Positions 1 to 64,000 of a stretch of 64,000 bases of DNA are shown piece by piece. This DNA is from Trebouxia sp. TZW2008. Its lineage: Eukaryota > Chlorophyta > Trebouxiophyceae > Trebouxiales > Trebouxiaceae. The notes below the pieces were generated by a model that worked only from the letters and a program-made list of their open reading frames with translations, had not been told where the DNA came from and searched no databases. The first letter of the stretch is position 1. The number at the start of each line of letters is the position of its first letter. The position numbers were made by a program, and so were the translations under genes. The stretch spans positions 253,087 to 317,086 of the forward strand of contig BDIU01000210.1 of the NCBI GenBank assembly GCA_002118135.1. The letters run 5' to 3'.

Positions 1-407
1 TGCAGCGGCTGTCAGTGTCCATAGCGCGACGAGCTTGTCATGAGCAAAGGTTGTTGACGCATACTGAGGGGGGCTTGTTGTGCAGCTCATGATGAACTAT
101 TTGACATTTCAGCTGAACAGGAACTTGGCAGCGGCCAGCATCAACCCCATTCTGACTTGCTTTGCAGTGCCAAGGAGACTTTGAACTGCAGGCATTGCAG
201 TGCATGTCCCAATGCTTTCGGAGTTACTATGGACAGATGCCCAATGACAACGGCAGCAGCTGTACATGCCTGCGTAACATTCAACACATGCAGTCACATC
301 ACGGTGAACATGACAAATATGGGGCGTACGGGGGAAAGCGGGAGGGGGAGAACAAAAGGGCAGCTGCTTATGCAAGTGTCTGCCTTGCTGTTGTACAGGG
401 TGCGTAC

Positions 408-2167
408 CAGGAAATTGCCAGCAACTGCAATGTCAGAGTAGCAAATTTTGTCGCCTCCCAGGAAGTTGTTGTCCTTGACAGTCTGTCTCAGTGGCTCAAG
501 GACTTTTCTGAAGGCCTCTACCTTCTCTGAAACATCACCTACGCACTGCAGACACATTGGAAGCATCTTAGCATGCCTCATGTGTTCCTAAACCTCATGA
601 CCTCAGCGGTACAAGGTGAGGGGCATGAAATGCTTCAGCATTGATCTGAGCATGTCAAGAGCTGATTTGAGCACACATGAATAGTATCTGCTACTGCCAG
701 CATTGTCATGCTGTGAGACTGACTGCTTTGCTGCACACCAAGCCATTGCATCACGTTGCCTTCATCACTTTTGCTGCAGAGCAAGCAATGCATTGCATTC
801 TACAGGCAAAATTGCACGCGTGCGCCACATGGCAAAGCTAATGACATGCGGGACAGCCTGTCTGCCATGACATGGCATGATTGAGAATGTGAACAAGTGC
901 AGCTAAACTTGGTCACAGGTTCAATTCACCTCCTCAAGGGGTTTGCCAAACATCTTCTCCCTAGTTTCTCTGAAGTACTTCTTGTCTTTGGGGCTCAAGT
1001 GTTCAATCACATCCAGTAACACAACTGGGAAGCAAGCAGGCACCATGACACTGTCAGCCCTGCACAGCAGAAGAAGAACACATGGCATACAGGTAGTGCT
1101 ATGTCTCCCAATGCAAGAAATAGCGGGATTTCTGTTTCTTTGCTATGGCTCTGCCAGTGCTGCAGGAAAGTTTGGTCAGCTGGATAAAATTGCAGCTCGC
1201 ACATATGCACATTTGAACACAGACATGCGCAGATGGGTGTATGATATGGACTACTTAAGGATGACCACATGGGTACAATCACAGACTGTGTCTATCAGTG
1301 CAATATTTTCTGAACGATATATATGGTCTGCATGGTCTGCCAATTGCTAGTTGACAGCTGCATCTTACCAGTGTTGAGTGAAGTCAACTCCCACATTGCC
1401 TGCAAGAAAACAGCACATTTCTGAGTGGTACCAGGTCAGCACACTTTGTACCCAGAAGCTTTACACTCAGTCAACATGTATGTGTATAATGCTTGCAGCG
1501 CTGCAAAAACATATATTGCTGTTTACATGTACAAAATGCACAGTAAGCTGGTCCTGAGCATGATCTGCGCGTGACAGCACACTGACCAATGTTGCACTTT
1601 GTGTTGAATGCTGATGGCTCTGGGAATTGTTCCTCCAAGTATTTGCTGATGTCCAAAGACTCTGCGATCTTCTTCCCATCTATTTCCAACACAGGCACCT
1701 GAAGCAGACGATATGATTGTTGTTCTTTCGAAAACTTTCACTGCAGTTGTGGCCATGAGAGTGTGCTGTGCCATTGTTCAACAATGCAAAAGTAGTTCAT
1801 ACGGGACACTGCTGTGCTTGTGCACGCTGGCTGCCACTTGCCACGAACAGCACGCAACAGGCAGCAAGCCGGCAGTTGTTTTGCTAGAGTTGGCCACTGA
1901 TGCTGCGAAGTGACCGCGCTTCAGCAACAGCAACTGTGTGTTGGGCCGACCGCATCAGAGCCGCAGCAAACATACGCTGCATGCTGCAAGGCTTACCTTT
2001 TCGAAAGGCTTGATGGCTTCTCTGTCTGTGAAATGCCAGGGGATAGATTCGTAGGACTGGCCTTTCAGTGCCAGTAGGAGCCGCACTCGCCAGACAAATG
2101 GGCTGATGCTGATCTTCTCGTCCTCACCCGCTAGCTCCCAAAGCTTCAGCTGCTTGGTAGGTGCCAT
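408..2167 (-). CDS. Glutathione S-transferase, copy A (3' end outside window)
   Basis: Soluble GST-fold enzyme expected to conjugate or reduce small electrophiles with glutathione. Exons seen: 2167-1997, 1698-1587, 1399-1369, 1059-930, 545-408; all junctions are GT-AG and in phase. The N-terminal thioredoxin-like domain has ISPFVWRVRLLLALKGQSYE, with a Ser before Pro as likely catalytic residue, then the cis-Pro segment VPVLEIDGKKIAESLDISKY. The fifth exon (138 nt) holds the helical C-terminal domain (YSDIAVAGNFL). This SPF-WR pattern is typical of fungal and bacterial etherase-like GSTs (family knowledge). Exon lengths 171, 112, 31, 130 and 138 nt nearly equal those of copy B next door, so the two are tandem duplicates. 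Copy B ends in a WARSISKI-type exon; I find no equivalent in bases 1-400, so the last exon is probably beyond the window. Start is the first in-frame ATG. Confidence 0.85.
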
Positions 2168-2763
2168 GCTGTCGGAGTGTGTCTGCGCACACTTTGCGAA
2201 TACAGAAGGATCGTGATAGAGGTGTCAAAACCAACAAAAGAAGTTCGGTACGAGTCCGAGGGTTGCTGTGCGTTGTCGCTCCGATGCTTAAGCAGAGAAT
2301 CACGGCCAAGTGAGTCATGTCTGCAGCCAGTCAAATGACGTTGTTATGTGTCACAATGACTCATGTTCCAGGCAAGCATCAGTCGCAGCTTTCTGCCAGT
2401 GCAACTTTTGCAGGCATGCCAGGCAGAGACAAATGGCACAGCTGATATGGTGAGCGCGAAACATTTACATGACAGCCTTTTTTGCACAATTTCACGGATG
2501 ATCTTCAAGATTGTTCTGGACGCCCGAACGCCTGCTGTGATAAGCTGGGCCAGGCCCCACAAATACAAGAAAGATTGACTGAAATTAAAAGCACCCAGCC
2601 CAAGAGCAGCACAGAGTCACCTTGTGCCAGCGTAGCTTTGCACCTACAATTTTGCTGCAGCACTTCTGTGTTGTCGACAAGCAGCATTCTGTCAACATTC
2701 GAGCAGCATTACTGCCGGCAGTCACACAGCAGCAAACATATCAGCGAGCCCATCTCATTCTAG

Positions 2764-5700
2764 TCACACAGGATAGCCGAAGCTCTTGCTGATGGTGCCG
2801 TCAAATTTTTGGAACATGCGCTCCCTCCATTCATAGATGGGGTCATCTTTTGCCAGCAACTGGATCTTGCTGATAGACCTTGCCCACTGCAACCACAATG
2901 TACAAGTGATTGATGGCTTCAGAGCAAACAGTTTGCAAGCAACTTGCTGATGGACCTGGCCCACTGCAACCACGGTGTATATGTGCGGTGTTGCTTCAAA
3001 GCAAACGGTTCCAAACCTTCACAAACTGTTCATTTCATCTGCTGCCAGAGCTGCAAATTCCTGTCAAGGCATACATCAAAACAAGCATGTCACAATGTCA
3101 ACACTGTCAAGGTCAGGACACAGCAAAAGCAGCGAAGGACATGCAATGCACAATGGCCATTCTGCAAGCAACTGCAGTACCGATTGGGAGGTCCCAAGAC
3201 ACAAGTAGAGCAGCTGAGTCTCACCAAAGGTCACACAAGTCCAAACTGGTCAAATTGAAGGCACTGAACAATAGGCAATAGGCAAGGCAGCACTCAGCAG
3301 GGAAATGCATTAAAGCAGCATGCCTCATCATGAATGCGAAACAGTTGAATCTCACCAGAAAGTTGCCTGCCACTGCAATGTCTGCGTAGTTGGGTTGGCT
3401 GCCTCCCAGGAACTGGTGGGTCTTCAGTGTTTGCCGCAGAGGCTCCATGTTCTTCCTGAACTGCTCCACCTTGGCAGGTGTGTCAGCAGCAACCTGCAAG
3501 AAAGCAACTGTTGGCTTACAGCATAAGAATGTGTTCCTTGCTTTTGCATGGTTCTACTGATCTTCAGTGTGTGCCGCAGAGGCTCCATATCTTTCCTGAA
3601 CTGCTCCACCTTGGCAGGTGTGTCAGCAGCAACCTGCAAGAAAGCAATTGTTGGCTTACAGTGCAAGAATGTGTTCCTTGCTTTTGCATGGTACTACTGA
3701 TCTTCAGTGTTTGCTGCGGAGGCTCCACGTCTTTCCCGAAATGCTCCAGCTTGGCAGGTGTGTCAGCAGCAACCTGCAAGAAAGCAACTGTTGGTTTACA
3801 GTGCAAGATGTGTTCCTTGCTTTTGCATGGCACTACTGATCTTCAGTGTGTGCCGCAGAGGCTCCATGTCTTTCCTGAAATGCTCCACCTTGGCAGGTGT
3901 GTCAGCAGCAACCTGCAAGAAAGCAACTGTTGGCTTACAGTGCAAGATGTGTTCCTTGCTTTTGCATGGCACTACTGATCTTCAGTGTGTGCCGCAGAGG
4001 CTCCATGTCTTTCCTGAACTGCTCTACCTTGGCAGGTGTGTCAGCAGCAACCTGCAGGATATCAATGGACAGCTGATGTTTTCCACAAAGTGGCCTGCCA
4101 CTGCAATGTCTGCATAGTCAGGCTGGCTGCCTCCCATTAATTGCTTGGTCTTCAGTGTTTGCCTCAGAGGCTCCATGTCCTTCCTGAACTGCTCTACCTT
4201 GGCAGGTGTATCAGCAGCAACCTGCAGGAAAATTATTGACAGCTGAGTTCTGGCAAAAAATTGCCTGCCAGTCTGTAAAGTTGGGCTGGCTGGCTGCCTT
4301 CCAGGGCTTGGTTGGTCTTCAGTGTGTGCCGCAGAGGCTCTATGTCTGTTTCTGAACTGCTCTACCTTGGCAGGTGTGTCAGCCGCAACCTGCAAGCAAG
4401 CCACTGGTGGGGTTGAGCGCAAGCGTGTCCAGCTTGAGTTTGGATATTACTAATGGTGTGCAATCCCCGGCTACGCTTATAGACAGTGGCTTCCTTTATG
4501 CTGGCTAAATGTGTACTCTCCACTGGGGTGTACAAAGTGCGCAAAGGGCTGGCATGTAGGCTGGTCTCCTGTGTACAGTGTCTTCTGAACACCTAAGCAA
4601 AATTGCTCAGCCACATTGCTCAGCCATCAAAGCATCACAGAGTGCCACAGTTCAGAGCGCAGCATCATAGCATAGCAAAATGCCTTGCACAGCCTAGCAC
4701 AGGACCAGAACAGGTTGAAGACAGTTGAAGGCTCCAGCACGTACCTACCTGGGCCTGCTGAGCCCGTCTAGCACACACTTGAAGTGAGTGATTGCAAATG
4801 CCATGACAACATCTGGCAATTGAGAACAGCCTTTCAGATGATCAGCGCTACAGAGCTGTGACAAGTGGCAAAACAAGCACAATGTGAAGAGTTGCGTACG
4901 TCTTCTAGTTTCTGTCCGCCAAAGAGCTTCTCTCTTGATTCTCTGAAGTATGCTTTGTCCTTCTCTGCAAGGTGGTTGAACATGTCCATCAGGATGACAA
5001 GAGTTATGCCCATATACATGGCATTGTCAGACCTGCAAATGCAGCATACATGTTTTGACGTATTTGCACTGGCTGCACAAAAAGCATTGTCTCCATGGAG
5101 TCTTGCCAAACAATACTGTCAAAATGCTCCTTTAAATAAGACTCAATGTCATTGACTATCAGTCTGGAAAATAAATTGGGTATTGTGGCCAGTTTAATAG
5201 AGCCGCACAATCATGCTTTGACTCACCACTTGACAATGAACTTGATTGCCGCATCACCTACATCAGCAACCCAAGCTCATCATACAGGCGCACAAGCAGA
5301 AGACCTAACCGTGCTGTGCGGCACATCGATATTCTGCAGACAGAGCATCATTGAGGAAGTTGCTATCGCTCAGCCTCAAAGGGAAGCACTCTTACCGCTG
5401 GCACAGCTGGTTTTAAAAAGCTGCTTTTCTGGAAACTCCTTGTCCAGAAACTGATTGATGTCCCAAGACTCGAAATGTCTCTTGCCTTTGTAGTCCAGGA
5501 CAGGCACCTATAGGGCAAGGCATGCGATGCAGAAGCCGGTGGAGTTCTCAGCCGCCATGTCTGATTGCGCGCCACTGTCCAGCAAGCTGAGAGATCGATG
5601 GGATGCAGGTGCATGATGAGCAAAGCAACCTACAGGACTGCCTTCAACAGCACAGCAGGCTGTCTTACGGCGTCACCTTGTCTGCAGGCTTGATCAGGTC

Positions 5701-5847
5701 TTTGTCTGAGTATCTCCAGGGAATCGACTTATACGATTGGCCCTTGTAAGCTAATGCAAGACGAACGCGCCAGACAAAAGGGCTAAAAACGCAGTTGGGA
5801 TCGGCGCCTGCCAATTCGTACAAAGTCAAATCTTGTGGATACGACAT
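2764..5847 (-). CDS. Glutathione S-transferase, copy B
   Basis: Complete GST, 235 residues, from exons 5847-5677, 5507-5396, 5257-5227, 5032-4900, 3493-3356 and 2886-2764 (708 nt, phases consistent). Begins MSYPQDLTLYELAGADP; the glutathione site region is FSPFVWRVRLALAYKGQSYK, followed by VPVLDYKGKRHFESWDINQF. The C-terminal domain holds NMEPLRQTLKTHQFLGG and NYADIAVAGNF, and the protein ends FDGTISKSFGYPV. Length is normal for the family. Intron 4 is unusually long (about 1.4 kb) because it holds six degenerate copies of the beginning of exon 5, and a SINE-like repeat lies at its 5' end. Function beyond GST is not assignable; detoxification is the default inference. Confidence 0.9.
3351..4395 (-). 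repeat. Tandem array of GST exon-5 starts (7 copies)
   Basis: The segment encoding VAADTPAKVEQFRKDMEPLR, preceded each time by a CTGCAG-type acceptor, occurs seven times. The shared mark TTGGCAGGTG lies at 3471, 3611, 3751, 3890, 4029, 4199 and 4367, so units are 140, 140, 139, 139, 170 and 168 bp. Only the 3'-most copy (start 3493) carries the full exon with a donor. The copy at about 4222 is nearly complete (through DIAVAGHF); the four middle copies stop after about 27 codons, and the 5'-most is frame-damaged. The paralogous gene A has no such array. Confidence 0.9.
4685..4795 (-). mobile_element. SINE-like repeat, copy 1
   Basis: CAGGTTGAAGACAGTTGAAG, GCTCCAGCACGTACCTACCT, GGGCCTGCTGAGCCCGTCTA: a diverged member of the dispersed family, in intron 4 of GST copy B. 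Confidence 0.55.
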
Positions 5848-6820
5848 GCCTGAACGACCTCTTCTCTCCGGACGTAGAGCGGCGGAGCACTTCACGACAG
5901 ACCTTCAGACACGAAGTCTGCAGTTCTCACGGCGAACCACGTTCTGCGCGCAGACAATTGCGCGTGATGCCCATGCATGCAAATGGATCGTAAGCTTAAA
6001 TGACTAAAGTCCACGTCAAAAGTGCCATGCTGGCCAGAGCTGTTACACACCTGGCCCAGCTTTAGGTAGCTTGCGCACTCCAACATGCCGCAGATTGTGT
6101 CCCAGCACAGAGTCAATCGCTTGATCAGCTCATGCATGCGCTGATGTTGGCTCAAAGTAAAGCAGACGCCGCCAGTATGTACTGTTTCTCAAGGTTTGAA
6201 TGTTAAGCTCGATCATTCGTGCAGACTGAGCATGAGACAAGAGGTTATCGTTCATGCGTAGGATCACGAGGTGAACCTGCTTTGCATTCACAAAATGACT
6301 GCTCAAGCACAAAAGCAATGTGCCTAAATTGCAGTACAAGATATACGCTACGACCAATGGTGCAGCAAATGTGGTTTCAACCTCTGTTTCTGCTCAACAA
6401 CACAGCTGCCAGTAGATGTACAAAACTTGTTTTGTTTCAAATTAGCACAGCAAAATGCTGAGGTTTGTGCAAGGTGCTGAGCCTTGTATGCGTATCAGCA
6501 GCAACATATAAACCATGACATTAGCAAGGAGCTTTCAAATGCTCCCAAACCCACACAACATGCTGCTGAAGCCAATTTTGATTGGTCTGTCTGCAGATCA
6601 ATAGGCACATACTGCACTGGCCGCAGGGAACCAAATGCTGACATCAAGCAGAACAGCATTTGACCCTAAACCCTGGCCAGCTCGTTCCCACAGCCCATTA
6701 GCATTAGCACTTGCAATGACTCTCCCTGCTGCTGACAATTCTTTTCAACGCATGCATTCAGTGGGCTAAGACGCTCCCATGCTGTATGACTAACTGTCAC
6801 CAGCTTCATGTGTTATGTTC
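5848..6820. other. Intergenic region between GST copy B and the plant-type gene
   Basis: No convincing exon on either strand. The left end is the likely promoter of GST copy B. The right end runs into the SDSESD-tail repeats. A few short open frames exist, but none shows family similarity or splice sites in phase. Confidence 0.5.
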
Positions 6821-6821
6821 A

Positions 6822-7292
6822 ACAGTCGTACTCGCTGTTGCTGCTGCTGAGTACAGTTGCTCAGGTCCTTTCTGTGAAGTCAACAGTGAGACTCGCTGTC
6901 ACTGCTGCTGAGTGCTGGGTGCACGCAATTGGCTTGTGGCTGACCATGTGATGAAAAGTCAGACTGGCTGTCACTGTTGCTGAGTGCATCCGATTGACTG
7001 GTTCCCTTTTGGCTTCAGCAGTCAGACTCACTGTCACAACTGATGGGGATTCTGCTGCTCAACTTATAGACTCGCTGTGACCACTGCTGAGTGTCTAGGA
7101 CTCAACTGTCAGACTCGCTGTCGCTGCTGCTGAGAGCGTCCAATTGGCTAGGTCTGCTGACCCCATTTTGTACCCAAATGGTAACTTCTGAGTGGAGTGA
7201 AGATGTGGCAAGCAAGTGAAGCTGTGCAAAGTGGGACTGAAGTATTTGGTGCCAAGGTGCTCAGCAGTCAGACTCGCTGTCACTGCTGCTGA
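6822..7292 (-). repeat. Tandem copies of the SSSDSESD tail segment
   Basis: The C-terminal codons of the neighbouring gene (core TCAGACTCGCTGTCACTGCT on the + strand, SSDSESD on the - strand) recur about seven times, near 7267, 7107, 7068, 7022, 6960, 6889 and 6826. The copy at 7267 is the coding one and ends in the stop at 7261. A longer unit of about 160 bp, including the ANGVQNGV/ANWT region, joins the first two. The others lie beyond the stop, in the presumed 3' UTR or downstream. Confidence 0.8.
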
Positions 7293-10200
7293 GCGCGTCC
7301 AATTGGCTAGGTCTGCTGACCCCATTTTGCACTCCATTGGCAACTTTGGGGCGGGGTGAAAATGTGGCAAAGCCAGTGAAGCTGTGTGAAGTGGGTCTGA
7401 ATGACTTTATGCTGAGGTGCTGAGTGTTGGCCTTGAAGGCGGCTATCTCCTCTTCTGTCAAGCCCTCTGTATGCAAGCAGAAGCACAGTAAAAAGAACAG
7501 TCAAACTAGGGGCAGGGTGAAATGTGGCAAAGCCAGTGAAGCTGTGTGCAGTAGATCTGAATGACTTGATGCTGAGGTGCTGAGTGTTGGCCTTGAAGGC
7601 AGCTATCTCCTCTTCTGTCAAGCCGTCTGTAGACAAGAAGCAGCGTCAGTTGAGGGCTTTGTCTCATGGCACAAACTGATTTTGTGTATCGGGCAAAGGA
7701 GTATCTACCAGCAGTAACCAACGCCGAGGTCAATGCATATGGCTAGGGCCGCAGCAGATTGTCACAAAGATGATAGTACATGTGGCTGCACCAAATGACT
7801 TTGGGCAGATGTGTTGAGAGATGGTCCACCGCTTTGGTACATGTTGAGCAAAATCATGAAATTTCATGGAAACAACGTGAATGATAGTTATCATTATGCT
7901 TAAGGGAGAGGCTTTTTGCCCTAACAGGGAGGCGATTCACCCTACAGAACTGCACAAGGTGATCAGGTGAGACAGGGACCAGCAGCAGCTTCAAAATGCT
8001 TTTTTTCTGTAAAATGATGTTGGATTAGGCGTACTGAACAAACAAGAAAGCAGCTCCTATCAAATCATGAAATCCATGAATTCCTGTTACTAGAAGGAAA
8101 GTAAATGTGTGACTCACCATCTTCATCATCACCAGCCTCAGTCCAGCCCAAGCTGCGCAAGAATGCTTCTTCTTCAGCTGAAACCTTGGACCTAGGATCG
8201 CTTGCATCCCAAGAATGCCGTCTGTCATGGCCATGCCCGTTAGTCACGTGTGACTCATCCTTAGTAGCAGCGTTGACTTTGCTTGCGATTTCTGCCTCGT
8301 TTGCAGTAATGCCATTTGTGGCAGGGGGGGTTGGGGGGGTCTGTGGGGGCTGGGTTGGGGGGTCAAGGGGGCCATTTTCGAGGGCTGTGGTCTGGGCTTT
8401 GGGGGTCGAAGGGGAAGAGGGAGGGGCAGCCTTGTCTGAGTCTGCTGTCTTTGCCGATGTGCGTCTGAGGCTCTGGAAGAAACTGGTGCGTTGCCGCTCC
8501 AAATCCTTGGCGGCTGGCTGCTTTGCAGCACCTACAAACACCAGCATGATCATCACTCTCAGCAGGACCATCAGAGTGACCATCACCACCACCAATCACC
8601 ATCAACATCACCAGACAATGCTGCTGAAACAGATCTGCCCTTGCAGGCAGTCACGATTGTGACTGTTCCCAGATAGAGCATTTGCACACTAAATTCTTCA
8701 AGGGGAAAAACAGCTGATTGCGTTTTGGAAGCACCAGACAATGCAATTTGAGCCTGCAATGCTTAAGATCAGCTGCATACCAACCGCTTCAGGGCAGACA
8801 GCTGATGACAGTGTCACACAGTGAGGTCAAACGACCGGGAGACCAAAAGGCAACAAGAAAGACTTAGTCACAGTCAACTGTGTACAAGGACCTCCTCGCC
8901 CTCCATGTCCAATATAAATGGTTTAGGTTAGCACATGATCGAACTGGTTGAAGACAGTTGATTGCTTCTGTACGTACCTAGATGGCCTGCTGAGCCTGCC
9001 TAGCCCACAATTACAATCAATGAAATGAAAAACAAATTGTTGCCATAAGTATGGTCCCAGACAACACTTGTATAGGCAAGGTCAGAGTAACAATAGAGGT
9101 GTAGACCCAGCGTGAAGTCATACACAGAACCTGGAGACTTCTCCCCAATATCAGTGTATTTGGCAATGCCTGGCAAGCTTGAAGTAGTCACCTGACATGT
9201 GACCGTCTGCTGAGTCACCAGCATCACTGCCGCCTTCAGGCTTTGCATCTGCAGTTCCAGCTGTAGACCCTTGACTGGTCCTAGGGTCACCAGAAGACAG
9301 CCGCCGCAAGCTAGGGCCTAATCCTGTCATTACAGGACCTGCAAGAGAATGTAAACATTACTAATGATAGCATCTGCAGTTGCTCTTGTAGCTCCCTGAC
9401 TGGTCTTAGGGTCCCCAGAAGACAGCCGCCGCAAGCTAGGGCCTAAGCCTGTCATCACAGGACCTGCAAGAGAATGTAAACATTATTAATGATAGCATCT
9501 GCAGTTGCTCTTGTAGCTTCCTGACTGGTCTTAGGGTCCCCAGAAGACAGCCGCCGCAAGCTAGGGCTTAAGCCTGTCATCACAGGCCCTGCAAGGTGTT
9601 GAGAACCTGGATCAGTTCTGCCCCTGCCACTACAATGCATGGTGCTTGGCAGAAACATTGCAACAAGTGCTTTCAGCCCACTACTACACGGAGCAAACAA
9701 CTGTCTCCAACCAGTTTGGTCCTGTGCTAACCTGAACTGTGCTTGATGAGGATGATGCAGATCATGACTCTGATGCTTCAGTGAATTGCGAGCATCTTGA
9801 CCTAGCTGCATCTGTGCTGTGCTGTGCTGTGCTGTTGCTGCCAGACACAAGTAAGCACGTAGGCCGTGTTTGTTCAACAACGGTGTAGAAGCTGAGCTGA
9901 CACCTCATGACCTTACACAGTGATGCCTCGTGACCTTACGCAGTGATGCTCACACACAACAGCACCAGTTGTTCAATACATGCAAACCTGCAGCATGTTG
10001 GCACTCAAAAGTGGCATAGCTATGCGTACCAGCAGGTTGCTCCTCCACTTTTCTGCCCGCTTCAACCCCAGCCTTACCCCTTCCGCCCCCCAGCCCACCC
10101 CCAGCAGCAGCTGCGGCCATTGAGAGGGCATGCTTTGGGCCGTTCAGAGATGTGCCCTTGCCCTTAGCCTTCTCCCTGGTGCTGGTGCTACTCACCACTG

Positions 10201-11196
10201 GGATGAGCTGCTTTGACTGCCGCACTGCAAGGTCCTCTAAGCGCGCTTTGCTGCTTGAAGGGGCTGGAGTACTGCTGTGTAAAGTTGCCTGCAGACACAA
10301 CGCCGATGTCTGAGCTGTTGAGAATAATGCATAGTAGCTAGGAGGATGATTGTGATGGGGTCTGCACCAAAACAGGCAATTATAGGAATGAGTTGCTGAA
10401 ACAACCGCACCGTCAAGCCCTCTTGAGCTAGCAGCAAAATTTGCAACGCAATATAGTACGCTTGCTAGGCAGGCATTGGAAGTTAGCAGCCAGGTACATG
10501 TAGACGCATTTAAATGGCACTGTACAGTGACTTCCCCTTGTGAACACGTCAGATTTAAGGACATTCTTGTTGTCAGGACAATGCAATGCGGAACCAAGCA
10601 CTGCGTTCTGACTGCAGTGGCACCTCTGAGTAAGGACAACTTGATGTGAGGGCATTTACATAATACCCAAAGCAGCCGTTGAAAAGCAACTGTTGGAAAG
10701 TGAAGTTGGTGTACCTGCTGCAAAGTGTCTGCCATGCGTGGCTGCAAAGCAGAAACATCAGCAGAGGCAACTGATTTGGATGCCGCAGGCTTGACGGGTT
10801 CTGCCGGTTCTGCCAGCCTAGGGTTGGATACCCTAGGGCTGAGGGCAGCACCGTCCGGGGCATCTGCCAAACGAGTCCACTGCTGCTCTGAAGGGCCGTT
10901 CCCAGAATGCCAAGTCTTGCTGGCTGTACTACGTCCTGCTAAACTGGGAAAGTCTCTGTCAAATGGGGGCTGCACACATGCAAAGCATTTATCAGAGAGC
11001 AGCAGCAGCAGCAGCAGCAGTATCGTTCACATGCTTGCTACTCAAGCTCGATTGGGGAACCATCTGTCAAACGGAGGCTGCACACACACACACAACTGCC
11101 ATTCATTCATCGACACAACCGACACACAGATACACAAGTACGCTGGGAAAGTCTCGGTCAAATGGGGCTGCACAAGTAAATGCTTTGATTAGAGAT

Positions 11197-11230
<34 letters not shown>

Positions 11231-13132
11231 TGCTACCTTGCTTGCATGCTTGCTACTCAGACTTGACTGTGGAAAGTATCTGTCAAATGGGGGCTGCACA
11301 CACGCACAACTGCCAGCAATTATGATCTTTGCTCAATGTTCATGGTTGATCGACAAACAGCATCAGCATCAGCATCAGCATCAGCATCAGCAACACGCTT
11401 GCTGGCTGTGCTGCGTCCTCCTACACTGGAAAAGTCTGTGTCAAAGGGCAGCTGCACTCACGCACGACTGCCACCATTCATCAATACAGACACACAAGTA
11501 GACTGAGAAATTCTCTATCAAAATAAAAGTCGCACACATGCACAATCTCATCATGTCCATAACCTTCTTCATCATCATTGTCAGCATCTTTGTCAGCATC
11601 AACAGCACTGTCTACATGCTTGCTGCTTCGGCTGCCTCATGCTGCTAGACTTGGGGGAATCTGTCAGAAGAAGGTTGCACACATACACAGCTGTCATCAT
11701 CCAACAGCAGCAGCATTGCAGAACATCTCAAATCTGGCAGGAAAACCAAACAAAACAAGAAGAGATTTCAAGTAATTGATCACCATACATGGTCACGAGT
11801 ACTGCATAACCATCAACGCATAAGTTGCTGGCTAGTCAAGATCCACGACCCTGCTAGGTGCATACAAACGCAGTGAACTGCCTGCACAATGCTCAGCCAC
11901 AGCTGTGCATTGCGACAGATTGTGCTGCACTGTACAAAGTCAATTGCGCACACATGACATGGGTGCGCACATCTGGAAAGAATGTGAAGTAGTGACCCAA
12001 TGACATCCCCTAGTGATGACAAGAGCAGTCAGAGCTGACGCAGCTTGAAAGTGCTGTGAATTCTCTTCAGTTGCAATGGCTGCCCTTTTTGTACACTGCT
12101 GGAAAAGCTTATCCTGGTAACAAACAACTGCACTTATCACCAGGTGATTGATCCTACAACAAATTGTCAATGACATGTACCAAGCAGTGAGAATGCAGTG
12201 AGTGGTGCCCAGTGGCATGATGCTTGCACCGTGTGATGTCCTTAGATCAAACAACCTTCATGCACAGTTTGAATGGTTTAGGATAGCACAGGATCAAAGT
12301 TGTTGGAGACAGTGAATTGCTCCAGTACGTACCTAGCTGGGCCTGCTGGGCGTAGCATACAATTAAAATGAATGAATGAGAAATGAATATCAAGCGTGAC
12401 CATACTGCTGTGTATGATTTGTTCGTGTACCTTGTCAGAGGGAGCTCTGCCAGTCAGAGGCACACCACGAGATGCACCAGGCCTCAAAGCAGGTGCATCA
12501 TGGTAGTTGCTGGTGCTTCCCGCAGAGCCAAACCCAAAGTCCTCCCTGTCGCGCAAAGGAGGGCCGCTTTGAGTGCGAAAGACTCCTTTGCCAGCAGTGC
12601 TGTTGCTTGCTGAAGCAGCAAAGCTGTCTCTGCTGTTGTCAGAGGGAATGCGCTCTGGTGGCCCTCTGTTGCTTCTACCTGCGGGCGCTGGTCTGTAGCT
12701 GTATGATGTGCTGCTGCTGGTGCTGCTTCCACCCAGAGGCAAGCTGCTCTGCCAGCTATCGCGGTGGGCACGGTCACGTTGAGGTGGCTCACGCGTCGCT
12801 CGTGCAAAGGAGCTATCGCGAGTTGTTGCGCTGCTCGGGCGTCCGCCAGTCACGGTAGACTCGCGCTTGGGCCGAGCCTTGTTGTCTGCAGAATGAAGAA
12901 GCAAGTTAGGAGGTACGCGCAGATAGGGGGCAAGAGTTGACCTGGATGTTGTTTGCAATAGCGTTCCTGACATACGTGCGCAAGCGTGTGCATGTGCCTG
13001 GCAAACTGAGACTACAGCCTCACCTCTCGAAGCGAACTGTGAAGTCGAGCTGTAATTGTGACCACCTGATGTTCCAGGCGGCCCCCCTTTCTGGAGCCAC
13101 TGCGGAACTAGTGCAGGCTCATCACTGTTCAT
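7261..13132 (-). CDS. Plant-type conserved unknown protein (EPxLVPxWL / FDRDFPSL / FLRSLGW-TEEEI family)
   Basis: Predicted 614 residues from exons 13132-13024, 12885-12431, 10969-10715, 10288-10030, 9338-9192, 8531-8118 and 7466-7261; every junction is GT-AG and the summed phase closes on the stop. Blocks in order: MNSDEPALVPQWLQKGG, a Ser/Arg-rich stretch (RDSWQSSLPLGGSS), PPFDRDFPSLAGRSTASK, ARLEDLAVRQSKQLIPV, PVMTGLGPSLRRLSSGD, EEEAFLRSLGWTEAG followed by DGLTEEEIAAFKANTQ in the next exon, and an acidic SSSDSESD end. From memory, land-plant proteins of unknown role (Ser-rich or mucin-related in databases) share the same order, including an EPxLVPEWL start, an LEELAxKQSRQLIP block and an FLRSLGW-GLTEEEI end. 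Mostly disordered. Three internal exons carry tandem partial copies. Start is the ATG of the EPALVP block. Confidence 0.8.
7400..7626 (-). repeat. Duplicated last exon start (GLTEEEIAAFKANTQ), two copies
   Basis: The acceptor plus GLTEEEIAAFKANTQHLSIK coding segment occurs at 7626 and again at 7466 (160 bp apart). Both accept phase 1. The distal copy reads to the SDSESD stop; the proximal copy reads through into the second in another frame and stops at 7307. They could serve as alternative terminal exons giving different C-termini, but the conserved acidic tail exists only with the distal one. Confidence 0.8.
8911..9030 (-). mobile_element. SINE-like repeat, copy 2
   Basis: Member of a dispersed repeat of about 100 bp with core TTGATTGCTNCNGTACGTAC and GGCCTGCTGAGCCTG (+ strand). 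On the reverse strand it carries AGGCTCAGCAGG, an A-box-like motif, and about 50 bp further AGTTCGATC, a B-box-like motif. It lies in an intron. Confidence 0.6.
9192..9597 (-). repeat. 125-bp tandem array of the PVMTGLxPSLRRLSSGDP exon (3 copies)
   Basis: Three copies start at 9588, 9463 and 9338 (exactly 125 bp apart), each with a TTGCAG acceptor and each accepting phase 1. Only the 3'-most (9338-9192) continues through GDSADGHMS to a GT donor; the first two end at the next unit in TADAIINN without a clear donor. About 60 bp of exon sequence is nearly identical among copies, implying recent duplication. Confidence 0.85.
10523..10694. mobile_element. MITE-like element, pogo/Tc1-mariner type (degenerate)
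   Basis: Starts TACAGTGACTTCCC and ends AAAAGCAACTGTT, with the internal motif GTGGCACCTCTGAGTAAGGA shared with elements at 14.2, 14.4 and 25.3 kb. The 3' terminal repeat has decayed. Located in an intron of the plant-type gene. Confidence 0.6.
10945..11690 (-). repeat. Array of PPFDRDFPSL exon starts (7 copies) with CAG and CAGCAT microsatellites
   Basis: Reading the - strand, acceptor-preceded copies of QPPFDRDFPSLAGR are seen near 11660, 11515, 11437, 11283, 11155, 11070 and 10969. The 10969 copy is the real exon. Others read QLPFDTDFSSVGGRSTASK, QPPFDRYFP, QPPFDRWFPN or are frame-shifted. Interspersed are CAG runs at about 10999-11020 and 11196-11229 and a CAGCAT run at 11358-11391, which may have promoted slippage. 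The acceptor CAG just before the codons survives in most copies. Confidence 0.8.
12268..12385 (-). mobile_element. SINE-like repeat, copy 3
   Basis: Same family as 8911-9030: GGTTTAGGATAGCACAGGAT, then TTGGAGACAGTGAATTGCTC, then CCTAGCTGGGCCTGCTGGGC. Lies directly beside exon 2 of the plant-type gene, in its intron. The A-box analogue on the reverse strand has lost part of its sequence. Confidence 0.6.
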
Positions 13133-13800
13133 GCCCCTGTGCACGGCATACGCAGAGTCTGTATTGGCCTGTCTCGAGCCGGCAGATCTTTATATGTGCT
13201 TTGGCTGCGCTGCCGGGTTTGCCGGTCCACAGACTGTATTGACGACTCGCAGATGTGCCTATGTCTCTAACTGGTACACAGGTCACCGCTCCGAAAGCTG
13301 ACAGACCGTACCGCAGGCTGGCAACGCTTATAACAGTACACACCAAAAGCAGTTCTCTCAACAAAACAAGGTCGCAATTGGAAGTGGGCGCCGGACGAAA
13401 CTATTCGAAGGTCAGACGCAAGACAGATAGAGCTTCAGCAGCGCACGTCCTCGCAAGTCTGTTTGCGCTTGCGAGATACTCCTTCGACCCTCCTGTTCAG
13501 ACGTGCTCCGAACGGACGCCCCGTTTGCAACGCGTGCCGTGCGGTCAAATGCAAAGTCAGTCATCGCTAGCACAATAGCTGTTATTTTGGTCATTTCCCC
13601 GTGTCAGAGAAAGTTGGGTCAAAGCGGCAGTGCGCAAATTCCCCAGATGCATGAGATCACAGGCAACAAAGTTTAACAATCTCAAGCTGAAAATGTGAAG
13701 CCGAGCAGAGGGTTTGAGAGATGGTTGAGAGGATAATAAGCATTATGACCGTTGATTGATCAACCAGAAGCCAGGGGCTGGCCCTGCTATGATGTTGGGT

Positions 13801-15982
13801 TTAATGTGGGGTCCAAAGAATTGGAACCCCATCTTCTCGCCAGCTTATTCTGCCTTCTGCCAGTGCAGCCACAGCTTGAGGATACACCTTGTGCTCCTGC
13901 AAGGTCAAACTGTGCAAATCAGTATCATCAAGTAGGAGCTCAGTCAAAATCTGTCCACTGACTAACACTGACTACAGAACCGAACTGGTTGGAGACAGTT
14001 GATTGCTCCAGTACGTAACTAGCTGGGCCTGCTGAGCCTACTTAGCATACGTTCAGAATGAAATGAATGCATGAAGGAATCAATGTACACGCATGGAGAC
14101 TGAAGCTGGCACATCTTAAACTTGCTGCCTATGTAGGCCCGCAGAAGGCTGGACACACAATGCATGTCAAGCACAACATGACATGATCACAACAGACAGC
14201 CCGCAGTTGCCAGCCAACCACAGTCTGCGCAGTGTCAGACATACAGTGATCTCTTGATACAAGGACACTCGATGCAAAGACATTCTCGATGTAAGGACAA
14301 CGCAACTGGGAACCAAGCACTGCATTCTGAGTACAGCGGCACCTCTGAGTAAGGACAGTTCCATGTAAGGACATTTATCTTGGTAATCAATGCAGTCGTT
14401 TTATAAAGAGATTACTGTAGCGTGTTCTGAACCTTTTGGCTGCAGCTTTTCTCGATGTAAGGACAACGCCATTGGTAACTAATCACTGCATTCTGACTGC
14501 ACTGGTCCCTCTGAGTAAGGACAATTCGATGTAAGGTCAAGTTTCTTGGTGACCAAAGCAGTCGTTACAAAGAGAGTTCACTGTACATGTCTTACCTGTT
14601 CATGGTTTATTTGCGTTGGCACAAAACGGTTTTGGACAAATTGTATGGAGGCAGTGCGGTGCTTCTGTATGCACCTAGCTTGGTCATGGGACATCACTAG
14701 CATGTAACTGATGAAGATGATGGACAAGTCTCAATACATGGACAATGAACAAGCCGTGTGCTTTTGTTGCTGTCAACATGTCTTACCTGCTCGAGCACCC
14801 TAGCAGCCAGTATTTGAGGCGTATCATGTGGGTTGACGGGCACGACTGCCTGTGCTAAGATTGGCCCAGTGTCATACTCCTCGTCTACAAAGTGCACAGT
14901 AGCGCCAGAGTACCGCGCGCCTGAGGCTATGACAGCTTGATGTACTCTCAAGCCGTACAAGCCCTTCCCTCCAAAAGCTGGCAAAAGGCCTGGATGGATG
15001 TTCAGCATGGCATTTTTGTACTCTGCCACAAGAGCCGCAGGCACTAACTGCAATACAGAATGCTGTGGTCAGACATGCAATGGCTCGTAGCTGCTCAGGG
15101 ACTGGCGTAGAAATGGTTTTTGCAGTGCATGCTGTCTCTGACCTAAAGCATGAAGAGTGCTTTATATGCTGTGCATGAGTGCTGCACATAAGTGCAGCAC
15201 AATGGCTCATAACAGGCCTGAACCCTGCTGAGGGATTGGCTTAGAAACATTCTGTGCAGTGCATGCTGTCTCTTTGCTTCATTTTGACAAAAGGAATTTG
15301 CGCTGAGTGCAGCGAGCACCTTTCCTATGCTATTGGCCTGTTACATGCAGCATGAAGTATGCTTTGTATCAGTATCGCACACACCAAAAGCACTCACCTT
15401 GAGGTATCCAGCCAAAATGACAAAATCTATCTGTAGCTCATGTTTCAGTAGTTGTACTAGCGCTGGTGTGTCTAATGGCAAGGGAGCATCTGCAGGTAAG
15501 TCTAGGTATGGCTTCTTTGAGCGGGGGTAACAGAATGTGGGGATGCCAACTTGTCTTGCATATGCCCAAGCGCCACACCCTGGCGCATCACTCACAACAG
15601 CCTATCAGATAAGCACAGCGCAATCAGTTCGCATAAGCAGCACGATGCAGAAGGCAGATAGTGCTGTGCTCACCAATATCTGAGCATGAATGCGCCCCAT
15701 GAGGATGGCATCATGTATTGCTCTGAAGTTGCTACCGCCTCCAGACACGAAGATGGCAAGTTTTGCAGGTTCGTGCGATCTCGGAAAAGTGGAAAGCTGA
15801 GAGGCACCAAGCTGCGCTCTGCAAACTTGGCTTGGCAGTTGCGTTGCCTTTCTGAGGTTTTTTGCTGGCTTCGTCAGCTTTGGTTTCTGATATTGCGTTC
15901 TAGTAGCTTGCCATTGCGAAAGGGATGTCAGCTGCAAGCTTGAAAAAGTATCAAGCGTCTGTAAAGGTTGTGTTAGCAGCAT
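13801..15982 (-). CDS. purN: Phosphoribosylglycinamide formyltransferase, organelle-targeted
   Basis: Catalyses transfer of formyl from 10-formyl-THF to GAR, step 3 of purine synthesis. Exons 15982-15674, 15601-15398, 15047-14787 and 13896-13801, all phase 0, give 289 residues. Motifs: AIFVSGGGSNFRAIHD (phosphate loop), DFVILAGYLK, then LNIHPGLLPAFGGKG with the Asn-x-His catalytic pair, and GATVHFVDEEYDTGPI with the conserved Asp. The last exon, EHKVYPQAVAALAEGR ending DGVPILWTPH, is recognisable only by family knowledge and lies 890 bp downstream. The first about 70 residues are rich in Ser, Gln, Lys and Thr and poor in acids, consistent with a plastid or mitochondrial transit peptide (plant PurN is organellar). 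Start is the first ATG in frame; a GTG lies 21 nt upstream. Confidence 0.93.
13960..14070 (-). mobile_element. SINE-like repeat, copy 4 (in purN intron 3)
   Basis: Best-preserved copy: GAACTGGTTGGAGACAGTTG, ATTGCTCCAGTACGTAACTA, GCTGGGCCTGCTGAGCC. The reverse strand gives TAGGCTCAGCAGG (A-box-like) and, about 45 bp on, AGTTCGGTTCT (B-box-like). Confidence 0.65.
14242..14419. mobile_element. MITE, pogo/Tc1-mariner-like, with TA target duplication
   Basis: Terminal inverted repeats CAGTGATCTCTTGATAC at the left and, reverse-complemented, CAGTAATCTCTTTATAA at the right (14 of 17 match), flanked on both sides by TA. Internal GATGTAAGGACAACGCAACT and CACCTCTGAGTAAGGACA are shared with sister copies. 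No transposase frame; non-autonomous. In purN intron 3. Confidence 0.8.
14453..14585. mobile_element. MITE, 5'-truncated sister copy
   Basis: Shares GATGTAAGGACAACGCCATT and CTCTGAGTAAGGACAATTCG with the previous element and ends GAGTTCACTG followed by TA. The left terminal repeat is missing. It sits about 35 bp from the first copy, so two insertions or a partial duplication occurred in the same intron. Confidence 0.7.
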
Positions 15983-16707
15983 GCCGACGTCAAGCTCGAT
16001 CACACTGCTGAGCTGCTTTCATAGGACACTTGAAAACATCTGTGACTTTCAAACATCCAACCAATCTCACAAATCTGCCGAGCCAGCATCTTAGGGTGAC
16101 GCTGAGCGCGACCGACAAGCGCCGCAAAGTTTGAAGTGTGTTTGACCCGTCCTGCCTCCGAAACCAGAAAAAGTTGCTGCTGTGCAGACCAAAATGGTAA
16201 ATTGCAGTGGATTTCTTGACATGCCTTGCACCTTGCTGAGAATACAGTCATGCTTGCATCAGAGCCGAGCAGAAAGTAGGGACTCAGCATGCATGGCTAT
16301 GACTGGAGTCTAGTGTACAAAATGCAACAGACTCTGTCAAACTTCGAGAAACAAAAAACACAATGTCTGTTTCGTGATGCTCAAGACAAGTCTGCCTGGC
16401 AAGACAGAACTTGTGCCAGCCACAACCCTTAATGCACGCTAAAAAGTGTAAATGATCATCATGACTGAATGCACTCTCAGACTTGCCTTTACATGCTGAG
16501 CACGAAAAGAACAACAGGGCCTAATATCTGATAAGCACAGACAAGCCTGCATGCTAAGGTACGTACAGCATGGACACGCAGAGACTGTGCCTCCCCCTCA
16601 GAGTGCATGACTCAGTCATGTTTTCTGAATTAGCTTCCGTAGTGTGGACACAGCTGCTGTCCGCCCATTGGTCAAGCCATGAGATGGGTGTATCATGTCA
16701 AACAGTA

Positions 16708-19700
16708 TCACTCTTCAGGAGCACTGAGCTCGTCCTCAAGCATCACTTTGCCTTGCCCGCCCACACCGTTCATTGCTTGTTTGACTGCCTCAACTGCCTG
16801 ATCCAGCCGATACTTCTTCCCTGAAATGCAGCAAATCATTTTTGTGACACGCACGTTCTCATGAGGGGCATTGGGTTTAGAAACAAGCATTCAACTATGT
16901 ACGTTGAACGCAACATTTGTGTTGCTTGATGTGATGCCAACGCATAGTGCCCGATGTGGGAGAGTGATATGCAAAACAAAAACAATTTCAGCAGACCTGC
17001 AAGAGGAGGCTTGATTGTCCCATCTTTGAAGTACTGCATGACCTGATCATACACTTTCTGGCGCGCTTCGTCGTTTGGTAAGTCTTCTAGCCACTGCATC
17101 AAGAATGAAACAGTCAATTTGATTCCACTTCTGGCTCAGTCAAAATTGAATTGAGCGATTAGACGCATTACAATAAAGCAGCACACATTTGTAGATCAAA
17201 CATGTCAGTTTGGCTCGGCTCTACTCTACTTGTCAGCACAAAAGTTTGAACTTGACTATAGACTCAGCACAAAAGCTTGAGCGTAAACCCTAAAGCTGCC
17301 CTGCCCTTGGACCTGCCAAGCACATGCAATGCTGAGTTGAGTTTGCGACCCATAAGCGAAGAATTGCTTACTTGCGTCAGCCAAAAGCCCTGGACCTGAA
17401 TTTTTCGGAAATGCAAGTCAAACATGGGCACAATGACCTCCTCCTTGAACAGGCTGAACACGTGTACTTTGCCTCCTTGCCTGGTACCTGCACATAGAGT
17501 AAGTGCCACTCAGCCAATATGTTTGCAAAACACAGCCAAACACACCATCTGATTTTGCATGTACACAGATGGATTTGAAGAGCAATGTGCCCAGCCTTGT
17601 CAGTCTTGATGTTTGGTGTACTGACTGTGAGACTGTCTTGAACTAGCTCTTTGAGGTTGTGTATGACTCTCATTCTGGCTTCTTCCCGTACTGATTTGTT
17701 TATACGGGTTGTCATCGGAAAAGCATTCCATATGCACAGCAACTGCCATGGGGATGCATTAGATTGTTCCCATCCTGATTTGTTTACATGGGTTGTCATC
17801 GAAAAAGCATTCCATATTCACAGCAACTGCCATGTGATGCATTAGATTGTTCCCATCCTTATTTGTTTACATGGGTTGTCATGGGAAGAGCATTCCATGT
17901 TCACAGCAACTGCCATGTGATGCATGAGACTGCACTGTTACATGCATAATGCAACCACTGCATACATGCATGATGCCCACAGCAGGTGCATTTTGCATCA
18001 ACTTTGTTGAACTATGTAGTCAACAACAGTTGAAGCTTGCAGAACAGGACATGCAGAATGAATGCCTGGGTTGCGAGGCATTTGGGGATGTTTGTGCACC
18101 ATGAGCGAGACTGTATACAGTCAGGTGAAGCAAACACAAGGGGCAGGGGGAACCAAGCAGGGCTGGATGAAGGAGCGCGGGGGGGGGAGGAGGGGGGGGG
18201 GGAATGTGGAGAAAGGAACAGGAATTGGTTGCAGATCACTATGTCTGACTCACATGAAGGCAGGTATCTGGATGCTTCGCCGCCAATGGGGTTGATGCTT
18301 GCCCATGCACCTTCACCATTAGTGATCTGCATGACTCTGGCTGCCACATCTTCATCTGTTGTCACAATTACCTCCTCAGCCCTGCAGCCCTACACAAATG
18401 CTTCACCATGCAATGATGGTTTGAAATTTCAAATCTATCATGCAGACAGCCGACCTGTTGCCTGAGACATCTTGATGTGGCCCTACGCAACTACCTCACA
18501 ATGCAATGAGATTGTAGATAGCTCATTGTTTGCCTGGAGCATTTTCCATTAGGCCCTGCACACTCTCATCTGATGTCATAACCACATCTTGTGCCCTTCA
18601 GCCATGCACAGCTGCTACACAATGCAATGATGGCTTTTCAGGCAGCGCAGTTGTCCTGTGCACTTTTCACATTCATGATCAACACGTTGCACTCTGTGTC
18701 TTGGTCCGCAGTCAATATACCATTTGATCAGCTGGCTAGACTGTACAGCACATACCCCAGTTGCTTGGCACAACCACAACAGACAATGCACTGCAAATCC
18801 TCAACCTGATCTGCAACACAGTTGAGGTACAACTTGATCAGCTGGCTGGACGCTATAGCACCTACCCTAGTTGCTTGAGCTCGTCCACAACCTCATGCCG
18901 TCTGACCAGGTTGATGGTCTTAGTGCCGCGGTTCTGCGCCATGCTGATCAGCTCTTTACCCAGCACAGAGTTGGCAGCTTGCTGTAGCAGATACTTGCCT
19001 TCTGGCACTTGTATTACTTCAAGAAAGCCATAAGCTGTCACTGGATTTATCTGCGGAGAATACTTCACACTGCGGTCAATCTGCACAAGATTTTGTTTAA
19101 TGTGCAGCACTCTAAGCTTTACAGGCAAAGGCTTGTAGAAACAGTTTGCCCTACAGCTTAGCTACTGGGCATATGTTTTATAGTGATATTCAGTGTAACA
19201 AAATTGCCAATCATAATATCTTTGCCCAAAGTTAGACTCAAATCAGTCACAGCAACAAAGAAGAGGTTGCAGCATGATTTTTGCTACTCCGTCTGCATGG
19301 CATTGCTGGTTGCCAGGATGATGAACCCATGATCCCATGATGCCAATCTATGAACTGTGTGATTCAAGCAGATGTCCTAATGCAGACACAGAAGGATATG
19401 CAGCATCGAGTTGCATGTACAGGCACATACCAGAAATTGGGCAGCCATGTCATCATTAACATTGCCTGGCACTACCACCTGCACCGCATGCCATTAGTGT
19501 TGTTGTGAGCATTTGAGCTGTTGGGCGGCATAACCTGCAGCGCATGTCATTGCTGCAATCAGCTGCATGACACTGCAGGTGTCAACAGTGTCATGCTAGA
19601 ATGGCAATGCATATGAGCTCAAGCCTTGTAAGCTTGATAAGCAGACCTACCAAATGCTTCTCAGGAACTGCCACGTATTGTTGGTAAGCGCCTTCACCTT

Positions 19701-20182
19701 TAGCAGTCGGCCATGGCACTGCGACCACGCGTTGCCCTTCTGACACCCGTTTTCCGGTCTTAGGACCCAGCTTTTTGACCACGCCGAGCCCTGCATGCAT
19801 AAATTTTTGGCGTTTTGAAGAAGCTTGAGCAGGAACCAAGTGAGGCTGCAAAGTTGGTTGTGATTTGACAGCGGTTGTTGATCTCGCGATTTGGTCGAAA
19901 GATGCACTGGAGGCATCAGCGCTCGGGAGTGCAAGTGGTCTGCTTGCATGCATATGGCGGACCTTCGAGTCCGGGGACCGCTGGAAGCGTGCTTGGCGTG
20001 AACCCTCCGTACCTGCCGCGCATGCAGAACATGTCCGATGGATTGATGGGGCGCAGCAACATCCGCACCAAAACCTCGCCCTCTCCAAGCTCGGACGGTA
20101 TTTCTCTGTCGACAATTTCAATGCTTGCAGAGGGGTCTTCGTCATTGTACTTGGCAATCACTGCAGCTTTTTGCTTGCCCAT
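16708..20182 (-). CDS. Zinc-type oxidoreductase, mitochondrial trans-2-enoyl-CoA/ACP reductase-like
   Basis: Medium-chain dehydrogenase/reductase. Exons 20182-19963, 19790-19651, 19478-19431, 19050-18866, 18381-18254, 17487-17372, 17093-16997 and 16820-16708 sum to 349 codons with consistent phases. Domains: GroES-like N-part with GEGEVLVRMLLRPINPSDMF and GLGVVKKLGPKTGKRV; linker INPVTAYGFLEVIQVPEGKY; Rossmann part ANSVLGKELISMAQNRGTKT with IN.VRR; C-part GKVHVFSLFKEEVIVPMFDL and AVEAVKQAMNGVGGQGKVML. NPSD-x-G-Y and the ANS-LGK segment (Asn-Ser in place of the quinone reductase glycine loop) resemble ETR1/MECR, which makes the last reduction of mitochondrial fatty acid synthesis (family knowledge). 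Other quinone-reductase roles remain possible. Shares a short divergent promoter region with RNASEH2B. Start is a true ATG. Confidence 0.85.
17690..17935. repeat. Intronic tandem repeat, about 86 bp, 3 copies
   Basis: GGTTGTCATCGGAAAAGCAT followed by TCCATATGCACAGCAACTGC recurs near 17708, 17791 and 17873. No coding content is seen. It lies in intron 5 of the reductase gene. Confidence 0.75.
18180..18201. repeat. Poly-G tract in intron
   Basis: A G-run broken by one short AGGA (GGGGGGGAGGAGGGGGGGGG). It is a candidate G-quadruplex on the + strand, in intron 5 just downstream (in gene sense) of exon 5. Confidence 0.5.
18440..18900 (-). repeat. Echo copies of reductase exon 5 start and exon 4 end
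   Basis: Near 18600-18530 the - strand reads an acceptor then codons resembling RAQDVVMTSDESV, a diverged copy of exon 5 (AEEVIVTTDEDV). Near 18780-18725 GATCAGCTGGCTAGACTGTA and the following CCCAGTTGCTTGGCA copy the end of exon 4 and its donor (real: 18890-18835, LKQLG then GTAGGT). So this intron holds both an acceptor-side and a donor-side echo. Confidence 0.65.
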
Positions 20183-20478
20183 GCTGGGGACAACCTATGC
20201 CAAGTTTACAAAATGTGCGCTGAGGATGACCGAGCGCGTGAGCTGTGCATTTTGTTGTGTTGCTCAGCTGCTTGCTTTGAATTGCAACACAACATACAGC
20301 TCCGAAACCAGCAGAGACTCTTTCTCGTGCTTGCTGCAATAGAGGCTCCATGCCGGTTTGCGACAAGCATTCGGCGCCATCACGGAGTCAACCAGCCGCT
20401 TTGAGCGCATAGAAGACTTACATCCAGACAACTTCAGTCGACACGTCGCGAGGTGGTGCAAAAGGAACTTGATCATGC
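20183..20478. promoter_or_regulatory. Divergent promoter region, reductase / RNASEH2B
   Basis: The ATGs of the - strand reductase (20182) and the + strand RNase H2B gene (20479) are 296 bp apart, facing outward. The segment must hold both 5' UTRs and promoters. I see no clear TATA box. Shared regulation is an inference from geometry only. Confidence 0.6.
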
Positions 20479-23400
20479 GATGGAATACCGTGTCGCCATA
20501 ACCCACGGTAAAGCGCGTTGTAGACGAACTGATAAAACTGAAACTTGGTGCTATATGCTCATCTTTCTGCTGCAGTTGACGGTCTCGAACCGCCTGAAAC
20601 CGGACCTGTCTGGCAGGGGCAGCAGATCCATTTGCCCCACCCTGCAACAGGTGCGGTACGATCAGCTTGGTCAAATGGCTTCACGGAACGATGTCACAAG
20701 TAAATGCTTGATTGCTGCTGGCGTGTTGCAGGACAGCAGGCTTGCTTCTTGCTGCAAGGAAGCTCTTTGCAAGAGATCAACTGGTTCAAGCCTGAATTTG
20801 GATCTTGGTTCGTGAACGACTTGGTGCTGCAGGGTACGTCAAGCTCCGATGTAATGCATCGGCAGGCAAGCCAACAGTCAAGCGTCCATGCGTTTTGCAG
20901 TGTCTTGTTCAGTCACTGCCTAAACAAGCAAATGCCATGCAGACGGGAGTTTGACTTTGTGTACACCATGTGACCCTCTGTTTCTGATGCTGCCGCTGCT
21001 GCAAGCTTCTTGTCAGCAGGTGACCTGCTGCAGCAAAACTCATACGCCAGAAGCATCTCTTGCGTCATCAATATTGGTACCTGATTACTCCATGCAGAGT
21101 AATCAGTAGTCTGATTAGGCCCTGTTGCATATGACTGCATCAGATGGCATAGTGTCACAGTCACACACGTCGGCTGCAGGATACAATGCAGCATTGTATA
21201 TTTTGCATGAAGGCAAAAGTGAACGATGCTAGAAGCTGTTGCACATGTTGCGTGGCACCAGCTTGCATTCATTCCCGCTTGTCTGTGTCCTTTGGCGTAC
21301 ATTCCAAGCAGGTGTATGCCTCAGCTCTTGAGTTGAGTGGATCTGAGGCTGTCTGCAGCTTGAATTGTGCTGAAGCGGTTTGTGCTGTCTGCTGTGCTGC
21401 TGCTGTCAGTCACAAGCGATAATGCTCAGGAACTGGTTTTCAGGTCAACTTTGTCAATGCCCACCTGAAAAACATGAATGCCACTTGGTCAATATTGCAA
21501 TGTACGACAACACTGCATGTATGTGATGTGTGTTGTTGCAGACAGCAGAATGCGAAGGCAGGTTCTGTGGTCTTGATCACATATTGGAGTCAGATGCCTA
21601 TCCACACCTGCCCAGATTAGCCTCATGTGTGAGCAGCAGTCTGCACTTGCTGTGTGAGGTGAAACAATTAGATACAGACAGCTTTTACCGCATCAGCCCA
21701 AGCAAGGTGAGTTCAGACCTGCCCATATTAGTCCCATGTGTGAGCAGCTCTTTGCATATGGTGTGGTGAGGTGAAGCAAGTAGATACAGACAGCTTCTAC
21801 CGCATCAGCGCAAGCAAGGCAAGTAATGAATCAATCAAATTCTGTTGACTTCTATTCCTTGCACTGTTCCAGCACATCATCTGCAACCTTAGTCATGCAC
21901 AGCAATCTGCACATGATGTGTGAGATGAGACAGATTGACACTGACAGCTTTTACCGCATCAGCTCAAGCAAGGTGAGTGACGTGCTGAGGAAAACGTGAC
22001 GATAGCTGTTCTTGTCATTGTTTCAGCACTTGCGAGCCCAGAAAAAAGCGACAAGCCAAGTAAACATGCATTTCAAGCAAAATTGCATGAATCGTCAATC
22101 ACTCACAAAAGCTCAAGTGATGACAAAGGCTACTTGTTGTGTCATTAAGGCGTCAAAGCTTTTGTCGTGCAAAGTGCACCAAGGCGGCTGTCACGTAGAG
22201 TGCTCACCTGTCGAAGCTTTGTGCTTTGAGGGACGAGAGTGAAAGATGTGTACATTCTGTGTAACATTGGTATGTGACCATTTAAACATGTCATTTTTGC
22301 CCTGCTGCTACAATTTGAGCTTTCCTGCTTTATTGCCCTACGTCACAACCTGTGGCTCTGATCATCAAAGTTTGAGTAACAGACCACATTTTGCTTTATG
22401 GTAAAAAATCTGCCGTTTTTCCTTTATCACTGTTTTTCTCTCCCGCCCCGGGGTTTCCCTTTCGTCCTCTATTTTTCAATGCTTTTGCTATACATTTTTG
22501 AGACACTTCTTCTCATACCTCCAGCTGCCAAGTACATCAATGCGGGATGCCATGCTTTCGATGTTGCTTCAGCAGAACCCAATGTCATGCTGGTCACAAC
22601 TTTCAGCTTTGCTTTCTGTCTCACCTGACTCACACAATCACATTCTATGTCAACTCAGACACTCATGACTCTGTGCATAGCAACATGACTGTGAAGAAAA
22701 ACTAAAAAGTCTCATGCTTTAGCCAGCCAACGAGGCTGACTGCATGTGCGTGCGTCCATCATTTTGTGAGCTTGTGTACATTTTCTGCAGGGGAGACTGT
22801 TGCACACTGCTGGTGTTTGTCACATCTTCTTTGTCAAATGTAACAGGACCAACCTGCTTGGAGACAGTTGACTGCTCTAATTTGTATCTAGCTGTGCCTG
22901 CTGAGCCTGTCTTGCGCACGTTTAGAGTGGAAAAAAATGAGCGAAAGAAATGAAGCATCGCAGGTAAAAGGCTGGCTATGCTGCAAGCTGGAGGCCTTAC
23001 AGCAAGGGCTAAAGCAATCTGCCCTAGGGCAAGCTTTCCAAGACATGGACGATGTGCAACTTGCTGCCTATTGCATTGCCATGCTAGCTGAGTATGTTCA
23101 GGAGCCTTGGCTGGCAGCGCTCAGGGACACATACCATGTCCCTGCATCAGGTACAAAGCACTGAGTTCTTGCAAGATTGAACTGCAAACACATTGAATCT
23201 GCGACACTACCTGTTATGCTGCTCAGTTTTATGTATGACGTGTTGCTGCAGTTTTGCAGTAACACATGGCAAATGTGGCACTTGCTAACCCACAAGGCTC
23301 ACACCTGAGATTCCTCATCTTTCACATTACAGCTTTCTCAGTGCAGCAAGCTCACGGTGGCTTTCTGGCATGCTGTGCACATACGGTTGACAAACTTCCT

Positions 23401-23852
23401 GTCACAAGGGAAGAAGTAAATGTATGACTTGTGCATGTGTCCTGGAATGCATTGAATGCGCCTCCATTGCATATGTGTCGACTGGGTCATCTTGCAGCAA
23501 GTGACAGAGTTTTCCTTGTCTTCCCAAGGGTGTTGTAATTCTGTTGGCATTGCACTACAATGCATGCACATGTCAACGCCACATCATGATTTGAGACATG
23601 TCCTCTTCTTCTTCTTTGACAAATCATACTTTCAATGCAGGTGAAGAAAACCAATCGTCCCAAGCACACTCAAGTCAGGATAGCTTGCCACAGCCCAACA
23701 TTGGACAGAAAAGGCAGCGCTTTGATCCAAAGGAGTTGGCGAAAAAGCGAGCAAAAGAAGCCAAAGAAGAGGCAAAGCGCATGCAAATGGCAAAAGAAGC
23801 ATCCACTATGCGCAGCATATCAAGCTTCTTTGCCAAGCCGAAAAGCAAATGA
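20479..23852 (+). CDS. RNASEH2B: Ribonuclease H2 subunit B
   Basis: Non-catalytic subunit of nuclear RNase H2, which removes ribonucleotides from DNA and RNA-DNA hybrids. Exons 20479-20506, 20576-20650, 20732-20833, 20943-21019, 21542-21706, 22964-23150 and 23641-23852 give 281 residues; phases close exactly. Motifs: QGQQIHLPHPATG (LPHPRTG-type), INWFKPEFGSWFVNDLVLQ, DGSLTLCTPCDPLFLMLPLL, FCGLDHILESDAYPHLPRL, TDSFYRISPSK, VKGWLCCKLEALQQGLKQ, a C-terminal basic helix (FDPKELAKKRAKEAKEEAKR) and the PCNA-binding PIP box MRSISSFF at the very end, as in animal RNASEH2B. Start is the only ATG giving a first exon in phase 1. Exon 5 has two damaged downstream copies and a SINE-like element sits just before exon 6. 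Confidence 0.93.
21707..21975 (+). repeat. Two donor-side echoes of RNASEH2B exon 5
   Basis: After the real donor at 21707, the exon's last about 100 nt (coding SSLHLLCEVKQLDTDSFYRI) are repeated ending at 21818 and 21972. The first echo has a frameshift and a GC donor (AAGGCAAGT); the second keeps AAGGTGAGT and reads SNLHMMCEMRQIDTDSFYRI. Spacing is 112 and 154 bp. Here the intact copy is the 5'-most one. Confidence 0.85.
22835..22940 (-). mobile_element. SINE-like repeat, copy 5
   Basis: GCTTGGAGACAGTTGACTGC then TATCTAGCTGTGCCTGCTGA and GCCTGTCTTGCGCACG match the dispersed family. It ends within 25 bp of the exon 6 acceptor of RNASEH2B at 22963, so it has become the 3' end of that intron. 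Confidence 0.6.
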
Positions 23853-24425
23853 CACAAATTGCAGCAACAGTGTTCTGGTCTGATAACACTAAGTACAAAC
23901 AGACAAGGAAAGCCTGTGACGTCAGGCATTATAACGGGAGCCTCTGTCTAAAGAGGCGGCCCAGGTAACATCAAGTACAGTATGAGGATGTATGGACACA
24001 GTGTTTGAACTGACGTTACAATAATCCAAATGTGCTAGCGCTGAGAAGAAGGAACATTTGTCATTATCGATCATGAATGCTGATTGCTGCACCTTTCATT
24101 CCACTGCTGGCAGTGTGCCAATGACAGGCAAGCCCTTTGCACGGCGATGTCCGTGTATAACTTTGTCAAAGTCAGGTGCCAGCAATTTCTGTACGTGCAA
24201 ACATGTTCTTTTTGCATATGGTGCAAGACATTGGAAGCCGACTTCGACTAGTTATACTACATGCTGGCGCTGCTAAACAGCTGCATATTGTTGAGCGTAA
24301 TGCAGGCTTGCAGATGTGTTGTTGCAGCATCCGTTCTGACATGTCATCGCATTGCAAGCAGGCATAGCCACCAGCTGTCACTTTACAGCACAGCATGTGC
24401 CCAAGAACCACTGGACAAAAAAATC
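23853..24425. other. Intergenic, between convergent RNASEH2B and the DHHC gene, with a hairpin repeat
   Basis: No exon is seen. It contains one copy of the structured repeat at 23912-23967 (ATAACGGGAGCCTCTGTCTA then AAGAGGCGGCCCAGG). The two genes converge here, so both 3' UTRs must end in this interval. Confidence 0.5.
23912..23967 (+). repeat. Structured hairpin repeat, copy 1
   Basis: GTCAGGCATTATAACGGGAG then CCTCTGTCTAAAGAGGCGGC. The GCCTCT/AGAGGC stem is perfect. The second stem and the A-rich leader of the other copies are absent. Confidence 0.6.
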
Positions 24426-27400
24426 TCAAACGAGTTGCTCCTCGGCATGAGGCGAGGTTGGGCTTTTGACGTGGCTTGTTCGACTTATGAGGTTCAGATG
24501 CTGAGGCTGAGCTTGCATGCTGTCATAAATTGTGGGAAAGAATATGCCATCGCCTCGCTGCTTTGCTCTTGAGGGCAGCAGCCATATCAGCCACCACAGT
24601 CTGTGCCCAGTGACGTTGAACACTTCCTGTGCAGCCGTACAACAAGCACACTTACTGAGCTGACGTCAATACTACACAAATGCAGAAGTACAGTTTCAGA
24701 GACAACAATGCATGCTATTTTTGCCTGCAATCTGACTGTGTAGCCACATCAGCCACCACATTCTGTACCCAGTGACATTGCACGCCTCCTGTGTACAACC
24801 AACAAACAGCAGAGTGAGTGAGCATGCATCATCATCAAGGAAATGCTGTGCAGAAGGGGCAACGCATGCCTTGCCTGTCTCAATGCAAAGAATGAATGAG
24901 CTGCAGAGCCCTGTGATACATTCCTGCCTATACAAATGGTCGTAACAGGGTGCAAGCAAGTTTCAGCACCTCAAAATTGCGCTTGAAGCCAAGATTGTAT
25001 GGATGGCGCAGCGTCTTCCCGGCCCTTTTGGCTTCCTTTTTGTCTCTCCAGAAATTCAGCATGTCAATGGTGCTCTGCAGGCAACATGTAATTCCATCTC
25101 TTGGACTGCAGCAGTCCTCAATGTGCCAGAAGATTAGTGGCATATGGCAGACAAGATCGCGTTTATGTGTCCAGAAATGCTCTGTGAGACACATGCAACC
25201 CTTGGACCTCTCACAACAACAAATCCAGTGACTTCTCTTTGTCAGAGCAATTGCTGTGAGGACATTCTTGATGTAAGGCCGACACAATTGCCAACCAATC
25301 ACTGCATCCTGACTGTAGCGGCACCTCTGAGTGAGGACAACTTGATATACGGACAACTTTCTTGGGAACGAAAGCAGTTGTTACAAAGACAAGTCAACGT
25401 ACAGAAAAAGTTCTGTTTGCAAAACAATCAGAGGCATTATCAGAGCAACATTGTGGGCAAAACAGCAATGCATGACACTCTATGCAATCAGCATTTTGTG
25501 CAATGTATGATGGGAATGCACAGCCCGTCAATGCTGCCATGTCATGCGCTTGATCATCCAAATCATGTCACAGTGCCATGCTACAGGAGCAACACCTACC
25601 AAACTCCACGACAGGCAGTATGTGCTTACATGATGTGTTTGAGGATAGCATCTGTGCGCAACCAGATAGTTGCTGAGAGCAAGACCGCAAACAGGCAGGT
25701 TGTGTGTACAGGATGTGAGGATGATGTCAGCGTGCGTCTTGTTATGGCATCAGGCACTGACAGCAGCATTTTGGAAACGACAAAGCAGCACAGCTACACA
25801 GAGCGCAGGACCTCAAAGATGCATCCCCGCCGGCTGGACACAAATGACAATGAGCTCATCAACATCAGGCGCGGCTTTGTTGACATACCTGTCCTTGGAG
25901 GATGAGCAGGCAGTGCCAGCCCATGAGAGCTGTCAAAGCAATGGAGACTGCAGCTGCCAGCACAAATGGGCACAGAAGGGAGTAAGGGTACACAGCCTCC
26001 CCCATGTGGAACTTGGACATTCTGCCTATGTGCTGTAGCTCTAGCAGTATCATCCATGCCTGCACTGCAATCAAATCTTGATGGGCAGCAACATATTGTC
26101 TGAGCGCAGCTGGTGCAACATTCAACGCATCAGGATGTGCTTATGCGGTCCTGTATCATCTATGCCTCCACCTGTGCAGGCAATTGCTGGCAGAGTACAC
26201 TCAGAAAGTCGAGGCAATGGAGACAGCAGCTGCTAGCACACAGGGGCACAGTAGGGAGGAGGGGTGCACAGCCTCCCCCCATGTGGAATTGACACATTCT
26301 GCCTATGTGCTGCAGCTTCAGCAGTATTGTCGGGCCTGTGTGTTAGTCAAGTGGTGATTTGCACCGATATTTTTAGCTGACTGCAGCTGTTGTGACATTG
26401 AATGAGGTTGGGATTGAAGATACACAGTCACCCCTGTATCAAGCTTGGACACTCTGACTATGCAGTGGAGCTCAAGCAAATGCATCCACAACCGCACTGC
26501 AATGGTGCCATGCTCATGTGTCATCCATGCTTGCACTGCCATAAGGCAATGGCCTGTGGCAACGTATCCTGTGACCAAAGCCATTTGCCAAAGCATGATA
26601 GCCATAATTGTATCAATCAATAGCACTGTTTTGAGTGCACTCTGCGTTGATGCTTAGTGTGAGCCAATTGAGCGCACTAGAGCTGGCATCAAATCTACCA
26701 GTCAAGCTGTCTGACATGATGCAATCTTTGGCTACAGCCTGGTAACACACATCTTGCTGGGCTCAAAATCTATGAATGGCAGTGTTAATCAGCATGCAAA
26801 AAACTTGAATTGCTTCATTTGCAAAGGGCATTTTTAGCATGCAGAAAGGTATGGCTTCTCAGCTTACTGAGTATGCTGCTCCAACCCACAGATAGAAGGT
26901 GAAGAGCACAAAGAAGCGGTAGTTGTGAAACCCAATGCAGTTGTTCATCCAAGGGCAATGGTGATCCATGCGCAGCACGCACCTGCAACAGACAGACACC
27001 AGAGTTGAGTAGCTCTGTCATCAAAATTGAATGCATCTAAGTGCTCTCAACCACTGCAAACCATCTGACAATAAATCAGTTGCAAACAGCACTCACGAAA
27101 AGCTGAGCGCGCAATCCTTTGTTTCACCCAGGGACAGTGGTGGTCTATGCGCAGCGTGCACCTGCAACAGACACACGCCAGAGTTGAGTCTGTCATCAGA
27201 ATTCGATGCATCTATGTGCTCTCAACCACTGCAAGCTATCTGACAGTACATTAGCGGCAAGCAGCACTCATGAAAAGCTGAGCGTGCAATCCTTTGTTTC
27301 ACCCAGGGACAGTGGTGGTCCATGCGCAGCACACACCTGCAACAGACAGACACCAGAGTTGAGTAGCTCTGTCATCAGAATTGAATGCGTCTAAGTGCTC

Positions 27401-28548
27401 TCAACTACTGCAAGCTATCTGACAATACATTAGCGGCAAGCAGCACTCATGAAAAGCTGAGCGTGCAATTTTTTGTTTCACCCAGGGACAGTGGTGGTCC
27501 ATGCGCAGCACGCACCTGCAACAGACAGACAGCAATGTTGAGTAGCTCTATCATCAGAGTTGACTGCATGTGAAAGCTTTCAACTGCAAGTTTCTGATCT
27601 GAAACAAGTGGCAAGCAGCGCCAATGACACGTTGAGCATGTGCTCCATCTGGCAAACACATGTTGAGGCTGCTATTTGTACCAGGAGATTGACTGTAGGC
27701 TTTGCCTCTGAGACGTTGCAAACGCTGGCAGAACACAGAAGCGCAAGCATTTATGACTGCCTTGCTGCCATTAACATCTTTGTCAGCCCTGCTGGCAACA
27801 TTGTGCTGTACAGCAGATGAATTGTCGCCGGCCACCATGCAACTAGGCATGTAACGCACCTGTTCCTAGGTTCCAATGCACAATAGCAAGCTAATGCAAA
27901 TGACAATAGCAATTGCTGACCTCTTGCATATCTGACAATGGTGTGCCAAAGGTGGTTTGGGCCTGTTACACTTTCTGCAATGCTGCTGGCAATGCTCTGC
28001 GACCATCTGATATCCCTGCATGCCACGGCATCTGCATTGCTCTGTCATCACGCCAAGCATATGCAACACAAAAACCATTTTGAGTCACAGCACACAAAAT
28101 GGTAGAACAGGCGAATTTGAGCTACATATGGCCTTTCTTGGGTTTTGACAACTTGGGACCATGCCCATAAACAGCGCAGCACAAAATCCTCAGCACGAAA
28201 TGTGGCGAACAAGCCGAGACTTACTGGAGTGTCCAAGACCTTGGTGCTTCCAGGGTCAGTGAAGATGCAGTTAACATAGTTGAAGATGATATTCAGCAGG
28301 CAAAAAAGCCCCCACGTAAGGTGGCAAGCTGCGCTTCCTTTGTTTCTCGACAAGATCTGCAGTCACAGCAGCGACTTGTTTTTGGCTCAGATCTCAAGCG
28401 CATCATTGAAAGCAGCATTGTTGGTACCTGTGGAAATACAGCAACCAGGTAGATGACGGCCACACTGGCGATCAAAAAGCTGGCGAGCACTACATATACA
28501 GGGCCTCCTCGTTTCACACAATACTGAAAAGGTCTCTCCGTAGAACCC
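24426..28548 (-). CDS. DHHC-type palmitoyltransferase (5' exon uncertain)
   Basis: Membrane S-acyltransferase of the PAT family (S-palmitoylates Cys of other proteins). Exons: about 28548-28428 ([22 protein letters not shown]), 28356-28225 (TM and [10 protein letters not shown], the conserved DPG), 28015-27921 ([20 protein letters not shown], zinc ligands), 26982-26868 ([20 protein letters not shown], catalytic DHHC), 26032-25889 ([22 protein letters not shown]), 25074-24970 ([20 protein letters not shown] then [11 protein letters not shown], the TTxE-like block) and 24626-24426 ([18 protein letters not shown] to the stop). Phases agree from exon 2 on. The first exon has no ATG in frame before a stop, so another short 5' exon is probable. 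Three exons carry tandem copies. Localisation is not predictable from this. Confidence 0.88.
24690..24800 (-). repeat. Second copy of the DHHC-gene last exon start
   Basis: An acceptor (TACACAG) precedes codons [19 protein letters not shown], parallel to the real [19 protein letters not shown] at 24626, about 170 bp upstream in gene sense. Both accept phase 0, but this copy runs into other sequence (IAGKN) without the basic tail or a clear donor. Confidence 0.8.
25226..25402. mobile_element. MITE-like element, degenerate
   Basis: CAGTGACTTCTCTTTGTCAG at the left, GTTACAAAGACAAGTCAACG at the right, and internal GTAGCGGCACCTCTGAGTGA shared with the elements at 10.5 and 14.2-14.6 kb. Lies in the DHHC gene intron 5. 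Confidence 0.6.
25880..26520 (-). repeat. Acceptor-side echoes of DHHC-gene exon 5
   Basis: The exon beginning [18 protein letters not shown] (26032) recurs at 26309 ([16 protein letters not shown], then frame-shifted) and near 26466 (CATAGTCAGAGTGTCC-type, strongly decayed). Polarity is the usual one: the intact copy is 3'-most in gene sense. Confidence 0.7.
26868..27515 (-). repeat. Fourfold DHHC catalytic exon array
   Basis: Exon starts at 27515, 27336, 27161 and 26982 (179, 175 and 179 bp apart), each after a TTGCAG acceptor. All encode the catalytic motif: [48 protein letters not shown] and the intact [16 protein letters not shown]. Only the last has the full downstream exon. The 27161 copy has its own GTGAGT donor at 27096, giving a 65-nt cassette whose inclusion before 26982 would shift the frame; the other two have ATGAGT there. 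Confidence 0.9.
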
Positions 28549-29719
28549 AGGACTTCATCTGCTCTGCATGAATCATCACCTGTTATGAACGCACCATGCC
28601 ACTACAGCAGTGCGATGCCTCGTACCGTACCGTCTGAGCAGGCGTTTCAAAGCAGCCAGAGTGTGTGATCAGAGCACGGGATCTCGTCTGGCGTCACACA
28701 GATGATACCGGCATTCAGCCTATATGTACGGCTCGCTGCAGCGGACCACAATCACATACTGACATCACTAAGTTGGTCTCGCGTGCTGAGCAGATTTCTT
28801 GCGGGTTGCAGTTGAACCCTGCAATCAACATCTGACTTTGTCAGTTCAGCATGTTGGGGCAAATTGGAAAGTATGGCCTCAAGGTACTCAAGTATCCAGA
28901 CCTCAGCATACAATGCTACCTTGATATCAGGTTGTTTGGTGTAAGCTTTTCTAAGGCCAAGCAGCTGGAGCGCAAGCAATCTGTGCTGGGCAGCTTCAGC
29001 AGAATCATCTGATGAGTTGACCAATACCAAGGCGAGTGCTTGCAAACTAGAAAAAGCTGGCAGTTGAAATTTGCTTTATCAATAGCTCAACAAACCCTTT
29101 GCTTTTAGCATGTGACGACATTCAAGCGGTTTTTGAAGTGGTGAGTCTACCCTTGAGCAGTCAATACCAGCATGCAGCTGCGGCTGCAGCTAGACAATTC
29201 CAACATGCTTTTGGCTTTGAAGGCTTACAGACCAGTGCATGTTGCAACCCGAAGTTGTCTGCATCCCTTAAGCTTGCAAGACCTTTTTATGAAATGTGCA
29301 ATTACTCTGCTATGCATGAAGGCTGTGTTGGTCATGATCAGAGGCAGCTGATTTGTCTGCTCATGACTCAGCTGTCTGATCAAGAGCTGCCTTTGGTGCT
29401 CGCAATCATCTTTACCTGATCATGCGCATGTGCTTCTACACATAACATCTGAGCAACTTTGCAAAATCAACAGTAAAATGTAAATGTTGGGGTAGTAAGG
29501 GATCACTAAGGAATCTCAAAATCGAATAGCGTACCCAACCTTGGTAACAATTTCACCGGATTGCTGTGTGGGAAGGGGCAACACAAGGTCCTGGACCCAC
29601 TTCCTCGAGAGGTGTCGACTGTCTACATTTTTGTTTCTGAGCGGCAATATTATTGGCGGGGAAGCACGTCACAAGGATCAGCCTCGAAGGCAATCGTCCG
29701 GGACGACAATCAGTGCTCA
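28549..29719. other. Region between the DHHC gene and the beta-rich gene
   Basis: Apart from the doubtful - strand exon, nothing firm is seen. An open + strand frame of 107 codons (29099-29419) lacks an ATG and family similarity. The presumed 5' ends of two divergently oriented genes lie here. Confidence 0.4.
28752..29046 (-). CDS. Possible exon of an unrecognised gene
   Basis: An acceptor-like CTTTTTCTAG precedes an open stretch reading LQALALVLVNSSDDSAEAA, then LLALQLLGLRKAYTKQPDIK, with a possible donor (AAGGTAGCA) at 28912; the frame stays open to a stop at 28752. Helical, Leu-rich, resembling a HEAT/ARM-like segment. No ATG opens it and I cannot find partner exons, so it may be part of a gene on the - strand, a remnant, or chance. 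Confidence 0.3.
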
Positions 29720-31102
29720 ATGCCTCCTCTGCCTGAACTACCTGAACGACAGAGAGCCCGACAGGGCAATGGTCAAACCCATACAAGCAGAAGCGGCCAC
29801 ACCAGCACATCAGGCTTCACCCCCAGCAAAACAGGAATCAGTGCAGGCCCTGTGTCAGTCAGCTTCGGCGCTTTGAACAATCTGTTGAGGCTTCGAACAA
29901 AGTTCGAGTTCACAAGGCTCTCCAGCAGGCTTCCCAAGAGGCTCGTGGGTCATGTTGGTGCGGACTTCAACCTGCAAAAGCAGTCAATCACAACTGCGGT
30001 CAAACTCCAATATGAGGTGCAGTATTACTCTAGCTGGCAGCTGCACTTGAAACGCAGCGTTGTGATGGCCCACACACACCAGCTTGTATGCTGCTGAAGA
30101 TCGTCAAGGATGACAAGGAATTTGGCCTTTTGCAAGCAGACACTACCAGTGTGTCATACAGACGTCCTATCACCTTCCAAAAACGTGATTTCAGCTGCTC
30201 AGTTACGCCTCATGCAGGCTATTCATGGCAGCAAGGTAAGCAGCTTTGTTCATGTCTAGCCTTATTCCCTCTGGCGCTTTTCACCACATGATCTGGCTTT
30301 TGGGAAAGTGCGCTGACGCACAGTGTACATCTGCATGTGTACGGATGCGATATTATAATTTGCTCCAACTCTTCTCAAGTCTTGCCACAGAAACATGCAG
30401 CATGCATATGTATAGCGCCGCTGCATGCCATACGGGGATGTCCTGCTGCAGGACGGCCATGTTTTGGCATCGACCTTGACAAAGTCACGCCTGTGTGGGC
30501 TGTAGTGGCTGCCGGGGCGGCTGTGGTTGCTTCTGGCAGGAAGGTTGGGGCCAATTATGTACTTCCTGAACATAGTAGCTTCACGCTCAACTTGCCTGGC
30601 ATCAAAGTGCCTGCCTTAGGAAAGGTAAACACGCACTGCAAGACATCATCTCATTTGTGAAGTTATGCGTCTAGTTTGTGTTGCAGTACCTGGGAGTGTT
30701 TCTGGCAGCTTGGGAGGTTGATATAGTCAGATGGGCAACCTGCCCATTGCATCTTGAGCTGTCTTAAAATCATGTGCCTTGGCTGAGCTTTGACTGCAGC
30801 TTGACATCATGCCCTTACAGCATGCCTGTAGCATGGTATAAGAGCTTGTTGTTTCTTTGTGGCTGTAGCTGTCTGAAAGTGCAAGTGAGTGCTCTCATAT
30901 GGGGCTAGAAATTATGCAATATGCTTCTGAGCATCAGAAGAATCAGCTATGCCTGGCTAGGTAGCATTTGCAGCTACGTACTGTCGTGGCTCACTTGCTG
31001 CCTAATATTGCCTTGCAGGCCGAGATTGGTGGGTCTATTGTGAGGACCAAGCATGGCCTTTCTTTCAACTTGTTTCAACTCAATGGCATTCTTGATTTGT
31101 GA
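29720..31102 (+). CDS. Unknown beta-strand-rich protein, 229 residues
   Basis: Exons 29720-30016, 30100-30235, 30452-30624 and 31019-31102; GT-AG junctions and phases (0, 1, 0) close on the stop, which is why I believe it. The N-terminal about 45 residues are polar and basic (SRSGHTSTSGFTPSKTGIS). Then alternating stretches such as LLRLRTKFEFTRLSSRL, LVGHVGADFNLQKQSITTAV, VSYRRPITFQKRDFSCSVT, PCFGIDLDKVTPVWAVVAAG and a last GGSIVRTKHGLSFNLFQLNG. This could be a small beta-barrel or beta-sheet protein with a transit peptide, possibly of an organelle outer membrane, but I recognise no family. Start chosen as the first ATG; the frame is open further upstream without an ATG. Confidence 0.65.
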
Positions 31103-32746
31103 TGCTGATGTCCTAGGCCAGTTGCAGTGATATTCTGGGCAGACAACATTTTGAGGGCATCTACAGCTCTCTGTTGCAACACAAGAGGGAAAGGCATTGC
31201 TATGCAGACGCTGAATTCAAGCTGCGCAACCTTTTGCCAAATTTAGCGTTTTCTACCGTGCAGGCTCCACAGATGTACATGTGCAGCATCATCACATGCT
31301 GCATTGTGCCGTACAATGCTAATGAACAATGACTGTTTATTTGCCTCTACCAGTATGATACTGCGTAACTTTCTGGAGTTGTTCTGCAGCAAACTTCGGT
31401 CAAATTGTTATGCTCAAATTTGCATAAATACTAAGGCATGTTTTTCAGCATAAATTCCTCTGCATCGTTTAGCTGTGATCTTTGGTGACTCTTGTTCCTT
31501 GTAACCTTCATGATCATGCACCCCGTCAAGGGTCGAACCAGGGTTCGACAGGCCCTTCCAAAATAAGTGGATTTCCCACTTGAGGGCTCAATTTGATGGG
31601 GGGCAACGCAAATCTCGTAAACAGCCAATGTTGGTGGGCTACCTGCCTTCCAAGAAATAAAAGAAAAAGAAAAGTCTACGTCGTTAGGCGTCATAGCGGG
31701 AGCCCCTGTCTAAAGAGGCAGCCCGGGATTGCTGCCTTCAAAGCAACAACCCATAGAAGATTGACCTACGAGGGGTCAGCCCTTTGTCTTTTGCGTCTAT
31801 GGTTTGTCCTACTTTGAGAGCGTTCCGAAAATCTCCTAGACTTGTTGATACTGTGTGCACTTATCACAGAGTGATCATGAACTTTCCTAGTCAGTTTGTC
31901 AGCTGCCGCTTGCACAACACCCAAGACTTTCAAGGTCTGTTGGTTGCTAATGTATGTCGAGCCACAAGAGCCCTTGCAAGCCAAAAGTCAAGTGGGGGAT
32001 GTAATCAAATTATAAGCCAGCGAACCACGTTTCAGCTGGGCTTGCAAAGATGCTGTAGCATTTGTTCAAGCCCAATGGATCTTGCCAGTGTTAGGCCAGG
32101 TGTTTGACATGAGGCATCAGCTAGGCTGTCAGAAAACAGCTGCTTGGGCTGACTGAGGCTTCTGGTGACTTTTGTTGACTAGCTAGGAGGCTTTGTTTAC
32201 AGCTTTGCACTGCAGTGACGCTTGAAACAGCTCAGAAATCGCAGTGTATACATACACGTGTATGAGCAACGGTTTTTCCACTCAGCTTATGGCTGCAAAG
32301 CCCTGCGACATACATGTGCAGAAGCAATAAGTGCAAGACTCCTTCCCCGCAAGATGCCTTGCAACCATGCTGATTTTGAGTGGGCTTCCCACTTGAGCCC
32401 TGCAATTTCAAGGGGGCTTTGCCCCCCTCGAAATAGTTAACGCAGACAATTTCGGGTTTTCTGCGGGTTGTCGAACCCTGGGTCGAACCGCCCAATAGTG
32501 CATGTCGCTCGCATTGCTGCATGCGACTGGCCGAAGCGTGTAATCTCTCTCTGCATCACCAGACATGGCAGACAACTCTGGAGAGCACACACAACAGACG
32601 TGACCAGGTACAACTTGTGACATGCCAGAAAGCAAGGCTGTGTGTACTTTCGGTGATGCTTCAAGCGAGGTCACACCCCGGCTCGTTTGCAGGCTACACT
32701 ATTCGCGCAAAGTGCTGCGAGACCTTGCCTCGAACGCTCGTCAAGC
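31103..32746. other. Intergenic region with repeat remnants
   Basis: No exon seen. It contains the structured hairpin repeat (31672-31750), and two related GC-rich stretches, 31525-31620 and 32375-32495, sharing CCCACTTGAG, a CAATTT-GGGGG stretch and GGGTCGAACCAGGGTTCGAC (the latter on opposite strands). These look like ends of an old mobile element. The right end is the promoter and 5' UTR of the F-box gene. Confidence 0.5.
31672..31750 (+). repeat. Structured hairpin repeat, copy 2
   Basis: After an A-rich stretch (ATAAAAGAAAAAGAAAAGTC), GTTAGGCGTCATAGCGGGAG, CCCCTGTCTAAAGAGGCAGC, CCGGG can fold as CGGG/CCCG plus GCC.CT/AGAGGC; a second small stem, TTGCT/AGCAA, follows. Sister copies lie at 23.9 and 56.2 kb. 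Confidence 0.6.
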
Positions 32747-34573
32747 ATGATAGCATCAGGCTGGGCGGCTATGCCTATGGCAGTTTTGAGGCGTATTTTC
32801 GAGCTGCAGCCGAATGGCTTGGACAACACGGCTGTTTCAGCAACCTGCAAGGCATGGCGCGCGGCTCTCGAAAGCAGCACAGTTGACTCATTGGCTTTAT
32901 ACGCGGCTACGGGTGGTCAAGAGCAGCGCTGGCAGCGTTTTCTGTCTGCGAGATCAAGCATCAACAGTCTGGAACTGGTGCGAGCAGCTTCCTGGAACTT
33001 CAACTCTGACGCTCAGCAGTACAAACTGCACCGGTCAGATCAGATAGCGCGGGCCACAATGGACAGCATTCCCACAGCTTGCAGATCCTTGACACTCAGC
33101 GAATTCTGCTCTCACTACTTGAATCATTATGTCAATAAGTCACCGCAGCTTGAGCAGCTTACTTTTGAATGGAGTGCTCTGCCTTGTCAAGATTCCCTCA
33201 GACCACAAGCGATACCAGACCTGGCTCCCCTAAGCCGGCTGACAGAACTCACAACCAGCATGCAAAGTGAGGTGTTTGCAGACCTGTTCCCGCGATTGAT
33301 CGAATGCTGCCCAGCCTGTCTTGAGAGCCTGAAGCTACACGGATTTCACAAGGTCACAAGTGAGCAGAGTGTGGAACTACTGCCGCACTGTCTCCCTGGT
33401 CTCACTCAGCTGCACATCACAGACAGCATGCTTGAAATTCCTGATGAGCGTATCACCTGCCTAAGCAAGCTCAAAAGCCTAAGCCTGAAAGGCAGTTCAG
33501 TGCATGCGGGTAAAAGGCCAGACTTTGAGCGCCTGACAACCTTGACATTCCTGGATCTGAGTAACATGTACTGTCCCCAGGGGATGTTCAACTTGGTCCA
33601 GCCTTTTGAGAGTTTCACAGCATGGCCGGCTTTGGCTGTTTTGAAGATCCAAGGCTGCAAGCTGTTTTGCAACAGCACTAGCATAGACTTTGCTATGGTC
33701 AAGGAAGCAAGTGTCAGCTGTGTGGTCACTGATTTTGTACCGGCAGGCACAGTCATCCAGTTGCATTCTCTGCAAGATAAGCCGCTCAGTTTGGCGGTCA
33801 TTAGTCACAACGAGCTGGTGACTGGAATGGAAATTTTTCTGAAAGAGGGAGCGGAGCATTCAGCCGCAACATTGATGCAACTGGGCGCACAGCTCCCAAG
33901 ATTGTTCAGCCTTGAGGTTTGCTTTCAGCATTCACAAATCAAGACATTGCCAATGCGAATGCCTGAAGCAATATTCCCCATGCAATTGACAAGTTTGCGT
34001 ATCATGAACCTCATTATTGATAGCTTAGCATTGCAGTCTCTGACGTCTCTAGTCAGTCTGAAACTTGCACTCTTTGATAAAGATCGCAAGATTCCAGGGT
34101 GTATCAGCTTTCCAACTTGCCTGCAGGCACTCTCTTTTATTGGGAGTAGGCTGTTTGAACAAACTGCCCAACATAACCTGCTTGATTTGACTTGCCTGAG
34201 CTCAGCAACGCTCATTTTTACAGTGTGGTTGAACATAGCGCAGTTCAATGAGCGCCAGCCACCAACTTTGCCCTATCTTCCACCTTGTGTGACCCACTTG
34301 ACAGTACACGAAGAGGAAGAACGGATAGGCACGATAGATTGGACAGCTCTTAGTCAGTGTCATAGGTTGCAGCGTTTGACGCTAGGAAGTGTGCGTTCTT
34401 TGACGAAGGAACGCCAAGCGGTCCTTAGTACATTGCCCCTTTTGCTTAATGTCAACTATACATATGCGTATAGTGCTGATGAATGCGAGGTGCTGAAAAG
34501 AGATCCTCCCTTCTCAACCTATCAAGGCATTAAGATGCTGCCAGCATATGATTATGAACTGGATCCCGAATAA
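32747..34573 (+). CDS. F-box protein with leucine-rich repeats, intronless
   Basis: 608 residues in one exon. N-terminal F-box: AAMPMAVLRRIFELQPNGLD then NTAVSATCKAWRAALESSTV, with the usual Leu, Ile-Phe and Trp-Arg positions; it should bind SKP1 as substrate adaptor of an SCF ubiquitin ligase (family knowledge). The rest is irregular LRR: LEQLTFEWSALP, CLESLKLHGFHKV, LTQLHITDSMLEIP, LKSLSLKGSSVH, LTFLDLSNMYCP, LTSLRIMNLIIDSL, LQRLTLGSVRSL. The frame is open 60 nt upstream but without an ATG; the chosen ATG precedes the F-box by 8 residues. Unlike its neighbours it has no introns and no tandem echoes. Algal F-box/LRR genes are often a large family; the substrate is unknown. Confidence 0.88.
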   Translation: MIASGWAAMPMAVLRRIFELQPNGLDNTAVSATCKAWRAALESSTVDSLALYAATGGQEQRWQRFLSARSSINSLELVRAASWNFNSDAQQYKLHRSDQIARATMDSIPTACRSLTLSEFCSHYLNHYVNKSPQLEQLTFEWSALPCQDSLRPQAIPDLAPLSRLTELTTSMQSEVFADLFPRLIECCPACLESLKLHGFHKVTSEQSVELLPHCLPGLTQLHITDSMLEIPDERITCLSKLKSLSLKGSSVHAGKRPDFERLTTLTFLDLSNMYCPQGMFNLVQPFESFTAWPALAVLKIQGCKLFCNSTSIDFAMVKEASVSCVVTDFVPAGTVIQLHSLQDKPLSLAVISHNELVTGMEIFLKEGAEHSAATLMQLGAQLPRLFSLEVCFQHSQIKTLPMRMPEAIFPMQLTSLRIMNLIIDSLALQSLTSLVSLKLALFDKDRKIPGCISFPTCLQALSFIGSRLFEQTAQHNLLDLTCLSSATLIFTVWLNIAQFNERQPPTLPYLPPCVTHLTVHEEEERIGTIDWTALSQCHRLQRLTLGSVRSLTKERQAVLSTLPLLLNVNYTYAYSADECEVLKRDPPFSTYQGIKMLPAYDYELDPE

Positions 34574-35305
34574 AGGTTTTTGGTGTGAGATTCCCTTGAC
34601 AGAATCAGTTTTGGTGCCTGCTTGTGCCTTGATTCCGTTGAGGTTGAACATTCAACACAGGCTGCTGCATATGCTGTCTGACCACAATGTTGAGTAGTGA
34701 CAAAACTACTTGCTCCTGCTGCATCTTGCGCATATGTCAACATGATTGCAATCCGCTACACAGAAATTTGATGATCTCAACAGCTGATCTGAAGGGGAAT
34801 CCCGCCACTGCTTGCACACTGCAGGCAACTAGTTGTGATGGTGCAATGGTCTGGCTGAATTGCTCTGGCCCTAACGCCAAGCATTCATTGAAGAGACTTG
34901 CCAATCAATGCACTGAGTCAGTGTGCTACTGACCGAGTCATCAGCTGCTTCACAAGATTGATGAGCTGATCATGAAGGCATTAATGACTTTGTTGTCCAA
35001 GCTCAGCTTGTGCGCCGTCTTGCATGCGCACTAGAACGTTTCTGGCTTGCAATGACTGGCATGTGAGCACGCTGCTGGAATGATTGAATGATTGGTCAAC
35101 CTTGTGTGACTTACAATTTGCTGCGAGACAGGTGCAGGCCGCATTGCAATGCCATGTTGCAGCTTCATCCGGTGCTTTGAACCAACACTTGACGCACTTT
35201 TGATACCCTCATTCAACTCCGGAGTCTCGAGTTTCATGCAGTCGGGAATGTCACCCGCAGAACTGAGCAAAGCAAGGTTGCTGTGGACCCTGGCAGAGTG
35301 ACATC
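34574..35305. other. Intergenic, F-box gene to OSCA-like gene
   Basis: Nothing convincing on either strand. It holds the 3' UTR of the F-box gene and the promoter of the channel gene. Confidence 0.45.
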
Positions 35306-38300
35306 ATGTCTAGCACAGCAGCTCCTGCGCCCGCACCCGTCGTCGCGGTGATAAACTCGCCGCCACCACCACCTGCACCTCCTCCGCCACCAGTTCTCGG
35401 ATTCAACTGCACCTCTATCATATGCTACGACAACACGATATCCGACAACCAGATCGTCACTACGTGAGTGCCAGCTGTTCAAGCAGTGACCAACGAATTC
35501 ACAACAGCATGAGCAGGAACCAGTGCTGCTTCAAAGAAGGCTGACCAAAGACTGTAGCTCATGAACAAGAGTATTGTGTAGGCTATGGTTTGCAGCTTTA
35601 GTTGGCCTTGTGTGTTTGCTGGTTTTTGGGGCTTTCCGAAAGCACATTCGGATATACAGTACGCGTCTGGTAAGCCGGGTCTGCTTCTGCTCACATACCT
35701 TGCTTCCTCAGGCCTTGCCATTCGTCACTGTCTAAGCTTGCTCTGTGAAATGCAGTTTCTGCCACAAGTACATATCAAGCCTCCAAAGCTGCAGTTTGGT
35801 GGAATCCAGCAACTGTTGTGAGTACCCAGCTCTTGCATGTTTGCTTTTGCTCACATACACACAACCATAAGTGGGACACTGCTACTTTGCTGCAATATGG
35901 CATCATTCAGCTGAATTTGAGACATGACACTGATATGCTTGCTATGTCATGTATGGCATTTCACCTGTCACGTCAACAGTCTTGATGTTTCTCTGCACTG
36001 ATTTTGCCTGGGAGCATGATGTATCACTCAATTGATCCCTGACACCATTGTAAGTCACAGACTGTGCTTCATTTCCCTTTTTGCTGACACTGAGCTCAGT
36101 TGACCCTTCTACTGGCTTTGACATGCCCTGTTGTGGCTGCAGCACATGGTTGTACCCAGTGTTCAGGACAACAGACCTGGAGCTGCTGCATACAGCTGGC
36201 ATGGATTCCTTGGTAAGACTGCCCATGCGAGTCATATTTGTTTGCTATATTGACCAATCGATGATCATCCTCTGCCATGCGCTGTGCCATGCGCCGCGTT
36301 GCATGTGCCATTCATGTGTTTGAGCCTAGAAGCTAGGTCTGCATTGCTACTGCACACTGGAGGAGGTGTTTCTGCATGTTATGTCTAGTCATCCTGGGTG
36401 TTCCACAAACATGGGTGCCATAATTAGTCTAGAGCATATCTGGCCAGACCTGACGATGTCTGGCTGATGCATGGTACCAGCCTTGTCAGAATTTTGCAAT
36501 GTAATGTTGTCATGCTCAACTTGCACACAAAGTGTAGTGTTCCATCGATGCAAAGTGCTGCTTTCTGCATCATGCATGTCATGCATCAAAACAATGCTGC
36601 ACCTGACATTGCATGATGCAGTTGTTGCAGTTGTGTTCAGGTATAACCTGGGTTTGGTGCCTTCCTGTGACTCAAATTGCAGGCAATTTTGCGCCTCAGC
36701 TATTAAGCTCAGTGCATGTGAGATTGTCTGTGGTTGCTAGCTTGGGCTTGCAAAACTAAAGTTGCACCGATGCTCAACGCATTTGCATCAGGATATCTGT
36801 GGTTGATAGCTTGGGCTTGCAGAACAAGAACTGCAGTAATGTTGAGTACCTTCTTGCATGAGGAAAGCTGACCAGTGCCGCTTGCTGTATTGCACAAAGC
36901 TGTTTGCCGTAAAGGGAGATCGAGGCATGGCAAAGATATATGCTGCAGGGCACATTGATAGCTGTGCAGACAGGACTTGTGTGCCATTCTGGTAGAGCCT
37001 ATGGGTCACACAATGTGCACATCATGCTTTGGAACAATGCTGAAAGCCTTTTTGCATCAGAAAACTGAACCAGTGCTGCTTGCTGTGCAGATGATGAGCT
37101 GGCTAAACACCTTGGCGCTTCAGATTCTTCTTCCCATGACCATAGCGGGCTGTGTCATACGTAAGGCTGTCTTCCTTCTTGTCTTGCACACATCGTAGCA
37201 TTCATGCTACGCTGTTGTGCAGTCAAACCGTACCGGGCTGTGTGACATGTAGAGCTGCCTTTGCTCATGTTATGCACGTGTTGCAGCATGCATGGTGCAA
37301 CTGTTTGCAGTCAAATTGTAGCAGGCTGTATGATGTGTGAGGCTGCCTCTGCTTATGTGCTGGCGCACGTTGCATCGTGCATGCTGCATTGTTGCGTTTA
37401 CAGATTATAGCAAACTGTGTCATATGTAAGGCTGTCGTCCTTCATGTGGTGCACATGCACAGCATGCATGCTGCACTTGTGTGCATTTGAAACAGAACGA
37501 CCTGTGTGATATGTGAGGCTATTGTTGCTCATCTGCTGCACATGTTGCGTTTTGCATGCTGCATCATTGTGTGCACAAAGAACAGCGGGCTGTGAGATAT
37601 GCGAGACTGTCTTTGCGCATGTGACGCCCACGTGACAGCAAGCATGCTGTATTGTTGTGCGCTCAAACATTAGACTTGAGTTTTTCCATCTGTGAGGTTG
37701 CTGTTGATAGCTTTGTTCAGCTGAGAAGCGGTCGCACTCATCAAGCCGGGATCCTGCTACTTCTCTCTGCTTTTCATGCATCCTTGATTTTTGCCTGCAG
37801 TGCTGCCAGTGAATTTGTCCCAGAACAGGATACAGCTGGAGGCTTCTGGGGGCACCTCCGTGTCGGTCTCCAAGTTCAGCACGGCCACCTTGAGCAACAT
37901 TCCTAGAGGCTCAGGCTTGTTCTGGTGAGCCCTTTCATCAGTATCATCCTCCAATCTGTATCCTATCGTTGCTGCTGTCATTATCACAATCATCATCACC
38001 TTGAATTTGATCATGTACTGTGATGCTTGCAGACTCTGCCTGCCTGCCTTCCTGCCTGCCTGCCTGCCTGTCTGTCTGTCTGCCTGCCTGCCTGCCTGCC
38101 TGCCTGCCCATCTGTCTGTCTGTCTGTCCGTCCGCCTGTCCCTCCCATGCATGCAAGAATGCCTACTGGTCCATCAAAAGGCCAGAACACGACAGATGTG
38201 TGCAGACATGCATGAATGCAGACTTTTCTTTGCTTACTGCCTGCATCAAACTTGGCGCATGCATTCATCCATGCATGCTTGAATGCAGGATCCCTTTTGC

Positions 38301-41300
38301 ATGTGTGTATGTCTCCTGTGCCTGGATCATGTGGCTTCTGGTCAAGCATTACAGCGCTTATGTCATTCTGCGGCAGCATTCCTGACCAGTGAGAGGTACA
38401 GGAATAAATGCATGGATGTATGCCTGCAGGATTCCCTTTGCATATGTGCATGTGTCCCGCGCCTGGATCATGTGGCTGCTGGTCAAGTACTACAGCGCCT
38501 ATGTCATACAGTGACAGCGGTTCCTGACCAGTTCTGAGGCCTAAACCAATGAGTGGCATCAGGCAACGGATGGGTGAATGACTGCAGGATCCCCTTTGCA
38601 TATGTGTACGTCTCCTGTGCCTGGATCATGTGGTTGCTGGTGAAGTACTACAGCGCCTACGTCATCCTGAGACAGCGTTTCCTGACCAGTGGAGAGGCCT
38701 CAATCAATGAGTGGCATGAGCAGTATATGCAGAGCAGCCTCGATCACAGCAGCAAAGAAGAGCGGAAGGGCGTATTGGCGGCCTTGAAGCACTTCAAGCA
38801 GCTGTTTGACCCGAGCGAGGTAGGCTAACAGCTGTTTGCTGTTGGTTTTGATCTTGAAGTTATCTGTGATGTGTCAGGGATCATTGTCGTCGGTGCAACT
38901 GTTTACCTCAAGTCAGGTGGGAAGCTCAAGGCACCTGGCACAGAAGGCGAGTTACAGTTTGTCAGTCAATTTGTCACAAAGAACAGTCCAACTGATGCAC
39001 AGCATACGTCTTATTACTGTCTCAAGTGAGCCCATAGATACAGTTCAGATCTTGCTTTGTGCACAAGTTGCTGTTTGGCCGTTTTTTGAGAATTTCGAGG
39101 CTTTGCCACTGTACAACTTCTGCAATGCATTTGATTGTCAAACTGGCAGAGATGTCATTCATGCCAGTATATATGTGCCGATGGAGACGTTCATGCAGGA
39201 TGAGGCATCAGTCACGGTGGGGCTGGCCACAGCTGCCCTGTACCAGATGACCCGTTCACATTGTAAGCTGTCACTACAGATGTATCATGCAGCTCTTGCT
39301 ATTATGCAGATGGAGACGATTGTGGAGGATGAGGCCTCAGTCACAGTGGGGCCGGCCACAGCTGCCCTGTCCCAGATGACTAGTTCACATTGCAAGCTGT
39401 CATTACAGATGTATCATGCAGCTCTTGCTGTTATGCATAACAGATGGAGACAATCATGCAGGATGAGGCGTCAGTCACAGTGGGGCCAGCCACAGCTGCC
39501 CTGTCCCAGATGACCCGTTCACATTGCAAGCTGTCCCTACAGATGTATAATGCAGCTCTTGCTGTTATGCAGATGGAGACAATCATTGGGGATGAGGCGT
39601 CAGTCAAAGTGGGACCAGCTACAGCTGCCCTGTCTCAGATGACCCGTGCTGATGCATTTATACATGCTTAGACCATTCTGCAGGATGAGGCTTCAGTCAC
39701 AGCAGCATCAGCCACCAGTAGCATTATTCTCATGACTCGTGCTGATATGCATGCGTGCAGATGGGGACAACTATGGAGGATGAAGCGTCAGTCACAGTGG
39801 GGCTGGCCACTGCTGGCTAGTAGATGTGACTGCATAGTCAAGGCTTAGAACCTGAAGTATGTGGTCTCAACTTATACAACTTTGTATTTGCAGATGGAGA
39901 CGATCATGGAGGATGAGGCGTCAGTCACAGTGGGGCCGGCTACAGCTGCCCTGTCCCAGATGACGCGTCTGAGCAGCATGCGCTCCGCCTCCCCATCCCG
40001 CCTGCAGTCCACCCGGTCACATGTCAGCAGACATGGTACAACCCCTGCCTGTTTGTTGGTTGGTTTGTCACCTGTGACATTGTCTGTGTGAGCCCCTTGT
40101 TGGGTTGTTTAGGTAGTACCACTTTATCTTTTGCTCAATGACCTGTGGTACAATGCGCAAGGGCCACTGCTGCTATGTCTCACATGACTCGCTTGGGCAG
40201 CATGCGCTTTGCCTCTCCTTCCCGCCTGCAGTCCACCAGATCACATGCCAGCAGACACACTGCGCCTTTTTACAATCACTCTTGTTATTGTACATTACAG
40301 TCCACCAGGTTTCTTGCCAGTAGACACAGTACGCTGTCTTACAGTTACTCATGTTACAGTCTCTCACAACTAAGAAATTGTGAGCCAGCAGACACGCTGC
40401 AACCCTTGCCTACTGTTTGCTCAATCACGTCTCTCACAATCATGCAAAGCTGTGCAGATCTCATTTCAGCAGATACAAACACAACCCGTGCCTACTCTTC
40501 CAGATCCCTGCTTGGACAGTGCTCATATAGCTGTCGTTTCTCTCCTCAAGATCACATGCCAGCAGAAACAATGCAACCCCTGCCTGTATTTCTGCTGCCT
40601 GCTTCGGCTGTCATATTTTGTGCGATCGCATCTGTTGCCACAACTTGCAGTCGCCTAGATCTCTTGACATCAGGCACAGTACACCCCCTGTGTGAGTACT
40701 CAGTCATGTCTCAAGTCCATCAGGACACATGCCAGCATGGTGCAGTCCCTGCGTGCTTGCTTACACATATCTGTCACAATGTGCATCATTTGCTCTGCCT
40801 CTCCTTCCCAACGACAGTACACCAGTTTGATGTACTAATATGTCATTCTGTAAAATGCATGCTCTCAAAGTGGCATATTGGCACAGGGTTCAGGAGTACA
40901 TATCAACCACGAGCCTCCAACGAGTCATCCCAAGCCCCTCAGGACCCACAAGGGCTAGTGCTGGGGTCTGCCAGGGGCCCTGGCAACCCCCCCTTCAGAT
41001 CACTGAGGCAATTAGCCAAGTCACATGATGGCGCAATTGCCTCAGCAGCTCAGAAGGAGAGTGCACTCATGGCTCAGGTGGCTGAGTCACTTCACTCACC
41101 CACTTCACCTCATGCAAGGTTAGTCACGTGTAGTCAATCAGTCAATCAGTCAGTCAGTCAGTCAGTCAGTCAGTCAGTCAGTACAGTCAGGCACCTTGCT
41201 GATTCTGCTCACAGTCATAGACTCTTTTGTCAACAGCTGCCCATGTCAGACACGTGGCGGTCTGCTTGCTGCGCAATTGTTGCTTTCGGTTCATGCTTCA

Positions 41301-44300
41301 TTTTACCCATTGTAAATGTATGCTAGACAGGCTCAGCAGGGCCAGCTAGGTACAAACTGGAGCAATCAACTGTGTCCATCCAGCTACTGTGCTATGTAAC
41401 ATGTACCTGCGCACATTGCGCAGGTATCATATGGGTTTTGTGGATGAGGCTGAGTCCTCCTTGCAACCCCTGAGAACCCTGACGACCCAAGTGTTGAGTT
41501 GGCATGTCTGAGGCTCAAGCTCTACAGGATTGCAAAATGTGCAAAGGATTGCAGAATAGGCAGAACACATGACTGCATACTGCACAGGCATCATGTGGGG
41601 TTCGTGGATGAGGCTGGTCTCCCCCTTGCAACCCCCCCGAAGACCTCAACGACCCGAGCGCTTAGATGACATGTCTGAAGGCCATGCTCTACACCAGTGC
41701 AAAACACGTTGAGCATTGCAGAACAGGCAAGGATATGTTTGCACATTGCACAGGCACCATGTGGGGTTTGTGGACGAAGCTGGGATGCCCCTTGCACCCT
41801 CCCTCGCAACCCCCCCTGAAGACCCCAATGACCCAAGTCTCACCCCTGCACTCCAGCTGCAGTTGCCCACTGCTGACCTTTCTCAGGTGTGTCATGTCAA
41901 CTGCTATGCTGTTTTCTGCAAGCAGTCATATCTTTGGCGGCTGCTGCTGCTGCTGCTGTTGCTGTTGTTGTTTTGTGCAGATGCGTGATGCTCTGTCTGT
42001 GAGTCCTGTGTTGTCAGAATTAGGTTTCAGCATGTCCTCCCTGCCACATGTCCTGGTGTGCAGATGTGTGATGTGGAGTATGTAACAACATAGTGTCAAC
42101 ATTAGATATCAGCATGCAGCCAGCCTATGGGTTGCGAGCCCCGTTACCTTTCCATCACCCTGCCCCCTCAGGCCTATCTGTCCGTGCTGATGAGTGATGC
42201 GATGTCTGTCAGTGATGTGATGTCAACATCAGATGTCAGCATGCAGCCAGCCTATGGATTGCAACTCCCTGTATCCTTCACACAGCTTTGTCGCAAGTGA
42301 GTGATGCACTGTTTGTCAACTATGCGGTTGTGACCACAAACTGTTGTCTGTGCAGATGAGTGATGCGGTGTCTGTCAGTGATGTGAGATCAACATCAGAC
42401 ATAAGCATGCAGCCAGCCTATGGGTTACAACCCTTGTACCCTACCTGCAGCCCCCTCAGCTGCCCCTGACAGTGTCTGTCTGTGCAGACGAGTGATGCAG
42501 TGTCTGTTAGTGATGTGGTGTTAACATCAGACACAAGCATGCAGCCAGCCTATGGGTTACAGCCCGCTGTACCCTACCCGCAGCCCCCTAAGCTGCCCCT
42601 GACAGTGTCTGTCTGTGCAGATGAGTGATGCAGTGTCTGTTAGTGATGTGGTGTCAACATCAGATATAAGCATGCAGCCAGCTTATGGGTTGCAACCTCC
42701 TGTACCCTATCTGCAGCCCGGCCCCCCTGCAGCCCTACCTGATCATGACATCACCCAAGGAGCGTCGCCACACTTCACCCATAATCCTGTCTACAGGTGA
42801 GTCTGGAGTTGCAACAACTCTGGTGGAAGATTGCCAACCCTTTGAGTATTTTCTGTAAGCTATATTTTTTTAGCGTATGAGCGCATCTGGTAATAGGTGC
42901 AATGGTAGTTACCACGTATGTGATCTATCATGGGAGCAAGTAATACTGTGACCGACTTAGCCTGAGAACTCGAATTGGGACAACTGTCATGCAGGGCAGA
43001 GCTGACAGATATAGCGGGTTTGCAGCCCGCTTTGCCAGGTATGGGTCGCACTGGATACCCTCCGGCAGAAGAAGCACGGGCAGCTAGGTTAGACCACATC
43101 CAAAGCCCAACACAAAGAGCAGCAGGAATCACTGCTGGACACAGCCCAGCAAAGCATAAGGTCACTCATGACTCATCAAGGGCTGTTGCACACAGCCTTG
43201 GGGCACCATCAGGGGCTCTGTTGCACAGCCCTGGAGCTTCTGGCCCAGCAACAGACAACAGCCCTGAGGCTTCTGGCAGGGCTGCTGGGGACAGTCCTGG
43301 GCCTGTTGCAGAGGGTCTTGAGGATCATCCTAATGTGGAGCTGAGCCGATTCAGCTACGCTGCCTCAATTGAGTCTTGCGATGTGTATGGAGCCCCAGCA
43401 CCAGTTTCAATCAGCAGATATGAGCGCAATCCTCCACCAGAGACTGTTGAGGGAAAGCCAGGTGGGTGCACAGCAGCTGATGGCACTTGCAGCCACATGG
43501 CCTGCCTTAGTGACTAGCACGTCACACAATTTTTCGTCAACAGCAAACAGTTCGGTTTACTGATTTGCAATGCATCATGTTTGAGCTCATGCTTCAAACA
43601 AGCTTGTCCATTCACTGTACAGTAGTTTGCACATCGCCAATGGTCCTACAAGCTACTTCCAAATCAAGTCCCTTGGTAAGCTATCTATGTGTGCTGATAG
43701 CTTGCGTTCTGTCAGACTGTATATGTGACTATGTGTATCTATGCTGTACCGGCTGATTGCTGCTGACTGTGACTGATGCGTGCATGCAGCCAGAGAAGCT
43801 GTGTCCAAATTGTGGCGGATAGACGACATGCCCAGCTTTCAGCAAACATCTTAAGCTTTGTTCAAATACATACGCTTGGGGTGGCTGCATCATCTTATTG
43901 CTTTGCCATGTTCTGCAGCAAGGGAGGCTGTGTACAAGTGGTGGAGGACTGACAACATGCCAGCCACAAGGGAAGGGCCAAGGCTCATGGGCAAGCCCTC
44001 AGTGCGCTTCAGGAAGGTTGTCAACACCACTACTGATGACGGTCAGCTGGTGGCAGTGACTGCGCAGCAGTACGCTGTCCTAGTCATGGACGTGCCTGAC
44101 CTGGAAGCTGCTGCACGAAGGCAAGTACAGCAGCCCTCCTGTTCACTCCAACAATCAGCTGTCTGACATGTATTCCACATAAAAAAGCTTTACTACTACC
44201 ACTGATGACGGTCAGCTGGTGGCAGTGACTGCGCAGCAGGACGCTGTCTTAGTCACGCAGGTACCTGACCTGGAAGCTGCTGCACGGAGGCAAGTACAGC

Positions 44301-47300
44301 AGGCCCCATTCTGTTTTGACAAAGTCCTGCTTTACGTGAATCTAATCTTGCTGAATTTTGCCACGACCATTGGTGATGGTCAGCTGGGGCAGGCACTGCA
44401 CAGTAGTACGCTGTCTGAGTCATGGATATGCCTGACCTGGAAACTGTTGCACAGAGGTGAGTAAAGTTGGCTCCTTGAATCCAAAGGTTCATGTCCGAGA
44501 GCCATTCTGTAAGACCCAGCGCTGCCATTGTCATGAGTGACAAACAGCTGGTGGCGGTGAATGCACAGCAGTACGCAGTCTTGGCCATGGACGTGCTTGA
44601 CCTGGAAGCTGCTGCATGGAGATTACTGAAGCAGAGTCCTTGGTCTGTCCACAAGTGTACGTCTGAACTCCTTTCATTGCATGCAGTGCCTGCCACAATC
44701 TCCAGTGACTGCGCATCAGAATGCTGTCCAATTCGTGAACGTACTTGACCTAGAACCTGATGTTCCCAGGCAAGAAAGGCAGCATTGTGTCACGCTAAAA
44801 TGTGTCTGTTGGTTCTCACCCTGTCAAAAGCCCTTGTACAGGCATTGAGAGACAAGGCAGTCTACCATGTGAGCTTGCAACTTGTGCATCAGATGGTTCC
44901 TCCATGCCGCACATAAAATTGTGGCTTTTGGTGCAAAGCCAGGAACAAATCACGCTTTTGTGCACTATGGGCATCTGAAACAGGAAGGGAAAGCAGCAAA
45001 CCATGTGAGCTGTTGAAAGCGGTGGACTTGGGCTAAAGCCACCCACACTGCTCAAGGGGACTCACCAGCACCCACCCCCCTACAATCCCCCCTGGCTGGC
45101 CCTGATGGTAGTTGTTTCAAGGGCTGACAATCAAACGCAACCCTGTTGATATTGCAGGCATCTGGAGAGGGAGGAGAAGGCAGCAAATCATGTGAGCTGG
45201 TGGAAGCGGTGGACTCGCGCCAAGGCCACCCACACCGCTCAAGGGGATTCCCCCAGCACCCACCCCCCAGCACACCACCAGGAAGCTGTTGATGACCTGG
45301 AAGCTGGCCAAGCAGGTATTACACATGTTCAGCAGAGGTGCATTCCCCGTAGATAAGGGTTGAGGTGCCATGCCCTGACTCAACAAGAAGACATTTTGTT
45401 GCGCCCAATAACCCATCACTCAGGAACCCGATGATCTGGAGATTGGCTAAGCAGGTATCTAGCATGCTTACAGAAGTGAACTCTTGGTTCACAACATTGG
45501 CAACCCTACCTCATCAAGGGAAAATTGCATGGCACACCCCAGGCCCCCACCAGGAAGCCACTGATAACCAATGTTCACAATCAATCAATCAATCACTCAA
45601 TCAATCACTCAATCAATCAATCAACCAACCAATCAATCAAGCAAGCAATCAAAAAAGTTCACATTTTGGGGTAGGAGCCAGATGTAACTCGTTGGACTTC
45701 CTGGCTTGCAACAACCTGCTTGACTGTTGCCATTTTCCATACTCTGAAAGCTTTTTGCTGAATTGCAGAGCACGATAGAGCGGCAGCCATGCCTTTAAAC
45801 CAGAACTCTGAACTGCCCCAAAGGGCTAACAGCACCACCAATCTCAGCCGCTTCCGGCCGCCTCCTTTGCAGCAGCCTGGAGCCTTTCCAATGGGCAGCA
45901 GGGATGCTGCGAAAGGCATCACAAGCCCTTTGGGAGACTCTGGAAGGGCAATGCTCAGCCCTTTTGCCAAAGCACAGGTCAGGGACCAGACTGATGCTCT
46001 ATTTGACATGCAGAATTTGTCAAGAAATGTTATGTATGGTATAGCTTGAAGCATTGGGAGTGACAGCAAGCCACACAAACAGTGTGAAAGCTGCAGCAGC
46101 GGCTGCAGCAGATCTGTTTGAATGTACTGGTACGCTATATGCTGCTTGCATCCAAACGGCTTGGAAATGCAGAGGTATGCTCAGCTGACTGCTGGCATAC
46201 ATGTTGCACTTCTGGTTGACGGCTGAACGGCAGCCATCACACAATACAGTAACTGACTTGACCTGAATTCTGCTTTGTCTTGCTCCATAGTTCAGGTACA
46301 GCTGACACTAGCATCAAGAAATGACGGAGCAAAAGCAGTAGGTCAGCAGATTGTGTTACATAACAATGTGGTGCGACACATCAAGTGGTATGACACAGCA
46401 TTGTATGTGTAGATTTACTTCAACAGTAGTGTGACAGAGGCTGAAACATGCAATGCAGGGGCCAAGGGCCTGGTCAGAAGGGGACCCCAGCAGGACCCCC
46501 TGGGGGTCCAGTGATGGCCCCTCCAACCGCCACCTGGGCAGATACGCCATGTGTGACCTTGATTGCACTAGAGAAGTCCAACAGATATAACCATGCAACA
46601 GATAAAATCATGTGATGCAGAGGCCCAAGGCCTGGTCAGAGGGGGATCCCAGCAGGACCCTCTCAATGATGGGGGGACTCAGTCATGGCCCCTCAGGTCA
46701 TAACTTAGGCAGATACGCTATGTATAACTTTAATTGCACTACAGAAGTCCAACATACAAAGTTTGCCAATGCAGGGTCCCAAGGCTTGGTCAAAGGGGGA
46801 CCCCAGCAGGACCCCCTTAATGATTGGGGGCCCAGTGATGGCCCCTCCAACCACCACCTGGGCAGATACGCCATGTGTGATCTTGATTGCACTACAGAAG
46901 TCCGACAGATATAATCATGCAACAGATAAAATCATACGATGCAGGGTCCCAAGGCTGGGTCAGAGGGGGACCCCAGCAGGACCCCCTCAATGATGGGGGG
47001 ACCCAGTCATGGCCCCTCCAACCACCACCTTGGTAGATATGCTATGTATGACTTGGATGGCGATGGTCATGTGAGCATGGAGGAGATTGTGACTGCCACC
47101 TTCAAGAACTTGTTTCCTGACTCCTTCCAATGTGTGTTGGAAGTCAGAAATCATAAGGTGAATTACAAAGCAATATACTACCAGCGCTGTCGCCTGCATT
47201 GTCATGTCAGCATTGTCATATGAGCAAGGAGGAGATTGTGATTGCAGTGTCCAGGAAGTTGGTTCCTGACTCCTTTCAGTGGGTGTTGGAAGTCAGGAAG

Positions 47301-50300
47301 CACAAGGTAATGTTTCGTCAATGTCATGTGAAGCCTTTACATAGCAAAGCACTGTGTACAGGGCCCTGCTGTGCATTGCCTGCTGCAACAGCGATCGTAG
47401 TAAGGTTGATAACCCTGTTGATTGTCACTGCATACCGCAAGTCAGAGACCACAAGCCGTTCCAAGCAGCTGTGTTTGGCGGCACTGTGCAGGCTCTGTCC
47501 TATTGCAAAGCACTTGTGTCACCTTTCAACAGCCAGTCCTTGACCTCTTGCGCCACTGTTGCCGCTGCAGAGATGGTGCTCAATCTTGCATTGGCAGACA
47601 CAAAGGGCTTCAGGCCACCCTGCAGCTGTCATTTGTCGAGCCAGGTCAACATGTGTTGCAGGAAGTGGACCTGCTGCTGATGCCGTGGGACACAGCTTAC
47701 ATGAAGCTGGAGAAGCTGAAACCCTATCAGCCGGGTTTCGACAAACCTGCTGATCCATAATTAACAGGTCTCACTGGTGGTACAGGAGGTGGACCTGCTA
47801 CTCATGCAGTGGGACAGCTCACATGAAGCTGGAGAAGGCTGACCCCCTATCGATTGGGTTTCAACAAGCCCTACTGACCCATGATCAACAGGCTTCACTG
47901 ATGATACAGGAGGTGGGCCTGCTACTGATGCAGTGGGACACAGCTGACATGATGCCAGACAATGTTTGACCCTATCAAACCAAGTGTGATGAAAACCTAC
48001 CAACCCATAGCTCATATCTCACATTGGTAATGCAGGAGGTGGACCTGCTGCTGATGCAGTGGGACACGGCTTACATGAAGCTGGAGAAGGCTGAAACCAA
48101 TTTTGAGGACAGTGGATTGATGGACCGCCCAGAGCACAATCTCAGATGCTGCGGCTGCACAGGTCAGTCTTCTGTTTCTTCATCATAATTGCAATGATGC
48201 CTGTAGATGTATAAGTTGCATTTCATGTAACCCTTCCGACGTGGTGCACCACCTGAAGCACAATTCCACATGTTGCGGCTGGTCAGTTTCCCTGTTGATA
48301 ATCGTCAGCATGTCAAGCATACCTGTATCAACAGTGATAGTGACAATGAAGTGTAGCAATGACCACAGCCGTCTGCCATTGCAACAGCAGGCGCAGACAG
48401 AGGAGACAGCATAAAAATGTTGTCTGTAGAAGAGCTCTGGATAATGAGACTGTGAGACCTAGGCACTGGATGAAACGCTGATCACCCACCCACCAATGCA
48501 GGGCACAAAATAGACAGCACTGACTTCTGGTCCATGAGGGCACGGGATCTAGAGCAGCGCATCACTATAGCACGTCAAGCTAAGCTGAGCTTTCCTGTTG
48601 CTTGATCAAAACACTGATCAAACACCCACCAATGCTGCGGACAGAGTAGACAGCATTGATTTGTGGTCAATGAGGGTATAACACTTAGAGCAGCGCATCA
48701 CTATAGCTAGGCAGGCTGCCCTTAGACATTCATGGCTGACCTTGATTGGCTACCCAGCAACAAGTTGATCATTGTCCACAATTGTAGGGAACAGAGGAAG
48801 CAGCTTGGACTTGTGATGACGAGGAATGTCCAACACTAAGCAATGCATGCAGGTGATAGGGTAGACAGTATTGACTTTTGGTCAATGCGGGTACGGGACC
48901 TAGAGCAGCGCATCACTACAGCCAGGCAGGCTGCCTTAGACAACCCACCCACAACTTCCTACTTTGTCTTCTTCAACAACCAGAAGGATGCAGCCATTGC
49001 AGCGCAAACCAATCTGCATGCTGAAGACGGGCACAGCTTTAGGGTCATGGAGGCGCCAGGCCCAGAAGAGGTGGGGTGTTTGGCATCTGCTTTAGGTCTT
49101 GCGCTGAGGGCAAGGCTTATGCAATTGCATAGCAATATGATACTAGCTGTGATCAGCTTGCGCTGTTGCTTGTTGCCAAGCACGAGTTCCTAGTCTTTAC
49201 TGCGTGAAATGCAGCGCAATGCACTGCATTGCATCTTGCACTTGCTGCTGGTGGCATTGCCCTGCTTATGCAGAAACGCGGCAGCACAAGTACGCACGTT
49301 ATCGTTGTCATTTGAAATGTCAACACAGATGTCGCCTTGCTGGCAAACTGGTCAGTGGTATGGCGTACATAAATGTAGAGGGATGTGAGACACTGCTGTT
49401 TCTTCTGCAGCACACAAGCACTAGAGTAGAGAGATGTATTGAATGATCCTTCATGGGTACTTGCAGGTGAACTGGTCAGTGTTGTGGCGCACCTGGGTGG
49501 AGAGGGATGTGAGGGAGTTCCTGGTGCTGCCCCTCATTGTGCTCATCATCCTGGTCCCCATCGGCCTCTTCACAGGTACTGTCGTACTGTTTATATGTAA
49601 ATCGTCCCAATTGGCATGACATTGATGTGCACATACACATCATGGTGCTGTTTGAAATGATGCCCCGTCTGGTGTCAATTGGCCTTTTCACAAGCATTTT
49701 CTTGTTGCCAGTGCGTGATGCATTCATTTTGGGAGAACTTGCTTTACATTGACAGCAGGGTTTGGGTTCAGGGTGATGGCCCTGGTTCATACTATCCTGT
49801 GAACAGCACACTGTGCCACAATGCCTGCAGAGCAATCACAACTGTGTTTGGGCATTGCCGCGGACAATGGTTTATGTTCAGATTGCCTCTGCTATGCTTT
49901 ACAGGTGTTGTAGCTCAGACGACAGTTGCAGTGTGTAGCGGCACCAGCAAGTTCTCTGGAACCGGTACTGTGCCCAGCAGGGTGTGCGTCATTCCCTGTT
50001 CATGACTTATTCACATGGAGTCTGCTGTAGTGAGGCTGTGCCCTTCCTGTTCTACAGGTGTTGTAGCTCAGACGACAAAGGCGGTGTGCAACAGCACCAG
50101 CAGCAAGTACTGCTGGAATTGGTACTGCGCCAAGCAGAGCGTCGCCAGATCTTTTCACTGCAGTGCTGCCTCCGCTGCTGCTCATACTATGTACGCGCTG
50201 TGGCACAGACGACATTGTCAACATGCTTCTGAGAGCTTTTTGAAACGATGCTGTGCAGGTGTGGTTGCGCAAAAAAGGCAGTGTGCACCAGCACCAGCAA

Positions 50301-52143
50301 GTACTACTGTGTCCAGCAGAACATGGCCAGATCCCTCTTTGTTGCTGCTATGAGACTGTGTGTACCATGACGAGGCTTTCTCCTTTCGGGTGTGCAGGTG
50401 TTGTAGCTCAGACAACAGTGGCAGTGTGCAGCAGCACCAGCAAGTACTACTCGAACTGGTGCTGTGCCCAGCAGAACATGCCTCATTCCCTGTCTACTGC
50501 TCGTTCACATGGATCCTGCTTCAGTGAGGCTGTTCTCTTTCTGTTCTACAGGCGTTGTAGCCCAGACAACAGTGGCAGTGTGCATCAGCACCAGCAAGTA
50601 CTACTCGAACTGGTGCTGTGCCCAGCAGAACATGCCTCATTCCCTGTCTACTGCTCGTTCACGTGGATCCTGCTTCAGTGAGGCTGTTCTCTTTCTGTTC
50701 TACAGGCGTTGTAGCCCAGACAACAGTGGCAGTGTGCAGCAGTACCAGCAAGTACTACTGGAACTGGTACTGTGCCCAGCAGAATGTGGCCAGATCCCTC
50801 TTCACTGCAGTGCTGCCTCCGCTGCTGCTCATGCTGTGGCAATCTCTGGTCATGCCCAATGTTCTGTACCGCTTTGCCTGGGTGAGTTTGTGCTTTTGTT
50901 GCCGGCTGCTTACACACAATTGGCATTCATCCATTCAACTCTAAGCATTGCCAAATTCTTTGCTCCTTGCTTACATCATCATGTTGAGCAATCTCAGGTC
51001 ATGCCAAATGTGCTGTACTGCTTCAGATGGATGAGTTGACTGTTTCATCAATGCACACACACAACTTGCATTATTGTTGTTGTATGATACTCTGCCTGCA
51101 GCATCAACATATTGTTACTTCTCCTAAACATGCCCAACCTTCTATATTGCCTCTCATGCGTGAGCTAGCTGTTTCGTCACATGTCACATGCACTTGGCAT
51201 TTTTGCTGGCAAGATTCATGGCTTGGGTTTTGTCGCTGTGAGTACTGACAAGAATCTCAACTCAAGTCTGCTTGCTGTATGCGCTGTGCTTTCATGCTGC
51301 CAGTGAACAGTTCTGGTTGCATGCACAGATGTTGGCACCAATTGCAGCCTCAGCATAACTTGCATGAATCCGGCTTGTATATATCGCAAAATCTGTCATG
51401 GAAGAGACCAAACCTCACTATTATTGCAGATCGAGTCTAAGTGGCCTAGCCTGTCCCAGCTAGACCGCCGCATTTGTGAGCTCTTCTTCTTCTGGGATGT
51501 CTTCAACGTCTTTCTGGGAGCCATGTTTGGGGGAGCCATTTTCAGTCAGCTGGGCACCTCCATCAAGGATCCAGGTGTAACTTCATGCTGCTGTATTACA
51601 AAAGCTGGTGGTATTGTTATCAACAGACATATCGCCATGATCATCCTTGGCATTGCAATGACACTGCCATCGTCATGATCATTCTATAATTGGTTGTTGT
51701 ATTCATGCTTAGGAATCCTGTGGTTCAGGCTGTTGTTTGCGCTGAGGCTTGCAACACACAGCTAGCATTCATAATAGCATCGTCTCAAAGCTGAATACAT
51801 CGTAAGCACCTATGTGCCATTGAATATGTACACAGCATGTCTGTCGCCAGACATTTGACTTTAGCCCATGATATGTTGGATGTCAGAGAGTGTGTCTGCC
51901 TCTTCCAGGAGACCGAGTATGGCTTTCAGTATGCTGAATGTTAGTGACTGTGTTTGTTTGATATGTTTTGCCTTCGCCTTGCCTTGTACCAAACGACAGC
52001 GAGAGTGTGCAGGTGAGTCTGTGCGGCCCGTCCAAGATTAGCAAAGCCTTTGCTTTGTCCTGCTGAGATGCTGCATGAAGCTGGTGACGCCATTGCAATT
52101 CTGACGTTTCTTGTTTTGTTTTTGAAATGCTGAATCTTCGTGG

Positions 52144-52184
<41 letters not shown>

Positions 52185-55100
52185 ACTGCAGCCAGCATCC
52201 CTAGCCTGGTGGACACCGCCCTGCCCAGCAGCAGCAACTTCTTCACCAATCACAACCTTACTCACATGCAAAATGTCAGTGAGTGTGTGCATGGCTGCAG
52301 CCGGCATCCCTAGCCTGGTGGGCACAGCCCTGCCCAGCAGCAGCAGCAACTTCTACATCCACCGTGTCTTTTACTCACATGCAAAAAGTCAGTGAGGTGT
52401 GTGCGACTGCAGCCAGCATCCCTAGCCTGGTGGGCACAGCTCTGCCCAGCAGCAGCAACTTCTTCATCAACTACGTCATTACTCAGGGGATTGCCATGAT
52501 CCCCTTCAGAATCATGTTCCCTCACATTGGAGTGCTGGTTGGCCTGTTCAGGGTCTTGCGCATTTGTGGTGAGCACCCTAACCCTGCAATCCTGCATCTC
52601 CTGTAGGTATAAGGCCACGTATCTTAATGCTTGCACAGAGTGTCACACCGCCCTTACTCACGCCATTCTGCAGCATTCTGCATGCATGGTTCTCTATCAA
52701 GTTGCATGCACAGGCTCCCATATCACTCTGCATGAGGGCAAACCCCTTGCAGCCACAATGTCTGTGTAGCAACATCTTTTGCACAAAATCCAGGTGACAA
52801 TCGTACGAGTCATAGGTGTATGTCACAGCATTTCCAGCATCATGACAGCAGGAAGCCTTCCATTCCATACGCATAGCAAGCAGCAGCACTTGCGTCTCAC
52901 TTGACATCAGTCATGTGTGTCACTGGTTTCTATATTCACATACTGTGAGTGTAGGCGCTGCCATACTCATAGTTGCAGCAATGCAGGCATTGCAAGGTAT
53001 TGCAAAAAGTGGCCTTGCAGCAATGCACGTATAGTAAACTCTCTCTGTAAATAATGCTTTGGTACCAACAATTTGTTCCATACATCGAATTGTCCTTACG
53101 CTGAGTGTCCTTACAACAAGAGTTTACTGTGTTATGAGCTTGGGCACGAACAAGTCAGGTAAAAAAGCCCTCGCAACCACCAACCGTTCTAGCCCTTTCG
53201 ACTGCTGGTTGTGCTTACATGGCCTCGAGACCAACGGTGCTGCGCAGCTGCACACATCAACATTGACGGTGGTGTATATGTGATCACACTGATGACCATA
53301 CATATGTGATCACACTGATCACCATACATAAGTCAGCTGCTGGATGAGTCATGGTGCATAAGGCTGCTTCTTCCTTTGCAGGTCCCCCTAAGTCTGACAG
53401 GGATAAGGTCGCTGCTTTGTGGCCACACAGCGTCAGATATGGGCGGGAAGTTGGCGTAATGATGCTCATTTACATCATTGTTTTGGCGTACGCGGCCACC
53501 AGCCCCATCATTCTGCCCTTTGCCCTCATCTATTTCATGGCCAGCTGGATCTTCTGGCGGTACAACATTCTGTATGTCAGCGAGCGGTGCTTTGAGAGCG
53601 GTGGCCGTATCTGGGACCAGATCTTCAAGCAAGTGTGCTGCTGCATGTTCATCTTTGAGTTCTTCACAGGTACATTCCTGCTTGTATAAATGCAATGTCA
53701 TTGCTCCTGCTTTCAGCAATATCAGTGTTGCATGCTTATCTTTAAGTTCTTTACAGGTAGCCCTCGATGCTGTGCTTGCTGTACCCTTGTCACTTTGGCA
53801 TGGCTGCCAAATACCAATGCACATAGCACTGCAAGATGCGCTATTGAATTCTTCACACGTAGAATCTATTCTGCTGGTTGGTTAATACAAAGCAAGTGCT
53901 CCTGCTTTGCGCAACAGCGCCGCCAAAAAGATTGACGTGGAATCTTGTGCAAAATGATTTTGGTCTGTTTCATACTTGTGCTCATTCAAAGGACATTGTA
54001 TGAAACACAACTGCTGCTGCTGCTGCTGCTGCTGCTGCCACATTTTGACGCACTCCTCACCAAATCTGCATGTCACATGAACATGTGCCCTTCAGCACAT
54101 CGCAAGAAGTCAGGCACCTCACGTTGCTTGCTACACATAGAGCTGCTCATCTTCCTGGTATAGGTGTCCAATTGAGTGTCATTTCGAGTGCTTGTTGTAG
54201 CTGATATGCGCTTGACACGGTTCATGAACACAAAGCTCGAAAGCTGGCCTATCACTTCCAGTGCTTGTTGTAGCTCATACGTGCTTGACAGCCTCCATGA
54301 ACACAAAGCTCAAATGCTGGCCACACTAACCAATTTGAAAGCTGATAGGTTTTCTGTAGTAGTGTGAGGAATTAGCACCCTACCATCTAGCTAGCAATGC
54401 TTTTCAGCCCATACGCAATCTGTAACTTCTTCTGTCTGCCTGTGCAGCGTGCGTGCTGTTTGCCAACTCAGCCTTTGTCCAGGCCAGCATCCTGGTGGCT
54501 TCCATGACGCCCATCATCTACAAGTTCTACAGGTCAGTACAGTGAACACTCTGGGTTCAAGGTTTTGAGTGAAATCTTTTCATGGTGACACCACATTGAT
54601 TGTCAAACTTGATGTGCATGGCTGATACACTGAATTTTCTCCATGGTGACACCTTACTAATTGTCAAACTTGATGTGCATGGTTGACAGTTGCTGGGACC
54701 AGTCTGAGCTGACATGACGGTCTCTTGATCTATGGTGGTACTAGGGTCGCCGATGTTGTCATCGTCATCGTCAGCAGCATCATCATCATCAGCATCATCA
54801 TCATCACCACCATCACCATCATCACCACCATCAGCATGTTTTCCAGTGTTTTATGACCCTGCTAGGTGCATACAGAAGCAACAGGATCAAGATGGTACCA
54901 AAGCTACTTGGATGCTTGTTGTTGGAACATTAGACGTCCATTCCATGACGCTCAGAAACAAGTCAGCCTGACAAGACAAGACTTGTGCCACACACACCTA
55001 GCAATCTTGCTGGAACGTGTAACCATTATGAATATTATTACTTGGACGTGTCGCAGGTACTGCAGCATCAGATATGGACATGCAGTGGCGCATATGCCTC

Positions 55101-55672
55101 TGGAGACTGCAGCTGCTGCCCCTAGGGCTGATGTGGACCCCCTTGTCTACATGCCCCCAGCCCTCAGGTAGGAGCTACACTTCAGATCATTCGTCAGATG
55201 CGTCAGACTGCTTGCGGAGCCTACGTTTGATAGCCCACTCAACCCTGTTTGCTGTGTTGGTGGTTGATGCTGACGTTGTTGCTTACCTTTGCATACTGAC
55301 TTGCTTTGCCCTGACTGCACGCACTATTGTCATTGCACGTAGCTCAGGCATGGTTACCCGCACTGTTGTACACAGATCACATGAGAGACAAGTTCAGATC
55401 ATTCTGACCAAAGAGGCAGCGCTTGCTGCAAAAGTGTCCTCCAGGCACTGTAGACACTTGTATGTGGGTATGCGTGCGTTGCAATGTATCATGCAATGCA
55501 ACAGGGCATGTATGCTGTTTACCTGTCTCGACAACGCAATGATGGCATTTGCTTGCATGAAAGCATCTGATTTAGCAAAAAGAAATCGTGTTGCAGGCCG
55601 GGAGCAGCAGGATGGTATCCTGAGTATGGCAAGGCCTGGGAAGCTTGGGGAGCCCCCACCTATTCCTACTGA
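35306..55672 (+). CDS. OSCA/CSC1-type calcium-permeable stress-gated channel, very large gene
   Basis: TMEM63/OSCA family (RSN1_TM, PHM7_cyt, RSN1_7TM), a mechanosensitive cation channel. Exons by splice site and phase: 35306-35463, 35582-35669, 35756-35817, 36143-36212, 37091-37160, 37801-37924, 38588-38819, 39894-40035, 40887-41118, 41754-41886, 42621-42796, 42995-43461, 43919-44120, 45158-45315, 45769-45977, 46945-47157, 48036-48162, 48853-49070, 49467-49575, 50706-50881, 51430-51574, 52413-52568, 53382-53669, 54448-54532, 55057-55167, 55597-55672: 4227 nt, 1408 residues. TM1 ALVGLVCLLVFGAFRKH; TM2 LALQILLPMTIAGCVILPVN; TM3 IPFAYVYVSCAWIMWLLVKY. A cytosolic insert of some 500 residues, rich in Pro, Ala and Ser, separates TM3 from AVTAQQYAVLVMDVPDLE. 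PHM7 end: RVMEAPGPEEVNWSVLWRTW. Pore half: VLPLIVLIILVPIGLFT, LFFFWDVFNVFLGAMFGGA, FFINYVITQGIAMIPFRIMF, LIYIIVLAYAATSPIILPFA, ANSAFVQASILVASMTPIIY. Ends EYGKAWEAWGAPTYSY. The junction 36212/37091 is the least certain; a small exon may be missing there. Confidence 0.88.
38036..38140. repeat. CTGC/CTGT tetranucleotide microsatellite
   Basis: About 100 bp of TGCC and TGTC units in an intron of the channel gene, just 5' of the exon-7 echo array. It creates long spurious open frames (GRQAGRQ on the - strand, ACLPACLP on the +). Confidence 0.95.
38289..38819 (+). repeat. TM3 exon array (3 copies)
   Basis: Acceptor-preceded copies of IPFAYVYVSCAWIMWLLVKY at 38289, 38430 and 38588 (141 and 158 bp apart). 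The first two run into in-frame TGA where the real exon reads LRQRFLTS, so they would act as poison exons if spliced in. The last carries the full 232-nt exon and donor. Confidence 0.9.
39181..40760 (+). repeat. METIxxDEASVTVGPATAAL exon array (6 or more copies) and tail echoes
   Basis: Starts at 39181, 39310, 39444, 39573, 39761 and 39894 (129, 134, 129, 188 and 133 bp), all but the first with an AG acceptor. The last continues to SPSRLQSTRSHVSRH and a GTACAA donor. Downstream, from about 40190 to 40730, are decaying copies of the exon's end (CGCCTGCAGTCCACCAGATC type, then CATGCCAGCAGACAC). So both sides of one exon are echoed. Confidence 0.88.
41130..41183. repeat. AGTC tetranucleotide microsatellite
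   Basis: TCAATCAGTCAGTC-type run in an intron of the channel gene, immediately after the donor of the exon ending at 41118. Confidence 0.95.
41320..41400 (+). mobile_element. SINE-like repeat, copy 6 (opposite orientation)
   Basis: GCTAGACAGGCTCAGCAGGG, CCAGCTAGGTACAAACTGGA, GCAATCAACTGTGTCC is the reverse complement of the other copies, with AGGCTCAGCAGG intact on the + strand. The B-box region is decayed. Confidence 0.6.
41424..41886 (+). repeat. HHVGFVDEAG exon array (3 copies)
   Basis: Acceptor-preceded starts at 41424, 41588 and 41754 (164 and 166 bp). Codons HHVGFVDEAG with a Pro-rich follow-up; the last copy has the complete 133-nt exon with donor at 41887. Confidence 0.85.
41939..41980 (+). 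repeat. CTG/TTG run forming a polypyrimidine tract
   Basis: GCTGCTGCTGCTGCTGCTGT and TTGTTGTTTTGTGCAG: a trinucleotide run directly abutting the acceptor of the first MSDAVSVSD copy. Length change here could alter splice choice. Confidence 0.7.
41981..42796 (+). repeat. MSDAVSVSDVVSTSDISMQP exon array (5-6 copies)
   Basis: Starts at 41981, 42190, about 42299 (partial), 42356, 42488 and 42621; the last spacings are 132 and 133 bp. Most keep TGTGCAG acceptors; the 42190 copy has lost it (GCTGATGAG). Only the last extends to FTHNPVY and a GTGAGT donor. SMQPAYGLQP is conserved in all four later copies. Confidence 0.9.
43790..44770 (+). repeat. TTDDGQLVAVTAQQYAVLVM donor-side array (5 copies)
   Basis: The real exon (43919-44120) starts AREAVYKWW; a decayed acceptor-side copy precedes it at about 43795 (REAVSKLWR). 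Downstream, its last about 100 nt recur near 44190-44291, 44370-44456, 44525-44630 and 44698-44770. At the exon end the real copy and two echoes have GC donors (AGGCAAGT), while the third has AGGTGAGT at the same place. Confidence 0.85.
44836..45315 (+). repeat. HLEREEKAANHVSWWKRW exon array (3 copies)
   Basis: Copies near 44836, 44968 and 45158; the last has a full 158-nt exon (helical, basic, then Pro/His-rich) and a GTATTA donor. Earlier ones are frame-shifted and shorter. Confidence 0.75.
45577..45645. repeat. AATC tetranucleotide microsatellite
   Basis: CAATCAATCAATCACTCAAT-type run in an intron, upstream of the exon at 45769. Confidence 0.95.
46459..47310 (+). repeat. GPKAWSEGDPSRTP exon array with both acceptor- and donor-side echoes
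   Basis: Acceptor-side starts at 46459, 46621, 46775 and the real 46945 (162, 154 and 170 bp), all with GPSNHHLGRYAM-like codons. After the real donor (47158) the exon end VPDSFQWVLEVRKHK recurs with its own donor at 47308, and a third trace (VRDHK) lies near 47450. Confidence 0.85.
47662..48280 (+). repeat. EVDLLLMQWDTAYMKLEKAE exon array (4 copies) plus a donor-side echo
   Basis: Acceptor-preceded starts at 47662, 47786, 47910 and 48036 (124, 124 and 126 bp). The first keeps the frame through YMKLEKLKPYQPG; the second and third are broken. The last is the exon used. A copy of its end (PEHNLRCCG region) lies at about 48235-48290. Confidence 0.88.
48495..49070 (+). repeat. DRVDSIDFWSMRVRDLEQRI exon array (3-4 copies)
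   Basis: Copies near 48500, 48632 and 48853, with a further fragment near 48780. The first reads STDFWSMRARDLEQRITIA; the second has a stop after VRV-equivalent codons. The last is complete (218 nt). Confidence 0.85.
49320..49700 (+). repeat. Echoes around the NWSVLWRTWVERDVREFL exon
   Basis: Acceptor-side copy near 49333 (GGCAAACTGGTCAGTGGTAT) and donor-side copy near 49655-49693 (ATTGGCCTTTTCACAAGC) flank the real exon 49467-49575. Confidence 0.7.
49905..51175 (+). repeat. GVVAQTTVAVCSSTSKYYWN exon array (6 copies) plus donor-side echoes
   Basis: Acceptor-preceded starts at 49905, 50058, 50259, 50398, 50552 and 50706 (153, 201, 139, 154 and 154 bp). Copies at 50398 and 50552 match the real exon at most positions for the first about 80 nt (SNWCCAQQNM in place of WNWYCAQQNV). 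The real exon is the last. Its end (SLVMPNVLYRFAW) is echoed near 50995-51030 and 51125-51160. Confidence 0.92.
52143..52183. repeat. GT dinucleotide microsatellite at an acceptor
   Basis: About 19 TG units, ending 9 nt before the acceptor of the first ASIPSLVGTALPS copy (52192). Confidence 0.95.
52192..52568 (+). repeat. ASIPSLVGTALPSSSNFF exon array (3 copies)
   Basis: Starts at 52192, 52301 and 52413 (109 and 112 bp), all after CTGCAG. The first two copy about 60-75 nt; the last is the full TM exon. Confidence 0.9.
53033..53130. mobile_element. Short MITE with CAGTAAACTC-type inverted ends
   Basis: Left end TAGTAAACTCTCTCTGTAAA and right end, reverse-complemented, CAGTAAACTCTTGTTGTAAG. 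About 97 bp, no coding capacity, in an intron of the channel gene. The end sequence is the pattern known from pogo/Tigger-type elements. Internal CGAATTGTCCTTACGCTGAG relates it to the 14-kb MITEs in reverse. Confidence 0.7.
53690..53870 (+). repeat. Donor-side echoes of the WDQIFKQVCCCMFIFEFFTG exon
   Basis: After the donor at 53670, AGTGTTGCATGCTTATCTTT then AAGTTCTTTACAGGTAG copies the exon end; a weaker trace (GAATTCTTCACACGTAG) follows near 53848. Confidence 0.75.
54180..54330. repeat. Intronic tandem repeat, about 79 bp, 2 copies
   Basis: AGTGCTTGTTGTAGCTGATA and TTCATGAACACAAAGCTCGA recur 71-79 bp apart. Another pair of about 68 bp (ATTGTCAAACTTGATGTGCA) follows at 54590-54690. A CTG run lies nearby at 54011-54038. 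None looks exonic. Confidence 0.7.
54755..54836. repeat. ATC-rich trinucleotide microsatellite
   Basis: TCATCGTCATCGTCAGCAGC then CATCATCATCATCAGCATCA-type units in the intron before the penultimate channel exon. Confidence 0.9.
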
Positions 55673-56824
55673 CCCCCCAAGGGTCAGTGGACGTCTCTAA
55701 TGACATGGTCAGTACACTGTATGACACTTCCTTGCATAGGCACAGCAAGGGAGGGCTGATTCTGTGATCTTTGTCAAGAGGGGTTGAATGATAGGCAAGC
55801 CTTGTGCACAGGCCAACAGGGATCAAGCGGTGACACAAGGCTTCAACCCAGGTCTTACCTGTGAGATTCTTGGGATTCAACGCATAGGGTCCCCTGCTGT
55901 GGCCATGTCTGCGACATAATGCCGACGCCAGGGTCATGCAAATGTTGACGTTTATCACAAGGAACTTCTTGGGATACAGTCTTCAAATGAAAGGAGTGTA
56001 TTGGGCAGAATAGGCAGAAACAAAGGCTGTATCATGACAATGGTCTGCAAATGGCTGCAGATGTTTTATTTACTGTGTTTTGTTTTGGTGGATATGATCC
56101 CAAGCTCTGGGTGACACGAAGCCGGCTGAGTCACATGGCTAGAAAAGATAAAAGAAAAGTCTACGTTGTTAGGCGTCATAACGGGAGCCTCTGTTTATAG
56201 AGGCAGCCCGGGTCTGCTGCTTCAAGAGCAGCAGCCTTCAGACATGGCTAGTGTACATATCTCAGGCTGCTGTGATAGAGAATTTGATGTCGTGTTTGCG
56301 ATTGAGTGGTGCAGCTTAGCTTTTTATCCTGCAGAGTATGGTATGCTTAAGCAACTGCATGAAGCTGAATCAACATGCCATAACTTGGGACGCACTTGAA
56401 GGACGCTATGTCAGCTGAGGACAGGTTGCTCTATTACTTATAGCACTGTGCATTGATGTACATATGAGGGTCGTCTGATGATGTTCCTGTTTGATGAATG
56501 AATGGTGCTTCACTCCCGAAATTGTGGTGTTAACAAATGGATGTTATTGGCGTTAAAGAAATTTTCAGTATGAGGTGACTCACATGTGTGCTCGAGACTT
56601 GCTGCACGTGAGAGCAGTGATGTGTAAATTTCCAACACCGACCATAGGGTAATTCCAGCCTTGCTCAGATTCAGGTCATTGTTTTAGGGTTCTGGGGTGA
56701 GTAAGCATGCATTCAAAACACTGCATTATGTACGGGCGCTTACACTGCATGACTGATTGGATTGAGTGAGGGCTTTGCAGCAATCGTTCTCCTCTGCTTT
56801 GCGTCAGTGGCGGTATATGCTGAT
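55673..56824. other. Intergenic, channel gene to LRR-like gene
   Basis: Contains the structured hairpin repeat at 56158-56240. No exon is convincing. A short frame from 56166 reads only through the repeat. Confidence 0.45.
56158..56240 (+). repeat. Structured hairpin repeat, copy 3
   Basis: A-rich leader (GATAAAAGAAAAGTCTACG), then GTTAGGCGTCATAACGGGAG, CCTCTGTTTATAGAGGCAGC, CCGGG, then a second perfect stem CTGCTGCT-TCAAG-AGCAGCAG. The second stem differs in sequence from copy 2 but can pair in both. Confidence 0.65.
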
Positions 56825-57364
56825 ATGACAGGCTTATACGGCAATGCCTTTGTGTACGCCAACCCGCAACAACGCTTCCTCAGCGACACGGCCACCCTGA
56901 ACGTCGCGTTGCAGGAATTGTCCAAAGTTTTACACTTCAGCGACCGAGTTGTCTGCAACTTGTCGTCAAGCGGCCTGACACTCGAGCGCGCCAGGGAATT
57001 ATCGCAACGCTTAAAGCAGTTGAAGAAGCTTCACGCCTTAGACCTCTCATCTAACTTCATCAGAGTGGCTGACTGGCAGGACGCATGTGACTTAGCGACT
57101 GATTTACTCATGAACGATACCGTGGAATACCTGGACTTAGGCTTGAACTATTTACCGTCTTTGCAGAGTCTCACAGACAATGCAGAGGTGTACAAGGAAT
57201 TCAGGTCGTTTGGCCACAGGATTGCACTTGGATTGTATGGCTGCCCTTTAACAGGCAAGGAAGACGTAGACCACTGGATCCAGAATGCTGGAACATTTAG
57301 ACAAGAGGCGTATGGTTATGAATATGCTCAACAGTTTAGGTCAAAAGCCCTTGACAAGGCCTAG
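56825..57364 (+). CDS. Small intronless LRR-like protein
   Basis: 179 residues from the first ATG. The frame extends 63 nt upstream through a hydrophobic LSEGFAAIVLLCFASVAVYA that would be a good signal peptide, but no ATG opens it; an acceptor-like TTTGCAG lies within it, so an unseen 5' exon is possible. Central LRR signature: LKQLKKLHALDLSSNFI and NDTVEYLDLGLNYLPSLQSL. C-terminal YKEFRSFGHRIALGLYGCPL is not recognised. Codon choice differs from neighbours: Leu is often TTA (in LDLS, LG.NYL, PLTG), rare in the other genes here. It has no introns or echoes. Likely a real gene; origin by transfer or recent retroposition is only a guess. Confidence 0.65.
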   Translation: MTGLYGNAFVYANPQQRFLSDTATLNVALQELSKVLHFSDRVVCNLSSSGLTLERARELSQRLKQLKKLHALDLSSNFIRVADWQDACDLATDLLMNDTVEYLDLGLNYLPSLQSLTDNAEVYKEFRSFGHRIALGLYGCPLTGKEDVDHWIQNAGTFRQEAYGYEYAQQFRSKALDKA

Positions 57365-57997
57365 TTCGGGTTTTGTGCACTATTCACTTGGATAATGTGG
57401 ATCAGCAGCAACGCTTCGAGCAACTTGTAGTCGCTCTGCAAGGCTCATTTGTTCTTCACGTCAGCCACAGTGATCAAAATCACTCGAAAAGCGATGCTCC
57501 TCACAATCATGATGCAATGCAAGCTTGACATACTGACTGCAATGCAAACAGCTAACCAAAACTCAGAAAGAAAGAAGAAGATGGGCAGTGGCTCAAGGCT
57601 TCCGATTGAGCTTCCCAGCTTGGCGCTTCCCAGCTCGCCGAGCTTACCGACAGGCGTCGCTGAGCGTGAGGCTGATCAAGCATGTGCGCTCAGTGCGGAG
57701 CAGGCTGGGTGCTCGCGCACCTCTCTGACTGAGCGTATCGAGTCACCATCCTGCTTCCTGGACGCTGTTAGGTCAGACGGGAGCTCTCAAGGTGTGTTGT
57801 CTGCGCGGCGACCGGTGCTCAAAGCAGCGTGCCGCCACACGATACTGTTTAAAATGACCTCTATCGTTCTGCTGCACCAATTGTCGTGTTGGCCTAGCAC
57901 AAGACGGCAAAGCACTCAATTTCGGCATTCACTGCAGTGAGCTCTCAAGTTGGCAGCGCCGGGCCTCTGACGGCCCAGCAATTTTCAAGACATCAAC
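57365..57997. other. Intergenic, CpG-richer stretch before the Gln-rich gene
   Basis: 57590-57960 has more CG dinucleotides than its surroundings and precedes the ATG at 57998, so it is the likely promoter and 5' UTR. An open frame 57449-57940 lacks family similarity. Confidence 0.45.
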
Positions 57998-60900
57998 ATG
58001 CCTGCCCTTCAAGGTAAACAGCATTGTTCTGCAAACTGAGCTTTCTCTCAGCTTCTGCTTTATCAACCTGACAAGTAGAGCATCAAGACCACACTAAAGT
58101 CTCCGGTCACCACCATTACACTGTGTTAGATACACAGAGAACTACATGTGATCTACATATGTCCGGTCCTTGGCAAATACAGGCAAACAAGCTGATTGTT
58201 GCGCAGGCAGTGCAGAAGTAATGTCTCTTGGCAGTGGCAGTCCCGGGCAACAGGATCCCTGCCAGTCCACCACATATGACCCCATAGCAGTAGGCATGGC
58301 ATCAGTTCAGCAGGCAGCTGAAGCACGTGAAGACATGGGTGCATCACAGCTGCCTCTGCAGCATGGAGGAGGAGAGGCTGGTCAAGGGCTGAGTCTCCCA
58401 CCCAGTGCAGGTAAACAACTCAATGTTGAGCCATGCTAGCGACAAGCACCTGCACAGGTCTGTCTGAGCTTGCTATTCCAAATATTCAGATATTGCTACA
58501 TCTGTCAGCTTCATGCTTCAGCCTTTGCGCTGTACACCAAGGTTGCTGCAATTGTATGTTTGCACTGTCTTGGTGACAACCCTCATGTTCAGGGACTGTA
58601 CATGGTTGTTTCATTGCAACTTCTGAGCATGCCCATCTGTCCAGTTGCATAGCTATGCATCCTCATCTGTACTAGCTATAGTGACTGGTGCAGATGGGCA
58701 GGCCCACAAGTTGCAACCAACCTACCCTGATACAATTGTATCGGTCTACACATACCGCTGTCGTACTGCTGTCTTGGCAAACAATATTTGCTGCAATGCA
58801 TGTTTGTGCTGTCTTGACGGTATTGCTCACGCTGGTCAGGGACTGTACATGATTGATTGACTGCAGCTTGTGATTTTGCCCATCTGTTCAGCTGCATAGC
58901 TGCACATCCTCGTCTGTTCCAGCTCTGTGGGTAGTTGTGTGGGCAGGCTCACAAGTTGCGACCATTCTGTCATGGTCCAGTCAAATCTATCTTGACGCAC
59001 TGCTGTCTTGGACAACGCATGTTGCTGCAACGCATACTTGCAGTGTCTTGTTAGTCAGGCTCGTGCTGCTTTGCGGCTGTACATCTCAGTTGATTGCAGC
59101 TTCTGCAACATACCCATGTGTCAGATGCAAAGCTATACATCCTCATTTGTATCAGCTGTATGACTAAACCACAGTCCAGGCTCACAAGTTGTGTTGACGA
59201 ACTTTGGCAGCGTCTTATCTGTCTGCATCTGATTTTGTTCTGTCAAACAGCATTCACCATGGCTCCTGTATTGTCGAGCAAACAGCATTCACACTGCTCC
59301 TGTATTGCTATGCCTACAGAAAAGTTGGACCTGGCTTTATGCAAGCTTGCATGCGACTGCCAGCAAGAAGCCACTCTTGGCGCTGCTGCTTAATGCTCAA
59401 CTTGGTCTTCTCAACTCTGCAATATATGCACAACTTCTGTCACGCTTTCTACATGATTTCAAGCGCCCGCTGTCTTTCTGTTGTTTCTCATGATGCTGTA
59501 CATTGGCTTACTGAAAACATATGCGCTGCTTGCTGCAGGCCATGAGGCATCGTCACTGCATGCAACTGAGCCAGAGCCAGCAGCTTTCACAGATCAGGCA
59601 GCTGATGCAACCAATGTCCATGCTGTGCATGCCAGTCAGGGGCTTGCAAGTCTCAGGACAGTTGCAGCAGGGCTAACACAGGGTTGCCTACAGCACAGGC
59701 CTTCTGACAGCAGCACTCAGACTGTTGTTGTCAACCCCCTGGCTGATCCCACTGGGGTGCCAGAGACCCATACCAGCCCTGGATGGTTTCAGAGCAAGCC
59801 ATTCAAGTCAGCCTTGCAGCGTAGGCCTTCTACTTCAGGCAAGATCTTGGGTGTCAGGAGAGACACCCACACCATCCAGAAGGCCAAAAGGGTCACATTT
59901 GCTGCATGCAATGAGGAATTCATCCTGCCAGTCCTGCCACCTGTGGATAATGTAGCTGTGCCTGAATTTGACACTAGGCCAGCCAGCAATGATGAAATCG
60001 GCAGTGATAGCGATGATGACTCTTGGGACTTGGCATTTGGTGAGTCTGCAAGGACTTGGGAAGATTTCAGCAGCTTGGGGTCACTAGCCAACAGTCAACA
60101 GCCAGCAGCATCAGGGATTGCACCAGCACAAACTACCGCTTTTGAGGTAGAGGGTGACTGCGCTGCTCTGCCTGCATCCCAGGACACTCTTGCCAAGGTC
60201 AGGGAACCAAGGCAGGCTGATGCACCTGCTGCCGGCAGCTTTGACAAAGAGCTGTCTTGCAATGATGCTGTCGACTTGATTGGACCCCTGACCAGCCCCC
60301 CTGAATCCCCCACCCACCCCAGGCGCCCCCCCATGAGTGATGTCATGGAAGGCCCCTCTGACCACAAGCAGTCCCCACTTAATCCTGGGCTAACCCCAGC
60401 TGATGCCAGCCAGGCAGTCATTGACCCAGGTGCAGCCCTCAGGCAAGCAAACTTCATTGCCCTTCTGTGGGACCTTTTTGGTGATCATCCTGATCTGGGT
60501 TTGCCTGCTGAGAGCGCTGAGGAATCCTCAGCTTCAGAGTCTGAGCTGGACATGCTTGCTGAGAGCAATGTTGTAGACTTGGCGTCCGGTCCCAGTGACT
60601 TGGAGGGGCTGCATGACAGCGCACAGGCACATGTGACAGACCTTGGAGCAGGCCTGCAGCCTTGTCAGGCAGCTGCATCACTGGAAACTGATGCAGCAGC
60701 CGCAGCAGCAGAAGGTGACATAGCAGCTGCAGCAGCGGAGGGTGACATAGCAGCTGCAGCAGCGGAGGGTGACATAGCAGCTGCAGCAGTGGAGGGTGAT
60801 GCAGCAGCTGCGTCTGAGTTGCTGACTCAGCAGTACACTGACAGCTGCAGCGCTGCTGAGGCAGCTGATGCAGAGATGCAGCCAGCTGCGAAGAGGCAGA

Positions 60901-63900
60901 AGTCTGCCTCTGGAAAGTGGGTCAACAAGCCGGTGTCAGGCATGAGGCAGAGTAAGACTGGCGCCAAAGCCAGAAACCCCTCCAAGACCCCAAGAAGATC
61001 CCCAAGGACTGTGGCGCAGAACGACAGAACTTTTACACCCATGTTTCCAAAGAGCTTGCGCAAGAGGGCCAGGCGCCTTTGTTGGGCCAGGGAAGACATG
61101 TTTGTTGGGGTAGAGGTGTGGGGTGAGTGCAGATTGTCCCTTCCTGTGTGCTGATTGCAGACCTTTTGCATACTTCCTGTCTGGTCAGGCTCTGCGTTCT
61201 GAGGTGCTGTGCATGTGTGATACTGCAAGCCAGCATGGCACATGTCTGTTGAGGCTCCAACATAAACACTTTTGCATGCATACAGACTATATGCATTCAT
61301 GCATTGAGAATGATCAGGCTGCATATGCTCTACCTTCCAATGTGTTGTCTTGAAGGCAACATCAACGCAGCATTCTGTATTTCCGCATGTTTCGTGCCTC
61401 ACTTCTCAAGATTGAAGCTGTTGCTTATATCTGGGTGTGCTTTTCCTTACAAAGAGGCCATGACTTGTGTGATGTGGATCTGATTTGTGATTACTTTGGC
61501 CTTTGCTGCTCTTTGAAAAGTTGAGGCAGCCCTGACAGCCAAGCAAAGCTTTGGCTAACAATGTATGCATGTTGATGGTGTCGTGGGTGCAGAGAAGTGG
61601 TTGTTTGTATCATGCTACGTGCAGCAGGTGATATTGGAACAAAACAAAACCCTGATGCAATAAGCAGCTTTGACAGGCCACACTGGTGTTTGCATGCACT
61701 GAAGCTTGTAGCACTGCTCACAAGCTGCTCACTGCTCACTTGCACACAGTGTGGGATAAACTTGTTGTCTGACTGTAGGGACTGCCCCAACCTTGCAAGG
61801 GGCAGCACACATCAAGTGTTCACAGATCATATCAGTGAAGCTGTGCACACTTTGCCTGTGTTGCCCTTTGAAAGATTGAGGCAATTCCTGCAGCCAGATA
61901 AAGTTTTGCCTCACAGTAAACACATACTAACAGTGTCCTGAGTGATACTTGTTGCAAGGCCTTGGCATCCCCTGCAGGCAGACAGACTTTTGTCTCACAC
62001 AGTCTCCAAATTGCCACAGAACAGCGTCACTAGCCACTGTCACACCAGCACATTGTCAATATACACATATGCTGTGAGACAAAGACTTGCCTGGCTATAG
62101 GGACTGCCTCAACCGGTGAAAAGCAACAATGGCCAAAGTCAGCATAAAAGGATCACTGAAGCTTGTAGCACTGCTCACAATTCCACGAGTTTGCACACAG
62201 TGTAAGATAAATTTGTCTCTGCCTGCAGGGACTGCTGCAACTTTGACAAGGGCAGCAAAGGTCAAAGTCATCATAGATAGACTCACTGAAGCCAAGGGGA
62301 AACAGGTAGCCACCATCAGAGAAGAAGACATACCTTCTTGCTCTTGGCACCCCCAGGGCTTGACTGGACCCCAAGACCCTGAGTCCCCAGAAACCCCCAC
62401 TGACCCCCATGAGGGTCCCCTGGCCCCACCCAGCCCCATCACCCCCACAGACCCTACCCCCACCCCTTTTCTCCCCTTCATGCCCAGCCCACAGGGTCCA
62501 GCCTTTACACAGAAGACCATGGACAAGATTTGTCTGAAGGGTAAGATTTTGCAAAACATGAGTGACTTTTCTGACCAAGCTACCCCGGCAGGTTTGCATG
62601 TACTGTCTTGCTGTGAGTGCTGACTGTGCATGCAGTGTAGACGGTATTCAACGCGTTTGAATCTGGATAACTACCAAGCAGAGGCCAGTATTTCAGCACT
62701 TCCCAATGTGTGCTGCATACTACACTGTAGCATATAGTGCACTTAGTCTTAGCATCTTGTGCACCCAATCTGCACAAATGATTGCCAACAACAGATGATT
62801 GCTGTTTGGATCAAAGTGTGGCAAGTCCTGGTGTACTAGTCCTGCAGCATATGCTTGAACTTGAAGCATCCACTAATTTGAGCATTGCAGCAGCTAGCCA
62901 GGTCTTAGACACCAATCCAATTGATCATATGCAAGCATTGCCATCTGTTCCAATTGTTCCTGGTGGAGCTTTCATTAGTTTGTGGCAGTCCACTGCGTCG
63001 AGACCAGGATGCCTGATTTGGCTGTTGCAAGACCCTTCATGTGTCTGGCATTGCTCATATATGCTGATCTTGCAGATCTGGAGGGCGAGGTTGACTTTTC
63101 ACAGTTTGGTGACATGAGCCCAGCAGAGCTCGGGTTCTACAATGACTTACTTCACCACGGACCCCCAACTGCACCTAAAACCCCCACACTGTGTAGCCAG
63201 CAGCCACTGGTCTCCTTGACACAGCTTGTACAGGGCCATCGACAGCAGCAGCAGCAGCAGCAGCAGACTGCACAGCAGATGCTGCATGCTGAACAGGTGC
63301 AGCATGCTGTGATGCTTCTCACACAGGCTTTTCTGGCCAGCATGCCTCGGCTGCCACAGCAGTTGCTTGAGCAGCAGCAGCAGCAGCCTGTCCAGCAGAT
63401 GCCGCATGGTGAACAACTGCAGCATGCTGAGGCACTGTTTACACAAGCAGCCGTGGGCTGTGACCCTCAGTTGCAGCAGCAGCAGCAGCAGCAGCAGCAG
63501 GCTGGCGAGTATGACCGGTGGCTGCAGACACTGTGGCCCTCATGGACTGCAGCACAGCTTGAGGCTGCTCAGCAATACGCAGGTACGCTTCTGTCGTAGT
63601 GCTTGTGGTCAAATTGCACTGTTTGCCTGGTCTTGTGGTGATTGACTGTGCACCTGATGAGCAGACCTACTGTATGCCTTTGTGTGCCTGCTTATGCATT
63701 AATTCTACATTTCCTCGATGGCCTCATTGTTTGCACACACAAGCACAGCATACCGCAATGTTTCATGACTACGTCAATGCGATGACGTGTTGTGCTTAGC
63801 TTAGTTTGACAGCGCCGTATTTGGCAACTCTGGAATGTCTGCCGAGCCTTCAGCTCTGTAATACAGCTTGTCTTTGCAGGCTGCTCAGGAAATGCTGCTG

Positions 63901-64000
63901 AGGGTGCCACTGCCATGGAAGGCATTGAGGAGCTTGGCGGCAACGCCATGTCTCAGGATGAGCTGCTGTTTAATATCTCTGAGATGGAGGCAGACCTCTG
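57998..64000 (+). CDS. Unknown disordered, Gln-rich, probably nuclear protein (3' end outside window)
   Basis: Exons 57998-58013 (MPALQ), 58183-58410, 59539-61122, 62229-62591, 63076-63582 and 63880 onward. All introns seen are phase 1, so every internal exon is symmetric. The 1.6-kb exon encodes an acidic, Ser/Pro-rich stretch (ASNDEIGSDSDDDSWDLAFG), a ten-residue repeat AAAAAEGDIA (about four units) and a basic region with likely nuclear signals (PAAKRQKSASGKW, KTPRRSPRTV, KSLRKRARRLCW). Exon 4 has a Pro-rich stretch (PESPETPTDPHEGPLAPPSP) and exon 5 begins LEGEVDFSQFGDMSPAELGF, then three polyGln tracts. It resembles transcriptional co-regulators in composition only; no domain is recognised. 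Confidence 0.7.
58540..59215. repeat. Intronic tandem repeat, about 200 bp, 3 copies
   Basis: Units with GCCCATCTGTCCAGTTGCAT, then GGGCAGGCCCACAAGTTGC, then a CTGCTGTCTTGG-like stretch recur near 58628, 58880 and 59110 within intron 2 of the Gln-rich gene. ACTGGTGCAGATGGGCAGGC has an acceptor-like CAG, but no conserved frame is evident. Confidence 0.65.
60695..60805 (+). repeat. Coding 30-bp minisatellite (AAAAAEGDIA)
   Basis: GCAGCTGCAGCAGCGGAGGG then TGACATAGCA repeats about four times in frame, two units identical. It expands an Ala-rich segment of the Gln-rich protein. Confidence 0.92.
61490..62290 (+). repeat. Acceptor-side echoes of Gln-rich gene exon 4
   Basis: The exon start GGACTGCTGCAACTTTGACA (62229) is preceded by copies near 61779 (TAGGGACTGCCCCAACCTTG) and 62097 (TAGGGACTGCCTCAACCGGT), with flanking intron stretches (GAAGCTTGTAGCACTGCTCA; TTTGAAAGATTGAGGCA) also repeated. 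The intact copy is again the last. Confidence 0.75.
63241..63503 (+). repeat. Three CAG runs encoding polyGln
   Basis: Pure or near-pure CAG runs at about 63245-63267, 63371-63388 and 63473-63500 in exon 5 of the Gln-rich gene. The segments between them (QQMLHAEQVQHAVMLLTQAF and QQMPHGEQLQHAEALFTQAA) are themselves similar, so an about 120-bp block was duplicated together with its polyGln. Confidence 0.92.

Follow-up and report, generated by a model that had tools for sequence, protein, structure and literature searches.

The window, meaning the whole 64-kb stretch of Trebouxia DNA analysed here, carries two GST paralogues, an unnamed "plant-type" gene, a reductase gene, an RNASEH2B-like gene, a DHHC region, a channel gene and a Gln-rich gene. 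The preliminary description claimed that in seven gene regions (GST-B, "plant-type", reductase, RNASEH2B, DHHC, channel and Gln-rich) exon edges are repeated in tandem together with their splice sites, and local arrays lie in all seven. The observation is confirmed and is wider than first claimed. For GST-B, about 5-6 copies of the 5' part of exon 3356-3493, with its acceptor, lie upstream of the exon with a period of ~140 (3314..4462, minus strand). Self-comparison of the window gave no such array for the paralogue GST-A (exon 294-545); the intron measures 384 bp in GST-A and 1406 bp in GST-B, leaving aside small predicted exons inside the array. On the same strand, the "plant-type" gene has an array with a period of ~133/159 (6816..7644), exon 9192-9338 has its 5' part plus acceptor present in three copies (9245..9595, period 125), and the 5' part is also copied for exon 10715-10969 (10916..11715). 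Also on the minus strand, a tandem array of period 83 at 17680..17932 is intron-only and not an exon echo, and the reductase gene contributes exon-edge copies classed as acceptor-spanning (18345..18636) and donor-spanning (18709..18891).

The RNASEH2B-like model, whose Pfam match is below the curated cut-off, shows three copies of the 3' part of an exon with its donor (21603..22029, plus strand, period ~111; donor copies read from the sequence). The DHHC region, in which an 86-aa gene model has no Pfam match, holds a two-copy duplication (24580..24846), a duplication with a shift of 276 (25932..26503) and four copies with a period of 179 (26933..27640), all on the minus strand. The Gln-rich gene (plus strand) has an intron-only array of period 245 (58543..59191), and exon 62229-62591 has its 5' edge copied at 61697..62292. 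Short dispersed repeats are also present in the window.

The channel gene (plus strand) is the richest in arrays. With echoes masked, its model has 30 exons and 1443 aa, and is without stops in part by construction, because the gene finder builds only open exons; a few of its exons look spurious, 54778-54837 being a simple repeat. The model is better supported by a 478-aa portion, in which two junctions were adjusted manually: it contains RSN1_7TM and PHM7_cyt domains and has a full-length match at 61% to an Apatococcus protein. Copies with the acceptor lie upstream of exons 38588-38819 (38271..38714) and 41722-41886 (41411..41837), and further upstream copies accompany exons 45158-45315 (one copy, 44970..45315), 48036-48162 (47642..48104), 48853-49070 (48496..48942) and 52413-52568 (52165..52485, period ~110). 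Exon 39894-40035 has several copies upstream and one downstream (39147..40257). The four donor cases of the preliminary description, at exons ending near 44120, 47157, 50881 and 53669, were all recovered with their downstream copies: exon 43919-44124 has donor copies downstream and an upstream copy at 43784-43832 (43784..44783); exons 46945-47131 (or 47157; 46404..47311) and 50706-50881 (49895..51208, upstream period ~154) each have acceptor copies upstream and a donor copy downstream; and exon 53382-53669 has donor copies downstream (53641..53914). The remaining channel arrays are one classed as intron-only (37141..37706) and one of about five copies with a period of 126-133 (41966..42741).

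Abundance and geometry of the duplications

How common are such duplications? The sample comprised 291,730 bases of a 68.5-Mb trebouxiophyte-like genome, as the window and 23 stretches from 18 contigs. The window detector found 160 local direct-repeat arrays in it, 39 of them within the window, and 16-22% of the sampled bases lie inside a duplicated segment. Self-comparison of the window returned 68 near direct matches (shift <3 kb, at least 40 bp), and BLAST grouping gave 28 window arrays, while order-1 Markov control sequences gave 0 matches with BLAST and window detector alike. Beyond the window, BLAST found at least one array in 19 of the 23 stretches. As a size census, however, the BLAST self-search was rejected, since it misses duplications below ~90 bp in planted controls and its apparent lower size limit is therefore an artefact; the window detector that replaced it has a power of 0.60-0.95 at 40-50 bp, 0.83-1.0 at 60 bp and ~1 above. 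Among the 146 arrays with a shift of at least 40 bp the median shift is 129.5, and 114 fall at 80-220. Head-to-tail copying of local sequence, the mark of small local tandem duplications, was seen in self-comparison, BLAST, window detector and alignments. Conserved genes found by Pfam elsewhere in the genome showed the echo pattern, as judged by eye, at 7 of 66 loci (for the DEAD loci in this survey, 32 of 123 candidates were scored). Alignments were made for three of the seven, and in two HSP70 genes the aligned homology passes through the splice site and on into the intron. A literature search of titles and abstract openings, with subscription papers largely outside it, returned no report of splice-site echo arrays at this scale.

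Geometry was scored on 206 confident internal exons, after removing 17 of 223 that resemble echoes of better exons; the low-complexity pair L014 was retained in the counts. About one third of these exons (74/206) have a copy of some of their own sequence nearby. Acceptor-spanning copies occur at 47 of the 206, with 94 copies upstream and 1 downstream, and donor-spanning copies at 23, with 0 upstream and 44 downstream. Both splice sites are spanned by 12 copies at 6 exons, and 19 further copies at 16 exons span none by the gene model. The direction rule put forward earlier, 5' part and acceptor upstream, 3' part and donor downstream, therefore holds, and geometry alone gives it, because head-to-tail duplication across a splice site dictates the direction. 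Echoes seem more frequent at acceptors than at donors (47 vs 23 exons, P 0.006; 46 vs 27 in an earlier scan; 40 vs 22 arrays). This would imply a lower tolerance of donor decoys, but the difference is absent when copies are counted by exon edge regardless of the site spanned (54 vs 50 of 206).

Echo ends lie near splice sites in 13 of 54 upstream cases (24%, against 11-16% simulated) and in 11 of 32 downstream cases (34%, against 13-20%), and a random-breakpoint simulation yields about half to two thirds of this clustering of homology ends. For 21 of 23 echoes beginning at the acceptor, no significant homology was found over the next 52 bp upstream. The spacer is homologous to the expected flank (P<0.05) in 17 of 44 upstream and 13 of 29 downstream cases, the remainder being decayed, filler or unrelated. 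In ungapped views, young echoes had seemed to begin precisely at the acceptor and to be separated by unrelated spacers; this was abandoned, since gapped tests show homology beyond the acceptor in L005. The corresponding homology in L019 is weak (P 0.053). Spacers without detected homology between echo and exon, and the short dispersed repeats of the window, would fit the insertion of mobile elements at exon edges, either of introner type or producing large target duplications, with the copies brought in or generated by them. However, in local comparison the arrays are local matches of the gene's own sequence, and such an origin is very unlikely.

Coding content and splice signals of the echoes

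Indels within the exon-derived parts are not divisible by three in 130 cases and divisible in 20. Insert lengths are spread across the phases (12/16/16 for acceptor and 5/6/12 for donor echoes). Inserts both in frame and open are rare, with 2 cases among 44 at acceptors and none among 23 at donors, together 2/67. Compared with random intron, the acceptor inserts include more that are open (16/44 against 6.8 expected), as would be predicted for part-exon sequence. By codon position, changes number 449/475/676 in echo lineages and 96/57/239 in intact lineages. A reading of the echoes as strictly neutral had to be softened, since mismatches between echoes keep a codon structure (pos12/pos3 0.65, not 1). 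Similarity is higher in the exon-derived part than over the 55 bp that precede the acceptor, a comparison confounded by variable breakpoints. The echoes are mostly non-coding, and constraint on them is weaker than in the intact exon.

The echo AG is retained in 74 of 86 copies, with 67 expected under neutral decay, and the echo GT in 27 of 40, with 28.5 expected; these counts omit 8 acceptor and 2 donor copies with an unaligned site, and earlier, looser counts were 83/96 and 31/52. Mean consensus scores are 5.46 for echo acceptors (intact 7.30) and 2.97 for echo donors (intact 5.57). The preliminary description had allowed that boundary units might be kept for splicing, in which case echoes could serve as alternative acceptors or donors, as decoys or as poison exons regulating splicing. 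The echo lineages are indeed not flat by codon position and echo acceptors hold fair scores, but the AG and GT counts set beside neutral decay, the inserts that disregard frame and the indels that disregard codons all argue against such a function, and the residual codon signal could come from sequential copying of the intact exon. The suggestion is not supported, and retention for function is improbable.

These divergences also bear on the quality of the assembly. Few copies are near-identical, a pattern that short-read collapse would produce as well, but divergence in the exon part of the best upstream copies spans 9-24% (10th-90th percentiles), the intact lineage shows codon structure, and the arrays recur in 19 of 23 stretches from 18 contigs. 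Mis-assembly is the least probable of the explanations weighed.

Exon edges, introns and copy age

Copies were found for 54 of 206 pieces at 5' edges, 50 of 206 at 3' edges, 28 of 360 in introns and 39 of 358 in non-genic DNA, so that exon edges have ~3x more copies than intron pieces overall; in pooled edge counts, one copy may count at both edges of an exon. The youngest age class has equal pooled rates (edges 9/412, elsewhere 16/718; odds ratio 0.98), whereas the pooled ratio is 2.4 in the middle class (41/412 vs 30/718) and 4.5 in the old class (54/412 vs 21/718). For 5' edges against introns alone the ratios are 3.0 and 7.0, an old-copy excess above that of the pooled comparison. A simulation of equal birth with placement limits and detection predicts 0.64 and 0.96, and fails in both classes. 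Under equal birth, the young ratio itself should be 0.63, because selection should bar many edge placements; young copies could therefore be biased 1.6- to 2-fold toward edges, the numbers being small. Detection accounts for only part of the excess that grows with age, so that a further cause is required, either longer persistence of copies next to a protected exon or an earlier wave of duplication biased toward exons.

By placement, 62 arrays are splice-spanning and 23 intron-only, against 27 and 58 expected (15 "multi" and 23 exon-only arrays excluded). The corresponding units number 36 and 12, with a null share of 0.44 (33 "multi", 4 exon-only and 2 with both excluded). A stricter placement set gives 14 vs 9 (odds ratio 3.3-3.8), and the strictest, 4 vs 2, is not significant. 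Duplications of the same size are also found in intron interiors and outside genes. Duplicated segments cover 18.5% of exon, 15.6% of intron and 8.7% of bases outside genes, and the covered fraction is about 0.20-0.22 immediately inside acceptors, 0.155 mid-intron and 0.13-0.17 in the surroundings of donors; base coverage is unfair as an edge test because echoes themselves sit in introns, and the array- and piece-level tests were used. The word TGCA is over-represented 4-fold.

It is possible that duplications are preferentially born at exon edges, where breaks, R-loops, nucleosomes or splice-site words (TGCAG/CAG) would favor breakpoints. The overall edge excess, the 5'-edge ratios set against equal birth, the placement tests, the homology that stops at the splice site itself beyond the simulated frequency and the abundance of TGCA all point in this direction. 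However, the youngest class shows no pooled excess and a 1.6- to 2-fold bias lies within its noise, same-size intron-only and non-genic duplications are common, and random breakpoints reproduce much of the clustering of ends; edge-biased birth is a tentative alternative. A stronger version, in which a lineage-specific process copies roughly nucleosome- or Okazaki-sized DNA with a bias to the exon-intron junctions of transcribed genes, so that introns grow largely by re-copying their own exon edges and seed decoy splice sites, is more doubtful still. The earlier proposal of a genome-wide process that duplicates boundary segments was right as to genome-wide occurrence, short segments and an excess at edges, but its requirement that the process act on boundaries is not supported, given the same-size copies elsewhere and the equal youngest rates. 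Equal frequency inside introns, which the preliminary description named as its refutation, holds for young copies but not for old ones.

Interpretation and known systems

The best reading of the echoes, with a probability of roughly 0.55, is that short tandem duplication occurs throughout the genome and that its fossils last long at exon edges; this reading needs no process directed at splice sites, which would be a less likely alternative. Local head-to-tail duplication, ongoing or past, would be very frequent and would strike any position, mostly in segments of 80-220 bp. Duplications within exons would presumably be purged, although exon-only arrays number 23 of 123, more than the ~16 expected; some of these are in-frame coding repeats or apparently mis-modelled edges. 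A duplication over one splice site would be tolerated, because the protein is unchanged while the site beside the intact exon is used, and would leave as its echo either the 5' part with acceptor upstream or the 3' part with donor downstream. The echo may then decay largely as non-coding DNA while selection holds the intact copy, for which reason echo pairs would survive and stay recognizable longer than intron-only pairs. This putative survival advantage covers the middle and old excess only roughly. Repeated duplication, probably including re-copying from the intact exon, would build arrays and lengthen introns. Staggered breaks that are filled in and then joined at their ends could supply the molecular step, as could replication slippage; profile searches found Ku, XPG_I, DNA_pol_A and MutS_V domains in the genome.

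Splice-site echoes need not point to a dedicated mechanism. Small tandem duplication, which is among the types of mutation behind disease, has left in this genome a record that can be dated and that shows a clear size mode. If the scale holds, the genome is a natural laboratory for intron growth and for the avoidance of decoys by the spliceosome.

Introners, the dispersed copies of one element, have changed intron content en masse in diverse eukaryotes. The Trebouxia arrays likewise change intron content en masse, but in local comparison they consist of local sequence. Tandem exon duplication and mutually exclusive exons also place copies of exon sequence beside an exon. Such alternative exons are coding, in frame and flanked by both splice sites, whereas the echoes are mostly partial, ignore the frame and span both sites at 6 of 206 exons. 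Patch-mediated repair in plants is also grouped with the small tandem duplications that arise from staggered-break repair. Such duplications, with insertions of <100 bp, are described in mouse and human cells and are likewise local head-to-tail copies of the segment flanking the break (Schimmel et al., 2021, PMC8355091, in the passages available); the Trebouxia size mode is 80-220 bp, and its molecular step is put forward only by inference. In the potato RdRp gene, a tandem duplication crosses the intron-exon boundary, duplicates the acceptor and a putative branch site and turns the upstream exon piece intronic; taken singly, an acceptor echo is an identical event (PMC4974935, available passages). 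The type is reported there as single cases, whereas in Trebouxia it affects 74 of 206 internal exons, often as arrays, and needs no new intron boundary. In Chlamydomonas and Volvox, a survey restricted to units of 1-50 bp found the highest density of tandem repeats in introns, with a concentration close to intron-exon junctions (Zhao et al., 2013, PMC3887541). Exon-edge content of repeats, described here for Trebouxia, is absent from the available passages of that paper. The density in Chlamydomonas is 42,059 bp/Mb, as compared, with different detectors, to ~158,000 bp/Mb in the Trebouxia samples and 222,000 in the window (window detector).

Tandem arrays in the window and beyond

From the genome assembly (68,541,624 bases, 527 contigs), 23 stretches of 7.7-10 kb were drawn from 18 contigs, the window's contig included, which together with the window give a sample of 24 sequences and 291,730 bases. 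The partial copies of exon edges with their splice sites (echoes) reported within neighbouring introns in the preliminary description are real. Self-comparison of the window yields 68 near direct matches, its main arrays (local groups of direct repeats) are also listed by Tandem Repeats Finder, and the window-based detector recovers 160 arrays across the sample, 39 of them in the window, with 0 matches in Markov controls. Duplicated segments hold 22% of the bases of the window and 16% of those of the sample. With BLAST, at least one array is found in 19 of the 23 other stretches, and the window is therefore nothing special. Among the 146 arrays whose copies lie at least 40 bp apart, the shift is 80-220 bp in 114, 40-80 bp in 21 and at least 220 bp in 11. 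This size mode is real, since detector power is ~1 from 80 bp up, with the lower flank somewhat under-counted (power 0.83-1.0 at 60 bp and 0.60-0.95 at 40-50 bp).

The window also carries three dispersed repeats. The first, short (~65-107 bp) and present in both orientations, lies at 4699-4764, 8940-9004, 12288-12378, 13974-14080, 22843-22932 and 41290-41383, with 78-88% identity to the copy at 13974 and 14 matches in 7 of the 24 sequences. A second family (10564-10680, 14283-14419, 14449-14585 and 25265-25382) has 11 matches in 7/24 sequences; its 14283/14449 pair, scored as a near direct repeat, may be two copies of this family. The third (23897-23966, 31659-31741 and 56141-56225; 9 matches in 6/24 sequences) sits, at every copy in the window, downstream of a predicted gene at a distance of no more than ~600 bp.

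Position and age of the copies

An in-house gene finder, with the sample as its training set, predicted 223 internal exons with confidence, of which 17 were removed as apparent echoes of better exons and 206 kept. Some nearby copy exists at 74 of these. In a refined scan, acceptor-spanning copies occur at 47 exons (94 upstream, 1 downstream) and donor-spanning copies at 23 (0 upstream, 44 downstream); both sites are copied at 6 exons (12 copies), and 19 copies at 16 exons span neither. The directional pattern of the preliminary description is seen and follows from duplication geometry: after head-to-tail duplication over an acceptor, only the downstream copy is still continuous with the remainder of its exon, and for donors the reverse applies. 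Exons with acceptor echoes outnumber those with donor echoes (47 vs 23 of 206 confident exons, P 0.006), a surplus absent from simulation, which at divergence 0.12 recovered 466 and 491 out of 585 each. Donor decoys may be less tolerated than acceptor decoys, but a count by exon edge shows no such difference (54 vs 50 of 206).

Overall, copies are in excess at splice sites. When 120-bp pieces were scored for a copy within 260 bp, exon 5' and 3' edges were alike (54 and 50 of 206), against 28/360 pieces of clean intron and 39/358 outside predicted genes. Placement tests, from which arrays classed as 'multi' and exon-only arrays were left out, gave 62 splice-spanning vs 23 intron-only arrays where 27 vs 58 were expected and, in a second test, 36 vs 12 for units, with 0.44 as the null share; odds ratios were 3.3-3.8 in a stricter set and not significant in the strictest. 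Duplications within exons are assumed to be purged; exon-only arrays number 23 of 123 (~16 expected), some being in-frame coding repeats or likely mis-modelled edges.

Why are copies more frequent at exon edges? The excess depends on age, estimated as divergence per lineage. With edges pooled, copies are found at 9/412 edges vs 16/718 pieces elsewhere at ≤0.06 (odds ratio 0.98), 41/412 vs 30/718 at 0.06-0.10 (2.5) and 54/412 vs 21/718 at >0.10 (5.0). The rate at 5' edges relative to intron pieces rises likewise from 1.3 (6/206, 8/360) through 3.0 (24/206, 14/360) to 7.0 (24/206, 6/360). The corresponding simulated ratios are 0.63, 0.64 and 0.96 when duplications are born equally often everywhere, edges accept only placements that preserve the protein, small indels occur and detection is as in the real data. 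Counts in the youngest class are compatible with equal birth or with a modest edge bias, with wide error, and the older classes lie above what detection alone yields. Differential survival is the explanation favoured for parsimony: a large deletion can remove either member of a pair lying wholly in an intron, whereas at an exon edge only the echo can be lost, and spacers are without recognisable homology in 27/44 upstream and 16/29 downstream cases. Alternatively, an older wave of duplication may have been biased to exon edges, a less favoured explanation.

Fate of the copies and the genes that carry them

Mismatches between acceptor echoes and their intact exons run 0.12/0.11/0.24 by codon position, and indels in the exon-derived part are mostly not divisible by three (130, vs 20 divisible). 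Use of the nearest echo site would give an in-frame open insert in 2/44 acceptor and 0/23 donor cases, insert lengths falling in all three phases around a median of about 149 bp. Open inserts number 16 at acceptors (n=44) and 2 at donors (n=23), against 6.8 and 4.9 expected from random intron; the acceptor surplus is what part-exon sequence would give. When changes were polarised by pairs of echoes, the codon positions received 96/57/239 in intact lineages and 449/475/676 in echo lineages: constraint is much weaker on echoes than on exons, yet not flat. Between echoes, the mismatch ratio (positions 1-2 over position 3) is 0.65, and still 0.64-0.68 without CpG-like contexts or on transversions alone. 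Re-copying in sequence from the intact exon would push the signal this way, because whatever changed in the intact lineage from one copying event to the next is credited to the older echo; another possible source is coding constraint, weak or past. Echoes resemble each other more in the exon-derived part than in the 55 bp upstream of the acceptor, part of which lies outside many duplications (per-exon means 0.51 vs 0.28, P 1e-4, 24 exons). Of 86 acceptor echoes 74 retain AG, where 67 are expected (s.d. 3.7), and of 40 donor echoes 27 retain GT (28.5 expected; an earlier, looser count gave 83/96 and 31/52), no firm sign that echo splice sites are retained or removed.

Pfam searches of the whole genome provide a check independent of the gene finder. 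Overlapping tandem matches (same strand, no more than ~600 bp apart, with an overlap of at least half the shorter profile range), judged by eye, occur at 7/66 loci: Ku 0/2, XPG_I 1/4, DNA_pol_A 1/3, MutS_V 3/8, Cpn60 0/12 (two smaller overlaps left uncounted), HSP70 2/10 and DEAD 0/27 (32 of 123 candidates scored). When both HSP70 loci and the XPG_I locus were aligned, homology of the echoes reached or crossed the splice site, and at both HSP70 loci homology of the nearest copy extended into the intron.

In the window, masking of echoes leaves the OSCA/CSC1-like channel gene with 30 exons and 1443 aa. A 478-aa part carries a domain match and has its best protein match in Apatococcus fuscideae (61% over the whole query), which is the stronger support for the model since the finder builds open exons only; the next-best match is in Coccomyxa subellipsoidea (56%), and others include a Botryococcus protein (45%) as well as a metagenome fragment with 90% identity across 20% of the query. 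Two GST paralogues adjoin at 294-2167 and 3356-5713 (minus strand); only one has a big echo array, and the couple is a natural before-and-after pair. Predicted exons of the last gene contain an Ala/Glu-rich coding repeat (60669-60811, period 27/54) and a Gln-rich one (63243-63500, period 120 bp); their periods are divisible by three, and they are distinct from the echoes.

Molecular origin and known cases

Homology begins or ends near the splice site at 13/54 exons that have upstream copies and 11/32 that have downstream ones; simulations that placed breakpoints at random and allowed realistic indels gave 11-16% and 13-20%, respectively. Significant homology is absent from the next 52 bp upstream in 21/23 acceptor-starting echoes, and no common junction motif was seen by eye among the 70 most similar echoes. 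The sample is generally rich in TGCA, CAG and GCA words, TGCA being 4-fold over-represented relative to base composition (291,730 b). CpG is depleted (o/e 0.39; TpG 1.65, CpA 1.67), as would be expected under CpG methylation and fast mutation.

Copying is head-to-tail, with a size mode, wide occurrence and frame-blind decay. It may have arisen by fill-in and end joining at staggered breaks, which in the mouse and human cells described in PMC8355091 lead to small tandem duplications, or alternatively by replication slippage. Ku, XPG_I, DNA_pol_A and MutS_V domains are found in the genome, so gross loss of these families is not evident. The similarity of the duplication size to nucleosomal or Okazaki units is a resemblance only.

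In potato, tandem duplication across a boundary has been described as the origin of a new intron (PMC4974935). In the survey of Chlamydomonas and Volvox, as described in PMC3887541, tandem repeats with units of at most 50 bp reach their highest density in introns and cluster close to junctions; units >50 bp were omitted there, whereas the duplications of Trebouxia are mostly 80-220 bp. The novelty seems to lie in scale and size class rather than in the kind of event.
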